Of a stretch of 45,512 nt of DNA, positions 1 through 45,512 are shown one piece after another. The stretch spans positions 1-45,512 of IMG/VR virus record IMGVR_UViG_3300048835_000760. The stretch is one strand, 5' to 3'. How positions within the stretch are numbered: the first letter of the stretch is position 1; each line of letters starts with the position of its first letter. Source of the stretch: a virus. The translations under genes were made by a program, and so were the position numbers. Under the pieces are notes generated by a model. That model did not search any database. It saw only the letters and a program-made list of their open reading frames with translations, and was not told the origin of the DNA.

Positions 1-127
1 ATTAAATAAGGAACCTCGATACTGTCTATCTTCGTAATGGTTTCCGTGCGGACTGCAGCTGCTACTTTTTTATAGTATTTAACCAAGTTTTTTAATTGTT
101 GGGTACTGTCCTTTTGTGATGCCAACA
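1..127. repeat. Exact terminal repeat, left copy (circular assembly overlap)
   Basis: These 127 bases are identical to 45386-45512. The reading frame that enters from the right end continues through this copy without a break, so the molecule is circular or circularly permuted with a unit length of 45,385 bp. A length of exactly 127 equals a common maximum assembly k-mer, so this is best read as assembly overlap and not as a biological direct terminal repeat. Confidence 0.95.
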
Positions 128-380
128 ACAATTCCAAACTTTGTTTTTCTCCCTGCATTGCCAAACGTGTGGCAACTTCCTCACCTTTTTTATTTTTATA
201 ATATTGGATAGTGTCCTGCAGCACTTCAGAATTTTTGGCAATATTCTTTTCAAGATTATTTTTTTCTGAACAGCTTCGGAACCAAAGTATGGCCAACACC
301 ACAACTACTACATGCAACCAAGATATCCGCAGCGCTGGAATCTTTATGGTTTTTTCTGGAGTGGTGAAGTTGGCTTTCAT
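1..380 (-). CDS. Membrane-anchored coiled-coil protein, spanin-like (N-terminal part, crosses contig ends)
   Basis: This is the N-terminal part of a 239-residue protein that starts with ATG at 380 and continues at 45385 down to 45046. I see a short cytoplasmic N-terminus, one hydrophobic helix (about residues 19-38), then a long charged, Gln/Lys-rich helical stretch likely to form a coiled coil. It is the last gene of the lysis cluster, directly after the amidase. Position and single-anchor topology suggest an inner-membrane spanin-like role in disrupting the envelope. It resembles DUF6808/DUF6549-type proteins of Bacteroidota phages, recognised by eye only. The next gene in transcription order is the capsid protease, reached through its own late promoter. 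Confidence 0.7.
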   Translation of the reverse strand, partial: MKANFTTPEKTIKIPALRISWLHVVVVVLAILWFRSCSEKNNLEKNIAKNSEVLQDTIQYYKNKKGEEVATRLAMQGEKQSLELLLASQKDSTQQLKNLVKYYKKVAAAVRTETITKIDSIEVPYL

Positions 381-459
381 TATTTCACATAAAAAGTTAC
401 ATAGACTAGCAATAATGCCAGGAGAAAAACGAGAACATATATGGTGCGCTCTACGTATT

Positions 460-987
460 TCATTTTTCAAAGGGAAGTTTGCCCTCCCGGTCATTACTTG
501 AGTAAATAAATCCGTATTCCGGAATTACATCAAAGCTTGGGCACTCCTTAATTCGTTCCCAAGATTCTATAACACCATTGGCATTATTGTCTTTACTGAA
601 ATCGCGGTGGCCAACTACACCTAAATTAACCGTTACATCTTGCCCTTGGGCACGGCACCATTCAATAGCTTCCTGTATGCAGGTATCGATGGAAGGTTTT
701 TGGTAAACGTTGCGGGTATCTTTTGCCTTTGTAACATCAAAAATATCCACACCGCCCACATAGGCTATATGGATAGTATCTTCGTTATGGCCTTTTACAC
801 CATTGGTAACCACACTAAAATCATACATTTTATTGATGGTTCCATCCTTATCTATAATGCGGTGATAGCCTCCGGTCTTCCAGCCACGGCCACCTTTGGA
901 AACCGGACGTGTAAAATAATCCTGCACCTTATCGGCATTTTGATGCCCAGCTGTGCAGTGGATTACGATGTTTGTTATTTTTCTCAT
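460..987 (-). CDS. N-acetylmuramoyl-L-alanine amidase (endolysin)
   Basis: This cytoplasmic lysin should cut the amide bond between muramic acid and the stem peptide of host peptidoglycan. The N-terminus carries the Amidase_2-type strand IVIHCTAG with a zinc-ligand histidine, followed by GYHRIIDKDG, and near the C-terminus GHRDFS and a KECPSFDV segment with the expected Cys and Asp. The 175 residues form a single catalytic domain with no cell-wall-binding domain and no signal peptide, so a holin is needed for export. ATG at 987 is preferred because it overlaps the stop of the upstream membrane gene as ATGA. A further 19-codon in-frame extension upstream would lie inside that gene. Confidence 0.9.
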   Translation of the reverse strand: MRKITNIVIHCTAGHQNADKVQDYFTRPVSKGGRGWKTGGYHRIIDKDGTINKMYDFSVVTNGVKGHNEDTIHIAYVGGVDIFDVTKAKDTRNVYQKPSIDTCIQEAIEWCRAQGQDVTVNLGVVGHRDFSKDNNANGVIESWERIKECPSFDVIPEYGFIYSSNDREGKLPFEK

Positions 988-1352
988 TTCGCTTTCGAGG
1001 TAAATTTTGTGAGGCGCTTCATAGCTGCTACAAAACCCTCGCAACGGTGAAACATATAGCCTTTCACGATGATAAGGCCATCTATATAAAAGAGAATGTA
1101 AATGGGAAGAAAGAGATCAAACATTCCGTAGCGAACATCTACGGCTTTTATACAGAGGTAGCCAATCATTAAAAACCCCCTGATTTTTAGATACCAGCGC
1201 ACGTGCGACTTCAATTTTTTTCGCTCTATGAATGCACCATATAAAAGATGTGCGTATAGGGCGAGCATCACCACCCACGTAAGTAAGTGGATTTCTTCAG
1301 GCAAACTTCGCAAAGCTGCATTTGCTGTACTGAAAATATCATTCTTGTCCAT
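984..1352 (-). CDS. Small membrane protein, holin candidate
   Basis: The 122-residue protein has three hydrophobic segments (about residues 24-43, 57-73 and 76-97) separated by basic loops, and a basic C-terminal tail. It sits directly upstream of the amidase with a 4-base ATGA overlap, which implies coupled translation. Its place in the lysis cassette makes a holin role likely. It could equally be an accessory membrane protein, because the gene before it also encodes a multi-pass protein and only one of the two need be the holin. No family is recognised from sequence alone. Confidence 0.6.
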   Translation of the reverse strand: MDKNDIFSTANAALRSLPEEIHLLTWVVMLALYAHLLYGAFIERKKLKSHVRWYLKIRGFLMIGYLCIKAVDVRYGMFDLFLPIYILFYIDGLIIVKGYMFHRCEGFVAAMKRLTKFTSKAK

Positions 1353-1770
1353 TGCCCAATTTTTTAGCTATATAATTTCCCAATTCCTTGAAAAGCCGAT
1401 CTATCAATCCGGACTTTCCAAAAATTTTGGTCCTGAGGAGTAGTACCAGGTTTAATGAAAAAAGTCCGAGGATGAAAGAAAGAATAAGCCCAAGCCACAT
1501 TGGTATTACAGTTTGCTGGCTTACCTCATAACCCATCCACACTAAAATCATTGATAGCACTACGGTAACAGCAATATCAAATTTGGTAGGGTTCTTTTGG
1601 TTCTCGTCTTGGAAGAGCATATAGATCGCTATAAACGGAACCACCGCGCCCATTACCAAAAATTTTGTTGCCATTGGCTCCAATCCTTCATAGGCATCTA
1701 TGAGCGGATTTGCATACAGTGCGCCCCAACTAAAAGCGCAGATGTATATAAAGATTATTTTCAATTTCAT
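1339..1770 (-). CDS. Multi-pass membrane protein of the lysis cassette, holin candidate
   Basis: The 143-residue product begins with a signal-like hydrophobic segment (residues 1-20), then has three further hydrophobic stretches (about 35-53, 66-84 and 91-112) and a basic amphipathic C-terminus. It is the first gene of the lysis operon and lies just downstream of a late promoter copy at 1796-1831, with a short leader. It overlaps the next membrane gene by 14 bases. A holin or pore-forming role is inferred from topology and location only. The ATG at 1770 fits the predicted transcription start. Confidence 0.6.
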   Translation of the reverse strand: MKLKIIFIYICAFSWGALYANPLIDAYEGLEPMATKFLVMGAVVPFIAIYMLFQDENQKNPTKFDIAVTVVLSMILVWMGYEVSQQTVIPMWLGLILSFILGLFSLNLVLLLRTKIFGKSGLIDRLFKELGNYIAKKLGNGQE

Positions 1771-1795
1771 TGCAGGGGCTCCTTTTATTTTCAGG

Positions 1796-1831
1796 TAAAT
1801 GTAAAGGAGTGAAACTCTTGAAATTGTGACA
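1796..1831 (-). promoter_or_regulatory. Late promoter copy (lysis operon)
   Basis: On the minus strand the site reads TGTCACA (1831-1825), exactly 21 bases, then TACATTTA (1803-1796), which is close to the Bacteroidota -7 box TAnnTTTG. Transcription would start about 25 bases before the ATG at 1770. It belongs to the five-member late promoter family described in the findings. Confidence 0.65.
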
Positions 1832-1832
1832 G

Positions 1833-2396
1833 CTATTCTGAAGCTTCCACTTTATTGCTGATGGGATTGTACTTCACCTTAGCCTTGAAATACCCGCTCT
1901 CCAGCTTACGGTAGTAGGCACGGCGAATGCGGAGAATGTTGTAGTTGAATTCCTCAAGATCGTATTTTTCAAAAAATTCAATTATTGCGGAATCTAAACT
2001 GCCGTCACCCTCGGCTTGATGGCGCGCGTGGATGAAAAACATACTGGCAGTTTCAAATTCTTCCTCTAAATATTCATTGATTAGCTTCTGGGCGCCGTCC
2101 GGAAGAAACAAAAAACCATTGCGCCCGTCTTCATATTTATAGGAAGTGCGCATAAATGCTTCAATTACTGGCACTTCCTGTACCATTAAAAAAGTTTGTA
2201 AGGAATTGTCATATAGGACTTTTTTTTGTGATTTCTCTAACAAAATCCTGATCCATCGCCCTAAGGAAGTTTTATTGGTAACCTTTGCCGCTTTAACTGG
2301 CTTGCCCTCATAGGTGCAATCCACACACTTCAGTTTCTTGAATAGAAACGGAACCAGGTGCGGTTTTATATGTATGGGAATTAAGGTTTGGGGCAT
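1833..2396 (-). CDS. Conserved-looking phage protein of unknown function
   Basis: The protein has 187 residues and no recognised family. The N-terminus is hydrophobic and basic (IPIHIKPHLVPFLFKKL), and the second half is strongly acidic and helical, ending in a basic YNILRIRRAYYRK segment. There is no signal peptide or membrane helix. It lies 6 bases downstream of another unknown gene and is the last gene before the lysis promoter, so it belongs to the tail-fibre end of the late region. A tail-fibre accessory or DNA-binding role cannot be told apart. Confidence 0.6.
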   Translation of the reverse strand: MPQTLIPIHIKPHLVPFLFKKLKCVDCTYEGKPVKAAKVTNKTSLGRWIRILLEKSQKKVLYDNSLQTFLMVQEVPVIEAFMRTSYKYEDGRNGFLFLPDGAQKLINEYLEEEFETASMFFIHARHQAEGDGSLDSAIIEFFEKYDLEEFNYNILRIRRAYYRKLESGYFKAKVKYNPISNKVEASE

Positions 2397-2402
2397 TGGT
2401 TT

Positions 2403-2876
2403 TTATTCTATTTCAAATTCAAAATTCTCTTTAAGAGGCAAACCCTCGCAGGTAATTACATTCTTTATCCAGTCTATTGCTAATTGCTTAAATGGCGTAT
2501 CTGCCAATGTCAATCCAGTCCAGATACTTTCAAGATTAAAATATTGAATAGCACGTTGATAGTCTGGCTGCCCCCATTCCTTTATCCTTTCTTCATCATA
2601 CGTTCCGCCACGGGTAAGGAATGCCAAAATTTCTTCCTCTTCATCATTTTCATTTAGAATGGTGGTGGGAATGTATGTTTGGTCAAAAACCTTTTGGTAG
2701 CTTTCAATTTCCACCACATTGCCCTCCAGCTCATACGCAAACTGAAACTTTGCAATAAGCATAGGCTTATGTGGAATAGGCTCTGCCGAACGTGCAACTA
2801 TATAAGGCGAAGGAAAAAAGCCTCGGTCTGCCCGTGGGCTTTTGTAGTTTTCGGTTTTTGATGTGAATTTTATCAT
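2403..2876 (-). CDS. Unknown protein next to receptor-binding genes
   Basis: This 157-residue acidic protein has no signal peptide, membrane segment or catalytic motif that I can recognise. It follows the lectin-like fibre gene by 10 bases and precedes another unknown gene by 6, so all are likely on one transcript. The position suggests a distal tail component or fibre chaperone, which is inference only. Confidence 0.6.
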   Translation of the reverse strand: MIKFTSKTENYKSPRADRGFFPSPYIVARSAEPIPHKPMLIAKFQFAYELEGNVVEIESYQKVFDQTYIPTTILNENDEEEEILAFLTRGGTYDEERIKEWGQPDYQRAIQYFNLESIWTGLTLADTPFKQLAIDWIKNVITCEGLPLKENFEFEIE

Positions 2877-2886
2877 AGCTTTTTCT

Positions 2887-3753
2887 TTATGAAATTCCGT
2901 AATAGGTTTTAATATTATTAAGAACTGTTGTTTGGTCTGTTGGGCTTAATGCTGTGTTATTTATTAGTAGCTCAGCAATCTTTCCACCGAAGTAAAGATT
3001 TCCGTTCAACTGCCTACCTATTGAAATATAGGTGTTTAATGAAAAAGTATCTGCACTTGTAATACTTCCTATCAAGGTGTTTGTTTCATCATAAAAGCTC
3101 ACGGTTGTACCAATCTTTTTTAAAATAAAAACACGCTTTGTTGAAGCTGGCTGTGCGGAAGAAAAATTGATTAGATTGGTAGTGCCATCAGGACTATAAT
3201 TTACTGCATAATGTGGAGCGCTGGCATCGGTATCAGTATACAAAACAACTCTTTCGGCATCAAGGCCACTAGTTGTTTCTCTTTCCTCGAAAATACCTTT
3301 TGCCGTTGCTCCTGATTGGCTTTCAAAAACAAGAAAAACGGTACAGTCTTTATCTGTTATTGGGGTACCTGTGGATGAAAAAAGATAGTCATTAGAACCA
3401 TCAAATTGAGAATATACTTTTCCATTTACTTTAATAACAGTACCCGCATCAACTATTTTAGGCTCATTCGATAATCCCAACCTAGACATATTTAAACTCC
3501 CTATCTGGTCATAAACCGTACTTACATATGCATTTCCTCCAAGTGAAACACCAACCATTGTAGATTCGTTTATTTCGTTATTCGCAAACCCTATGGGAAA
3601 TGTAGTTGAAGTTCCTATTCTTAAAAGAATTGCATTACCCGTGTATGCACTTCTAAGTTTACGGGAAAAGGAATAGGCGTGCGTAAATCCTACAACTAAA
3701 TCTGTTATCAGATCTTCCTCAATCAATCTCCTCATTTCATCAAAATCACCCAT
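2887..3753 (-). CDS. Tail fibre/receptor-binding protein with LamG-like lectin fold
   Basis: The product has 288 residues from the ATG at 3753, which follows the previous stop as TAAGGATG. Residues about 20-60 contain an AYSFSRKLRSAYTG segment resembling the arabinofuranosidase-B-like module found in phage tail proteins. The middle and C-terminal part (from about QFDGSNDYLF to the end) matches the beta-rich concanavalin A/laminin-G-like fold used for glycan binding. Together these indicate a distal tail protein that contacts host surface polysaccharide. It forms a block with the fibre gene upstream. An upstream in-frame ATG would overlap the previous gene by 46 bases and is less likely. Confidence 0.7.
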   Translation of the reverse strand: MGDFDEMRRLIEEDLITDLVVGFTHAYSFSRKLRSAYTGNAILLRIGTSTTFPIGFANNEINESTMVGVSLGGNAYVSTVYDQIGSLNMSRLGLSNEPKIVDAGTVIKVNGKVYSQFDGSNDYLFSSTGTPITDKDCTVFLVFESQSGATAKGIFEERETTSGLDAERVVLYTDTDASAPHYAVNYSPDGTTNLINFSSAQPASTKRVFILKKIGTTVSFYDETNTLIGSITSADTFSLNTYISIGRQLNGNLYFGGKIAELLINNTALSPTDQTTVLNNIKTYYGIS

Positions 3754-3755
3754 CC

Positions 3756-4802
3756 TTACAGCTTTAAAAAGTAATATTGAACAATTCCTGTTTGGCGGCA
3801 CTTCACTTTCAGGTGCATATTTGTCGATGCCTGAAAAGTGTGTCCGGGTATTTTGGTTGCTCCCGTAACTGTTGGCTCGGTGCTACGGTTAATCAAAACA
3901 GTTGCTTCGCCACCGGGCTTAATATTGGTGAGCGTAAAAGCTGAATTGCTGTTTGCGGATAGCATATTGCATTCGTTACCGAAAATCCAACCTAAATTTA
4001 TTGTGGTTCCGGTATTAGCCGTTACCTTAGGTTCAAAAGTGACTGTTGGCGGCGTTGGGTCTGCTCCAGAACCATCTGCCGGAAACAACCTAAAATCTCC
4101 AGCTGTAACAGCCGGAAAGCTTGAACCTACATTTTCCTGTTCCCCCTCATATAACCAAGCTTTTTCAACTCCATCTTGTGTGGCCGTAAAAACAATGGTA
4201 GCCGTATTGGGGGTGCTGCGGTCCGTGCCCAAACTTACTGCGCCGTGAATGGTATTGCTGCCTATGTTTCCCAGTGCAAACTCCTGTGGCGCAAAATTTC
4301 GGGTATCTATGGGCGGTAGTGGCACAAGGTCTGAAACCGCTATTTCTGTTCCTCCAACGCCTAAAGAGGCAACACCACCGGAGAGCGGAATTTTTTTCCG
4401 TAGGTAAAAATATTCTGTTATAACTGCGTACTGCGGCCCACCGGGAGTAGATGAAATGCCCGTGCCATTGGTCAAAACCATCCTGTTAGTATATAACCAT
4501 TGTGTATATCCATCTGCCAATGGATAATTAGCACCAGCGTTTATTGCGTTTTTTACTTTCTCTGCAGTAGTGCCTGCAGCGCTATGATCAACGATAACCG
4601 GTTTAAGTTTTAAAGGCACATTCCCGGTGTACCCTCCAGTAACAATATTATTGTTTAAGTACTCCAGCGCCTGAACTATTTTATTGATTTCATCTGCTGT
4701 AAGCTTTAGCGATGGATCTATATACTGAAGAATAGCAAGTTTGTCCCAACTGTCTATTTTGGGAGGTATATCTAACGGAAATGGGTTAACGGGTCCAGGC
4801 AT
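3756..4802 (-). CDS. Tail fibre/baseplate structural protein
   Basis: The 348-residue protein begins with a proline-rich segment (MPGPVNPFPLDIPPKI) followed by a short helical region and then Gly/Thr/Ser/Val-rich beta structure to the C-terminus. This composition is typical of an N-terminal virion-attachment domain joined to trimeric fibre domains. It sits between the putative distal tail protein and the lectin-like receptor-binding protein, with 2-3 bases between genes. No enzyme motif is visible. Confidence 0.6.
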   Translation of the reverse strand: MPGPVNPFPLDIPPKIDSWDKLAILQYIDPSLKLTADEINKIVQALEYLNNNIVTGGYTGNVPLKLKPVIVDHSAAGTTAEKVKNAINAGANYPLADGYTQWLYTNRMVLTNGTGISSTPGGPQYAVITEYFYLRKKIPLSGGVASLGVGGTEIAVSDLVPLPPIDTRNFAPQEFALGNIGSNTIHGAVSLGTDRSTPNTATIVFTATQDGVEKAWLYEGEQENVGSSFPAVTAGDFRLFPADGSGADPTPPTVTFEPKVTANTGTTINLGWIFGNECNMLSANSNSAFTLTNIKPGGEATVLINRSTEPTVTGATKIPGHTFQASTNMHLKVKCRQTGIVQYYFLKL

Positions 4803-4805
4803 TTT

Positions 4806-5306
4806 TTAAAAATTAAAAAAGTTAATCGGTATATCTTCACCCAATAAATGATCTGCAGCGCCATTGGTAAGACCGATGGGAAATATAGAAGATGACTTAT
4901 AGGACACTTCTACTATATTAGGCGTATTCTTGATATCTACACTGATGGGCGCATTTTGGAAATAATCATTTCTCCCGAAAAAGAAAACCAGGCCTTCGCT
5001 CATTTTAACGTAGATAAATTTCACTTTACAATATTCCTGGATGCGGGCACTCTGCAGCAGATCTCCATTTGGGAAACGCAGCTTGAGTGTCTGTTCCCAT
5101 AAAAAACCAGCTTTAGTTGTTTTGCCTTCTTGGGCCAAGGCTACAGAGCTTTTCCCAAAATGTACAGCTTTGGCCGCGGTAGTTTCTACATACGTATTAG
5201 CAAACGGCTGGAGGCTGCCAAATGGAGCTGGTTTGATAACAGCAGATGTAGCAAGCTGAATCTCGCAGACATTTTGAATAAGTGTGGGCTTTTGTAGCAG
5301 ATCCAT
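4806..5306 (-). CDS. Probable minor tail protein
   Basis: The product has 166 residues, is mostly beta by composition and lacks signal or membrane segments. It is the first gene of the leftward distal-tail block and lies downstream of a control region that carries repressor-type operators (5338-5381). The ATG at 5306 is the only start that fits. A virion role is inferred from operon position; no family is recognised. Confidence 0.5.
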   Translation of the reverse strand: MDLLQKPTLIQNVCEIQLATSAVIKPAPFGSLQPFANTYVETTAAKAVHFGKSSVALAQEGKTTKAGFLWEQTLKLRFPNGDLLQSARIQEYCKVKFIYVKMSEGLVFFFGRNDYFQNAPISVDIKNTPNIVEVSYKSSSIFPIGLTNGAADHLLGEDIPINFFNF

Positions 5307-5311
5307 TACTG

Positions 5312-5357
5312 GTAGGTTTGGGTAAAGATATAAAAAATGTCCTATGTGTCAATGACA
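5312..5357 (-). promoter_or_regulatory. Probable promoter for the distal tail operon
   Basis: On the minus strand a TATCTTTA box (one base from TAnnTTTG) lies a short distance upstream of the ATG at 5306. A TGTCATT sequence, two changes from the late-promoter element TGTCACA, sits 20 bases further upstream. It may be a weaker, repressor-controlled relative of the late promoters, since TGTC/GACA operator halves overlap it. Confidence 0.4.
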
Positions 5358-5381
5358 ATATAATGATTGTCTTAATTGACA
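5338..5381. promoter_or_regulatory. Repressor-type operators upstream of distal tail operon
   Basis: The perfect inverted repeat TGTC-N6-GACA occurs at 5368-5381. TGTCCTATGTGTCA at 5338-5351 differs at two positions from the operator TGTCCTATCTGACA at 15285-15298, and TGTC-N3-GACA lies at 5347-5357. The same palindrome brackets the repressor/Cro promoter region, so the XRE repressor probably also acts here. Confidence 0.5.
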
Positions 5382-5406
5382 TAACTGCAAAAAACCCGAA
5401 AAATTC

Positions 5407-5720
5407 TGTAACTCTGTAACCAAAGCTGAAAAAGGTAGTGTTTATGGGCTTTTTTTGGTTACAAGAGATTTGTAACCGAGAAGGAAAAGGAATTTTCAAT
5501 TTTGTAACCACTAGTAGTAGTTACAGTTTTTTTGTAACCTTAGTTACAATTCAATTATAATTCTGTAACCTTAAACTATTAGTGTTTTCGGTATTTGTCG
5601 TGATTGGTTACAAAGTTACAGTTTTTTTTGACCTTTGAATGAATGGGGTAAAAGGGGAAAACAAAAGGATCCTACACGGGGGTGCGAGCTGCGTTTTTTA
5701 GTACTTTTGGTACTGTAACC
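5407..5720. repeat. GTAAC box array (iteron- or centromere-like)
   Basis: Eight exact copies of TGTAACC or its complement lie at 5415, 5457, 5471, 5503, 5533, 5564, 5606 and 5714. Four more GTAAC/GTTAC cores lie at 5407-5413, 5520, 5543 and 5615. Several are paired as palindromes, for example GGTTACA-N7-TGTAACC at 5457-5477 and TGTAAC-N4-GTTACA at 5533-5548. The array fills the 430-base gene-free interval 5307-5736. A replication origin, a partition site or a multi-operator control region are all possible. No coding frame is supported here. Confidence 0.6.
5700..5714 (+). promoter_or_regulatory. -7 promoter box in an inverted repeat
   Basis: TACTTTTG at 5702-5709 matches TAnnTTTG exactly and lies 27 bases before the ATG at 5737. 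It is embedded in the inverted repeat AGTAC-N5-GTACT. A -33 TTTG is not visible at the usual spacing. Confidence 0.4.
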
Positions 5721-5736
5721 TAATACCTATCACGAA

Positions 5737-5922
5737 ATGGACTATATAGACTTAGAAGATGGCCAGCCGGAAGAAGAGGCTGTGTACAATGTAAAGATTA
5801 AAGAAATGTCTTCAGGAGAAAACAGGAAGGCAAAAGCGCAATGGGTGAGGGGAACCGGCTTTGTTTTGGTAGATGGCCAGCTGGGTGATGAAGAGTATAT
5901 TTTTGCCTGGAATAATTTTTAG
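5737..5922 (+). CDS. Small acidic protein of unknown function
   Basis: The 61-residue protein is transcribed rightward, opposite to its neighbours. It is acidic at the N-terminus and has a beta-like second half (KAQWVRGTGFVLVDGQ). A matching -7 box lies upstream and a strong bidirectional hairpin lies downstream, so it is a stand-alone transcription unit beside the GTAAC array. It may be a regulator or accessory early protein. No family is recognised. Confidence 0.6.
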   Translation: MDYIDLEDGQPEEEAVYNVKIKEMSSGENRKAKAQWVRGTGFVLVDGQLGDEEYIFAWNNF

Positions 5923-5977
5923 ATTGAAACGTTCTACCGCTTCTCTGCACTAAATCCAGCGCTTATATGAAAATAAA

Positions 5978-6008
5978 AAATCCCTGCCGGGAAATATTGC
6001 AGGGATTT
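5978..6008. terminator. Bidirectional intrinsic terminator
   Basis: A 10-bp perfect stem AAATCCCTGC / GCAGGGATTT (5978-5987 and 5999-6008) has an 11-base loop and A/T tracts on both sides. It lies between the convergent genes ending at 5922 and 6074. Confidence 0.75.
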
Positions 6009-6018
6009 TGGGAAATAA

Positions 6019-6075
6019 AATTGATAACAGTTGCTATAAGCCATTGAAACGGCTCATAGCTTGGTGTTATCAATT
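6019..6075 (-). terminator. Large hairpin at the end of the leftward early operon
   Basis: A perfect 11-bp outer stem (6019-6029 with 6065-6075) encloses a 10-bp inner stem with one mismatch (6033-6042 with 6051-6060). It overlaps the stop codon of the gene ending at 6074 and stands in tandem with the hairpin at 5978-6008. It probably protects or ends the long early transcript. Lacking its own T-tract, it may depend on the next hairpin. Confidence 0.5.
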
Positions 6076-6478
6076 AAGGTTCCTTCCGCTCTTCAAGAAC
6101 AAGCAGCCTATCATATTCTGCAGCGAGCATAGCTCCAGCAATTTCCAAACGTTTCTTGAAAGGTTTTTTACATAGTCTATAAAACCATTCTTCATCCCAA
6201 TTCTTTGGAAACCATATATCCTGAGGAAGTAATTCAGGATCGGACAAATGTTGTGCAGCTTCAATTAATTGATTGTCCGCATACCATTCCGGATGATCTG
6301 CGTGATGCTCACCAGTAAATCCGTGTTTATTCTTTTGATGGGTGCGCTCTAATCCAAAGTAATAGATCCCGTCCATTAAGACAGTTTCTTTTTGGGTGGT
6401 GCTTTTGTTTGCTAAAGCAAATTCTTCAGTAACGGTTTCTCCGGTTTCGGAGCTTCTGTGAATGATTTTTTTCTTCAT
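6074..6478 (-). CDS. Unknown early protein
   Basis: The 134-residue soluble protein is not recognised. The C-terminal helix IAGAMLAAEYDRLL resembles the ending of several small phage proteins that act on nucleotides or DNA, but no catalytic motif is visible. It is the last gene of the leftward early operon, and two hairpins follow it. Confidence 0.6.
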   Translation of the reverse strand: MKKKIIHRSSETGETVTEEFALANKSTTQKETVLMDGIYYFGLERTHQKNKHGFTGEHHADHPEWYADNQLIEAAQHLSDPELLPQDIWFPKNWDEEWFYRLCKKPFKKRLEIAGAMLAAEYDRLLVLEERKEP

Positions 6479-6491
6479 GATATTTAAAAAT

Positions 6492-6599
6492 TTAAAGGGT
6501 TAAAATAAGTGTAATGGCCAAGCCACCGCCAAGCGCAAAGCCAATGATTATGCCTTTCCAAAGGCCAATGTCGTGGTACGATTTTTCAAGTTCGTTCAT
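6492..6599 (-). CDS. 35-residue single-helix membrane peptide
   Basis: The frame starts at ATG 6599, overlaps the previous gene by 14 bases and ends at 6492. It has a short charged N-terminus (MNELEKSYHD), then about 20 hydrophobic and glycine residues (KGIIIGFALGGGLAITLILTL), so a single membrane helix is expected. Overlap with its neighbour and the clear helix support a real gene. The function is unknown. Confidence 0.55.
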   Translation of the reverse strand: MNELEKSYHDIGLWKGIIIGFALGGGLAITLILTL

Positions 6600-6750
6600 T
6601 GTTTTCTTCTTTAAGTTTCGGGTACATTTTATCTGCATACTCCGGACGGTCCAGGAGCAGCTGCAACTCTAATAATTCTGACACACTGCACGCTTTTAAA
6701 AAGCGCTCTGGTGTTACATCAATTTGATTTACGTAGTGGATGAAGGGCAT
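6586..6750 (-). CDS. 54-residue unknown early protein
   Basis: The frame starts at ATG 6750, two bases after the stop of the DUF3850-like gene, and ends at 6586. It is soluble, leucine-rich in the middle (LLELQLLLDRPEYAD) and rich in Lys/Glu at the end. Tight packing between two genes on the same strand is the main support. Confidence 0.55.
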   Translation of the reverse strand: MPFIHYVNQIDVTPERFLKACSVSELLELQLLLDRPEYADKMYPKLKEENNERT

Positions 6751-6752
6751 AG

Positions 6753-7025
6753 TTATATTTTTTCAATAGATAATATCACGTACCCTTTTTTAATACCAAA
6801 TTGATTTCCCTTTAAAACATGTGTAACTTTACGATGTAAAATTTCTCCTGTATATTCATCCTGCATTGGTTCTTCAGGGTCCCAATAATCTTTCGGGGTG
6901 AATTCTTCCAATAACAACTCATCACCTTTTTTGAAAAAACGATCGTTTTTTCGCACTTCGTAATTCTTGATTCCGTCTTTTACTAATTGAAAAGGGATTG
7001 GCCAAGTTTTTAATTTATGGATCAT
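6753..7025 (-). CDS. DUF3850/ASCH-like (PUA-fold) protein
   Basis: The 90-residue product begins HKLKTWPIPFQLVKDG, continues with NYEVRKNDR and GDELLLEEF, and ends with VTHVLKGNQFGIKKGYVILSI. This is the pattern of DUF3850, a small PUA/ASCH-like fold common in phages and thought to bind RNA or nucleotides. ATG at 7025 is chosen because it overlaps the previous stop as ATGA; a GTG two codons upstream is the alternative. The role in this phage is unknown. Confidence 0.75.
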   Translation of the reverse strand: MIHKLKTWPIPFQLVKDGIKNYEVRKNDRFFKKGDELLLEEFTPKDYWDPEEPMQDEYTGEILHRKVTHVLKGNQFGIKKGYVILSIEKI

Positions 7026-7180
7026 AACCACTTTTTTTCAGGTTTAACTTTCTTTCTTAATTGTTTTTCGTGAAACTGTTTCGAGTTTGAAACTGTCCCG
7101 CCACTTGGCAGGTACCCACCCACTATGGGATGGGTTCCTGTTATCCAAAATTTGTTATTGTTTATTTTCTCCAGTTCCAT
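7022..7180 (-). CDS. 52-residue basic unknown protein
   Basis: ATG at 7180 lies inside the last codons of the beta-barrel gene (19-base overlap), and the frame ends at 7022 in an ATGA junction with the next gene. The product is basic and lysine-rich at the C-terminus and contains a Gly-rich segment (GTHPIVGGYLPSGGT). It is likely real because it is linked on both sides. The function is unknown. Confidence 0.5.
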   Translation of the reverse strand: MELEKINNNKFWITGTHPIVGGYLPSGGTVSNSKQFHEKQLRKKVKPEKKWL

Positions 7181-7686
7181 CGGTATCCAATTTTTAAATA
7201 AAAATTCTCGCGCCAAATTTCTGGCCACTGCATTGCCTTCATATCGCCCCGGTAAATGTAGGATCCATTCACGCCTAGTAATATTCCGGAAGGGAAGGTA
7301 TATTCCGCACCGCCTTCTACACCGCCTATGGCATTGCCTCCAGCGGCATTGCGCCAAGCTACACCTACACGGCCGCCCAGGTACATTGAAATTTGTTCTT
7401 TCTCCCCAATGGTGAAGCGGGGCCCTAAGGAACCGTGTACATCAAAATAGCCTCCGGGAAGTTCTGCAAAACTTTCAAAGCCGGCACGGACGTAGACCGG
7501 GCCATTGTATTCGATATCTATCCCGATATCCAATCCGCTTTCTTTGATACTTGCGCCTGGATCTACATACAAAGAAGCTGCAAAGCTTTCCGTTTTGCCC
7601 AGGCGAAACTGTGCCGTGACGAAGGTCACGTTCATCAATAGCACGATGGCTATTGCCATTTTTAAAATTGTTACATTTGTTTTCAT
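7162..7686 (-). CDS. Exported outer-membrane beta-barrel-like protein
   Basis: The 174-residue precursor has a clear signal peptide (basic start, hydrophobic core AIAIVLLMNVTFV, cleavage after about TAQ). The mature part alternates short amphipathic strands with Gly/Asn turns and ends in an aromatic strand (NFYLKIGYRWNW), as in small Bacteroidota outer-membrane barrels. An exported surface protein among phage early genes suggests lysogenic conversion or blocking of a surface receptor. No homologue is identified by eye and the function is inferred. Confidence 0.65.
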   Translation of the reverse strand: MKTNVTILKMAIAIVLLMNVTFVTAQFRLGKTESFAASLYVDPGASIKESGLDIGIDIEYNGPVYVRAGFESFAELPGGYFDVHGSLGPRFTIGEKEQISMYLGGRVGVAWRNAAGGNAIGGVEGGAEYTFPSGILLGVNGSYIYRGDMKAMQWPEIWRENFYLKIGYRWNWRK

Positions 7687-7756
7687 GATTTTTAATCTGT
7701 TAAGGGTTATTAATTTAGAAGGGTGGTGTGCTTTCCTAGGGCGCCGCCCTTTGCTT

Positions 7757-7864
7757 TTAGTTCATTTCATTATTTTCATCGTAATAAGCATTTCGTATTG
7801 CTGAAATAATTACAGCAATCCCAATGATGATCCAGGCAATTATTATTATCCAAATCCAGTTCAT
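7757..7864 (-). CDS. 35-residue single-helix membrane peptide
   Basis: ATG at 7864 overlaps the stop of the upstream membrane gene as ATGA, and the frame ends at 7757. About 20 consecutive hydrophobic residues rich in Ile and Trp are followed by an acidic tail (YYDENNEMN). The overlap supports translation coupled to its neighbour. The function is unknown. Confidence 0.55.
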   Translation of the reverse strand: MNWIWIIIIAWIIIGIAVIISAIRNAYYDENNEMN

Positions 7865-8133
7865 TGGTTCATACTTTTTAGGCGTTCCAAACGCTGTTTT
7901 TCTTTTTTGGCAATACGCTTTTTGCGTTGGTAGGCTTTTATTTTTCTCCGGAAGAATCCTACTACCTCATTCCCAAAAATGAAAAGCCAGGGGAGGGGCC
8001 AAAAGATGGCCACCAACGGGATCAATATTTTATCGGTTTTGGTTTTCTCCTTATCAGCTGGAGAGCAAACCCAATAGGTGTATGCGCCGATAGCGATGTA
8101 CAGGGTGATTAGTGTTAGGATTTTTGTTTTCAT
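7861..8133 (-). CDS. Small two-helix membrane protein
   Basis: The 90-residue protein has hydrophobic segments at about residues 4-22 and 36-54, and a very basic helical C-terminus (RRKIKAYQRKKRIAKKEKQR). It is joined by ATGA overlaps to genes on both sides. A membrane-anchoring or superinfection-related early function is possible. No family is recognised. Confidence 0.6.
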   Translation of the reverse strand: MKTKILTLITLYIAIGAYTYWVCSPADKEKTKTDKILIPLVAIFWPLPWLFIFGNEVVGFFRRKIKAYQRKKRIAKKEKQRLERLKSMNQ

Positions 8134-8426
8134 ATTTCGTTTTTTACTAAATAAATACTAGCGTGAAATGCAGTGTTCAATGAAACAGTTTCCATATCAT
8201 CAATATCCATTTTGAATTGATGGAAATTGATTTCTGCAGGATGGCACCGGTGATGCTTTCTATTCAATTTCACAACAGCATTCCGCAGTAAATTCCTGAA
8301 TCCATTTAATGCATCATCTCCAGTAATTAGAGTTCCATCGAGAGCCAAAACATAATCTTTGATTTCTAAATACAGATTATTCTTAGGGCTGTATCGCGCG
8401 TTAACTTTGAAGAAGTATTTTTTCAT
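8130..8426 (-). CDS. Unknown early protein
   Basis: The 98-residue protein is of mixed alpha/beta composition with no recognised motif apart from a His/Cys-containing stretch (RKHHRCHPAE). It is 3 bases from the ParB-like gene upstream and overlaps the membrane gene downstream by 4 bases, so it belongs to the same transcript. Confidence 0.6.
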   Translation of the reverse strand: MKKYFFKVNARYSPKNNLYLEIKDYVLALDGTLITGDDALNGFRNLLRNAVVKLNRKHHRCHPAEINFHQFKMDIDDMETVSLNTAFHASIYLVKNEI

Positions 8427-8429
8427 AGC

Positions 8430-9155
8430 TTAAAAAATTACGGTTCTAATTGAATTTTTGAAATTGTACACCCTTTCAATATTATATATGTACAACTTTG
8501 GGCTTGCTTGTTTATCCATTTCGTTTGGAGCTTCAGAGATTTTTCTCTTCAGAACTTCAAAGTCGCAAAGTCCTTTGTCTTGTAATTTTTGAACGGCCAT
8601 AATCAGGTTACGGTCATTCCAAAATTTATATCTATCAAAAAGTTTTCTTGTTAATTCTATTAACTGAGAACTTTCTTCAAAATAGTTTACTTTAAATTCT
8701 CCGTCTCTGAACTTATCCATCCCACCTTGTCCGGATGCAATTTTATAGAACATTAGTAGATCTATTGAAACAGTATAAATTGTCTCATAGGTTTTCATAA
8801 ATTCCTTCAGAATTTTATAATCTTCAACACCCAGACGGACATAACAGTCAAGAAAATCTTTACTGCCCCACTTATCGCTTCGTGAATTGAGCCTGGCAAT
8901 CTGTTTTAAGTTTAATGGTTCACATTCTACATAGAATACAGGCTCTTCCAAACGAACGGAAGTTTCAAATCTATGTTGGCCATCTACTATTTTTAGTTTT
9001 CCATTTTCCGGATATACTATAATTGGACAATAAGGGAGCAGGTTCAAACCTTTATTAATGTCATCCATCAATCGCTCTACCTTTTTTTCATTGATAACCC
9101 GGTTCCCCAGGATAGTATCAAACTTTTCGTAATCTTTTGTTGTTTTAATTTCCAT
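8430..9155 (-). CDS. ParB-like DGQHR-motif protein
   Basis: The 241-residue product has the ParB/Srx-fold signature VDGQHR at residues 57-62, preceded by a strand pattern (PIIVYPENGKLKI) typical of this fold. The rest is helical without a clear HTH. Such proteins range from CTP-dependent DNA partition factors to nucleases and DNA-modification partners. It lies downstream of the primase-helicase and an iteron-like repeat, so a role in replication, partition or host DNA processing is plausible. It overlaps the gene upstream by 11 bases. Confidence 0.7.
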   Translation of the reverse strand: MEIKTTKDYEKFDTILGNRVINEKKVERLMDDINKGLNLLPYCPIIVYPENGKLKIVDGQHRFETSVRLEEPVFYVECEPLNLKQIARLNSRSDKWGSKDFLDCYVRLGVEDYKILKEFMKTYETIYTVSIDLLMFYKIASGQGGMDKFRDGEFKVNYFEESSQLIELTRKLFDRYKFWNDRNLIMAVQKLQDKGLCDFEVLKRKISEAPNEMDKQASPKLYIYNIERVYNFKNSIRTVIF

Positions 9156-9339
9156 TTTTAAACGTGTTATTGGTTATTTCTATCAATCTCCAGAGGGAGT
9201 ACATTCTTACCTTTTCGTACATTCTTTCATCATCTTCATAATTCATAATGTAGCGGAGCGCTCTAGCGCTTTTCTTTACTTCTTCCTCAGTATTGCTCTG
9301 GGAGAATATTTTTGATATTTCTAACGGATGGTACATCAT
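9145..9339 (-). CDS. 64-residue unknown helical protein
   Basis: I choose the ATG at 9339 because it overlaps the previous stop as ATGA, the usual junction in this operon. A longer form from 9387 would overlap by 52 bases. The product is helical, with an acidic centre (NYEDDERMYEKVRMY). No family is recognised. Confidence 0.5.
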   Translation of the reverse strand: MMYHPLEISKIFSQSNTEEEVKKSARALRYIMNYEDDERMYEKVRMYSLWRLIEITNNTFKNGN

Positions 9340-9587
9340 ACGTCCAAGGATGAAATGGGTACATAGATCATATCGTTCCTCAGCCACTCGGCGAGCTCGC
9401 CCGGATCTGTTTCCAGTGAAATGATTTCGGGCTTATTGTCAAACTTTCCGGTTATCATACTTTTTAACCAGAAAGGTTGGCCGCGTTTTAATGTTCGGCT
9501 ATCAATTTTTAGATCCTCCGGTTCCGCTTTTCGTAACTTGATTGTTACCTGAACAACTTCCTGTTTTTCTGAAATTAAATTTTCCAT
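9336..9587 (-). CDS. Unknown early protein
   Basis: The protein has 83 residues from ATG 9587; an in-frame ATG at 9629 would add 14 residues over the repeat region and is less likely. It begins with a Lys/Glu-rich segment and has mixed structure with no recognised motif. It is the first gene after the repeat-bearing gap downstream of the primase. Confidence 0.5.
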   Translation of the reverse strand: MENLISEKQEVVQVTIKLRKAEPEDLKIDSRTLKRGQPFWLKSMITGKFDNKPEIISLETDPGELAEWLRNDMIYVPISSLDV

Positions 9588-9620
9588 AGCTCTCGCGTTA
9601 TAGTGAAAATGGGTTTTTAG

Positions 9621-9787
9621 TTTCAACACATCTACACCGTTGATTTTCAGTTAATTAATTCTTAATTTGTGTTGAAATGGTTTGATTCTTAAAACAACTT
9701 CAAACACTTTCAAACCGTTTCAACACCTTTTTTTTTAATTCAATTTCTTCATTTTTAATAGTTTATAGAATGTGTTGAAACGTTTGA
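9621..9787. repeat. GTGTTGAAA iteron-like repeats beside the primase gene
   Basis: Four copies of GTGTTGAAA occur in about 160 bases: complement at 9621-9629, direct at 9669-9677, complement at 9718-9726 and direct at 9772-9780. Three extend to a 16-17-base unit, GTGTTGAAA(C/T)G(G)TTTGA, at 9669-9685, 9710-9726 (complement) and 9772-9787. The segment has no supported gene. The location after the primase-helicase gene suggests an origin or regulatory site. Confidence 0.55.
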
Positions 9788-9790
9788 AAC

Positions 9791-12700
9791 TCAAAACGGC
9801 AATTCGCCCCCGTCTTTATCATTGTTTTTTTCTTCAGGGGTTGCAGGGGACGGAAACAAAGAGTTTTCGTGCACCTGAAAATCTACAGCAAACTTGATCT
9901 CGTCAGAAATCGGGATCTGCTGAAGGTTTACCTGATAGGCGCTTGTAGCTTTGCTATCGCGCCCAGGAGCAAACCGAACCCCGGATATTGCATCTACCCA
10001 CGCCTTGTCTTTTTTCAAGCTGTCCATCATCACGCCTTTTGCCGGAGCAGAATCCCTATACTGTACATACCACTGCCTGGACACACGGTTGTAGCAGCTC
10101 GTAAAATTGAAGTAGAGATTGTCGCCCTCCAGCTTGAGATCCCTGCCAACTTTAATTTGGTCCGCAAGCGTTCCCCGCATCGATGCCAGGAAACAATCCC
10201 ACCATCTATTAATGATGCTGGCCGTACTCATTTTATTCATCTGCAGTTCGATTGTTTTATCGAAATGCGCCATCATTTCTACGTGGGTAAAAGGGAAGTG
10301 TACTTCCGGAACATTCTGAAACATTTGAAAGAAGGTTCCCAAAACCGAAAGGTTCGTGACCATACGACTATTTGCCTCTTCATGTCGCTGTGAAAGCGTC
10401 GCTTTAAATTCCCTGAATTTAACTTTGAAATTATTTTTTACCGCTTCCCTATGGGCTAGAAATACATCCGTAAAACCGGATATCCCTTTTTTGTTCATAT
10501 CGGCAAGTTTCTCATATTCCTTAATCTCAGCATCGTCAAAGCTTGTTTTGTCCATAAAATTCCAAATCAATCGCGTGATCAATGCTTCCTGATCGGGCGC
10601 ATAGTTGCCAGTCATAATTACGGACGAAAGAATCGGGATGCTTTCCGTACCCACGTGGCTATCTATATTTCCACGTTTATAACCGCGACGGTCCCAAAGG
10701 CCTTTAAGAACACCGTCAAGTTTGGGATCTCCATTTTTATATTCCGAGAGCTGCGATATCGTATTTGCGAATTGAGCAAATTCCCGAACCTGTGCTTTAA
10801 TGGTACTTACACCACCCTCAAGGTTGATTGCCGTTTGTGGATGGCCAAAAAAACTTTGGCAACAATCGGCTAGAAGATCTTTTCCTGATGAAGCTGGTCC
10901 AAAAAGGAACAGCATTGGAAATGAATTGATTTGAGAAACAACTATATCCTGGAACATACTGGCCACGGAAAATAAAATTCCCATCATTCCGTGGTTCCGG
11001 TGAACCTTAATTACTTGAGCAGCATAATTTTGAAAAGTCAGTTTCTCCGGAGAAATTGAAATCAATTTCTTTTGTGCCTCAAATTTGTAAAGATTATTAC
11101 GATAGATCTGGTTGGCTGATGGAACGTAATACATGACATCATCCTTTTCAAAAACTCCATTTTCATCAATGGCAATTGGATCTTTTTTTGGTACGGTAAT
11201 TTTATTGTTCCAAACCCAAAATCCTTCAGGTTGCCAACCAAGTACGTCAACCTTTCGGCCGGTGCCCATTCCATCAAATAAGTAAGTCTTTAGCAGTTCG
11301 TGTTCTTTGCGGCCACCCTTCCATCTAAAATTACCGTGCGCCGTAACCGCATTTTCAAATGCCTGAGGCGAATTCATATCTGCAGACTGCATATCAAAAA
11401 TGCGCTCGAGATTATGAATGTTTTTTATGCGGACCAATTTCATTGGAAATTTTTCGTCCTGCATATGCTGAATAATTTCAATGCTGAAATTAGAAACCGA
11501 TCTAAAATGGTATGGCGGCCCTTCGTTACTTTGAACCCAAATTTGATTATTTGCCTGGAACATTTCGTATCTTTCGATTGTTGGGCGAAGCTTTTCAATG
11601 GGTTCTTTAATTCCTTCCGGAAGCTCATAAAAAGTATCTGGCTGCCACTTCACCTCAATTTCATTTATTTCGGCCTCCTTCATATACTTTTTAAGTTGGG
11701 TAACAGTTGTACTGCTTTCCTTGGCAAGCCATTTTAAGTACAGATCCTGCATTGAAACATCTTCAATCTTTGCAATTATCTCTGTTAACTTTTTTGCCTC
11801 CTGTGCAATTCCTACGGCATCTTTATCCTTAAAAGAATGGTCCATTAAAAACTTAAATCCATCCTCCCGGTATGTTACTTTATCCAATTCCTTCAAACCT
11901 TCAGCTTGAATAGTTTTTTCATATAGACGGACAAAATCATCAGGATCTATTCCTGGTGTAAGCGCTACAATTTGAACACGGAATTGAAGCTTCATAAATT
12001 CAGGAATGTATTTCAGCATAGCTTTTATTCCGGCGGGATCCTGATCCAAACAAAAAACAATGCGATCGCATAATTTTCTCAAAAGCTTCATTTGCTTTAT
12101 AGCTATTGCTGTTCCACAGGATGCTATAGTATTTTTAATACCGTGTGTTTGCCAGGCAATCACATCATTATATCCTTCAACCAACCAAGCTTCACCTTTT
12201 TTCACAATACTTTCCCTGGCTTCGTGAAGACCGTACCAAAAAGAATCTTTTTTGTAGAGCTCACTGTCTGAAGAATTGAGCCACTTGGCATACTTTTTAT
12301 CGGTAGATAAACTACGCCCAGCAAGCCCCACAGGTAACAGGGAAGACCCTTTGCGCTCTATTAGGGGGTAGATTACACGATCTACCCACTTATCGGTATT
12401 TTTGTCTGATACAAGACCTATTTCCTGAGCATCCTTAACGCGGCCTTGTTCTTTGCACAGATTATAAATAAACTGGTTACCGGGGGCGTAGCCAATTCTA
12501 TATTCTTCCGCAATTTCTTTTGTGTATTTTCTTTTCCCGTAAACCTCCAGCTTTGCACGATGATCTTCCGGCAGTGCGTGGAACTGCTCTTCATATTTAC
12601 GGATGGTAGCTTCCAAAAGTGGGCGCAGCGCTTCCCTTTTTTCCTGCTTTTCGTGATACAATTTTGCTTGTTGGCTATCCTCATATTCCAATTCAATGGA

Positions 12701-12979
12701 ATATTTTCTTGCCAAAGTTTCAATGGCTTCAGGATATGTGCAACCGGTCCTCGCCATTACAAAAGATATTGCTGAGTTGCCACCCTTACCGGATGAAAAA
12801 TCTTTCCAAATACCTTTGGATGGAGAAACCATAAAGCTTCCGGACTGTTCATCAGTCCAGGGGGAAAGTCCTTTAAAGGTGGCACCTGATTTTTTTAGGT
12901 CCACATAGTCCCTAATTACTTCAACCAGGTCTGAAGCTTCCCAGATTTTTTCGATGATATCTTTTTTTATGAATGGCAT
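9791..12979 (-). CDS. Primase-helicase fusion (DnaG-like Toprim plus P-loop NTPase)
   Basis: The 1062-residue replication protein should prime and unwind phage DNA. Residues 1-100 align with the CHC2 zinc-finger domain (FKGLSPWTDE, SFMVSPSKGIWKDFSSGKGG), but all four zinc ligands are replaced. The Toprim catalytic core follows, with EGYNDV at 268-273 and DQDPAG at 312-317. A helicase-type ATPase has Walker A GPASSGKD at 694-701 and an arginine-rich segment after LITRLIWNF. It is the largest gene of the early operon and overlaps the small gene before it by 13 bases. The zinc-free finger seems characteristic of some Bacteroidota phage primases. Confidence 0.88.
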   Translation of the reverse strand: MPFIKKDIIEKIWEASDLVEVIRDYVDLKKSGATFKGLSPWTDEQSGSFMVSPSKGIWKDFSSGKGGNSAISFVMARTGCTYPEAIETLARKYSIELEYEDSQQAKLYHEKQEKREALRPLLEATIRKYEEQFHALPEDHRAKLEVYGKRKYTKEIAEEYRIGYAPGNQFIYNLCKEQGRVKDAQEIGLVSDKNTDKWVDRVIYPLIERKGSSLLPVGLAGRSLSTDKKYAKWLNSSDSELYKKDSFWYGLHEARESIVKKGEAWLVEGYNDVIAWQTHGIKNTIASCGTAIAIKQMKLLRKLCDRIVFCLDQDPAGIKAMLKYIPEFMKLQFRVQIVALTPGIDPDDFVRLYEKTIQAEGLKELDKVTYREDGFKFLMDHSFKDKDAVGIAQEAKKLTEIIAKIEDVSMQDLYLKWLAKESSTTVTQLKKYMKEAEINEIEVKWQPDTFYELPEGIKEPIEKLRPTIERYEMFQANNQIWVQSNEGPPYHFRSVSNFSIEIIQHMQDEKFPMKLVRIKNIHNLERIFDMQSADMNSPQAFENAVTAHGNFRWKGGRKEHELLKTYLFDGMGTGRKVDVLGWQPEGFWVWNNKITVPKKDPIAIDENGVFEKDDVMYYVPSANQIYRNNLYKFEAQKKLISISPEKLTFQNYAAQVIKVHRNHGMMGILFSVASMFQDIVVSQINSFPMLFLFGPASSGKDLLADCCQSFFGHPQTAINLEGGVSTIKAQVREFAQFANTISQLSEYKNGDPKLDGVLKGLWDRRGYKRGNIDSHVGTESIPILSSVIMTGNYAPDQEALITRLIWNFMDKTSFDDAEIKEYEKLADMNKKGISGFTDVFLAHREAVKNNFKVKFREFKATLSQRHEEANSRMVTNLSVLGTFFQMFQNVPEVHFPFTHVEMMAHFDKTIELQMNKMSTASIINRWWDCFLASMRGTLADQIKVGRDLKLEGDNLYFNFTSCYNRVSRQWYVQYRDSAPAKGVMMDSLKKDKAWVDAISGVRFAPGRDSKATSAYQVNLQQIPISDEIKFAVDFQVHENSLFPSPATPEEKNNDKDGGELPF

Positions 12980-13119
12980 TTATTTGGGGCTTCTACTGTG
13001 TTCAACATATGTGCTGCACTTAGGGCAGCTGTTATTTTGTTCGCTGTGTCGGCGGCATAATCCATCGACATATAAGTATTTTCACGCAATACTTTTATTG
13101 TGATTTCTTCCGGTGTCAT
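12967..13119 (-). CDS. 50-residue unknown protein upstream of primase
   Basis: ATG at 13119 overlaps the previous stop as ATGA, and the frame ends 13 bases inside the primase gene. It is a helical, Ala/Thr-rich peptide with no recognised motif. Overlap at both ends supports expression as part of the replication transcript. Confidence 0.5.
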   Translation of the reverse strand: MTPEEITIKVLRENTYMSMDYAADTANKITAALSAAHMLNTVEAPNKCHS

Positions 13120-13262
13120 ATTGATAGCTTTTCAATTTCACTTAAAATGGGCGCACACAACTTTTTCTTTTCCTCAGGTGTGAACAAATCACTTTCCTGG
13201 TATTGCTTTAGGTTTGCCCGTAGCAGGTTTAGTTTTGATTGGGTTGGGGTTTCGGGGGTCAT
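13116..13262 (-). CDS. 48-residue unknown helical protein
   Basis: ATG at 13262 overlaps the previous stop as ATGA, and its own stop overlaps the next ATG the same way. The product is predicted to be helical and charged (LLRANLKQYQESD, PEEKKKLC). The function is unknown. Confidence 0.5.
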   Translation of the reverse strand: MTPETPTQSKLNLLRANLKQYQESDLFTPEEKKKLCAPILSEIEKLSI

Positions 13263-13669
13263 TCTATTTCCTCTAAATCATTAGTTGTTTCAAAAAATGT
13301 TTTCATTTTGAGTAGATCATCAAGGTTGAATGATTTTCTCTTTAGTCTTCCCTTTATTTGCTTCTTGGTTAATTCAACCCCGAACAAATCAAAATTTACA
13401 TCTGCATCATCGAAGTCATAAGCTTCACCAGTTTCCAACCATTGATATTTTTTCTTAAATAAGTAAAGAAGGGTTAATTCAGCCTGGTATTTTTCTCCAT
13501 CGAAAAAACCCACACAATCCGCAGCTGTAATATCCAAGAGATAAAGCTTGTCTTCCAGCGTCATGCTTTTTACCTTTTCAAGAAAAAGCATTTGAGTATC
13601 GTTGAAATAATGCGTGATTGCATTATTATCTAGATAGCTATCTTCCCGATCGTCTAACCATTTTCCCAT
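13259..13669 (-). CDS. Unknown acidic protein
   Basis: The product has 136 residues from ATG 13669. A longer frame from 13744 would run into the structured segment and is rejected. It is acidic and helical (MTLEDKLYLLDITAADCVGFFDGEKY) with a basic stretch near the C-terminus. It is the first gene of the replication operon downstream of the RNA-like segment. No family is recognised. Confidence 0.6.
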   Translation of the reverse strand: MGKWLDDREDSYLDNNAITHYFNDTQMLFLEKVKSMTLEDKLYLLDITAADCVGFFDGEKYQAELTLLYLFKKKYQWLETGEAYDFDDADVNFDLFGVELTKKQIKGRLKRKSFNLDDLLKMKTFFETTNDLEEIE

Positions 13670-13684
13670 ATTAAAATTTTTATT

Positions 13685-13945
13685 TCGCCAAACGCTTGGA
13701 ATCGAACCAAGAACAGGGTTCAGCAATTGCTTGTTATGTATCAAGCAAAAGGTTCAGCCTGTTTCCGGAGCATCTCTCCTTATGCTCCCGTTTGTTTGAC
13801 CAGGTGGGGTTCCTATCAGTCCCCGGCCAAAGTCTGGAATGTTATTAACCGTGTCGCATTACCATCCACGTCTTGGGGGATGTTTGGTAGTCTGCTATAC
13901 TTTGGCAGACCCAGAGCCCCTACTATTCACCAGTATTCCCTTTAA
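13685..13945 (-). ncRNA. Candidate structured RNA with tRNA-like cloverleaf
   Basis: This 280-base gap between leftward genes has no convincing frame but dense complementarity. The 3' part forms a closed four-way junction: closing stem 13689-13694/13789-13794, a canonical T-arm-like hairpin 13695-13711 (5-bp stem, loop TTCGATT on the minus strand), a stem 13712-13717/13758-13763 with inner stem 13727-13733/13742-13748, and a 7-bp hairpin 13767-13788. Only three bases at the junction are unpaired. The 5' part has hairpins at 13890-13910 and 13806-13824, and a possible pseudoknot pairing 13826-13832 with 13900-13906. Proportions do not fit a normal tRNA, tmRNA or hammerhead. The strand is inferred from the operon and the T-loop sense. 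Confidence 0.55.
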
Positions 13946-13949
13946 CCGT

Positions 13950-14198
13950 TTATTCGTAAGTAATTGTGATACCTGCACCTGAGCGCTTTAGTTGATAAGC
14001 GTGCGGTATGCCGTTGTACTGCTTATGCTCCTGGAGCTTCCGCAAATGGTGCTCGTTTAATGGTTCCTTTACGTGGCAGCTTACTTCAGTAAAGCGGCCA
14101 TCGTCATCAGGTCCTTTGGTTTTGTTTGTGCCTTTGTCTCCAAAGATCTCAGCGAAACCGCGCTGGATTTTCTGCATGTTTTCTCTTGAAATTGCCAT
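13950..14198 (-). CDS. Unknown early protein
   Basis: The 82-residue protein has a basic helical N-terminus (ISRENMQKIQRGFAEIFG) and a central region with Asp, His and Cys. It sits between a strong leftward terminator and the structured RNA segment, so it may be the first gene of the replication transcript or be reached by antitermination. No family is recognised. Confidence 0.55.
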   Translation of the reverse strand: MAISRENMQKIQRGFAEIFGDKGTNKTKGPDDDGRFTEVSCHVKEPLNEHHLRKLQEHKQYNGIPHAYQLKRSGAGITITYE

Positions 14199-14239
14199 TG
14201 GTATATGTATTAAATTAAACTTGAGTTACTTTTTAAAAA

Positions 14240-14263
14240 CCGCCCAGCTCCTCAGCCGGGCGG
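14240..14263 (-). terminator. Leftward intrinsic terminator after the regulator genes
   Basis: On the minus strand CCGCCCGGCT-GAGG-AGCTGGGCGG forms a 10-bp stem with one G-T pair, followed by TTTTTAAAA. It lies between the LuxR-type regulator and the replication genes, a natural place for control by antitermination. Confidence 0.8.
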
Positions 14264-14337
14264 GCATTAATAACCTAAAAAAACCTATTTCAATTAAGAA
14301 AAAAGGGTAATTGAAAGAACGTAGCGTGTAGGGCGAA

Positions 14338-14904
14338 CTACACTATTGTAAGGTTGCGGCTTATCAAGGCCACTTCCTGTTTTGTCTGTACACCAAGCAC
14401 CGCATACAATTGTTTTTTTAGTAAATGATATGTGCCCAGGGGCAGATCCATTTTTTCTGCGATAACTTCATTGGTGTCGGTTCCGGAAAGCAAGCGCATA
14501 AGCTTTACGAGTTGTAATGTTAAGCGCGTGCCATTGATAATGGGCATCTTGCATAGGATTCCCTCTGCAGAACAGCCTCCGCGGTGGGGGCACGGGTGAA
14601 ATTCGCCGTCCTGCAGTTGGTTATCCTTGATGTCGGCCTCGTAGTCAAGACCTCCAAAGCGGCACCCTGCGAATTGGTGGACTTGCTTCATTGAGGAGCC
14701 AGGGTGCCATTGTTCTAATATTTTTTTTGATTCGGGTTCGGCTTCCATTTTTTCCAATAAAATAGCTATAAGAGCAAATGGAGCTTGGGAAAATGGCTTG
14801 ACTTGGCCATCGCTAAGAATTTTAAGACCTTGATCTGGATGATTGAATATTTCAACATCAGGTCCGAATAAGCCAGGGTGAAAATTGTTTGTGGTTGTTT
14901 CCAT
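14338..14904 (-). CDS. LuxR-type HTH regulator with Cys cluster; late activator candidate
   Basis: The 188-residue protein ends in a LuxR/GerE-type helix-turn-helix (LTLQLVKLMRLLSGTDTNEV, then a recognition helix around PLGTYHLLKKQLYAVLG). The middle has a putative metal-binding cluster (AGCRFGG, CPHRGGCSAEGILC). This architecture appears in Bacteroidota prophages next to the immunity region. It is the second gene of the leftward early transcript and is followed by a terminator. It is the most likely activator of the TGTCACA late promoters, which is inference. DNA binding itself is well supported by the motif. Confidence 0.7.
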   Translation of the reverse strand: METTTNNFHPGLFGPDVEIFNHPDQGLKILSDGQVKPFSQAPFALIAILLEKMEAEPESKKILEQWHPGSSMKQVHQFAGCRFGGLDYEADIKDNQLQDGEFHPCPHRGGCSAEGILCKMPIINGTRLTLQLVKLMRLLSGTDTNEVIAEKMDLPLGTYHLLKKQLYAVLGVQTKQEVALISRNLTIV

Positions 14905-14917
14905 AGTTTTAAATGTG

Positions 14918-15205
14918 TTATAGTTTATTAGCTTCTAGAATTTTTCGGGCTGCAACCCCTTCCGCTTTTTCTTCAGCGGCAAATTCTAAAAGGAGATTAA
15001 AAATTTTCGGATTTTTAGTATGTCCTAATTTGACCTTACGGACAACTTGTCTTGATACTTGGATTTCATTCTTTAATGCAAGCGAAACTATCTCCTGCGC
15101 ATATCCATAACCGAGATAACCGTCCAGCAATTCGATGGCACTCAGCGCTTCTTCTTCGCTCAAACTGTAATTGTTACAAAATGCATCGATACGTTCTTTA
15201 TGCAT
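14918..15205 (-). CDS. Cro-like DNA-binding protein
   Basis: From ATG 15205 the product has 95 residues; a TTG at 15259 would give 113 and a shorter leader, so the start is uncertain. The centre and C-terminus (VSRQVVRKVKLGHTKNPKIF) look like a helix-turn-helix with a basic recognition helix, in the style of phage Cro/antirepressor proteins. It is the first leftward gene, divergent from the XRE repressor, with two palindromic operators between them. It likely represses the lysogenic promoter or starts the lytic programme. Confidence 0.6.
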   Translation of the reverse strand: MHKERIDAFCNNYSLSEEEALSAIELLDGYLGYGYAQEIVSLALKNEIQVSRQVVRKVKLGHTKNPKIFNLLLEFAAEEKAEGVAARKILEANKL

Positions 15206-15240
15206 TTGCACATCGTATAATGTGAGATTTTCATTTATAT

Positions 15241-15280
15241 TTGTTCTTGATTGTTCCAAAGCGTTCTAATTTGTTCCAAA
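15241..15280. repeat. Four tandem 10-bp units in the leader of the Cro-like gene
   Basis: Four consecutive 10-base units share GTTC at the same phase. Two of them, 15251-15260 and 15271-15280, are identical TTGTTCCAAA. Spacing of one helical turn suggests stacked binding of a protein on one DNA face. They lie just inside the leftward transcript. Confidence 0.45.
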
Positions 15281-15308
15281 TGTATGTCCTATCTGACACA
15301 TTTGCAAA
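15277..15308 (-). promoter_or_regulatory. Leftward early promoter with operator in its spacer
   Basis: On the minus strand TTTG (15308-15305), a 20-base spacer and TACATTTG (15284-15277) match the Bacteroidota -33/-7 consensus exactly. The palindrome TGTC-N6-GACA at 15285-15298 fills the spacer next to the -7 box, so the repressor should block this promoter directly. Confidence 0.75.
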
Positions 15309-15329
15309 TAAAAAATGTCTGTAATGACA
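15285..15329. promoter_or_regulatory. Repressor operators OL/OR-like pair
   Basis: Two copies of TGTC-N6-GACA occur at 15285-15298 and 15316-15329, 31 bases centre to centre, which is close to three helical turns. They separate the XRE repressor gene from the Cro-like gene. A related wider palindrome, GTGTCA-N6-TGACAC, overlaps the end of the repressor gene near 15661-15678. Confidence 0.65.
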
Positions 15330-15348
15330 ATTTATATTCATTCTAAAT

Positions 15349-15672
15349 ATGGGAGTAGGGAAAAAGTTGAAGTTTCTTATCAAGCAAAAAGGGATATCGC
15401 AACGCCAATTTGCTGATAACATTGAGGAAAACATAACTCAAGTAAACAAAGTGCTCAACGAGGAGCGAACACCTAATTATGAATTTTTAGTAAAGGCACT
15501 TACCTATTTCGGCGAAGTAGATTTGAATTGGCTGCTGCGCGATGACTATGCCCTGGATGCTCCCATTCCAAAAGTGGATGAAAATAGAGCTGCATATTCT
15601 GTAGATGTCATACAGGACATCACTGAAATTGAAGAAATAATTACTCGTTTGAAGCAAAAAGTGTCACAATAA
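15349..15672 (+). CDS. XRE-family HTH repressor (CI-like)
   Basis: The 107-residue protein starts with a classic Cro/CI-type HTH (LKFLIKQKGISQRQFADNI, then NITQVNKVLNEERTPNYEF) over residues 6-45, and ends in a charged helix that may dimerise. It has no S24 peptidase domain, so RecA-stimulated self-cleavage is unlikely and induction must work another way. It diverges from the Cro-like gene across two palindromic operators and precedes the integrase on the same strand, as expected for a lysogeny module. Confidence 0.8.
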   Translation: MGVGKKLKFLIKQKGISQRQFADNIEENITQVNKVLNEERTPNYEFLVKALTYFGEVDLNWLLRDDYALDAPIPKVDENRAAYSVDVIQDITEIEEIITRLKQKVSQ

Positions 15673-15692
15673 TGACACACGATTATTATAAA

Positions 15693-15832
15693 TAACCTGA
15701 TAATTAACCTGTTAACTATTGTGTAGGAATCCCTCCGCGGTCACTAATAACCTAAATACCTATTAATAAGGGAAAGCAGGTACCTGAAAATCAAGTACCT
15801 GCATTTTCAATTAATTTAAACTAACAGGTATT
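15693..15832. other. Probable attP with tRNA 3'-end core
   Basis: The segment AATCCCTCCGCGGTCACT at about 15728-15745 reads as the 3' strand of a T-stem (CCCTC), a 7-base acceptor strand (CGCGGTC) and a discriminator, that is, the 3' end of a tRNA gene without an encoded CCA. It lies within 110 bases upstream of the integrase start. TAACCT(G) sequences at 15693, 15705 and 15748 and an inverted copy at 15822-15830 could be arm-type integrase sites. Phages commonly integrate at tRNA 3' ends and restore them from attP. The host tRNA identity is not determined. Confidence 0.55.
15776..15802 (+). terminator. Hairpin between repressor and integrase
   Basis: GCAGGTAC and GTACCTGC (15776-15783 and 15795-15802) form an 8-bp perfect stem with an 11-base loop, followed by ATTTTC. 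It may end the repressor transcript. Because it lies inside the attP region, a structural role in recombination is also possible. Confidence 0.5.
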
Positions 15833-17020
15833 ATGGTTGCCCAAGAAGCTATTTTTGACACAAGAGTTGACACAAAGAAATTGTTTGTGTCAGTAAAAAC
15901 TAAATTCATTCCACGCAGTTATCAAAATAAGGAAGGCCTTTCACTTCTTTATCTACACATTACCGGTAATCAACAGCGAAATAGAATTCCCCTGGATATA
16001 TATGTAAGGGTGAAAGATTTTTGCCCGAAAGAGCAAAGGCTAAAGACTACCGATGGCCACTCAAAGGATCTCAATCTAATTATTGATAACCTGCAGAGTA
16101 AAATCACTTCTATTAAAACAACCTATCGACTAGCCAATAAAAAATTGGACGTCGATTCGCTTACTGAAGAATTTATAAATGGCATTCCACGAATCAATTT
16201 TTTTGCATTTGCAGATTGGTTCCTTCAAAAACAAAAAGGACAGCTCGCGAAAGGCACCTATGAAAAGCAGTATTATATGCTGGAAAAATGGAAACGCTGG
16301 AAGAAAACCATTTACTTCACAGAACTTGACCAAAAATTTATCTTGAACTTCCGGCAGTGGATGAATAAGCTAGGAAACAATAAAACTACTGTTGAAAGCA
16401 ATATTGCAACACTAAAAAAGTTTTTAAATGCCGCAAAAAAACACGGGATTTTATTGCCAATTGATGTTGATGATATTAAGGTAGGCAGTACCACGGGCAA
16501 CAGAACGGACTTAAAACCATCTGAGGTAAACCGCCTGTATGAATATTATAAAAGCAGCTTTATAAATGACCAGAACCGCCTAGTGCTTGGCTACTTTCTC
16601 TTTTCTTGTTTTACTGGGCTTCGTGTTTCCGAAGTATTGTCAATCCATCGCAGTCAATTTGATGAAGGTTTTTTTGAATATTTTGAAAAGAAAAAAGATA
16701 GAATGCAGCGTAGAAACATAAACGAAAGTACCAGGACACTACTTTCTTATTGTGATGGGCTTTTCATTGAAAAGAAAGATCCTATCTATATGAACCGTCA
16801 AATAAAAATAATAGCCAACACCTGTGGAATAACAAAGAAAATTTCATTCCACGTTGGCCGACATACATTTGCTACCAACTTCCTAAGAGCTGGAGGCGAT
16901 GTAGTATCGCTCCAAAATCTTTTAGGGCACAGCAATATAAAGCAGACTATGATCTACGTTCACATTGTGGAGAGCGAGGTAAACGAAAAGGTTTTTATAA
17001 TAGACAAATTATTCAATTGA
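15833..17020 (+). CDS. int: Tyrosine recombinase integrase
   Basis: The 395-residue protein integrates the phage into the host chromosome and, with helper factors, excises it. An N-terminal arm-binding region and a SAM-like core-binding domain (about residues 120-205) precede the catalytic domain. Visible catalytic residues are R264 (TGLRVSE), H340 and R343 (HVGRHTF), H366 (LLGHSN) and the nucleophile Y375 (IYVHI). It lies directly downstream of the probable attP and is convergent with the tail operon, overlapping its last gene by 12 bases. All key residues are present, so it should be active. Confidence 0.93.
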   Translation: MVAQEAIFDTRVDTKKLFVSVKTKFIPRSYQNKEGLSLLYLHITGNQQRNRIPLDIYVRVKDFCPKEQRLKTTDGHSKDLNLIIDNLQSKITSIKTTYRLANKKLDVDSLTEEFINGIPRINFFAFADWFLQKQKGQLAKGTYEKQYYMLEKWKRWKKTIYFTELDQKFILNFRQWMNKLGNNKTTVESNIATLKKFLNAAKKHGILLPIDVDDIKVGSTTGNRTDLKPSEVNRLYEYYKSSFINDQNRLVLGYFLFSCFTGLRVSEVLSIHRSQFDEGFFEYFEKKKDRMQRRNINESTRTLLSYCDGLFIEKKDPIYMNRQIKIIANTCGITKKISFHVGRHTFATNFLRAGGDVVSLQNLLGHSNIKQTMIYVHIVESEVNEKVFIIDKLFN

Positions 17021-18847
17021 AAGTGTTTCAATTTCTGTTTGAATAATTCCCGGAGCCATATTCTTTTTAGAAAGGCTGACAACCGCATGATATATACCGT
17101 AAGCAAATATGGTACTGCGAACCTGCAGATCGCGAACGTTTAAATCATAATCGTTAAAGGTCCACAAATACCCTATAGCTTTTAATAGAAAATCAATCCA
17201 GTCTTTGTAGTCGTTTTCGTAAACTGCAGGTATCATCAAGTTGCTGGGATCTTTTGTTAAATTCAACGTACCTATCAGCCCATCATAAAGAACTAGCTGA
17301 ATTTTTTGTTTATCATCCAAGAAACCGTGGGCGGTAATTACGGTATTTTTTGATTTTAGTGGCAGGGGTACGGCGTCAATAATTATTTCCTCTGTACCTT
17401 CTTTGGCTACATAAGGTGATAGACTTACGCCATTATGATCAATGTATAGAGATGGAAATTCATAATCTTCAGATTCAATCTCGGTAAATTTCAGTTCGAA
17501 AGTTTTTCCCTGGTTAAAACTTCGTTCTGGTTCCATCACCTCGCGTTGACTTAAATCTTTGACAGCTGTTTTGCCAATTTGATTTTTTACCAAATCAATT
17601 GAAACAACGTTTCCGCTTATTGATACACCATAATTTTTCCAAAGCTTTACCGCTTTATATAAATCACCAAATGTAACATCGGGCACACATTTGGTTAAAT
17701 CAATTTCATTAGGCAAAATTAAAGTAGGGGTTGCCGAACCGTCCGGATTGTATTTAGTCAGTTGGGAAATGGTAACATCTAATATGGTAGCATCATAAAT
17801 AATACCACCTCCAGAATGTTGATAAGGCAATTGAACAGATTGAAACTCTAATACCGGAGGCGTATCTCCTGGAAACATTTCCAAAATTAAATCTACCATA
17901 ACAAAGAACTCGCCCTGCTCTACTTGCCAAAATCCTATCTGTTGACCTTTGTAAAAAAATTTCGCAAAGGCTTGAAACAAGTGCGTTCCCTCGCTCCTCA
18001 CAAACAAATTGCCCCTTACGGCATACCTGCCTGGTTCCGTAAGGGTGAGATCACTTTCGTATCGTCCAAAACCATCAATAATTTCAATTTCTTCATCCGT
18101 TTTTACAATCATTTCCTGTTTACCATCATCAGTTATGGTACTGTAAAAATCGCTAAGGGTATATAGCCAGGCGTTTTTAAATTCCGGATCTTCCAGAATA
18201 TCACCTGCAAGGGTATAGCCTTTATCAGCAAACCCTGTTTTTAAAACATATAAAAGCGAAGGTAGTGGCTGCATAACGTTACGGTTAATTTGCACATCTT
18301 CTACAACGTCATATTCATTTTCAAGAAATGCAGTACCGTTGTGATTGTTTATTCTCCCTTCAAAAAATTCCCATTGCGGGCTTTCCGTATCAAATTTATC
18401 TGTAAATATTTGCGGAAAATTATAATCCGTCGCCGGGTATGCCAGGGAAATTTTATCTTGAGCGTGCTCAAAGATAGTTTCCCCGCTAAGTTCAAATCTA
18501 TGGAGCGGTAGCTGCGCTAGCTTTTTATCAAAATTTGGGAACTCCTCAAACCCATAGCGTATTTGAAACTCTATCTTTCGGCCAATAATTTTTTCAATTT
18601 CCATTACCGCTTCGTGCTCAACGTCCAAAACATAAAAGGTTACGTCAAATATAGTCTGAACGTTTCGTGCCGCATACTGGCTAATAAAACGAAATGCAGC
18701 ATCTTCCTCATCAGTAAGGATCTTACTAATGGGGAAGGTATATTTAGTGAAGATTTTATCGCTGAACCAACTGTTTTCCTCTACCATTGTGAAAGAGGTA
18801 TCAATAAGATTCAGTTGAAAATCAGAATGTATTATTTTCAATTTCAT
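17009..18847 (-). CDS. Tail tip/baseplate protein
   Basis: The 612-residue, mostly beta protein has no signal, membrane or enzymatic motif that I recognise. It is the last gene of the tail operon, overlapping the large tail protein upstream by 26 bases, in the place where siphophages encode tail-tip hub or central fibre proteins. Its opening (IIHSDFQLNLIDTSFTMVEE) is reminiscent of Bacteroidota phage tail proteins. It ends 12 bases inside the convergent integrase gene. Confidence 0.55.
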   Translation of the reverse strand: MKLKIIHSDFQLNLIDTSFTMVEENSWFSDKIFTKYTFPISKILTDEEDAAFRFISQYAARNVQTIFDVTFYVLDVEHEAVMEIEKIIGRKIEFQIRYGFEEFPNFDKKLAQLPLHRFELSGETIFEHAQDKISLAYPATDYNFPQIFTDKFDTESPQWEFFEGRINNHNGTAFLENEYDVVEDVQINRNVMQPLPSLLYVLKTGFADKGYTLAGDILEDPEFKNAWLYTLSDFYSTITDDGKQEMIVKTDEEIEIIDGFGRYESDLTLTEPGRYAVRGNLFVRSEGTHLFQAFAKFFYKGQQIGFWQVEQGEFFVMVDLILEMFPGDTPPVLEFQSVQLPYQHSGGGIIYDATILDVTISQLTKYNPDGSATPTLILPNEIDLTKCVPDVTFGDLYKAVKLWKNYGVSISGNVVSIDLVKNQIGKTAVKDLSQREVMEPERSFNQGKTFELKFTEIESEDYEFPSLYIDHNGVSLSPYVAKEGTEEIIIDAVPLPLKSKNTVITAHGFLDDKQKIQLVLYDGLIGTLNLTKDPSNLMIPAVYENDYKDWIDFLLKAIGYLWTFNDYDLNVRDLQVRSTIFAYGIYHAVVSLSKKNMAPGIIQTEIETLSIE

Positions 18848-21050
18848 GTGTTGGGTTTATTTTGAAAGCCACATCGTATTGATACGTTCCGGCATCTGAA
18901 TCTACATTGGTTAACTTTGAGTCATTTGGCACCAACTGAATTGGTTCGCGATCTTCTGTAAAAACAATCCACGCACGGTTAGCATCGGCAAGACTATCGA
19001 TGCGTTCTTGATTGCTTTTCAAAATCCATCCCGTATTTGCTGAAAACTGAAGCGTTCTTTCAGTTGCAACCTTTTCGGTATATTCCAGATATCTTTCAAA
19101 GGAGCGCGCGATCACGCCCTTGTGCTCACTTTTAAATTCATAATCACCCGTGAATTCAAAAGCTTCTAAAATACCATGTTCATTTTCCCACACAAGATGA
19201 TAGCTTTTCTTTCCTTCCGGAAAGACAATATAATATTGTGAAAAATTCGGGTTCTCATCTTCTTGAGTAGTCAGGTTGACAACACGTGCCTCAATCATAT
19301 CGCCTTGCGAAAAAGGAGCAAATGACAATTGCACGCCAAAGAGCTGTGCACTTCCCCGATCCGGATAGATTTTTTTGTACAGTGTTCCATTCCTGTATAT
19401 TTCTATCAATGACATTGAATTGTTTCGATAAACAGGAAGAAGGGTGAATGATTTTTTAGTTACCCTAACCGGAGATTCTTTGTAGTCTATGATGCCAAAG
19501 CTTGAGAAAAAGCGCTTTGGTTTACGCCCTTTTAAAAATTGAATATCGTGATATTCCTTTGAAGGACCTACTTGATCACCAGTTTCACGGCTAATGTATT
19601 TCATCAAAAAATAAACTTTGGCCGGGTTATAATATTTAAAAACCTTGTACCCGAATAGATCTGCACCGCCCCCGGGATTTTGGAAAAACCTAAAGCCAAT
19701 ATCCGTAAGTTTTTTAAGAGATGGCATTGCCTTATGCGCAATGTCGCCGAGCCAAAAATCTGAAAGGCCATTAAAAATACCCTTGGTAAAATCTGCAGGC
19801 AATATCTTTGATTCTGAAGAATTATAAAAATAGCTTTCAATACTCATTAACAGCTGTACCTTATTTAAATTATTACCATAGATGGTTGAAATTCCATCAC
19901 GGTCCTTGGTAAAGTTTATTCCTGTTTTTGAGAATCCAGACTGCAGGCTGTCTACAACCTCTAGCAAAACATCAATGAAATAATTTTCAGAGGCAAATAC
20001 CACTTTGATTTTTCCGGAATAAAAACCAGGATTTAAATTATCAGAGTGGATGGGCTTGATATTCTTTGTAGTAGTATTGTTTCCTGAAGCAGAACCTTCA
20101 AGTTCCAACCAATTGGGATGCGTAATCGTAAAAGCCCCAAAACCTTCAATGGAGAAGCTTTGGTATGGTGCCTCAAGCACTCCCTTTACGGAAGTGAATC
20201 GCAACAATTCTGGGAAAACCCGATTATTTCCAGCCTCGTAAAGATGAATCTTTACATCAACGGCCAAAATCATTGTAGGAACATTAAATAGCGCCTGTAC
20301 TTCGTAAAGGTCACCAGGATCAGGAAGCGAATTTATTGAACTCTCAAGCGTAAAATTAATAGTCTGGTTGCCACTGCCCGAATAGGTTTTAACACCATCA
20401 ATATCACTTACTAGCGCAAACGTTCCGCTTCCACTTAAAGCAATGTGATCTCCTACGGTTACCGTAAATGCACCGTTAACAAAAAGGTTTCGAGAAACGC
20501 TTGAGGGAAGTGTACCTCCCAAAAGATAGTGCATCTCTACAGCTCCTGCAGGAGTAATGTAGATATCACCCACATTAAGACGCACCAGGTCCACATTAAA
20601 ACGTACCGTTTCAATAAATTCAAAAAAGAAATCCTCAATCTTTCCATAAACCAGGAATAATATTTGCGCTCGATAATAGCCGGCAGGAAAATTTATAAAA
20701 TCAAAATCAAGGATATGATCTACGTCTAGGTTTGCCTGCGTTAAATGATAGCCATCTCCGGTAGCATCGGCAATAGGTCCCGAAATGTCGAACATTGGAA
20801 CCCTTTGCCCATTTAAAACAGGATGGGCAATACTCATTTTTACATAAAAATCAGTATAGGTATTTGTACCCATCGAGAAGATGTAATCTTTTATAATGGA
20901 ATTAAGGGTTAAATCGGCAGGCATCGGATTACCAATAAAACTATAAATAGTATAGGGCGTTGGAGGATTAAAAATCCAACCCGTTTGTGGCGGTTTAGAC
21001 GCCGGGTTATTGTTGAAAGCCTGCTGTGCAGATAGCGGTATATTATACAT
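18822..21050 (-). CDS. Large tail protein with BACON/Ig-like beta domains
   Basis: The protein has 742 residues from ATG 21050; a longer in-frame start would overlap the gene before. It is rich in beta structure. A segment near residue 340 (GAFTITHPNWLELEG, later NPGFYSGKIKVVF) resembles a BACON-type domain, a carbohydrate- or mucin-associated module seen in Bacteroidota proteins and some phage tail proteins. It lies two genes after the tape measure gene, the usual position of distal tail and receptor-contacting components. The domain assignment is by pattern only. Confidence 0.55.
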   Translation of the reverse strand: MYNIPLSAQQAFNNNPASKPPQTGWIFNPPTPYTIYSFIGNPMPADLTLNSIIKDYIFSMGTNTYTDFYVKMSIAHPVLNGQRVPMFDISGPIADATGDGYHLTQANLDVDHILDFDFINFPAGYYRAQILFLVYGKIEDFFFEFIETVRFNVDLVRLNVGDIYITPAGAVEMHYLLGGTLPSSVSRNLFVNGAFTVTVGDHIALSGSGTFALVSDIDGVKTYSGSGNQTINFTLESSINSLPDPGDLYEVQALFNVPTMILAVDVKIHLYEAGNNRVFPELLRFTSVKGVLEAPYQSFSIEGFGAFTITHPNWLELEGSASGNNTTTKNIKPIHSDNLNPGFYSGKIKVVFASENYFIDVLLEVVDSLQSGFSKTGINFTKDRDGISTIYGNNLNKVQLLMSIESYFYNSSESKILPADFTKGIFNGLSDFWLGDIAHKAMPSLKKLTDIGFRFFQNPGGGADLFGYKVFKYYNPAKVYFLMKYISRETGDQVGPSKEYHDIQFLKGRKPKRFFSSFGIIDYKESPVRVTKKSFTLLPVYRNNSMSLIEIYRNGTLYKKIYPDRGSAQLFGVQLSFAPFSQGDMIEARVVNLTTQEDENPNFSQYYIVFPEGKKSYHLVWENEHGILEAFEFTGDYEFKSEHKGVIARSFERYLEYTEKVATERTLQFSANTGWILKSNQERIDSLADANRAWIVFTEDREPIQLVPNDSKLTNVDSDAGTYQYDVAFKINPTHEIENNTF

Positions 21051-21055
21051 AGTTT

Positions 21056-21460
21056 TTAGATTATATAGGCAGGTATATTTGCTTTGTCTTGCATCACAAT
21101 AGCATCTATAGTGACTAAAGTCCCTGGAGTGAGCAGCTGCCATATTTCAATGAAAATAGTTTCGTTGTAAACAATTTGTGCTTGATCATCAAATAGAACC
21201 GTGCCGGATGCGCCAAGCTTTTGACCCAGTGCTTCTTGGCAAAAAACAAAAATGCTATCTTGGTCTGTGCCGAATGATATTACCGTTATTTCTTCTGGCG
21301 TATCGCCTTGAATAATTCTTGCCGACATTCCTGTTAAAAAGAAATGGTCCGCAATTGTAGGTCCGTCAAACTCCTCAATTAAATATTCGTGGAGTAGATT
21401 GCACGCAATATTGGCGTTACCATCTGCAAACACTTGCTCGTCTGTATATACTGTGTACAT
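21056..21460 (-). CDS. Small tail-associated protein
   Basis: The 134-residue acidic, beta-rich protein is unrecognised. Its ATG at 21460 shares a base with the stop of the tape measure gene (TAATG), so translation is coupled. A position directly after the tape measure gene suggests a distal-tail-type or tail completion protein. Confidence 0.5.
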   Translation of the reverse strand: MYTVYTDEQVFADGNANIACNLLHEYLIEEFDGPTIADHFFLTGMSARIIQGDTPEEITVISFGTDQDSIFVFCQEALGQKLGASGTVLFDDQAQIVYNETIFIEIWQLLTPGTLVTIDAIVMQDKANIPAYII

Positions 21461-24400
21461 TATATCTGGCTTTTTTGTTTGTATTTTTTTAATTTATCTA
21501 GGTCATCCTGCAATTTTTTGGCATTTTCCATATCGCGAACCAACCAAGCATTAAGTCCATTTTCCTTCAGCTCCCTAAGCAAATCTGAATTCTCAGAAAT
21601 TACAGCCATTAAAGCTATATAATCTGCTTGTGGCACTTGAGCGCTTCCTGCTCTTTCTACATCTGGTGAAGTATATCCCGATTCATAACCACGTACACGA
21701 CGAATTTCACGGCCAACCGAGCTAATCACTTCGGGATTCATTCTTTTAAGGTCAGGATTTGATATAATTAATTCCGGCATTTCACCTACCAGGATGGTAG
21801 GATCCTTAACCAATCCACTTTTAGGTTTACCTCCATAACGTGCATTAAATATTTTACCGTCCTGCTCTCTCTCTACAGGGAAAGTGTCTGGATAATATCC
21901 ACTTTCATACCCACGTACGGGTTTATTTTTTGCAATTATGCCGACTTGAATTGTTCCTAAAGTAGCAGCCAAAGCTCCCATAATTAAACCTACTGGAAGA
22001 AAAGGGGTAGAGTTAAATCCATTTAAAGTAGCCATAGCTGCAGTTGCAATAGCATTGGCAAGTTGCATTTTCCAAGCTCGTTTTGCCTGTTTGTATTCAA
22101 GGTCTGCCTTACGCTTATCCATATCGGCTTCAAGTGCCGCAATTCCTTGATCATATTGACGCTGATTAATCAATTTAGAATCCAAATTGTTTTTCAGCTT
22201 GGTTCTTTCTTTGTTTTGATTCCGCTCAAACTGCCTTAAATGACGATTCTCGTTATCATTTACATATTGGTAATAGGTTGACCAAGCATTTAAAAAACCT
22301 TGAACAGCTTGCCCAGCAGCATTTATTTTAGATTCTACAGTATCTAAATTTGTAAATGTGTCAACCCAATCTTGTGCAGAAAAACCGAAGATGTCTATTT
22401 TTCCCCCGGTACCAAGATCCAATCCATCTGTTTCTCCAGAGCCTGATAGCTTTGCTTTTTCAGCAGCTACTTCTGCAAGCTTCAGCTTGATATCATCGAG
22501 CATCTTTTCCATTTCGGCTTTTTGCTCTGGAGTAAGTATCTCCAAATCAAAACCACCGAAACTACCCTCATCCATTATGTAGTTGAATTGACGTATCAAT
22601 TCTTCCAAATGCTTGGCTTCTGCCTCTAACTCTTCTTTTTGGTGGAGTTCCCGCAGTTCTTTTTGCGCTTCCTTATTGCCTGCATAGGCAGCCAGTTCTT
22701 CAGCGTATTTGGTTTGGCGTAGGGTTTTGGAACGTTGATAGTTTTCCTCTTCAGCTTTAAATTGTTCGCTTAGGCCTTTCATAATGAAAGTACCGCGATC
22801 TTTTTCATAAAGTTCCTGTTCCAAACGCAGCTGCGCACGGATGGCTCCGTTTTTACGTATTTGGTCTTCAGTCAACTTTCCTTCAGTAACCAACTGCTCG
22901 GAAAGCTTTTGCATTTTTATATCATGCTGCGTGTCATAAACTGCCAGCTCTGCTAGAAATGCATCGTCAATAAGTTGGGCTTTTAGAAGAAGGTTTTGGC
23001 GCAGGATTTCAATACTCTCATCCTTTTCTGCTTTTTGTTTTGGATCTTTTCCTGGCGGCGTGAATACACGCACCAATTCCCACTTACCATTTTTAAAGAT
23101 GAAGGTCTGGCCACCCATTTCTTTGGTGTCACCTTCTTTGGGTCCAGTTTCCTCCGGAGAAATAAGATTGGTTGCGTCCTGCGGCGTGAAATTCAATTCA
23201 TTTAATTTAGCAACTAAATCTGCCTCACGGTTTAATTGAATTTCTATTTCCTTATTGACCTGGTTATAGGCTGAACGTGCTTGATAGAGTTCTTTATAGC
23301 CGTCCAAACGCTCAAGAAGTTTTTGCTTTTCTACTTGAGAAAGCACTTCTGAATTTTTTATTTCGGCAATATCATCTGCATATTTACTCTCAAAGAATTT
23401 TTTACGGCTTTCAAACTCCTTTAAAGCATCCCTTTGGCGAATGGCAAGAACTTTTTGTTCCTCCTTTACTCCAACTAGACGTGATGCAAGTGTGGATGCT
23501 TCTTCATCTGCAGCCAGACGCTTCATTTTAATTTGCTCCCTTACGGCATCTGTATTTAAAATATAAGCTCCGGTCTCTTTATCGATAGCCATTACAGATT
23601 CGCCCAAACGATCCTTTAAGCGAAGAGTAATTATATCCAATTCTTCTTTTGCCTCGGCCGTGGGTTCTACTCCATCAGCCGTGAGCTCTTCATATCGATC
23701 CAAAAGATTTTGACTCTCATTTGCTAGTTTCCTGTTCGCTTTTGCTGACTCGTAAGTAACTTGGATCTCCTTATCAATTTCCTCGTTTACATCTTTGATA
23801 GCACCTATTAACCGGCCAAAAATGGTAACCAAACCAGTAAGTAGGTTTGATACAGCCTTACCTCCCAACATTCCCTGAAATGCCTTGGAAACTTTCTCCA
23901 TTGTAGCAGCCAGGTTGTTGTTTTTTACGTTGTATTCATTTATAAGTGAAGTGCCATCCTTCATAGATTGGTTGGAAAGCTCCAGGCGGGAACGGAACAA
24001 CTGTTGGTTGTTCGCCATTGCTCCCAAAACTTTATTGGCTCCATCTGCAGATACTCCTAAATAATCTAATGTTTGTGCCGTTTCAGTAGCGTTCATTCCA
24101 CGCAATCCGTCAGCAAACTTGATCATAAATTCTAAAGGATTCTCATTTATGAGTGCTTCAACCTGTTCGGTTGTCAAACCCATTACATCAGCAAATTTTG
24201 AAGCTTCAGTGGATGCCTGGTTCAATACAATTGAATAAGCGCGAGCAGCAATTTCTGCCTGTATCCCACTTTCTTCAAATGCTGCTCCTAAAGCCAATGC
24301 ATCAGCAATACTAGGTTTCAAAGCATCAGACATAGAACCCAAACGCGTGGCAAATTCGGCAATATTGTTTTCAGTGGCCACACCATCTGCACCCAGATCA

Positions 24401-25284
24401 TTTATTGCGGAACCAATAGCGTTATAAGCTTCCCCTACTTTTAGGTCCTTGGTTTCTTTAAACAATAATTTCAGTTTACCAAGCTTGGATGCAGTTTCTT
24501 CAGCTCCTCCCGGGAACGAATCTGACAATGCCACCACGGCCTTATCCATAATGGCAACGAAATCTGCAATTTCATCTTTAGCGATACCGATTCGGCCACC
24601 TTCTTCAGCAATTTTTAGAAGGTCAATTCTTGAAGTCCTGGTCTGTAGAATACCGAAAGAAGCGGATAGATTATCCACTTCCTTAGCCGTTAATCCGGTT
24701 GTTTTTTGAACATCACTTTGGGCATCGGCCAGTTTGCCATTGTAATCAATGATTTTTTGCATTGACAGGGCTACCCCTGTTAAGGTTGCTATTATGGAAG
24801 CCCCTAGTGCAGCGTATTTGTTAAAACTTCCCGCAACTTTAGACATTGTACTCTCAGTGGCCGCAGATCCTCGTCGCAATTCTGCCATACGGGCATTCAC
24901 ACGCTGTAAATCGCTTTCCAGTCTTTTATATTCCGCTGAGCCTGGAATCATATTGATAAGCTGGAACCGTAAAAGCATCGCCTGCTTTTTTAATTGGTTC
25001 ATGGTAAGACCGGTGATACCAATCTGGTCGCGAAGGCCTTTCATTTTGGTGTTGTTCTCACCAATTTTTACGGAATTCGCTTTTATTTCTGCAGATAGTT
25101 TTTTGTATTCTTCGCTGCCACGTTTGCCAGCGGCTTGCAGTTTTGCGCGCTCGGCTCTTAAATCTTTGTTGGAAGCGGTAAGCTCGCGAGTAGATTTTTC
25201 AAGATCATAAAGTTCTTTTTGCGCATCATTGCCATTGACGATGATGGTAAACCGCATTTCTTCATCAACTATTCGCTTTGCCAT
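21460..25284 (-). CDS. Tail tape measure protein
   Basis: The 1274-residue protein sets tail length and is ejected with the DNA. The first 150 residues are coiled coil; a hydrophobic segment follows (GASIIATLTGVAL), then a TP901-like Gly/Ala-rich core, a long helical region and a second hydrophobic cluster (ATAAMATLNGF to LGTIQVGII). A GYESGY motif occurs twice near the C-terminus, the second about 75 residues after the first, along with PTILVGEMPELII. By the usual 0.15 nm per residue, the tail would be about 190 nm long, which implies a siphovirus. The gene has its own late promoter just after a terminator. Confidence 0.9.
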   Translation of the reverse strand: MAKRIVDEEMRFTIIVNGNDAQKELYDLEKSTRELTASNKDLRAERAKLQAAGKRGSEEYKKLSAEIKANSVKIGENNTKMKGLRDQIGITGLTMNQLKKQAMLLRFQLINMIPGSAEYKRLESDLQRVNARMAELRRGSAATESTMSKVAGSFNKYAALGASIIATLTGVALSMQKIIDYNGKLADAQSDVQKTTGLTAKEVDNLSASFGILQTRTSRIDLLKIAEEGGRIGIAKDEIADFVAIMDKAVVALSDSFPGGAEETASKLGKLKLLFKETKDLKVGEAYNAIGSAINDLGADGVATENNIAEFATRLGSMSDALKPSIADALALGAAFEESGIQAEIAARAYSIVLNQASTEASKFADVMGLTTEQVEALINENPLEFMIKFADGLRGMNATETAQTLDYLGVSADGANKVLGAMANNQQLFRSRLELSNQSMKDGTSLINEYNVKNNNLAATMEKVSKAFQGMLGGKAVSNLLTGLVTIFGRLIGAIKDVNEEIDKEIQVTYESAKANRKLANESQNLLDRYEELTADGVEPTAEAKEELDIITLRLKDRLGESVMAIDKETGAYILNTDAVREQIKMKRLAADEEASTLASRLVGVKEEQKVLAIRQRDALKEFESRKKFFESKYADDIAEIKNSEVLSQVEKQKLLERLDGYKELYQARSAYNQVNKEIEIQLNREADLVAKLNELNFTPQDATNLISPEETGPKEGDTKEMGGQTFIFKNGKWELVRVFTPPGKDPKQKAEKDESIEILRQNLLLKAQLIDDAFLAELAVYDTQHDIKMQKLSEQLVTEGKLTEDQIRKNGAIRAQLRLEQELYEKDRGTFIMKGLSEQFKAEEENYQRSKTLRQTKYAEELAAYAGNKEAQKELRELHQKEELEAEAKHLEELIRQFNYIMDEGSFGGFDLEILTPEQKAEMEKMLDDIKLKLAEVAAEKAKLSGSGETDGLDLGTGGKIDIFGFSAQDWVDTFTNLDTVESKINAAGQAVQGFLNAWSTYYQYVNDNENRHLRQFERNQNKERTKLKNNLDSKLINQRQYDQGIAALEADMDKRKADLEYKQAKRAWKMQLANAIATAAMATLNGFNSTPFLPVGLIMGALAATLGTIQVGIIAKNKPVRGYESGYYPDTFPVEREQDGKIFNARYGGKPKSGLVKDPTILVGEMPELIISNPDLKRMNPEVISSVGREIRRVRGYESGYTSPDVERAGSAQVPQADYIALMAVISENSDLLRELKENGLNAWLVRDMENAKKLQDDLDKLKKYKQKSQI

Positions 25285-25302
25285 TGAGGGTAGATTTTAC
25301 CT

Positions 25303-25338
25303 CAATGTTAGAAAATGGGGGCGGGAAAAGTTGTGACA
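25303..25338 (-). promoter_or_regulatory. Late promoter copy (tape measure operon)
   Basis: The minus strand reads TGTCACA (25338-25332), 21 bases, then TAACATTG (25310-25303). The upstream half is continuous with the T-tract of the terminator at 25347-25372. The start of transcription would be 10-15 bases before the tape measure ATG at 25284. Confidence 0.65.
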
Positions 25339-25346
25339 ACAAAAAA

Positions 25347-25372
25347 CCCACTGCTGAGAAGAAGGCAGTGGG
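25347..25372 (-). terminator. Leftward intrinsic terminator before the tape measure gene
   Basis: CCCACTGC and GCAGTGGG (25347-25354 and 25365-25372) form an 8-bp stem with a 10-base loop, followed on the minus strand by TTTTTTGTTG. It closes the connector/chaperone transcript. Confidence 0.8.
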
Positions 25373-25418
25373 TAGCATCAACTTAAAATTCCATACAAAA
25401 TGGAATGTCTTCGTAAAT

Positions 25419-25586
25419 TTAAATCGCTAAATCAAAATTTTCGTCCAATAATGCGGTAGCATATTGATCTTCGTCTTCCAAAATTAATAAATTTTGTTCG
25501 GGATCCAGTTTCCAAAGCGAACCATTGTCCACTTCGATACCTTCTATCGAGGTAATGTCCTTGTTATTGCGGTAAAACTGGTTCAT
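25419..25586 (-). CDS. Small acidic protein, tail assembly chaperone position
   Basis: The product has 55 residues from ATG 25586, which overlaps the previous stop as ATGA. It is acidic (NLLILEDEDQYATALLDENF). Together with the gene before it, it occupies the place just upstream of the tape measure gene where long-tailed phages encode the two tail assembly chaperones. Here the pair is linked by an ATGA overlap and not by a frameshift. Function is inferred from position. Confidence 0.5.
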   Translation of the reverse strand: MNQFYRNNKDITSIEGIEVDNGSLWKLDPEQNLLILEDEDQYATALLDENFDLAI

Positions 25587-25906
25587 GCAGCGGCGGATTG
25601 TACTTCTTTTTCGCAAACGCTTAAAAGAAATTGGTTCAACTGTGTGATCTCCTCGGGGGTAAAGCCTGCAATCATATTGCAGAGCTCGTTGATCTCTTTA
25701 TAGAACTCCAGTACTTCTGCACGTTCCTGCGCATCTGATGCGGAGGGGTCTATAATAAAGGTTTCAAACAAAAGGTTGTTGGTTTCCTGAAATGATGGAA
25801 TACTGTGGGTGTGCTGCAGTTCCATAGCCCAGCCTAGAATGGCTACTAGGGGTTTACAGGGAATGGGGGTTTCTGTGCCCGGTTGAGCGGTGATGTTGTT
25901 GGTCAT
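25583..25906 (-). CDS. Probable tail assembly chaperone, under leader control
   Basis: The product has 107 residues from ATG 25906; a TTG extension to 25930 enters the leader hairpin and is rejected. The protein is acidic and helical (ERAEVLEFYKEINELCNMIAGF, shortened here to its core) with no enzyme motif, like gpG-type chaperones. The first 15 bases after the start codon's first position are perfectly complementary to a segment of the leader at 25937-25951, so translation may be gated by RNA structure. It is followed by a coupled 55-residue gene and a terminator. Confidence 0.5.
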   Translation of the reverse strand: MTNNITAQPGTETPIPCKPLVAILGWAMELQHTHSIPSFQETNNLLFETFIIDPSASDAQERAEVLEFYKEINELCNMIAGFTPEEITQLNQFLLSVCEKEVQSAAA

Positions 25907-25993
25907 AACATTTATTTTTAATAGACCCAAGAGTGGTGACCAACAACATCAAAGATATTGAAGTGACCGGACTTCCACCGGTTCTCTCTTGGG
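25891..25993 (-). promoter_or_regulatory. Riboswitch-like leader that masks a start codon
   Basis: On the minus strand an 8-bp closing stem (25986-25993 with 25926-25933) encloses a 5-bp hairpin ACCGG/CCGGT (25966-25982) and a segment 25937-25951. That segment is a perfect 15-base complement of 25891-25905, which covers two bases of the start codon and the next codons of the downstream gene. The anti-start strand is held inside the closed domain, so two competing folds are possible. No known riboswitch class is recognised. Confidence 0.5.
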
Positions 25994-26082
25994 CTAGATT
26001 AAAATAAGTTTGAATCATCTTTGAATTATTGGTCAAAGCAAAGATATAAATTTTAATTTACAAATATGCAATTGCATAAAAT

Positions 26083-26601
26083 TTATTCCAAAAGGCATTT
26101 TAGGGATTCGGCTAAATGACGGGTGTGTTTTGGATTGACTTCCTTTTCAAGGTAACCATCATTTCTATACCAACGTACTTTTTTAATCTCACTATTTATT
26201 AATTTTTGGAAGTTTTCTTCATCTACATATAGCAGGGGAAAGGCCGACCATTGCGTATGGTTCATTTGGCTGAAATATTTATAATCAGCAACAGTAGATT
26301 CGGTATAATGAAGCGTAATAACTTCATCAGTTGTGGTCAAAAACATCACATCGCCGTCTTTACGAACGGAAAAGGCATTATCTTCATAAATATGAAGTCT
26401 AATAAATTTATTTCCATCCATACTACGGACATCAAAACGCAAAAAGTCACCAAAACCCATACCTACTTTGGTTAATTGTTTTTCCTTTACAATCTTCACT
26501 TCTTTTTTTGTGAATTCATCAAATTCATTTGTTTCAAATTTGCATTTTTGAGAAAATACAAGTAGCGGAAAGAATAAAATAAGTAATGTAATTTTTTTCA
26601 T
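26083..26601 (-). CDS. Secreted protein of unknown function (moron candidate)
   Basis: The 172-residue precursor has a textbook signal peptide (MKKITLLILFFPLLVFSQ), and the mature part looks like a small periplasmic or surface protein with many Lys, Asp and aromatic residues. There is no lipobox. An exported protein within the connector region of the structural operon is unusual for virion assembly and suggests a cargo gene for the lysogen. No family is recognised. Confidence 0.6.
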   Translation of the reverse strand: MKKITLLILFFPLLVFSQKCKFETNEFDEFTKKEVKIVKEKQLTKVGMGFGDFLRFDVRSMDGNKFIRLHIYEDNAFSVRKDGDVMFLTTTDEVITLHYTESTVADYKYFSQMNHTQWSAFPLLYVDEENFQKLINSEIKKVRWYRNDGYLEKEVNPKHTRHLAESLKCLLE

Positions 26602-26662
26602 AATCGTAAATTTTAAGGTTAATTGAATAAATATAACAAAATTAATCGGGGAGGAAATAAAG

Positions 26663-26839
26663 TCAGACCAGTTGCGCCAGGTGGCGCAATAGCCAGAAGA
26701 CCTTTAGGCGGAAGATACGATCATCGGCCGCGGGGGTTTCAAGGATTGAAATTTCAATTTCTGCCAAGGTCTGGCGATGGTTTTCAGAGGAATCTACCAA
26801 GAGGAGTTCTTCCTTCCATTTTTCGAATTCTGCATTCAT
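26663..26839 (-). CDS. 58-residue unknown protein
   Basis: The frame starts at ATG 26839 and ends at 26663. It encodes a helical peptide (MNAEFEKWKEELLLVDSSEN) with a basic, hydrophobic C-terminus (RIFRLKVFWLLRHLAQLV). It fills an otherwise empty interval between two leftward genes. Codon structure is plausible but there is no family support. Confidence 0.4.
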   Translation of the reverse strand: MNAEFEKWKEELLLVDSSENHRQTLAEIEISILETPAADDRIFRLKVFWLLRHLAQLV

Positions 26840-26884
26840 AATTTGGTTAGGATTTAAAAATGAATGCCCAATATATTTAAAAGT

Positions 26885-27241
26885 TTAAATGGTTTGGGGG
26901 AAATCCTTTAAAAGGGTCTCTTTCATCGCTGAAGTGTACTCGAAGGAACCGCGGCGTACAATATTATTTGCGTGCCCCATCACTATTTTATTGTGTACCG
27001 GGTGTGAAACTTTGCGGATCTTACCCTCTTTAGTATTTCGGGTTTTCATATCAATAAAGCGCAGCGCAATGGGATGACGCATAACAAGCTTGGTTTCATC
27101 ATTGGTGTATTGGGAAGCAAAATTATTGCGGCTAGCAAATTTACTAACCTCCTTTAATTTTGCCTGCTCTATGTTTTGCCCCTCCTCACGAAGAATTCGT
27201 GACATAAAACGGCCTTTTAGTACGTCGTCATTCTGTGCCAT
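26885..27241 (-). CDS. Probable head-tail connector/tail completion protein
   Basis: The product has 118 residues from ATG 27241; a TTG three codons upstream is ignored. It is basic, with a segment HPIALRFIDMKTR that recalls Bacteroidota phage tail-completion proteins, and a HANNIVRRGSFEYTSAMKET helix near the end. The gene overlaps the zinc-ribbon gene before it by 14 bases and lies between portal and tape measure genes, where neck proteins are found. Confidence 0.5.
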   Translation of the reverse strand: MAQNDDVLKGRFMSRILREEGQNIEQAKLKEVSKFASRNNFASQYTNDETKLVMRHPIALRFIDMKTRNTKEGKIRKVSHPVHNKIVMGHANNIVRRGSFEYTSAMKETLLKDFPQTI

Positions 27242-27503
27242 CTTCTTCAAAAATTGATTTTAATGGATCTCCATTTGGTTCTAACACCCGAACCATTTCC
27301 ACGTTACAACTAGGAGCATATACAGTTCCACATCCCGCACATTTTATTTCATATGCAAAATAGCCGTCATAATGATTTGCCTCGCCACAGGGACAATGAA
27401 AATCCATACAAACATCAGTTCCTTTCCATTGAATAAACCCATCGAAAGCTGAATGATGATCAAAAAGCTTAAAGGCTTCTTCTAAATTTTTAGCTGTTTT
27501 CAT
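27228..27503 (-). CDS. Zinc-ribbon-like small protein
   Basis: The 91-residue protein contains CPCG and, 20 residues later, CAGCG, which look like the two halves of a zinc ribbon, with a further Cys on each side. It overlaps both neighbours by 14 bases. It could be a connector-region structural component or a regulator of assembly. No named family is recognised. Confidence 0.5.
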   Translation of the reverse strand: MKTAKNLEEAFKLFDHHSAFDGFIQWKGTDVCMDFHCPCGEANHYDGYFAYEIKCAGCGTVYAPSCNVEMVRVLEPNGDPLKSIFEEDGTE

Positions 27504-27681
27504 CGGTTAATTTTAGCATTCCGGCTTTCCAGAGTATTTCCAGTTTTTTTGAAACGGAAACAATTCGCTTATTCTGGTTAAGCAATTCATATTTTAGTCT
27601 TTTATCAATTCCCGCATTTTTTTGGAGCTCATCGCTCGCCAAAATTTTTGAAATTGCTTTATCGATATCCGTGAGTGTCAT
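27490..27681 (-). CDS. 63-residue unknown helical protein
   Basis: This short basic helical protein (KISKILASDELQKNAGIDKR, then RIVSVSKKLEILWKAG) overlaps the next gene by 14 bases. A GTCGGAATTTACGAC-type hairpin sequence lies just upstream (27697-27718). The function is unknown. Confidence 0.45.
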   Translation of the reverse strand: MTLTDIDKAISKILASDELQKNAGIDKRLKYELLNQNKRIVSVSKKLEILWKAGMLKLTDENS

Positions 27682-27696
27682 AAATTTCCTTTTTAT

Positions 27697-27718
27697 GGTC
27701 GGAATTTACGACTTTTTT
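27697..27718. repeat. GGTCGGAATTT element, copy 1
   Basis: GGTCGGAATTTACGACTTTT followed by more T residues is repeated with one change at 32396-32417. Here the inverted repeat is GTCG/CGAC with a 7-base loop and a T-tract on the plus strand. It lies in the 39-base gap between two leftward genes. Confidence 0.5.
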
Positions 27719-27720
27719 AT

Positions 27721-28173
27721 TTATAAATCAAATGTAAATACAATCGTCCATCCATTGCACTGGCTATTGTTATACACGTCCACGATCTGAATGCTGGTTG
27801 GATCTAAAAAGCGCATGATATTGCATTCGCCATCCAAATGATCCTCCAGGAGTTTTGCCTTAACCAAATTGGCAATGGCAAAAATGCGATCGCTCTGGGC
27901 TATGTATTCAGCATCGGTTAAATCGGAAAAATCCGTTTTTTCGAGGATCATCAGTTCGGTAAACCCACGAAGACGGAAACCATCGCCACTTTGTGGGCTG
28001 TTGTTTCCAAAATTGGGCATCAAGCCGAGCATAAGCGCATTATCCTCTCGCTGGAGATCGTTGATGTATTTAGATAGTTGCTTTTCTGAAGTAACCATCT
28101 TATTCAGATTGATTCCGGCAATTTGCGCCTGGATCTCGTCCATATAATCCTTAAAATCCTGTATTGCTGCCAT
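27721..28173 (-). CDS. Structural protein candidate (neck/tail terminator region)
   Basis: The 150-residue protein has a helical N-terminal half and a beta-like C-terminus ending NGWTIVFTFDL. Its start codon is directly joined to the stop of the 300-residue gene before it. Position between connector and chaperone genes suggests a tail terminator or neck protein. No motif is decisive. Confidence 0.5.
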   Translation of the reverse strand: MAAIQDFKDYMDEIQAQIAGINLNKMVTSEKQLSKYINDLQREDNALMLGLMPNFGNNSPQSGDGFRLRGFTELMILEKTDFSDLTDAEYIAQSDRIFAIANLVKAKLLEDHLDGECNIMRFLDPTSIQIVDVYNNSQCNGWTIVFTFDL

Positions 28174-29075
28174 TATGTTTCTTTTTTAGCATTTTTTTGT
28201 CTACCTCGCTCATCTAGATCTTTTTTTCGCATATCGTAAAGTAGTAGGGCCACCTCCCAAAGCTTTGTGCTGCGCACTTGCTCTAAATTGCCGAGAATAC
28301 CTGTTTTGGCAATTTCAATTCCTGTTGATTTAATGCCCAGTGAAGGGTAGGGGCTTTCATAGCCACTTTCTTCATCTAATGGTTGATTGGTAAACAAAAT
28401 GGATAGATCAATGATTTGGCCATTGTAGTACACCTGTGAACCGCTGAAATAGGTATGGAACATTGCAAAATTGTAGTAAAAGCCATAGAGCGTACCTATT
28501 GGAACCTGTGAGAAGCTAAGTGCTGCACTATCAATTTCAGAAGAAAGATATCCAAAGCGTTTGTCGTTTCTTTTTTCCCGGTAGAAGGTGGCCATTAATT
28601 CTTGGAGCAATTCACGACAAGGCGTTTCATTATACTGCAGGAAACGGTTCAATCCATCTTCATATTCACCAAAATCAACATCGCGAAACCATTGGGATGG
28701 ACCATAGTATTTTTTGTTGAAGGGAAGTGTAACGCAATCTATGTAGTTGCGAGTATATTCCAGCTTTAACGAAATTACGTTGTCATTTCTATTGAAGTAA
28801 GCCGCAATATATTCTGATAACATCGCAATATTGCTCAATGCTTCCTCCAGCTCCTCTTCCGGCAACTTACGATCGCCTTTTTTAAGCTCCAGCAATTCGT
28901 AAACCGCCAAAGTTGCAAATTCATAGTAATCGATTTCCTTGGTTTCCATTCGGTACACAAGGCTGAAAAATGCGATGTATTGCCGTTGGTCCATTTTCTC
29001 CAGACACAATGGCAAATAGAGCCATTTATTTAGCTCAGGTATTTGTATGGGCAATATTTCGGGGAAATCTGTCAT
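28173..29075 (-). CDS. Unknown protein of the connector module
   Basis: The 300-residue protein is rich in Tyr, Leu and acidic residues and mostly helical, with a lysine-rich C-terminus. It is joined to its neighbours by a 4-base overlap at its start and a 1-base overlap at its end. It is likely a structural or assembly factor specific to Bacteroidota phages. I recognise no domain. Confidence 0.55.
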   Translation of the reverse strand: MTDFPEILPIQIPELNKWLYLPLCLEKMDQRQYIAFFSLVYRMETKEIDYYEFATLAVYELLELKKGDRKLPEEELEEALSNIAMLSEYIAAYFNRNDNVISLKLEYTRNYIDCVTLPFNKKYYGPSQWFRDVDFGEYEDGLNRFLQYNETPCRELLQELMATFYREKRNDKRFGYLSSEIDSAALSFSQVPIGTLYGFYYNFAMFHTYFSGSQVYYNGQIIDLSILFTNQPLDEESGYESPYPSLGIKSTGIEIAKTGILGNLEQVRSTKLWEVALLLYDMRKKDLDERGRQKNAKKET

Positions 29076-29356
29076 TTGAACAGCTGCTCATATGTTACAT
29101 TCAGTTCTTCCATTTTTGGACTGAATTTGTCCAAAATTGCCAACTTCACTTCCTCTTTGTTTTTGAAGTCTGCCGGAATGTATTTACTCCTGGCATCTAC
29201 TCCAAAATATTTCCGGAGGAATTGGTTAATGTCGCGCCGCAACGCTTTGCGATCTGCAATCATTTGTTCAACCACAGGCTGCATCGCTTTTGCCTGTCTT
29301 GACAAAAACCAACGACGGCGAAGGCACTTAAAAAATTTGATTATTCTTTTTATCAT
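29072..29356 (-). CDS. Small basic helical protein
   Basis: The 94-residue protein has a very basic N-terminus (IKRIIKFFKCLRRRW) followed by amphipathic helices. Its stop overlaps the next ATG as ATGA. It lies between the DUF6712-like connector and another connector-region gene. The function is unknown; nucleic-acid or membrane-surface contact is possible. Confidence 0.5.
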   Translation of the reverse strand: MIKRIIKFFKCLRRRWFLSRQAKAMQPVVEQMIADRKALRRDINQFLRKYFGVDARSKYIPADFKNKEEVKLAILDKFSPKMEELNVTYEQLFK

Positions 29357-29382
29357 AGAAAGTAAACTTATAGGTTGATTTT

Positions 29383-30360
29383 TTATCCTACGAAGCCATC
29401 ATCGGTTCTAAAACCGAACTTGTCTTCATCGGGGCAATTGGTTGTTTGAGTGGTTGGTTCTGGATCCGGTTCCTTAACGGCGGCTTCGATATCCAAAAGC
29501 ACTTGTGCTGTGTCTTCCTTGAATTTTTGCTCCAACTGATCAAGAACATTATTTACTATTGGCATTCTGCCTTTAATCGTAGCCCTATCACCACGCACAG
29601 CTTGAGATATACTGTCTGGAAACAATGTTACCTGCAGACGTATAACTCCCCAAGCAAGTGCAGCGTACACGGTTGCTTCCTGAATCATTAAAAGCAGGGG
29701 TTCTTCATCTGCAGATAAAGCGGAACCATCCTTTCTTTTCGCCTTCAGCGCATCATAGGCAGTTTGTCCAATTCTAGGAATGATCAAACGTTTTTCCGCC
29801 ATGGCGATGCCAGGAGAAAGTTTTTCCAATAAGTATCGCGAATTGATTGTATAGAATTGGTTGAACTCTTTAACAGTGCGTACAAATAGGCGATGTGTGG
29901 CTTTGTAATTATCTGAAGCCTTCCAGGTATTTGAACTTTCATCCAATAGGTTTATGAGATTGTCCATAGCACGATGGGAGCGGCGCTCCAATTCGTCGTT
30001 GCTAGCAACAATCATATATTCAAATGGCGTTTTGCTATCCTCACTGGTTAGCATCTTACGGCCGTTGGTACCGTGCTGAAGGTCATTGCTAGGCGCAAAA
30101 TAGCGGTAGGCGAGATTGGCAATGGCGTTTTGTGCAAACTGGAGGATCTGCCCAGCTGTGGTTTCGTAATCAAAATTGCTCTCATAGGTAGCTACAATTT
30201 CCAAATAAGTAGTGTTGCCGAGGAAGCTGGCAATCTCTTGAGTGGCATTCACAAGATCAGGCTTTATTTTCTGAAATTTGAAATCGGCATCCACGAACCC
30301 AAGGGCATCCTTGAACTCTTTGCTAAAATCGGCTCCTGGTTTGTTAAATAGTAGTTTCAT
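29383..30360 (-). CDS. Head-tail connector candidate (DUF6712-like)
   Basis: The 325-residue helical protein contains KRLIIPRIGQTAYDALKAK and a following ATVYAALAWGVIRL segment, which resemble the DUF6712 family found directly after the portal in Bacteroidota phages. The start codon abuts the portal stop. A role as neck or connector component is inferred. The acidic C-terminal tail is poorly structured. Confidence 0.55.
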   Translation of the reverse strand: MKLLFNKPGADFSKEFKDALGFVDADFKFQKIKPDLVNATQEIASFLGNTTYLEIVATYESNFDYETTAGQILQFAQNAIANLAYRYFAPSNDLQHGTNGRKMLTSEDSKTPFEYMIVASNDELERRSHRAMDNLINLLDESSNTWKASDNYKATHRLFVRTVKEFNQFYTINSRYLLEKLSPGIAMAEKRLIIPRIGQTAYDALKAKRKDGSALSADEEPLLLMIQEATVYAALAWGVIRLQVTLFPDSISQAVRGDRATIKGRMPIVNNVLDQLEQKFKEDTAQVLLDIEAAVKEPDPEPTTQTTNCPDEDKFGFRTDDGFVG

Positions 30361-31736
30361 TATACTTTGTTTTTAACGCGATCTGTACTTGTTGTGTCTT
30401 CTTCCCTTTGTGGGGCTATGTGATAGAAGCCTACTTTCACTTCCTTTTCTGGCCAGTTGGCTTTAATGGCGTAGTTCAAAGGTTTGCATACTATCATTTC
30501 AGGTATATCGATACCGGTGATTAGATAGTTTTTAAGAGCGTAGAGCTGCTCACTTCCGGAATCTGACTTTCCACTTTCACCTGCTCCGCCAAGGGCAGGG
30601 TGCATACCAACGCCTGCAGCTACCGAACGGTTGGCTTCTTTGCTTATTTCGAGATTGGAAGTCACCAAATCTTTTAAGTTGCCCGGTATTTCCTTTATCT
30701 CCCAACCGTGCTCTAGAATGTTATTTCCATCTACTTCAACATACTTAACAGTGTGCCAAAACTTCCCAGTGTTATCTGCACCGGATAAGGCTGTAGTTAC
30801 TTTACGCAGATATTTTGTTCGCTCAGTGAGGAGCATTGAAGCTTCATAATTTTTTTTATCCCGTATGCATTTTTCCTTTAACTCTTCTTCCATTTTCTCC
30901 CAGAACTTTGCAGGGGAAATAACGTGATACTTTACATTGATACTGTTTTTGGCAAATGCTTTTAATATCAATGGTACAGCAGTGGATCTTCTAAGCCACT
31001 CTAATGAACCGTATAGGTCAGGAACCGCATAATAATCACTGCAGAAGCTGTACATATTGCTGTAGTAGTATGCGTTTTTATGCTTGAATGGATCGTTATA
31101 GTCGAACAGTGGATACACAACGTGTTCGGTACTGCTTTGATAGTGGCGATTGAAGTCTGGCGTATATATGCAATGGGTAGCATCCTTGCCGGGATCTGAT
31201 GATAGTTTCGCTAGTCGGTGATTGTTTGCGTTGCGATGCTCTAGTTTTGCGATCTTGGGAGCTCTTCCTAATCGTGCTGATCTATCCTGATAAAACATAG
31301 TACCTACACACTCTATATAATGGAAGTCCACACAGGCTTTCATTAGGTATTTTTCATAATCCCAACTCTCAAGCCATTTTGTTACTTCAGCATCTTTTGT
31401 CCATTTCTTTACAAGATCTCCTTTCTCATCAAAGTCCTCTATATATAGCTTAGGACCCTTACCCCATAGTAATTGAGATTTCTTTTTTAAGATACCTGGA
31501 GCAATGTAGTTTTCTTGGACTACATTTCTAATTGTCTGAGGCAGATCATCGGTACTTCCGTATGGAAATACAGTGTATTGTTGGAGTTGATAGTCCTGAT
31601 TGGTCCAGTCTAACGACGTACCCTCAGTACGTTTATTATCTAACTCCCTTGGATTCTCAACAGCTTCAAACGTAAATGAAGCCTCACTGGTTGTAACTAA
31701 GCCGCCATTCTCGCGGAACATTTCTACTTCGAACAT
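30360..31736 (-). CDS. Portal protein
   Basis: The 458-residue protein would form the dodecameric ring through which DNA enters and leaves the capsid. The N-terminal half includes NVVQENYIAPGILKKKSQLLWG and later KLEHRNANNHRLAKL, consistent with a phage portal wing and stem. A central helix (LKDLVTSNLEISKEANRSVA) is followed by GVGMHPALGG, typical of the clip and tunnel-loop region. It follows the small gene at the start of the portal operon and precedes the connector candidate. Confidence 0.75.
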   Translation of the reverse strand: MFEVEMFRENGGLVTTSEASFTFEAVENPRELDNKRTEGTSLDWTNQDYQLQQYTVFPYGSTDDLPQTIRNVVQENYIAPGILKKKSQLLWGKGPKLYIEDFDEKGDLVKKWTKDAEVTKWLESWDYEKYLMKACVDFHYIECVGTMFYQDRSARLGRAPKIAKLEHRNANNHRLAKLSSDPGKDATHCIYTPDFNRHYQSSTEHVVYPLFDYNDPFKHKNAYYYSNMYSFCSDYYAVPDLYGSLEWLRRSTAVPLILKAFAKNSINVKYHVISPAKFWEKMEEELKEKCIRDKKNYEASMLLTERTKYLRKVTTALSGADNTGKFWHTVKYVEVDGNNILEHGWEIKEIPGNLKDLVTSNLEISKEANRSVAAGVGMHPALGGAGESGKSDSGSEQLYALKNYLITGIDIPEMIVCKPLNYAIKANWPEKEVKVGFYHIAPQREEDTTSTDRVKNKV

Positions 31737-32008
31737 TTGATATCGTATTGGTTAAACGAGGTGAGTAACGGAAAATAGAACCAACGGTTTTCGTTTGTTT
31801 CTAAATCAACATAACCGATTAAGCTACGTGATTTAATACCGTGTTCTGATGAAAGGCCTACACGAAGCTTAGCCTTCTTTATTTCCTTGAACCCATCACT
31901 TTGTTGGGTAGATAGGTTGCATCCAAGAAAGGAGAATGAGAATGGTATGTTGTCGTCTGACAACTTACGCATTCGCTTTAAGGCTTCGTAATGTGCAATT
32001 GCATTCAT
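31724..32008 (-). CDS. Small unknown protein upstream of portal
   Basis: The product has 94 residues from ATG 32008, or 82 from ATG 31972. The late promoter at 32013-32048 would start transcription close to 32008, so the mRNA is either almost leaderless or the internal ATG is used. The protein is of mixed structure and overlaps the portal gene by 13 bases. The function is unknown; a head-completion or portal-assembly role is possible from position. Confidence 0.5.
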   Translation of the reverse strand: MNAIAHYEALKRMRKLSDDNIPFSFSFLGCNLSTQQSDGFKEIKKAKLRVGLSSEHGIKSRSLIGYVDLETNENRWFYFPLLTSFNQYDIKCSK

Positions 32009-32012
32009 CCCA

Positions 32013-32048
32013 CAATTATATAACATAATGGTTGGGATGATTGTGACA
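32013..32048 (-). promoter_or_regulatory. Late promoter copy (portal operon)
   Basis: The minus strand reads TGTCACA (32048-32042), 21 bases, then TATAATTG (32020-32013). It is the promoter for the portal/connector operon and lies beside an AGTGGTT repeat cluster. Confidence 0.65.
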
Positions 32049-32057
32049 GGTAATTAA

Positions 32058-32113
32058 TGGTTATAACCACTAAAACCGAATAAGTGGTTGTAGTGGTTAA
32101 GACCTAAGTGGTT
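32058..32113. repeat. AGTGGTT repeat cluster upstream of the portal promoter
   Basis: AGTGGTT occurs three times directly (32083-32089, 32092-32098, 32107-32113) and once inverted (32065-32071). A 12-base palindrome TGGTTATAACCA lies at 32058-32069. The gene-free interval 32009-32460 otherwise holds the late promoter, a terminator, a GTCGG palindrome and AT-rich sequence without a supported gene. Confidence 0.4.
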
Positions 32114-32218
32114 GGGCGTGCAAGCCCTTTATTTATGGGCATTTGTCATATATCTAAGAAAAAAGCCTTTATGCAATTGCAATAACGCCATTGAGCGGGA
32201 CGGTATCTGCGATGCTTC

Positions 32219-32239
32219 AAAAACCCGATGCGGGTTTTT
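32219..32239. terminator. Short strong hairpin between late operon and accessory island
   Basis: AAAACCCG and CGGGTTTT (32220-32227 and 32231-32238) pair around a 3-base loop, with A and T tracts on the two sides. It would insulate the leftward and rightward units. Confidence 0.7.
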
Positions 32240-32395
32240 GTTTTGGGTTTGTTTGCTGAAATTCAGTTAATTAGGTTTTTTTGATTTTTAATGGAATGAA
32301 ATTTTTGAGGGTTTTTTGTTTTAAAAATATGTTATTTAGAATAAGTAAAAATTAGCCTAAACCCCTGTAAAATATAGATATTTGGCGTGTTTAAA

Positions 32396-32419
32396 GGTCG
32401 GAATTTCCGACTTTTTTTT
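32396..32419 (+). repeat. GGTCGGAATTT element, copy 2
   Basis: The palindrome GTCGGAA-T-TTCCGAC (32397-32411) is followed by a run of T residues and then TATCTTTA (32421-32428), a near match to the -7 box. It may be an operator or terminator at the head of the rightward island and is repeated with one change at 27697-27718. Confidence 0.5.
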
Positions 32420-32460
32420 GTATCTTTAAGTTATAATAATAACCCTTAAAACCATACATC

Positions 32461-32901
32461 ATGGAAAAATTGAAAGAGGCGAAAGCCACAAACAACAAGA
32501 AAAGTGCAACCGCTAAAAACGCAACCGCAAAAGCGGAGCAAAAGCCACAAGCACAAGGAGAACCAAAAAAGGAAGATGCAAAAAAAGAAGTTGTGCAAAA
32601 AGCCACAACCACCATTGACCAAATTTTGAACCCTACTGCAGAAAGCAGAGTTAAAAAACTTGAAATCTTTAACAAGTTAGCCGACAAGAAAAACCGCATA
32701 GATACGAAACTTGACGAGTTAACGAGTTTCAGAGTTAGCCAGGACGGAACAGAAGCGAAAATGGAATTTTCTGCAGGTAACGGTTACCGCTTCAAGATTA
32801 GCAACCCTTTAACCATTAACATGCTTTTGGACGTGGTAGAAAAAGAACTTTCAACACTTCAAACGCAAACAGACAAGGAAATTTTAAATTTTCAAATCTA
32901 G
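32461..32901 (+). CDS. Accessory island protein, Lys/Ala-rich N-terminus
   Basis: The first 50 of 146 residues are low-complexity Lys/Ala/Gln, probably disordered. The rest is a compact helical and beta domain (VKKLEIFNKLADKKNRIDTK, then a FSAGNGYRFKI strand). Similar proteins are carried by plasmids and mobile elements of Flavobacteriia, as far as I recall. It is the first rightward gene of the island, with a terminator just after it (32914-32949). The function is unknown. Confidence 0.6.
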   Translation: MEKLKEAKATNNKKSATAKNATAKAEQKPQAQGEPKKEDAKKEVVQKATTTIDQILNPTAESRVKKLEIFNKLADKKNRIDTKLDELTSFRVSQDGTEAKMEFSAGNGYRFKISNPLTINMLLDVVEKELSTLQTQTDKEILNFQI

Positions 32902-32913
32902 TATTAATCAAAG

Positions 32914-32949
32914 AACCCCTAAAGCCGTTGCAGGGCGATAGGGGTTTTT
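32914..32949 (+). terminator. Intrinsic terminator
   Basis: AACCCCTA and TAGGGGTT (32914-32921 and 32939-32946) form an 8-bp stem followed by a short T-tract on the plus strand. Confidence 0.75.
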
Positions 32950-32967
32950 ATAACACATTATAGCATC

Positions 32968-33195
32968 ATGGAAAACAACACTACAAAGAGCCGTAAAACT
33001 AACCCTTTTTTACTTTCCGAGCAAGTTAAAAGCATTCTACAAAAACAGGGTTTTTCGTCAATCTTCAATTATGACGATTATAATTTTTTTAAAGAGCAAT
33101 GCAAAAACGCATTCAATAAAGCGCAAGCCATAGCGGAGAAATTCCGAGCGGAAGCAGAACCACAAAAAAACGATTTCAAAGATTATATTTTTTAA
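32968..33195 (+). CDS. Small accessory island protein
   Basis: The 75-residue, helical protein has a basic N-terminus (TTKSRKTNPFLLSEQVKSIL) and many Lys/Glu. No family is recognised. The following 164 bases (33196-33359) are without a supported gene. Confidence 0.5.
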   Translation: MENNTTKSRKTNPFLLSEQVKSILQKQGFSSIFNYDDYNFFKEQCKNAFNKAQAIAEKFRAEAEPQKNDFKDYIF

Positions 33196-33359
33196 AGGTA
33201 CACGTGAGCGGGGAGGAATTTTGTATAACGGCTTTTGAGGATGCACCCCGATAACAAAAACCTGAAAACGCCTACCGTTGAATATTGGTAAGGAATTAGC
33301 CGACAGGCGAAACGATACACGCTTCAAAACTTTAATTCCAACACTTTAACACAAATATC

Positions 33360-33734
33360 ATGGAAACACAAAGTAAAGAATTAACGCCAGTACAACAGAA
33401 ACGCCAAGCCTTGAGAGAAATTTCAAAAGTGGCTAAAATGATGCTTCAATCCGAAGCGATGGAAGAAGAGAACGTTAACGAAATCGTGATTAATCACTTC
33501 TACACAAACGACACGCACCAAGAATTTAAAAGCTTCAAAGGTTGGATGAAAGCAGGATTTGCAGTAAAGAAAGGTGAAAAGGCTTTTTGTATCTGGGGAA
33601 AGCCAAGAGATAAAAAAGAAACCGACCCCCAAGAGGAAAACGAGGAACAGGGCAAAAAATCTAAATTTTACCCTTTAGCCTACATTTTCAGCAATGCGCA
33701 AGTTGAACCCCTAAAAAAGAAAGAAAGTGCCTAA
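33360..33734 (+). CDS. ArdC N-terminal-like (antirestriction-type) protein
   Basis: The 124-residue protein has the core FKSFKGWMKAGFAVKKGEKA, then FCIWGKPRDK and FYPLAYIFSNAQVE. This matches the single-stranded-DNA-binding N-terminal domain of ArdC-type antirestriction proteins. The metalloprotease-like C-terminal domain is absent, so this is the short form. It overlaps the methyltransferase-like gene by 8 bases, and the pair may protect phage DNA or act in DNA transfer. The origin may be a mobile element. Confidence 0.65.
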   Translation: METQSKELTPVQQKRQALREISKVAKMMLQSEAMEEENVNEIVINHFYTNDTHQEFKSFKGWMKAGFAVKKGEKAFCIWGKPRDKKETDPQEENEEQGKKSKFYPLAYIFSNAQVEPLKKKESA

Positions 33735-34383
33735 AACAAGAGATATACCACAGGATTTGAGGGAATTTAATTCCCTCTTTTCCTTTATAGCAATGCGCCA
33801 CGATGCCGCGCGCGTCTTCGACGATTTTCTAACCCTTGTTATTTGTGTGCTCGCACGACAAACACAAGAGGACTGGTACCTCAGTACCATAAGAAAATAC
33901 AGCGAAGACGAGATAAATAGATTTCCCAAAATGCTGGGCAGTTTGTTCATTATTTATGAAAACGCCCGCAGAGCGGGAGAATGGACAGACCCTCTCGGCT
34001 CTTTTTATGAAGCCATTGCCGGCAACTATAAAAAAAGTGGCCTAGGGCAATTCTTCACTCCTGAAGCGATTTGCACAATGTGCGCCCAAATGATTATTCC
34101 AAAAGGAACTTTCGGAAAGAATATCAACGAACCCACCTGCGGTAGTGGCCGTATGATATTGGCAACCCACATACACGCTCCCGGTAACTACTATGTAGCA
34201 CAGGATATGGACCATATATGCGTGAAAATGACTTGCATAAACTTGGCAATGCACGGCGTAAAGGCAGAAGTCCATCACATGGACACCCTGCAGAATAATA
34301 CGCCTTGGAATAGCTACATAATTAACCACGACTATTGGAAAACAAAAACGCCATTCGTCTATAAAATCAACGAAGGAGATTAA
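33727..34383 (+). CDS. N6-adenine methyltransferase-like protein lacking motif IV
   Basis: The 218-residue protein has the HsdM-type opening GQFFTPE (residues 107-113) and SAM-binding motif I EPTCGSGRMI (135-144), with an acidic pair after motif II (AQDMD, 157-161). The catalytic (N/D)PP(Y/F) motif IV expected further on is not present; the region reads NSYIINHDYW. The protein may bind SAM and DNA without methylating, or may use a different motif. It is translationally coupled to the ArdC-like gene and ends at a strong terminator. Confidence 0.7.
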   Translation: MPKTRDIPQDLREFNSLFSFIAMRHDAARVFDDFLTLVICVLARQTQEDWYLSTIRKYSEDEINRFPKMLGSLFIIYENARRAGEWTDPLGSFYEAIAGNYKKSGLGQFFTPEAICTMCAQMIIPKGTFGKNINEPTCGSGRMILATHIHAPGNYYVAQDMDHICVKMTCINLAMHGVKAEVHHMDTLQNNTPWNSYIINHDYWKTKTPFVYKINEGD

Positions 34384-34407
34384 GATCTCCTTTTAGTTGT
34401 TTTCCTG

Positions 34408-34440
34408 AAACGCCTTACGCTGCAATCGTAAGGCGTTTTT
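34408..34440. terminator. Strong bidirectional terminator
   Basis: A 12-bp stem, AAACGCCTTACG (34408-34419) with CGTAAGGCGTTT (34427-34438), has a 7-base loop and T residues on both sides. It separates the convergent genes ending at 34383 and 34441. Confidence 0.85.
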
Positions 34441-34833
34441 TTATAATCTATCTATAACATTCTTTTGAAAAAAATTTCTTTCTCCAAATTCTTCCTTGCA
34501 CCGTTCATAATGGGAGCGGCTATTAGTGTAATTTTCTCTAGAAGTTAGAAACCATTGACCATCTGGAATATCTTTGTTTAAAACTAAATCCATTCCTAGA
34601 TACTTTTCTCCTTCAGCAAATTGCTTAAGCGCAAGAAAATAATCTTCCGGAAGAACCAGAACATTAATACTTGTATTTTTTCGATACTGTTTTAAAAAGT
34701 TGTCTATTTCAATTACTCGAACCGCATTTTGAAATGCCTCGAAAGACATCGCTGGAGTCATAGGGCGATTGTCTTCATTTAGACAATCATTAAACCCTTT
34801 GAAAATTTTGTGTAGATATTTTTTTTCTGCCAT
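34441..34833 (-). CDS. Unknown accessory protein, divergent from a two-gene unit
   Basis: The product has 130 residues from ATG 34833. A longer frame to 34860 would start upstream of the promoter box. A perfect TAnnTTTG box (TATTTTTG, 34844-34837) lies three bases before the ATG, so the mRNA is probably leaderless. The protein is soluble with mixed charge and several Cys. The gene is divergent from 34914-35680 and shares an operator-like inverted repeat with it. No family is recognised; a regulator or defence-related component is possible. Confidence 0.55.
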   Translation of the reverse strand: MAEKKYLHKIFKGFNDCLNEDNRPMTPAMSFEAFQNAVRVIEIDNFLKQYRKNTSINVLVLPEDYFLALKQFAEGEKYLGMDLVLNKDIPDGQWFLTSRENYTNSRSHYERCKEEFGERNFFQKNVIDRL

Positions 34834-34836
34834 ACC

Positions 34837-34909
34837 CAAAAATACAAAATATGCGCACATCTGTTACATTTTCATTACAATTGTGCGTACAATTTTTTGA
34901 TTATCTTTG
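34837..34909. promoter_or_regulatory. Divergent leaderless promoters with inverted repeat
   Basis: TATTTTTG on the minus strand (34844-34837) ends three bases before the ATG at 34833. TATCTTTG on the plus strand (34902-34909) ends four bases before the ATG at 34914, with ATTG 18 bases upstream. Both mRNAs should start at or next to their start codons. An imperfect inverted repeat, TGCGCACA (34852-34859) with TGTGCGTA (34882-34889), lies between the boxes as a likely shared operator. Confidence 0.6.
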
Positions 34910-34913
34910 AATT

Positions 34914-35333
34914 ATGGAAAAATTTATATTCAACGACAACGAAGTTTCCTTAGATTCAAAAAAATTTAATGATTCTTTATTTTTGGACCAAAAAAAATAT
35001 AAATCTCCATTTCTTATAAAATTAGACCACGAAGAAATAAAGCAAGTTGAAAAATCTTGGCTTGAAAAATTTCAGAAGGATGATTACACTTCTTTTATAC
35101 AACGCTTGATCATTGAACAAAAGGATAAATTTGTAAAAATGGTAGCTAACAAATTCATCCCAGGTTTTGATTCTGAAAAAATTGAAGAATCTTATATTAA
35201 AGAAACTTCAAATTTATTTGATTTTCTTTTAGTCTATGACGAAGAAGTAATTGGTCGCGTCATCGGCAACTTTGATATGGAAGGAAGAGGACAAAATTTA
35301 AACTTTAATTTTACCGGAACACCAGGATTATGA
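34914..35333 (+). CDS. Unknown accessory protein (first of a coupled pair)
   Basis: The 139-residue, Lys/Asp/Phe-rich, mostly helical protein has a C-terminal Gly-rich strand (IGRVIGNFDMEGRG). There is no signal, membrane or catalytic motif. Its stop overlaps the next start (ATGA at 35330-35333), so the two products are probably made in fixed ratio. Base composition is more AT-rich than in the structural genes around it, which suggests separate acquisition. Confidence 0.55.
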   Translation: MEKFIFNDNEVSLDSKKFNDSLFLDQKKYKSPFLIKLDHEEIKQVEKSWLEKFQKDDYTSFIQRLIIEQKDKFVKMVANKFIPGFDSEKIEESYIKETSNLFDFLLVYDEEVIGRVIGNFDMEGRGQNLNFNFTGTPGL

Positions 35334-35680
35334 ATAAACCAGCAGAACACACCCCAATGAAGTATGAATATAACGAAGACGGAAGCCTTCGGTCAATTTC
35401 TGCTGAAATTATTACCGATAGGGTAAGAAGCAAACTTATTGCTCAGGGAACGCATCCCGAAGTAGCTGATTTTGTAGAAGAAAATTTTCTTGCATTAAAT
35501 AGTTTGCATTATTCAGACAACAAAATTAATCCAAATTTTCTGTTTGCAGGAGAAAGAATAACAAAATCTGCAGCTGAAAAAATAGCTTATTTAAGACAAT
35601 TTTTAAAGCCAAACGAAAGCTTGGCTTATATTTTTGAAGGTTGTGATCGGTTTATTGGTCCTCAATTTAAAAAAGAATAA
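35330..35680 (+). CDS. Unknown accessory protein (second of a coupled pair)
   Basis: The 116-residue protein has a flexible N-terminus, a helical central part (ITDRVRSKLIAQGTHPEVAD) and a basic end. It ends two bases from the convergent stop of the terminase gene. It forms a unit with the gene before it and the divergent gene at 34441-34833. The function is unknown. Confidence 0.55.
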   Translation: MNKPAEHTPMKYEYNEDGSLRSISAEIITDRVRSKLIAQGTHPEVADFVEENFLALNSLHYSDNKINPNFLFAGERITKSAAEKIAYLRQFLKPNESLAYIFEGCDRFIGPQFKKE

Positions 35681-35682
35681 CC

Positions 35683-37365
35683 CTACATCCCATCCAGCGC
35701 AGTAATAATAACGCTGCGTTTTCTTTTGGCCATATTTGCCCATTTTTTACGGTACATCAAATACTTAAAGGTATCACCCATATTTGTAGAGTTCATTGGC
35801 AGTTGGAAAAGCGGTAAACCTTCGCTGCTTTTATTTTTATAGATCTGCACACTTCCTTTTTTGTCCCGCTTCTGAAGAATTTTTGTAAGCTCCAGCGACG
35901 ATTTCAATTCACGGCATTGGTAAACGTCTATCAATAATTTCGGCAAGCCTTCCATTTGCCCGGAAAGAACATTTTTCATAAAATAGTATTCCTCACTTTG
36001 GTAAATGGTAGCCTGGTCACGGCTCATTAAATTCACCGTCCAGCCGGTACGGTTTCCGGATGAATCTATTTCAATACAATCCTTCAGTTCTGCAGCCCAC
36101 GAACGGCCACTACTTTCGTATTGGTTCCCGCTCCTGTCGTAATACATATTCAAAACCTTCCGTTTGTGGGGCTTAAAAAACTTTATAAAATGATCACCCA
36201 TTTCGCGCGAGCTCTCCGGCGCCAGTTTATAAATATTCTTCAGACATCTAAATTCCTTGCCGCGCTCCTGGGCAATTACCATACTCAGCATTCGCCCAAA
36301 ATCGATACCGCAATCCAATTCAGCATTGGGATCCAGGTACCGCAAAATATTACAGTTCGCTTCTTCGTGAAGCCCAAGGGAATGATCATAATTTTCATTG
36401 ATACCATCCCTATAAAAATGGTCCTCACTCAATCCGGAATAAAACTTCTCGCCATCTTCCACGCCGCCCTTTATGGAAAGAACGCTTTGCTTGAATTCTT
36501 CCCATCCCAAAGTGTTGAGCAGATCCTTCAACACTTCCGGAGTAAGCACGTCTATATTGGTAAAGGAAGATGCCACAATAAAATAAGAAAGGTTTTTCCG
36601 AACCCGCAACCAGTCAGCGTATAGCCGTGCCCTGGCTCTAATAAGCTTCCTCACTTCCGCTTTATTCTTATTTTTTAAGGCGTTGGCGAGTTTCATTTCA
36701 TTCTGATAGTAAAAGTAGCCGCAGTAATAGGCCACTTTTGCCTGCTCCAAATTCATATTTTTCCGAAGCTCCAGCACCCAAGGATCATCGCCTTTTCCCA
36801 AGTTGGGTAAATCGGTAGTAAAACAGGTACCGCGGTAGTATGCGGAATGCTGGTACATATTGAAACCACGCAATGCCGGCAGGATGATATCCACTTTTGA
36901 CTTGCCAATGTATTTTACTTCATCCGCCCCAATGTATTGGTACGAGTTCCCCGCAAGTCCGGAAACCTCATTTGCGGAACCAATGATGATGGCAGCGCCG
37001 TCGCGATGATAAATTGTTTTTTTCCAGTTTTCTACAGGAATGTAGGGCTTTGCGAAATACTTTGGCGGCGGCTCCCCCTTTACGTAGTCAATGCCATACT
37101 TCCAATCGCGAAACTCTCTCCAGCCGGTTTCCAAACCTGGTACCAAGTTTGTCCTGGCATTTTCATACGTATTACAAAAAAACATCTGCAGACTCCGGGG
37201 CATTTCAATTAAAGCTTCCTGAAAGCGCTCGGCGTGGATTGCGGTCGTTTTACTCGTTCCACGCCCGGCAATTACCTGCAGATCCTTTGGAGCGATGTAC
37301 GCAATAGCCTGGCTAAGCCAATTGGCATAGCGAACTTCTACAAGCGGATCGTTTTTTGTTATCAT
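35683..37365 (-). CDS. terL: Terminase large subunit
   Basis: The 560-residue motor cuts and packages phage DNA into the procapsid. The ATPase has Walker A GRGTSKT at residues 34-40 and Walker B YIGADE ending at 149. The RNase H-like nuclease domain starts with the acidic strand DCGIDFGR (D355), and other acidic residues follow later. It starts four bases inside the gene before it, so the packaging genes are translationally coupled. It ends the packaging operon and is convergent with the accessory island. Confidence 0.9.
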   Translation of the reverse strand: MITKNDPLVEVRYANWLSQAIAYIAPKDLQVIAGRGTSKTTAIHAERFQEALIEMPRSLQMFFCNTYENARTNLVPGLETGWREFRDWKYGIDYVKGEPPPKYFAKPYIPVENWKKTIYHRDGAAIIIGSANEVSGLAGNSYQYIGADEVKYIGKSKVDIILPALRGFNMYQHSAYYRGTCFTTDLPNLGKGDDPWVLELRKNMNLEQAKVAYYCGYFYYQNEMKLANALKNKNKAEVRKLIRARARLYADWLRVRKNLSYFIVASSFTNIDVLTPEVLKDLLNTLGWEEFKQSVLSIKGGVEDGEKFYSGLSEDHFYRDGINENYDHSLGLHEEANCNILRYLDPNAELDCGIDFGRMLSMVIAQERGKEFRCLKNIYKLAPESSREMGDHFIKFFKPHKRKVLNMYYDRSGNQYESSGRSWAAELKDCIEIDSSGNRTGWTVNLMSRDQATIYQSEEYYFMKNVLSGQMEGLPKLLIDVYQCRELKSSLELTKILQKRDKKGSVQIYKNKSSEGLPLFQLPMNSTNMGDTFKYLMYRKKWANMAKRKRSVIITALDGM

Positions 37366-38036
37366 TGTTCCCGGGGATCTTCTTTTTCCTCAAGGAAAAG
37401 TTTCATAGGAAGTACGCCAGCTTCTTCCTGTATTTTTTTGATCACCACTTCGTGCAGCTCTGGGTAGGCTTCCGTCATAGCCTTCAATTCTTTTCGGCTC
37501 ACTGGAGGCAAACCTACATCTTCCGGAAGTTGAGAATAAAGCTTCAATGGACGGCGTGTAAATTCTTCATCAATTCCATCATCATCGGGATAAATTTCTT
37601 TGATGACATCTTTCATATCAATCATCATTTTCTGCACCTTGGCCGCATCTGCCGTATTGGCCGTAAGCATTATGGCCACGGAAAGGTTTTTTTCCATTTT
37701 CTCCAGCAATTCATTCAGCATTGCTTGTTTGCTTGCCGTAGGATCAATATAAAAGAACTCCACGGCCTGATTGTGGAGTTTTGTGGCCAAATACCTAGAA
37801 TAGCCCTCTACGTTCACCAAATAAGAGATAATGGCGTCTTTTGAGCCCCATTTGTCAAAACGCAAACGCATAGCGCGCACTTTGTCCATGGCATCAAGAT
37901 ATTCCACAACTTCCTTGGGCATCGTTTTGCTCTCAAAACCACGCTCCATATATTCGTAAATCTGCTCTATGGAAATATCCTGTATGTCGGGGAATTTACG
38001 TGCCAAACCAAATTCTGTTTTTAATGGCCAGAACAT
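37362..38036 (-). CDS. Packaging-associated protein of unknown function
   Basis: The 224-residue helical protein overlaps both the terminase small-subunit candidate (41 bases) and the large subunit (4 bases). It includes a helical region with WGSKDAIISYLVNVEGYSRY that may bind DNA. It may be an additional terminase component, since Bacteroidota phages often have two genes before terL. I cannot assign a domain. Confidence 0.55.
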   Translation of the reverse strand: MFWPLKTEFGLARKFPDIQDISIEQIYEYMERGFESKTMPKEVVEYLDAMDKVRAMRLRFDKWGSKDAIISYLVNVEGYSRYLATKLHNQAVEFFYIDPTASKQAMLNELLEKMEKNLSVAIMLTANTADAAKVQKMMIDMKDVIKEIYPDDDGIDEEFTRRPLKLYSQLPEDVGLPPVSRKELKAMTEAYPELHEVVIKKIQEEAGVLPMKLFLEEKEDPREQ

Positions 38037-38379
38037 CCTTGGCCTCTTTTATTTTTAGAAAAGTTTGTGCTGCAGTAATGTTTCCGCTTTCGGCAAGTTG
38101 GCGCTGTTTGTCTATCAACAAAAATTCGCTCTGAAGCTTTCCGGCTTGTACAGCGTTCCAAAAATCACTGTCCTTAGTTTCGGCTTGCATTTTAAATTCA
38201 CCGTACTCAAAGCCTAACTGTAGTGCCATTTCACGAAGTGTAAACCCGCAGGCTGCCATCCGCTGAATTAATTCTTCATCGGTGAGCTCTTCGGGTTCCG
38301 GCTTGGATTCCTTTTCAGAAAATTTACTCAAGCTGCCGAAGAATTCGTCTTCGTCATTATTTTTCCATTTTTTAGCCAT
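37996..38379 (-). CDS. Terminase small subunit candidate
   Basis: The 127-residue protein has an HTH-like segment (QRMAACGFTLREMALQLGF) followed by helices, as in TerS proteins that recognise the packaging site. The acidic N-terminus is probably disordered. It lies two genes upstream of terL, overlapping its neighbours on both sides. No packaging site was identified near it. Confidence 0.6.
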   Translation of the reverse strand: MAKKWKNNDEDEFFGSLSKFSEKESKPEPEELTDEELIQRMAACGFTLREMALQLGFEYGEFKMQAETKDSDFWNAVQAGKLQSEFLLIDKQRQLAESGNITAAQTFLKIKEAKDVLAIKNRIWFGT

Positions 38380-38731
38380 AAAAAATTATTAAACACCAAG
38401 CTATTTTACAAAGAATGTGCAAGGCTTGATCCTGATCAATAGTTGTGTAATTTTCACATTTCAGAAAATCAATAATCCAATGAAAAATGAATTCAGCAAA
38501 AGCTAAATAAATATTTTGGGATATAATAAAAACTGCTCCAGCGTGCGTAAGACTATGCGCTGAAAGCCAATAAACCCAAACGTGTTTTACAGGTTTTTGT
38601 CCTTCAGGAATTTTTGAAAAATCCAATGGGCGATTCCTGTTTTTTCCCCTCGCCATTGAATCTATTTGCAAAGGATAATCAGCCACTGCGTGGCCAATAA
38701 TGAAAAGAAACAATAATGTAACAAATTCCAT
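38372..38731 (-). CDS. DUF3307-like membrane protein
   Basis: The product has 119 residues from ATG 38731. A hydrophobic helix with the start LLFLFIIGHAVADYPLQ is followed by HVWVYWLSAHSLTHAGAVF and HWIIDFLKCE, the His/Asp pattern of the DUF3307 family. Three or four membrane helices are expected. These proteins occur in phages as accessory genes; some authors suggest links to host defence, but the function is unknown. It sits between the Tad2-like and packaging genes. Confidence 0.65.
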   Translation of the reverse strand: MEFVTLLFLFIIGHAVADYPLQIDSMARGKNRNRPLDFSKIPEGQKPVKHVWVYWLSAHSLTHAGAVFIISQNIYLAFAEFIFHWIIDFLKCENYTTIDQDQALHILCKIAWCLIIFYG

Positions 38732-38741
38732 AGTCTCAATT

Positions 38742-39050
38742 TTAATCAAGAATTTCCCAATCTGAAGCAAATGAATCTGCAACAGTTGGACTATAACTTG
38801 TAATTGAATTACTTAAACCAACCAACGCAAGTTGATCAGAATAATAGATTGCATCAATTTGCTCTTCCTCAAATGTTTTTAAGAAAAAATCTTTTACCGT
38901 TTGCGGCAAGGATTGCATTTTCGGAACTACTTCTTTTGGAATTTCAGAAGGAACTTGACGAAAAATAAACCGTTTGTCCTGATGCCAGCTTGAGCGTCGA
39001 ACACGTTTTCCATCATTTAATGCTTGAATTACTTTTTTAAATTTTGCCAT
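38742..39050 (-). CDS. tad2: Tad2-like (DUF2829) anti-Thoeris protein
   Basis: The 102-residue protein begins with a helix and the motif DGKRVRRSSWHQDKRFIF, has KMQSLPQTVKDFF and IYYSDQLALV in the middle, and ends PTVADSFASDWEIL. This is the DUF2829 pattern, and the family includes Tad2, which blocks the Thoeris defence by sequestering its cyclic ADP-ribose signal. It lies between the PLD-like and DUF3307 genes on the packaging transcript. Whether it retains ligand binding is not shown by sequence; the match is by motif. Confidence 0.65.
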   Translation of the reverse strand: MAKFKKVIQALNDGKRVRRSSWHQDKRFIFRQVPSEIPKEVVPKMQSLPQTVKDFFLKTFEEEQIDAIYYSDQLALVGLSNSITSYSPTVADSFASDWEILD

Positions 39051-39101
39051 AATTTCGATTTTCTAAATATTTATATCAGTATTCGGAACATTTGTTACGT
39101 T

Positions 39102-39752
39102 TTAGGAAACTTTTGTTCCAGTTTTGGAAATTATTCCATTCAAAGCTTTATACCGGATATCCACTTCAGTAAAAAGTTTCATCCTAAAATCAAACAATCC
39201 CTTGCAGTTGGCAAAGGCGTATTGTTCGTAGTATGCGTTTTCGCTCCAATTGCCGGACCCTTCAATTACAAAATGTCCTTTCTCGGTTTCCAGTAAACAT
39301 ACCTTGGCGTGTACCCAGGCGAACAACACATTTAGGTTCGGATTCTCTTTGGCGCTCGCCGATAGCAGATCTGCTGTTATCGGGTTTCTCTTCAACATCG
39401 TATCGCTCACTAAAAGCGTTATTTGGTCCACAAACCCTTGCCTGTGCAAATCAATTAATGCTGTAATTACCCTTTTATTGATGCTGTACGTAGTGGCGTA
39501 CAGATGCTTTATGGTGGTCTGCTTGCAGATCCACGGAATAAAAGTGAAGGCATTAAACGAATTGTCACTCTGCAGGAAGAAAAACTCTTCCTTTTCCGGC
39601 AGTCTTTTTATGTCTGCCTCCAGCTTGGCAACTTTTTGGTAATGCGCAGCCAGGTATTTTGAAACAAAGCTTCCTGTTTTGGAATCACCGACATTCCCCG
39701 AATCGGCGCCCTCCACAGGAAGATTGAATAATCTATTTCTTGTCGGCTTCAT
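39102..39752 (-). CDS. Phospholipase D-like domain protein
   Basis: The 216-residue protein has one HxK motif (VHAKV, H148 and K150) followed by EGSGNWSENAYYEQ at 164-177, typical of phage PLD-like proteins with a single active-site half. Such proteins dimerise to form one site. The gene lies in the packaging operon, overlapping the coiled-coil gene upstream by 20 bases. Possible roles are nuclease or phosphotransfer steps in maturation or counter-defence. The product is not secreted. Confidence 0.7.
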   Translation of the reverse strand: MKPTRNRLFNLPVEGADSGNVGDSKTGSFVSKYLAAHYQKVAKLEADIKRLPEKEEFFFLQSDNSFNAFTFIPWICKQTTIKHLYATTYSINKRVITALIDLHRQGFVDQITLLVSDTMLKRNPITADLLSASAKENPNLNVLFAWVHAKVCLLETEKGHFVIEGSGNWSENAYYEQYAFANCKGLFDFRMKLFTEVDIRYKALNGIISKTGTKVS

Positions 39753-40947
39753 TCAATCGGGCATCGATTAAATTAAGCTCATCTTGCCATGCTTTGATTT
39801 TAGCCTCGGCTTTTTCTTTTTTCGCGGCTTCCATTTTCTCCAGCTTTGGCGTTTCACGCGAAATATAAGAGCGAAGATTGCCTTGGCGTTTCATAGCCTC
39901 TTTAGTAGAATAGCCATCCACTTGCTTTTGGAGCATATCATCTGCAAATATGGGATGATTGCCAAGGATCTCTTTATGCTCTTGGTAGTAGTTCAACTCA
40001 TCGTAGATAAGTTGGTTCAGCTCAAAATTTTCAACGGAAGTTTTACCTAATTCAAAAAGGCCATCCGTTTCACCTGCAGCTTTTTTTCTTTGAATTTCAT
40101 TAAATGCAGCGTGATACGCTTTTAAAGCTGTGAATTTATCGGCCACAAGAATTTTGAATTTGTCTGGGCAATCCTTTTCATTTAAGAAAGGAAATTCCTC
40201 GCGCAGTTTTTTCTTTTCCTGAGCTTCGTCTCCAGGTTCGGGATTTTGATTTTCTGAAGCTTCGGTTTGTGAAGTTTCTTTGGAATCCTCAGAATTCTTA
40301 GTTTTTTCAGAACCTTCAGTTTTTTTTGTTTCAAGGCCCTCTAAGGCTTCGCTTTCCTCTGTTTCAACTTCCATTGATTTAAGCAAAGCATATTTAGCTT
40401 CCTGCAAATTCAATACTGCAGAATTTTTTGCTTGAGCAATTTTGTTCTTTTGAGTTTTCTCAATCAAGGCTTTAAGATCAGCGCTCTTTTTTGACTCTGG
40501 AGTAATTTCTTGCTCAGCTAACCAAGCAATCATTTCCTTGTTTCCTGGCAATCCTTTTGCGAATTTTGGAAGATCTGCAGGTAGCAGCTCGTCCAATTTT
40601 GAAAACTCGGTAAGATCTACAGCTTCTTTTTGTAAATCTTCTAAAGAAGTATTTACAAAATCAATTGCCAGCAATCTTTGCTCTCCAGTTAAAATTTCTT
40701 GAGCAACTTCTTCCTCTTTTTTCTTCGGAACATACGCGCGCACTTCAGCATCGGTAATACCGTAGGTTTGCTTTACGTCATATTTCAATGTTTCCAGATT
40801 TGCCTTACTAAAGCCGCTGGCATTGTAATATTTTGCCAGTGATGGACCGTGATGGGGATGTTTTATAAATAGCTGAAGCAATTCATTAAATTGCTTTTGT
40901 GGAGCTTCATTGCTATTAAGCGCCTCAAGTACTTTCTTTTTTTCCAT
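39733..40947 (-). CDS. Coiled-coil protein at head of packaging operon
   Basis: The 404-residue protein is mostly helical and acidic. An N-terminal segment LFIKHPHHGPSLAKYYNASG is followed by long coiled coils and a Ser/Glu/Thr-rich linker near residues 205-245. It is the first gene after a late promoter and the first of the packaging operon. It could be an assembly or packaging factor. No family is recognised by motif. Confidence 0.55.
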   Translation of the reverse strand: MEKKKVLEALNSNEAPQKQFNELLQLFIKHPHHGPSLAKYYNASGFSKANLETLKYDVKQTYGITDAEVRAYVPKKKEEEVAQEILTGEQRLLAIDFVNTSLEDLQKEAVDLTEFSKLDELLPADLPKFAKGLPGNKEMIAWLAEQEITPESKKSADLKALIEKTQKNKIAQAKNSAVLNLQEAKYALLKSMEVETEESEALEGLETKKTEGSEKTKNSEDSKETSQTEASENQNPEPGDEAQEKKKLREEFPFLNEKDCPDKFKILVADKFTALKAYHAAFNEIQRKKAAGETDGLFELGKTSVENFELNQLIYDELNYYQEHKEILGNHPIFADDMLQKQVDGYSTKEAMKRQGNLRSYISRETPKLEKMEAAKKEKAEAKIKAWQDELNLIDARLNEADKK

Positions 40948-40978
40948 GGTGTTTGGTATTAATTACTAATTAGTGAAT

Positions 40979-41014
40979 CAAATATGCAATTGCATTTTTG
41001 CAATTGCTGTGACA
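40979..41014 (-). promoter_or_regulatory. Late promoter copy (packaging operon)
   Basis: The minus strand reads TGTCACA (41014-41008), 21 bases, then CATATTTG (40986-40979). The upstream half continues the T-tract of the terminator at 41019-41048, the same arrangement as before the tape measure gene. Confidence 0.65.
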
Positions 41015-41018
41015 ACAA

Positions 41019-41048
41019 AAAAGCCACCCCGATTAAGGAGTGGCTTTT
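41019..41048 (-). terminator. Leftward intrinsic terminator after capsid/tail-tube genes
   Basis: AAAAGCCAC and GTGGCTTTT (41019-41027 and 41040-41048) form a 9-bp stem with a 12-base loop, followed on the minus strand by T residues. It ends the capsid transcript just before the packaging promoter. Confidence 0.8.
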
Positions 41049-41078
41049 CAGCTTTAAAACTATTGCTATGAAAACAAA

Positions 41079-41897
41079 TTACGAACGCGCTCTTTCAATA
41101 AAGAACGTGTCAGTGCCATCGTCAAAGATTTCAAATGTAATGGTCGCATCCTCTAGTGCTGTCCAGGTTGTTCCATCGGCCAGCATTACGGTTCCAGCAG
41201 TTGTGGCACCATTTGCTAAAGTGGAAGGATCTGCACCGCCGCCACCAATTATAGTGAACAATGTTCCTGCAGGTTGCGTAGCCGAAGCCAAAGCAATCGT
41301 ACCTCCAGCTGCATCAGCAGGCAGTTTGTACATTAAACCATTTGCAGGAGTCACATCGATCGTTAAATCGGTTTCATATGGCGCGCCAAAAGATTCTGTG
41401 CCATCGTAAAAGCCAGGAACATATTTTGAACCTACACTTTGCTCAAAAGTCATCTTGATCATACGGCCGCTTGAATCGTCCGTTTGCTCAGCTTTCAACT
41501 TCATTGGAGAACAGGGCGTCCCATACAGACGCTTATAACCGTCAATACAGTTATTTGCAAGAATGAAATAATCTACGCCAATGTTATTCTGAATAAATTC
41601 AGAAAGTTCCAATACATCACCAGGTGTGGATCCTTCAAACTTTTGTTTGATGGTTTCCATATCCTCATCACCTTCGGTGGTGTAGGATTTTACCTGTTTT
41701 GAAGGGGTGCAATACACGGTGAACATTTTTGCTCCCGATTTCATTACAATATTCCCTACAGTTCTAACCCCTTTGCTATCGCGCGCAGGCCATACAAGCA
41801 CGTCTTCAAAACGGCCTAGGGTTACATTCGGTTTGTTAGCCGCGGCGGCCCCCGCTCCGGGACCGCTTTTGACTACATTTTGTGGTATCCACGTCAT
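41079..41897 (-). CDS. Major tail protein candidate with C-terminal beta domain
   Basis: The 272-residue protein is beta-rich. The N-terminal part (VYCTPSKQVKSYTTEGDED, then FEGSTPGDVLELSEFI and KYVPGFYDG) follows the pattern of a tail-tube or decoration protein conserved in Bacteroidota phages. The C-terminal 90 residues are a Gly/Thr-rich beta domain similar in style to the capsid C-terminus. It follows the major capsid gene by 27 bases. A head decoration protein is the main alternative. Confidence 0.5.
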   Translation of the reverse strand: MTWIPQNVVKSGPGAGAAAANKPNVTLGRFEDVLVWPARDSKGVRTVGNIVMKSGAKMFTVYCTPSKQVKSYTTEGDEDMETIKQKFEGSTPGDVLELSEFIQNNIGVDYFILANNCIDGYKRLYGTPCSPMKLKAEQTDDSSGRMIKMTFEQSVGSKYVPGFYDGTESFGAPYETDLTIDVTPANGLMYKLPADAAGGTIALASATQPAGTLFTIIGGGGADPSTLANGATTAGTVMLADGTTWTALEDATITFEIFDDGTDTFFIERARS

Positions 41898-41924
41898 AAT
41901 TTCTGACTTTTTAGATTAAACTTA

Positions 41925-44075
41925 TTAAGCGATGGTTCTCGCTACTTCTTCCCACACGCCGTCAATTTTTGTAAGCGTGATGTTATCTGCACCGTTGGCA
42001 AGGATCGCTCCTGCGCCAACGTTTATATTACCCGCTACATCTTGTAGGGTCAGGGCACCACCGGCACCACCATTGATCACAATCTCTTGGCCTTCTACAC
42101 CGCCGATTATTCCCTCAAGGGTATCAACACCACCGGTATAATTGAATTCGTAACCAAGGTCAGCATCTAAAGTAGCTGTGCTGAAATCTACATCTGCATC
42201 AGGAACAACTGGAGGCGAAGTGGTTCGTTTCACTTCAGTGAAAGTTGTTGCTGTAGTTGCACGAAGTGTCAAAATACCGCCGCTATTTAAAGAAAAATCA
42301 GCATTGCCGGCAAGGGTGATGTTGCCATCATCCACAACCTTCACGCCTGCGCCTACAGCTGTATTACCTTGTATCTTGATTATTTGCCCTTCATAGGCAC
42401 CATTGATGGTTTCAATGTTGGTAGCATAATCATTGGTAATGGTAATGTTGCTGTAGAATTCATTGATATTGATTTCTCCAGTTCCATAATCGTACAGACG
42501 CACAAAGAAGTTTTCGTTGAAAATTGGCATTCCATTGGTCCATACAGTTTGCACCTTGAAAGCTGCAGGATCTCCGTCTTTAACTTTGGTACCAATGTGG
42601 CGAACACGTACACCGAATTTATAATCGGCAAAAATGTACATATCGCGCTTCAATGATTCCATATGGTACATTGATTTCTCTGAAGGAATGTTTTCCAAAA
42701 TCTCAATGTTGTCATCATAGGTGATAAACATAAAGTCGCTTCCGGAAAGTTCAGACAATGGGCAAAGCTTCACATTGGGGAAGTTTTCAATCTCCATCAA
42801 TTCCTGCCCGGTGTAATTGTTGTCGTGCCCAAAAAGCACACGCTTGCGCTCTACGTGACGACGGATCCACTCCGGAGAAAGATACAGGATAAGGTTAGCG
42901 CTGTTTATTTCTTCCAGCGGTACGTTTTTCTCAAGCAGATTTTTTACGTAATCAACAATATTGCTATTTGATGGCGCGCCAATCTGGGCTGATTTGAATT
43001 TTTTCTCAAGGAAATAAGCTCTCCAAAGTTTGATTAAAATTCCATCACTACGGTGAACAGCCAAACCTGGTATTTGAGTTGAGTCAGGCGTAGGAACATA
43101 TACCCCTTTCACTGCCACAATTCTATCTTCTTGACGTGCACGCTTATCAAGCTCTACCAAAAGGAATTTTACAAAGCTCCATTTGTAAGCCTGTGAGCCT
43201 TCCTTATTGTACTGGTGCAACCAAGAAGTAAGTAAGGTTTGCAACAAATAACCAGCGTGCTCAATATCTACCTGTACAGGATAGATTTTAGCTTCTTCAG
43301 GCTGGATAAGTTGCTTGTTTTTTGGCAACCAGTTTTTCTTTTTTGCCTGGGTAACTTCTGCAGTAACAATATTACCATCGGCAATTCTATCTACTACATT
43401 GGTACGTATGGGCCAAAATGAAGGAAGCTTTAGGTAATCGCGATTTAATGATTTTAAATCGGCCTTAACTTCCTTGTAATAAAGGTCGGCATCGTTTTGA
43501 AGTTTTTGAACTTCCAAAGAATCGGCAGCGAAAGTTGGCATTGCCACTTGCTCTCCTTTTGCCATTTGGTTCCAAGGACGGCCCTCGAAAGCATCGTATT
43601 CTTTTTTGGAGCCGAAAAGGTGGCTTTTGGAATGCTGCATATTCTTGTCTGTTTTAGAGTGGATAATTTCCAAAGGAGAATCGCCTTCAGCGGTAGACAA
43701 GAGCTTTTGTAGATTAGCATCCATTTTTTTGGAATAGCTTTCAATCATAGCTTTGATTTTTCCAATCTCAGAGGCATCAATTTTATTATCCTCTTGAGCT
43801 TGTTCCAAATCTTCTTGGCTCATTCCGTGAGCGCGTAACATTTCTTCAATTTCAGTTTTTGCATCAATCAATCGTTGATCATCGTCTGAAATTTTTTCGG
43901 CTGCAGCTGCTAATTCTTTGTTGACCATTTCCAACATTTGGGCAACGTCAACTTTACCTTCCAGCGCATCTTCCAATGCTTTGAGCTGTTCGGGTGTAAA
44001 ATCAGTAGCAGCATCCTTAACAGGTAATTTGCTGATGCCTAGGACGGCCAAAATCAGCGTGATTGCTTTCTTCAT
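41925..44075 (-). CDS. Major capsid protein with N-terminal scaffold-like and C-terminal decoration domains
   Basis: The 716-residue protein has a helical acidic N-terminus (about residues 20-130) that looks like a scaffold or delta domain. An HK97-type capsid core follows, including KSLNRDYLKLPSFWPIRTNV and LIQPEEAKIYPV. Residues 540-716 hold two tandem copies of a beta domain (INGAYEGQIIKIQ and IGGVEGQEIVIN as matching starts), likely exposed on the capsid surface. It follows the S49 protease gene, which would remove the scaffold part. Confidence 0.8.
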   Translation of the reverse strand: MKKAITLILAVLGISKLPVKDAATDFTPEQLKALEDALEGKVDVAQMLEMVNKELAAAAEKISDDDQRLIDAKTEIEEMLRAHGMSQEDLEQAQEDNKIDASEIGKIKAMIESYSKKMDANLQKLLSTAEGDSPLEIIHSKTDKNMQHSKSHLFGSKKEYDAFEGRPWNQMAKGEQVAMPTFAADSLEVQKLQNDADLYYKEVKADLKSLNRDYLKLPSFWPIRTNVVDRIADGNIVTAEVTQAKKKNWLPKNKQLIQPEEAKIYPVQVDIEHAGYLLQTLLTSWLHQYNKEGSQAYKWSFVKFLLVELDKRARQEDRIVAVKGVYVPTPDSTQIPGLAVHRSDGILIKLWRAYFLEKKFKSAQIGAPSNSNIVDYVKNLLEKNVPLEEINSANLILYLSPEWIRRHVERKRVLFGHDNNYTGQELMEIENFPNVKLCPLSELSGSDFMFITYDDNIEILENIPSEKSMYHMESLKRDMYIFADYKFGVRVRHIGTKVKDGDPAAFKVQTVWTNGMPIFNENFFVRLYDYGTGEININEFYSNITITNDYATNIETINGAYEGQIIKIQGNTAVGAGVKVVDDGNITLAGNADFSLNSGGILTLRATTATTFTEVKRTTSPPVVPDADVDFSTATLDADLGYEFNYTGGVDTLEGIIGGVEGQEIVINGGAGGALTLQDVAGNINVGAGAILANGADNITLTKIDGVWEEVARTIA

Positions 44076-44104
44076 TTGTTTTTGAATTTAATTAGTATTT
44101 AGGT

Positions 44105-44986
44105 TTAATAATTACTCATTTCTGCAAGGCCTTGCGCTATCTGCATAGCCTCTTTTAAGGTTCCAATCTTATTGATCATTCCTAACCTTACTGCATCTTC
44201 AGCGCCGAATACCCTTCCTGTCAATACGCCTTCTTCTTCAATTAGATTGGGATGTGCTGCTTTAATAGCTTCTTGGAATTTTTTTGCCATTGGGTTCAAT
44301 TGCATATCACGCAACATTTGGCGGCCTTTTTCCGGATCATCCTTATAGGCTCTCCAAATTTCATTTTTGTGCTGGCTGTGATCTGAATAAACTTCCTCCA
44401 GTATAATCTTTAGATCTTCATAGTATTTACTGAAATCCATCCAGGAACTTAATACACCAATACTTCCGAAACGTGCGGTAATATTATTATCCGCCATTTG
44501 GTAATCTGCCACTGCAGACGGAATCCATTTATGCAGGCTCAAGCTTTGATCCGCCAGTGAAACAATTGGCTTTCTTTTTCTTGAAGCAAATTCTATAAAT
44601 GGATTGATGGCAGAAACGGAACCGCCGGGACCATCTACATAAAGCACAGTAGCTGCTATGTTTTGTTGGTTGTTGGCAAAATCCAATTGCGCAACCACTT
44701 CATCTGCACCAAGAAACCAATACCCACCATATTTCATCATTGGTCCAATAGCCTTTATAAATGCTATTGAGCCTTTGGGTATTTCTGAAATTTCCCGGGG
44801 ATTGATCCTTTCCAATTCCTCATTGAAAAAAGACATCATCAGATGTTCCGGTTTTTCTTCTTTCTTCCGGTCTTCACCTTTGGCCACAACATTGTCAAAA
44901 AAATGACGCAGCTGAACCAAATCGCTAAAATCCATTAGCCATTGTCCCGTGACGATTTCGTGAAGTAATTGAGAGTTGGTATACAT
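44105..44986 (-). CDS. Head maturation protease, S49/SppA-like
   Basis: The 293-residue protein has LYVDGPGGSVSAINPF at about 115-130, and SLSLHKW around residues 148-153 with S150 as the probable nucleophile, then ARFGSIGVL at 171-179. This is the S49 (SppA, phage protein C-like) order. It should cleave the scaffold region of the capsid protein during procapsid maturation. It is the first gene after its late promoter, with the capsid gene following. No signal peptide is present, consistent with an assembly protease. Confidence 0.85.
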   Translation of the reverse strand: MYTNSQLLHEIVTGQWLMDFSDLVQLRHFFDNVVAKGEDRKKEEKPEHLMMSFFNEELERINPREISEIPKGSIAFIKAIGPMMKYGGYWFLGADEVVAQLDFANNQQNIAATVLYVDGPGGSVSAINPFIEFASRKRKPIVSLADQSLSLHKWIPSAVADYQMADNNITARFGSIGVLSSWMDFSKYYEDLKIILEEVYSDHSQHKNEIWRAYKDDPEKGRQMLRDMQLNPMAKKFQEAIKAAHPNLIEEEGVLTGRVFGAEDAVRLGMINKIGTLKEAMQIAQGLAEMSNY

Positions 44987-45004
44987 TTTCTGAATGATTT
45001 ACAC

Positions 45005-45040
45005 CAAACTTCGTAAACGCTCCACACTTCCGCTGTGACA
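45005..45040 (-). promoter_or_regulatory. Late promoter copy (capsid operon)
   Basis: The minus strand reads TGTCACA (45040-45034), 21 bases, then GAAGTTTG (45012-45005). Transcription would begin about 15 bases before the protease ATG at 44986. Confidence 0.65.
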
Positions 45041-45045
45041 ACTAT

Positions 45046-45512
45046 TTAGAACTGAAATAAATTATAGGAAACTCCCAAACCAAGAATAGGCGAGAGCCCA
45101 TCTGAAGAAAAGCCATAGCCAGCAAAAATGCCTATCCCTAAACGCTTTCTGCGCTCGGTAAGGCTGTAGCCATCTACACTGGTAGTTTTTATGTAAGGGT
45201 TGCTGTTGATGACATCGATGCGAAACTGGGTTTTAAAGAAACCTGTTTTTTTATCGCCAATTACGATGCTCTGTTGATTTGGTATCGTTAGATTATCCAG
45301 GAACAAACCTTTGTTTGTTGATCGGCCAGAGAGTCCGTACCATTTTTCCTGCAGGGAAAATGGAATACTGAAATCATTTCCTTCAATTAAATAAGGAACC
45401 TCGATACTGTCTATCTTCGTAATGGTTTCCGTGCGGACTGCAGCTGCTACTTTTTTATAGTATTTAACCAAGTTTTTTAATTGTTGGGTACTGTCCTTTT
45501 GTGATGCCAACA
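45046..45512 (-). CDS. Spanin-like membrane-anchored protein (C-terminal part, crosses contig ends)
   Basis: This is the rest of the 239-residue protein whose ATG is at window position 380. The segment continues the coiled coil, then has a beta-rich domain that ends in Gly-rich alternating strands (GIGIFAGYGF, LGLGVSYNLFQF), like the terminal hairpin of small outer-membrane barrels. This may let it reach the outer membrane. Bases 45386-45512 repeat 1-127, so only 45046-45385 are unique here. The capsid operon promoter starts right after its stop. Confidence 0.7.
   Translation of the reverse strand, partial: LASQKDSTQQLKNLVKYYKKVAAAVRTETITKIDSIEVPYLIEGNDFSIPFSLQEKWYGLSGRSTNKGLFLDNLTIPNQQSIVIGDKKTGFFKTQFRIDVINSNPYIKTTSVDGYSLTERRKRLGIGIFAGYGFSSDGLSPILGLGVSYNLFQF
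45386..45512. repeat. Exact terminal repeat, right copy (circular assembly overlap)
   Basis: Identical to 1-127. It closes the circle and keeps the spanin-like frame open across the junction. Confidence 0.95.

Follow-up and report, generated by a model that had tools for sequence, protein, structure and literature searches.

Known late-gene activators and promoters

Several late operons of phages P2 and P4 are under the control of one small phage activator, Ogr/Delta, and Ogr is a zinc-finger protein that acts on a dyad near -55. In phage Mu, the late operons lys, I, P and mom are co-activated by one phage activator (PMC4461284). Bacteroidota sigma-A promoters combine a -33 TTTG with a TAnnTTTG box, which in F. 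psychrophilum lies at -12 to -5 (PMC9723704). ECF41 promoters have the form TGTCACA-n16-CGTC (PMC3426412). In the openly licensed literature we found neither late promoter families nor late-gene control systems described for flavobacterial phages, in agreement with the initial annotation of the DNA analyzed here, which knew of no such family.

The window, which is the whole of the 45.5-kb virus record IMGVR_UViG_3300048835_000760 (45,512 nt), carries five minus-strand TGTCACA heptamers laid out as in a regulon, with one promoter per late operon, a common upstream element and a fixed spacing. As in Mu with its activator C, the late operons of a temperate phage are dispersed and each has a promoter of its own; multiple late operons are shared with P2/P4 as well. 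In its logic the arrangement resembles the late regulons of Mu C and P2 Ogr; no relationship between the proteins can be recognized, and the host promoters are of another type. Mu C works with another host sigma factor and promoter type, whereas the activator here is a candidate, gp042, which has no Mor/C Pfam match. Similarly, Ogr acts on its dyad, whereas each site here has just one element, located at -40 to -34; gp042 has no Ogr match. Both the -7 box and the interval between it and the predicted start match Bacteroidota sigma-A promoters, but the -33 TTTG is replaced by TGTCACA or, in other phages, by another lineage-specific element. The upstream heptamer is identical to that of ECF41 promoters; however, the spacing is 21, the box is of the TAnnTTTG type, CGTC is absent and no sigma region-2 domain was detected in the phage.

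The window phage and its five predicted promoter sites

The integrase and LuxR-like regulator genes of the window suggest that the phage is probably temperate, and we assign it, from its genes, to the Duneviridae-type flavobacterial phages. The closest relatives of its capsid-type protein and tape measure are the Flavobacterium phages laban6-1, 6H, 23T and others, with 38-40% identity of the capsid-type protein to those of the three named; Cellulophaga phage Ingeline is also near this protein. Phages laban6-1, 6H, 23T and Ingeline are classified in the Duneviridae, and the window has both orthologues of the core genes of that family (major capsid/protease, portal, adaptor and others) and its gene order. 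Protein identity between laban6-1 and the window is ~40%, and the window gene order is a circular permutation of that of laban6-1. By promoter, the blocks run 1 (lysis), 5 (protease and capsid), 4 (genes up to the terminase), 3 (portal) and 2 (tape measure). The features are as follows.

1796-1831 (-): predicted late promoter 1, lysis block; TGTCACA 1831-1825, N21, TACATTTA 1803-1796; predicted transcription start ~1791
1339-1770, then 460-1044: first gene of the lysis block, then amidase, behind promoter 1
1833-2396 (-): candidate late activator, 187 aa, phrog_21888, homologue of laban gp042; directly upstream of promoter 1
14338-14904 (-): phrog_10300, a phage regulator of the LuxR/GerE type that contains a Cys cluster; rival activator candidate, probably an early-region regulator
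15662-15668 (+): additional (sixth) TGTCACA outside the family; closes ORF 15349-15672 and lacks a -7 box
25303-25338 (-): predicted late promoter 2, tape-measure block; TGTCACA 25338-25332, N21, TAACATTG 25310-25303; predicted start ~25298
21460-25284: tape measure gene, downstream of promoter 2
32013-32048 (-): predicted late promoter 3, portal block; TGTCACA 32048-32042, N21, TATAATTG 32020-32013; predicted start at ATG 32008, leaderless
ATG 32008, then 30360-31736: 100-aa gene, then portal homologue (named by similarity to the Ingeline portal), downstream of promoter 3
40979-41014 (-): predicted late promoter 4, packaging block; TGTCACA 41014-41008, N21, CATATTTG 40986-40979; predicted start ~40974
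39733-40947 to 35683-37365: genes up to the terminase, downstream of promoter 4
45005-45040 (-): predicted late promoter 5, capsid block; TGTCACA 45040-45034, N21, GAAGTTTG 45012-45005; predicted start ~45000
44105-44986 and 41925-44075: protease and capsid-type protein, downstream of promoter 5

All five minus-strand heptamers named in the initial annotation were located, and each is followed after exactly 21 nt by its 8-nt box. The first ATG lies 26, 19, 5, 32 and 19 nt after the box at promoters 1-5, close to the claim that the sites stand 5-32 bases ahead of the first gene of a late block. For the 100-aa gene of the portal block, the ORF caller placed the start at 32026, inside promoter 3; the true start is likely the in-frame ATG at 32008, giving a leaderless message. 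Promoter 4 is directly preceded by a hairpin with a T-run.

By itself, TGTCACA is not enriched in the window (6 copies compared to 3.5 expected); above chance are the position at late-block starts and the spacing shared by all five minus-strand copies. The -7 box definition that we used has ~0.019 occurrences per position in the window. Less favorable for the promoter reading was a matrix trained on other phages: four of the window sites took ranks 1-4 and site 1 rank 11, and the four scored 24.4, 23.0, 15.9 and 7.3, with random sequence reaching up to 15.9. An E. coli-type sigma-70 scan gave no more matches than shuffled sequence.

Promoter geometry

Since the F. psychrophilum box occupies -12 to -5, the fifth base past the box is taken as +1, and the heptamer therefore falls at -40 to -34, in the place of the -33 TTTG. 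No TTTG was present 17-23 nt ahead of the box at any of the 44 ACA-type sites; F. johnsoniae promoters likewise have no clear -33 motif (PMC7366714). An ATG stands exactly 5 nt after the box, at the predicted +1, in 22 of 55 TGTCCTWTT sites (an element of other lineages, described below) and in 3 of 44 ACA sites. In those 22 it opens a reading frame, as does ATG 32008 at promoter 3. The late mRNAs from such sites are probably leaderless, a class that makes up 5.5% of mapped F. psychrophilum mRNAs (PMC9723704). The recurrence of ATG at the predicted +1 is independent support for the proposed use of the box.

Conservation across the ACA-type phages

The claim that the identical spacing exceeds chance held outside the sample from which it was drawn: the five corresponding junctions of laban6-1 carry the same TGTCACA-N21-box as those of the window. 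About ten further phages and prophages have the element fully or in part. All five sites are kept in the close relatives G001 and G002, in prophages of Flavobacterium denitrificans (G011) and Leeuwenhoekiella marinoflava (G016), and in genomes G004, G445 and G593; four are present in G028, and the count for G003, a partial contig, is 3 of 3. The promoter 1 junction is the same in L003, L004, L006 and L018, and promoter 2 is conserved in L006, L010, L011 and L018.

We then counted boxes in eight ACA-type genomes, using hand-compiled site lists here as for the other counts. All but one of the 39 junction copies are followed at spacer 21 by a TAnnTTTG-type sigma-A box (relaxed definition), and spacers 14-20 and 22-26 gave none. 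The scan proposed in the initial annotation, for many equally good copies inside genes, did not find them: a box at spacer 21 accompanies 1 of 21 non-junction TGTCACA copies, compared to the 38 of 39 at junctions. Conservation at orthologous junctions, fixed spacing, the lack of TTTG (0/44) and the ATGs at the predicted start strongly support the proposal of a late promoter family with the heptamer in place of the -33 TTTG, and we regard the sites as almost certainly such a family.

Different elements at the same junctions in other lineages

Two results go beyond the initial annotation: the different elements of other lineages and a candidate activator. In other lineages, the junctions and the geometry are constant and the upstream element differs. 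Phages 6H and 23T, genome G005 and an Algibacter prophage have TGTCTTAAA at the same junctions, one base nearer the box. Ingeline, a Muricauda prophage and others have TGTCCTYTTRA or TGTCCTTTT in the register of TGTCACA; the sigma-A box stands in this register (spacer 21) at 44 of 49 TGTCCTWTT sites. Small clades have TGTAACA (G133, L133) or TATCACA/TGTTACA (G497, L131). Distant Flavobacterium prophages and Polaribacter phage Leef_1 (Helgolandviridae) each have between three and six TGTCCTWTTT sites that share this geometry, and the stretch of G720 examined has one. In Leef_1 (L158), six TGTCCTTTT sites with -7-like boxes precede late genes, at 469, 1808, 2475, 10520, 30638 and 34590. No element type could be assigned in prophage G480. 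The element type tracks the core phylogeny with two major changes, and the strict motif has two matches in ~33 Mb of host genomes, one of them inside a prophage.

A probable phage-encoded activator and the gp042 family

The initial annotation had offered either an activator or an altered sigma contact to account for the heptamer. The activator appears to fit better, and the altered contact is less apt, because the element varies among lineages on related hosts, the host genomes are nearly devoid of the strict motif and the phage has no sigma region-2 domain. A phage-encoded reader of the element is likely, since 6H and laban6-1, from phages of one host genus, differ in it and the strict motif is near-absent from host genomes. 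On these grounds, the late promoters quite probably depend on a phage activator. Two regulator-like, non-structural proteins occur throughout these phages, the LuxR/GerE-like regulator and gp042.

In the mechanism that we propose, the host polymerase would read the TAnnTTTG-type box at -12 to -5 through the primary sigma factor of Bacteroidota, and a phage-specific element (TGTCACA, at -40 to -34) would take the place of the missing -33 contact. A phage-encoded activator would bind this element and recruit or stabilize polymerase, so that the lysis, capsid, packaging, portal and tail blocks would be co-activated late in infection. The activator would most likely be the orphan protein of 1833-2396 (gp042 family). 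We consider this explanation likely as a whole; for gp042 itself as the activator, we put the chances at about even.

The C-terminus of gp042 has a helical pair, the second helix being basic and aromatic (RIRRAYYRKLE). The gene is present in every sufficiently complete promoter-bearing phage examined, including Leef_1 of another family, and in ACA and TTAAA phages its usual place is immediately 5' of the (first) late promoter. Counting against gp042, in TGTCCTWTT phages the gene can be part of the late region and be preceded by late promoters. The gp042 tree has two changes of element type, the same as the core genes. The second helix has [LIMV][RK]xx[YF]YR in all ACA-type phages and [IM]RxxL/Y[DN]R in TTAAA phages; in TGTCCTWTT phages the first basic residue is mostly absent. 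The best column has Y in all 18 ACA phages and N/D in TTAAA phages. A column scan for residues separating element types was not discriminating, with comparable columns in structural proteins. The covariation of gp042 with the element is suggestive and not independent proof, because the element type follows the core phylogeny.

No relevant Pfam match, and so no recognized DNA-binding domain, was found in 12 gp042 members, which show no membership of the Mu C, P2 Ogr or ArpU-RinA families. PDB searches with the whole protein, by sequence and by fold, gave no match, and the C-terminal domain alone gave no PDB fold relative. The AlphaFold model (mean pLDDT 77) had one significant viral match, a Leef_1 protein (E 1.7e-4), and tblastn placed a gp042-like gene of Leef_1 at 29520-29993; the two matches in the same phage support gp042 homology across two families. 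As a collection query, the gp042 alignment had no conserved stretch, and the Algibacter gp042 as query found no relative.

From these data, the odds seem even that gp042 and its homologues form a new class of late-transcription activator without known structural relative, acting with the Bacteroidota primary sigma via a lineage-specific -40 to -34 element and controlling late regulons, often with leaderless mRNAs, in at least two flavobacterial phage families and many prophages. The proposed late-gene control of flavobacterial phages can be read straight off the sequences of two phage families and of many prophages. The finding names a gene to test, supplies naturally occurring variants of the recognition element at junctions that correspond to one another, and predicts both the exact starts of transcription and leaderless late mRNAs. 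If confirmed, it would explain how these temperate phages hold late genes silent and then switch them on, and would provide orthogonal inducible promoters for Bacteroidota.

Alternative explanations

We evaluated the possibility that the LuxR/GerE-like regulator (14338-14904), bound at TGTCACA beside polymerase, is the activator. This regulator is universal in these phages, occurs in the distant prophages and Leef_1, has an HTH-like C-terminus and is encoded in the early region, where an activator would be expected. However, its helix does not track the element: the helices of 6H and the Algibacter prophage (TGTCTTAAA) resemble those of ACA phages, and in two ACA-type phages, G016 and G497, the regulator is of the subtype otherwise seen in TGTCCTWTT phages. 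Its tree requires five element-type changes, compared to two for gp042, and the grouping of the TGTCCTWTT regulators is rejected (p-AU 0.0016) because those two ACA-type phages carry that subtype. GerE-type dimers also usually need a dyad, and none was seen at the heptamer. We regard this regulator as an unlikely activator, though one to be kept in mind.

An activator could be dispensed with if the heptamer were an alternative -33 read by host sigma-A, making strong unregulated promoters. The heptamer sits at the -33 position and the -7 box is of the ordinary sigma-A type; however, phages of the same host genus differ in the element, with a one-base shift in spacing, host genomes nearly lack the strict motif, and temperate phages must keep late promoters off, all of which make this reading improbable. 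It is still less probable that the heptamer is an operator at which the prophage repressor silences the late promoters. A temperate phage with a repressor-like gene and five dispersed targets would suit an operator, but the element is single and non-dyadic, lies 5' of the -7 box at a rigid spacing and leaves no substitute -33 contact, for which activation is the better fit. A phage or host alternative sigma such as ECF41, whose -35 is TGTCACA, is very improbable, since a CGTC-like box at n15-17 occurs at just 3 of 44 sites and the -7 box at N21 is of the sigma-A type.

Other sequence features

The LuxR-like regulator has a CPHRGGC...C cluster, and its middle part looks cysteine-rich. Its subtype is swapped in the Leeuwenhoekiella prophage and one Flavobacterium prophage (G016, G497). 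A published comment connects LuxR genes of this kind in phages with quorum sensing (PMC8776804).

The window has no Rfam RNA element. At 15662-15679, at the end of ORF 15349-15672 and just before the integrase gene, is an inverted repeat, TGTCACAataaTGACACA, which has no promoter box and is also present in the relative G001. The packaging block includes a protein (38742-39050) whose Pfam domain is Tad2-like (Thoeris anti-defence; E 3e-12). An AGA(G/A)ATATGA-like sequence lies 5' of the portal-block promoter, at ~32130-32150, and is conserved in relatives across element types; it might mark a packaging site or a divergent promoter. The Ingeline record starts 188 nt before the same portal-block gene.
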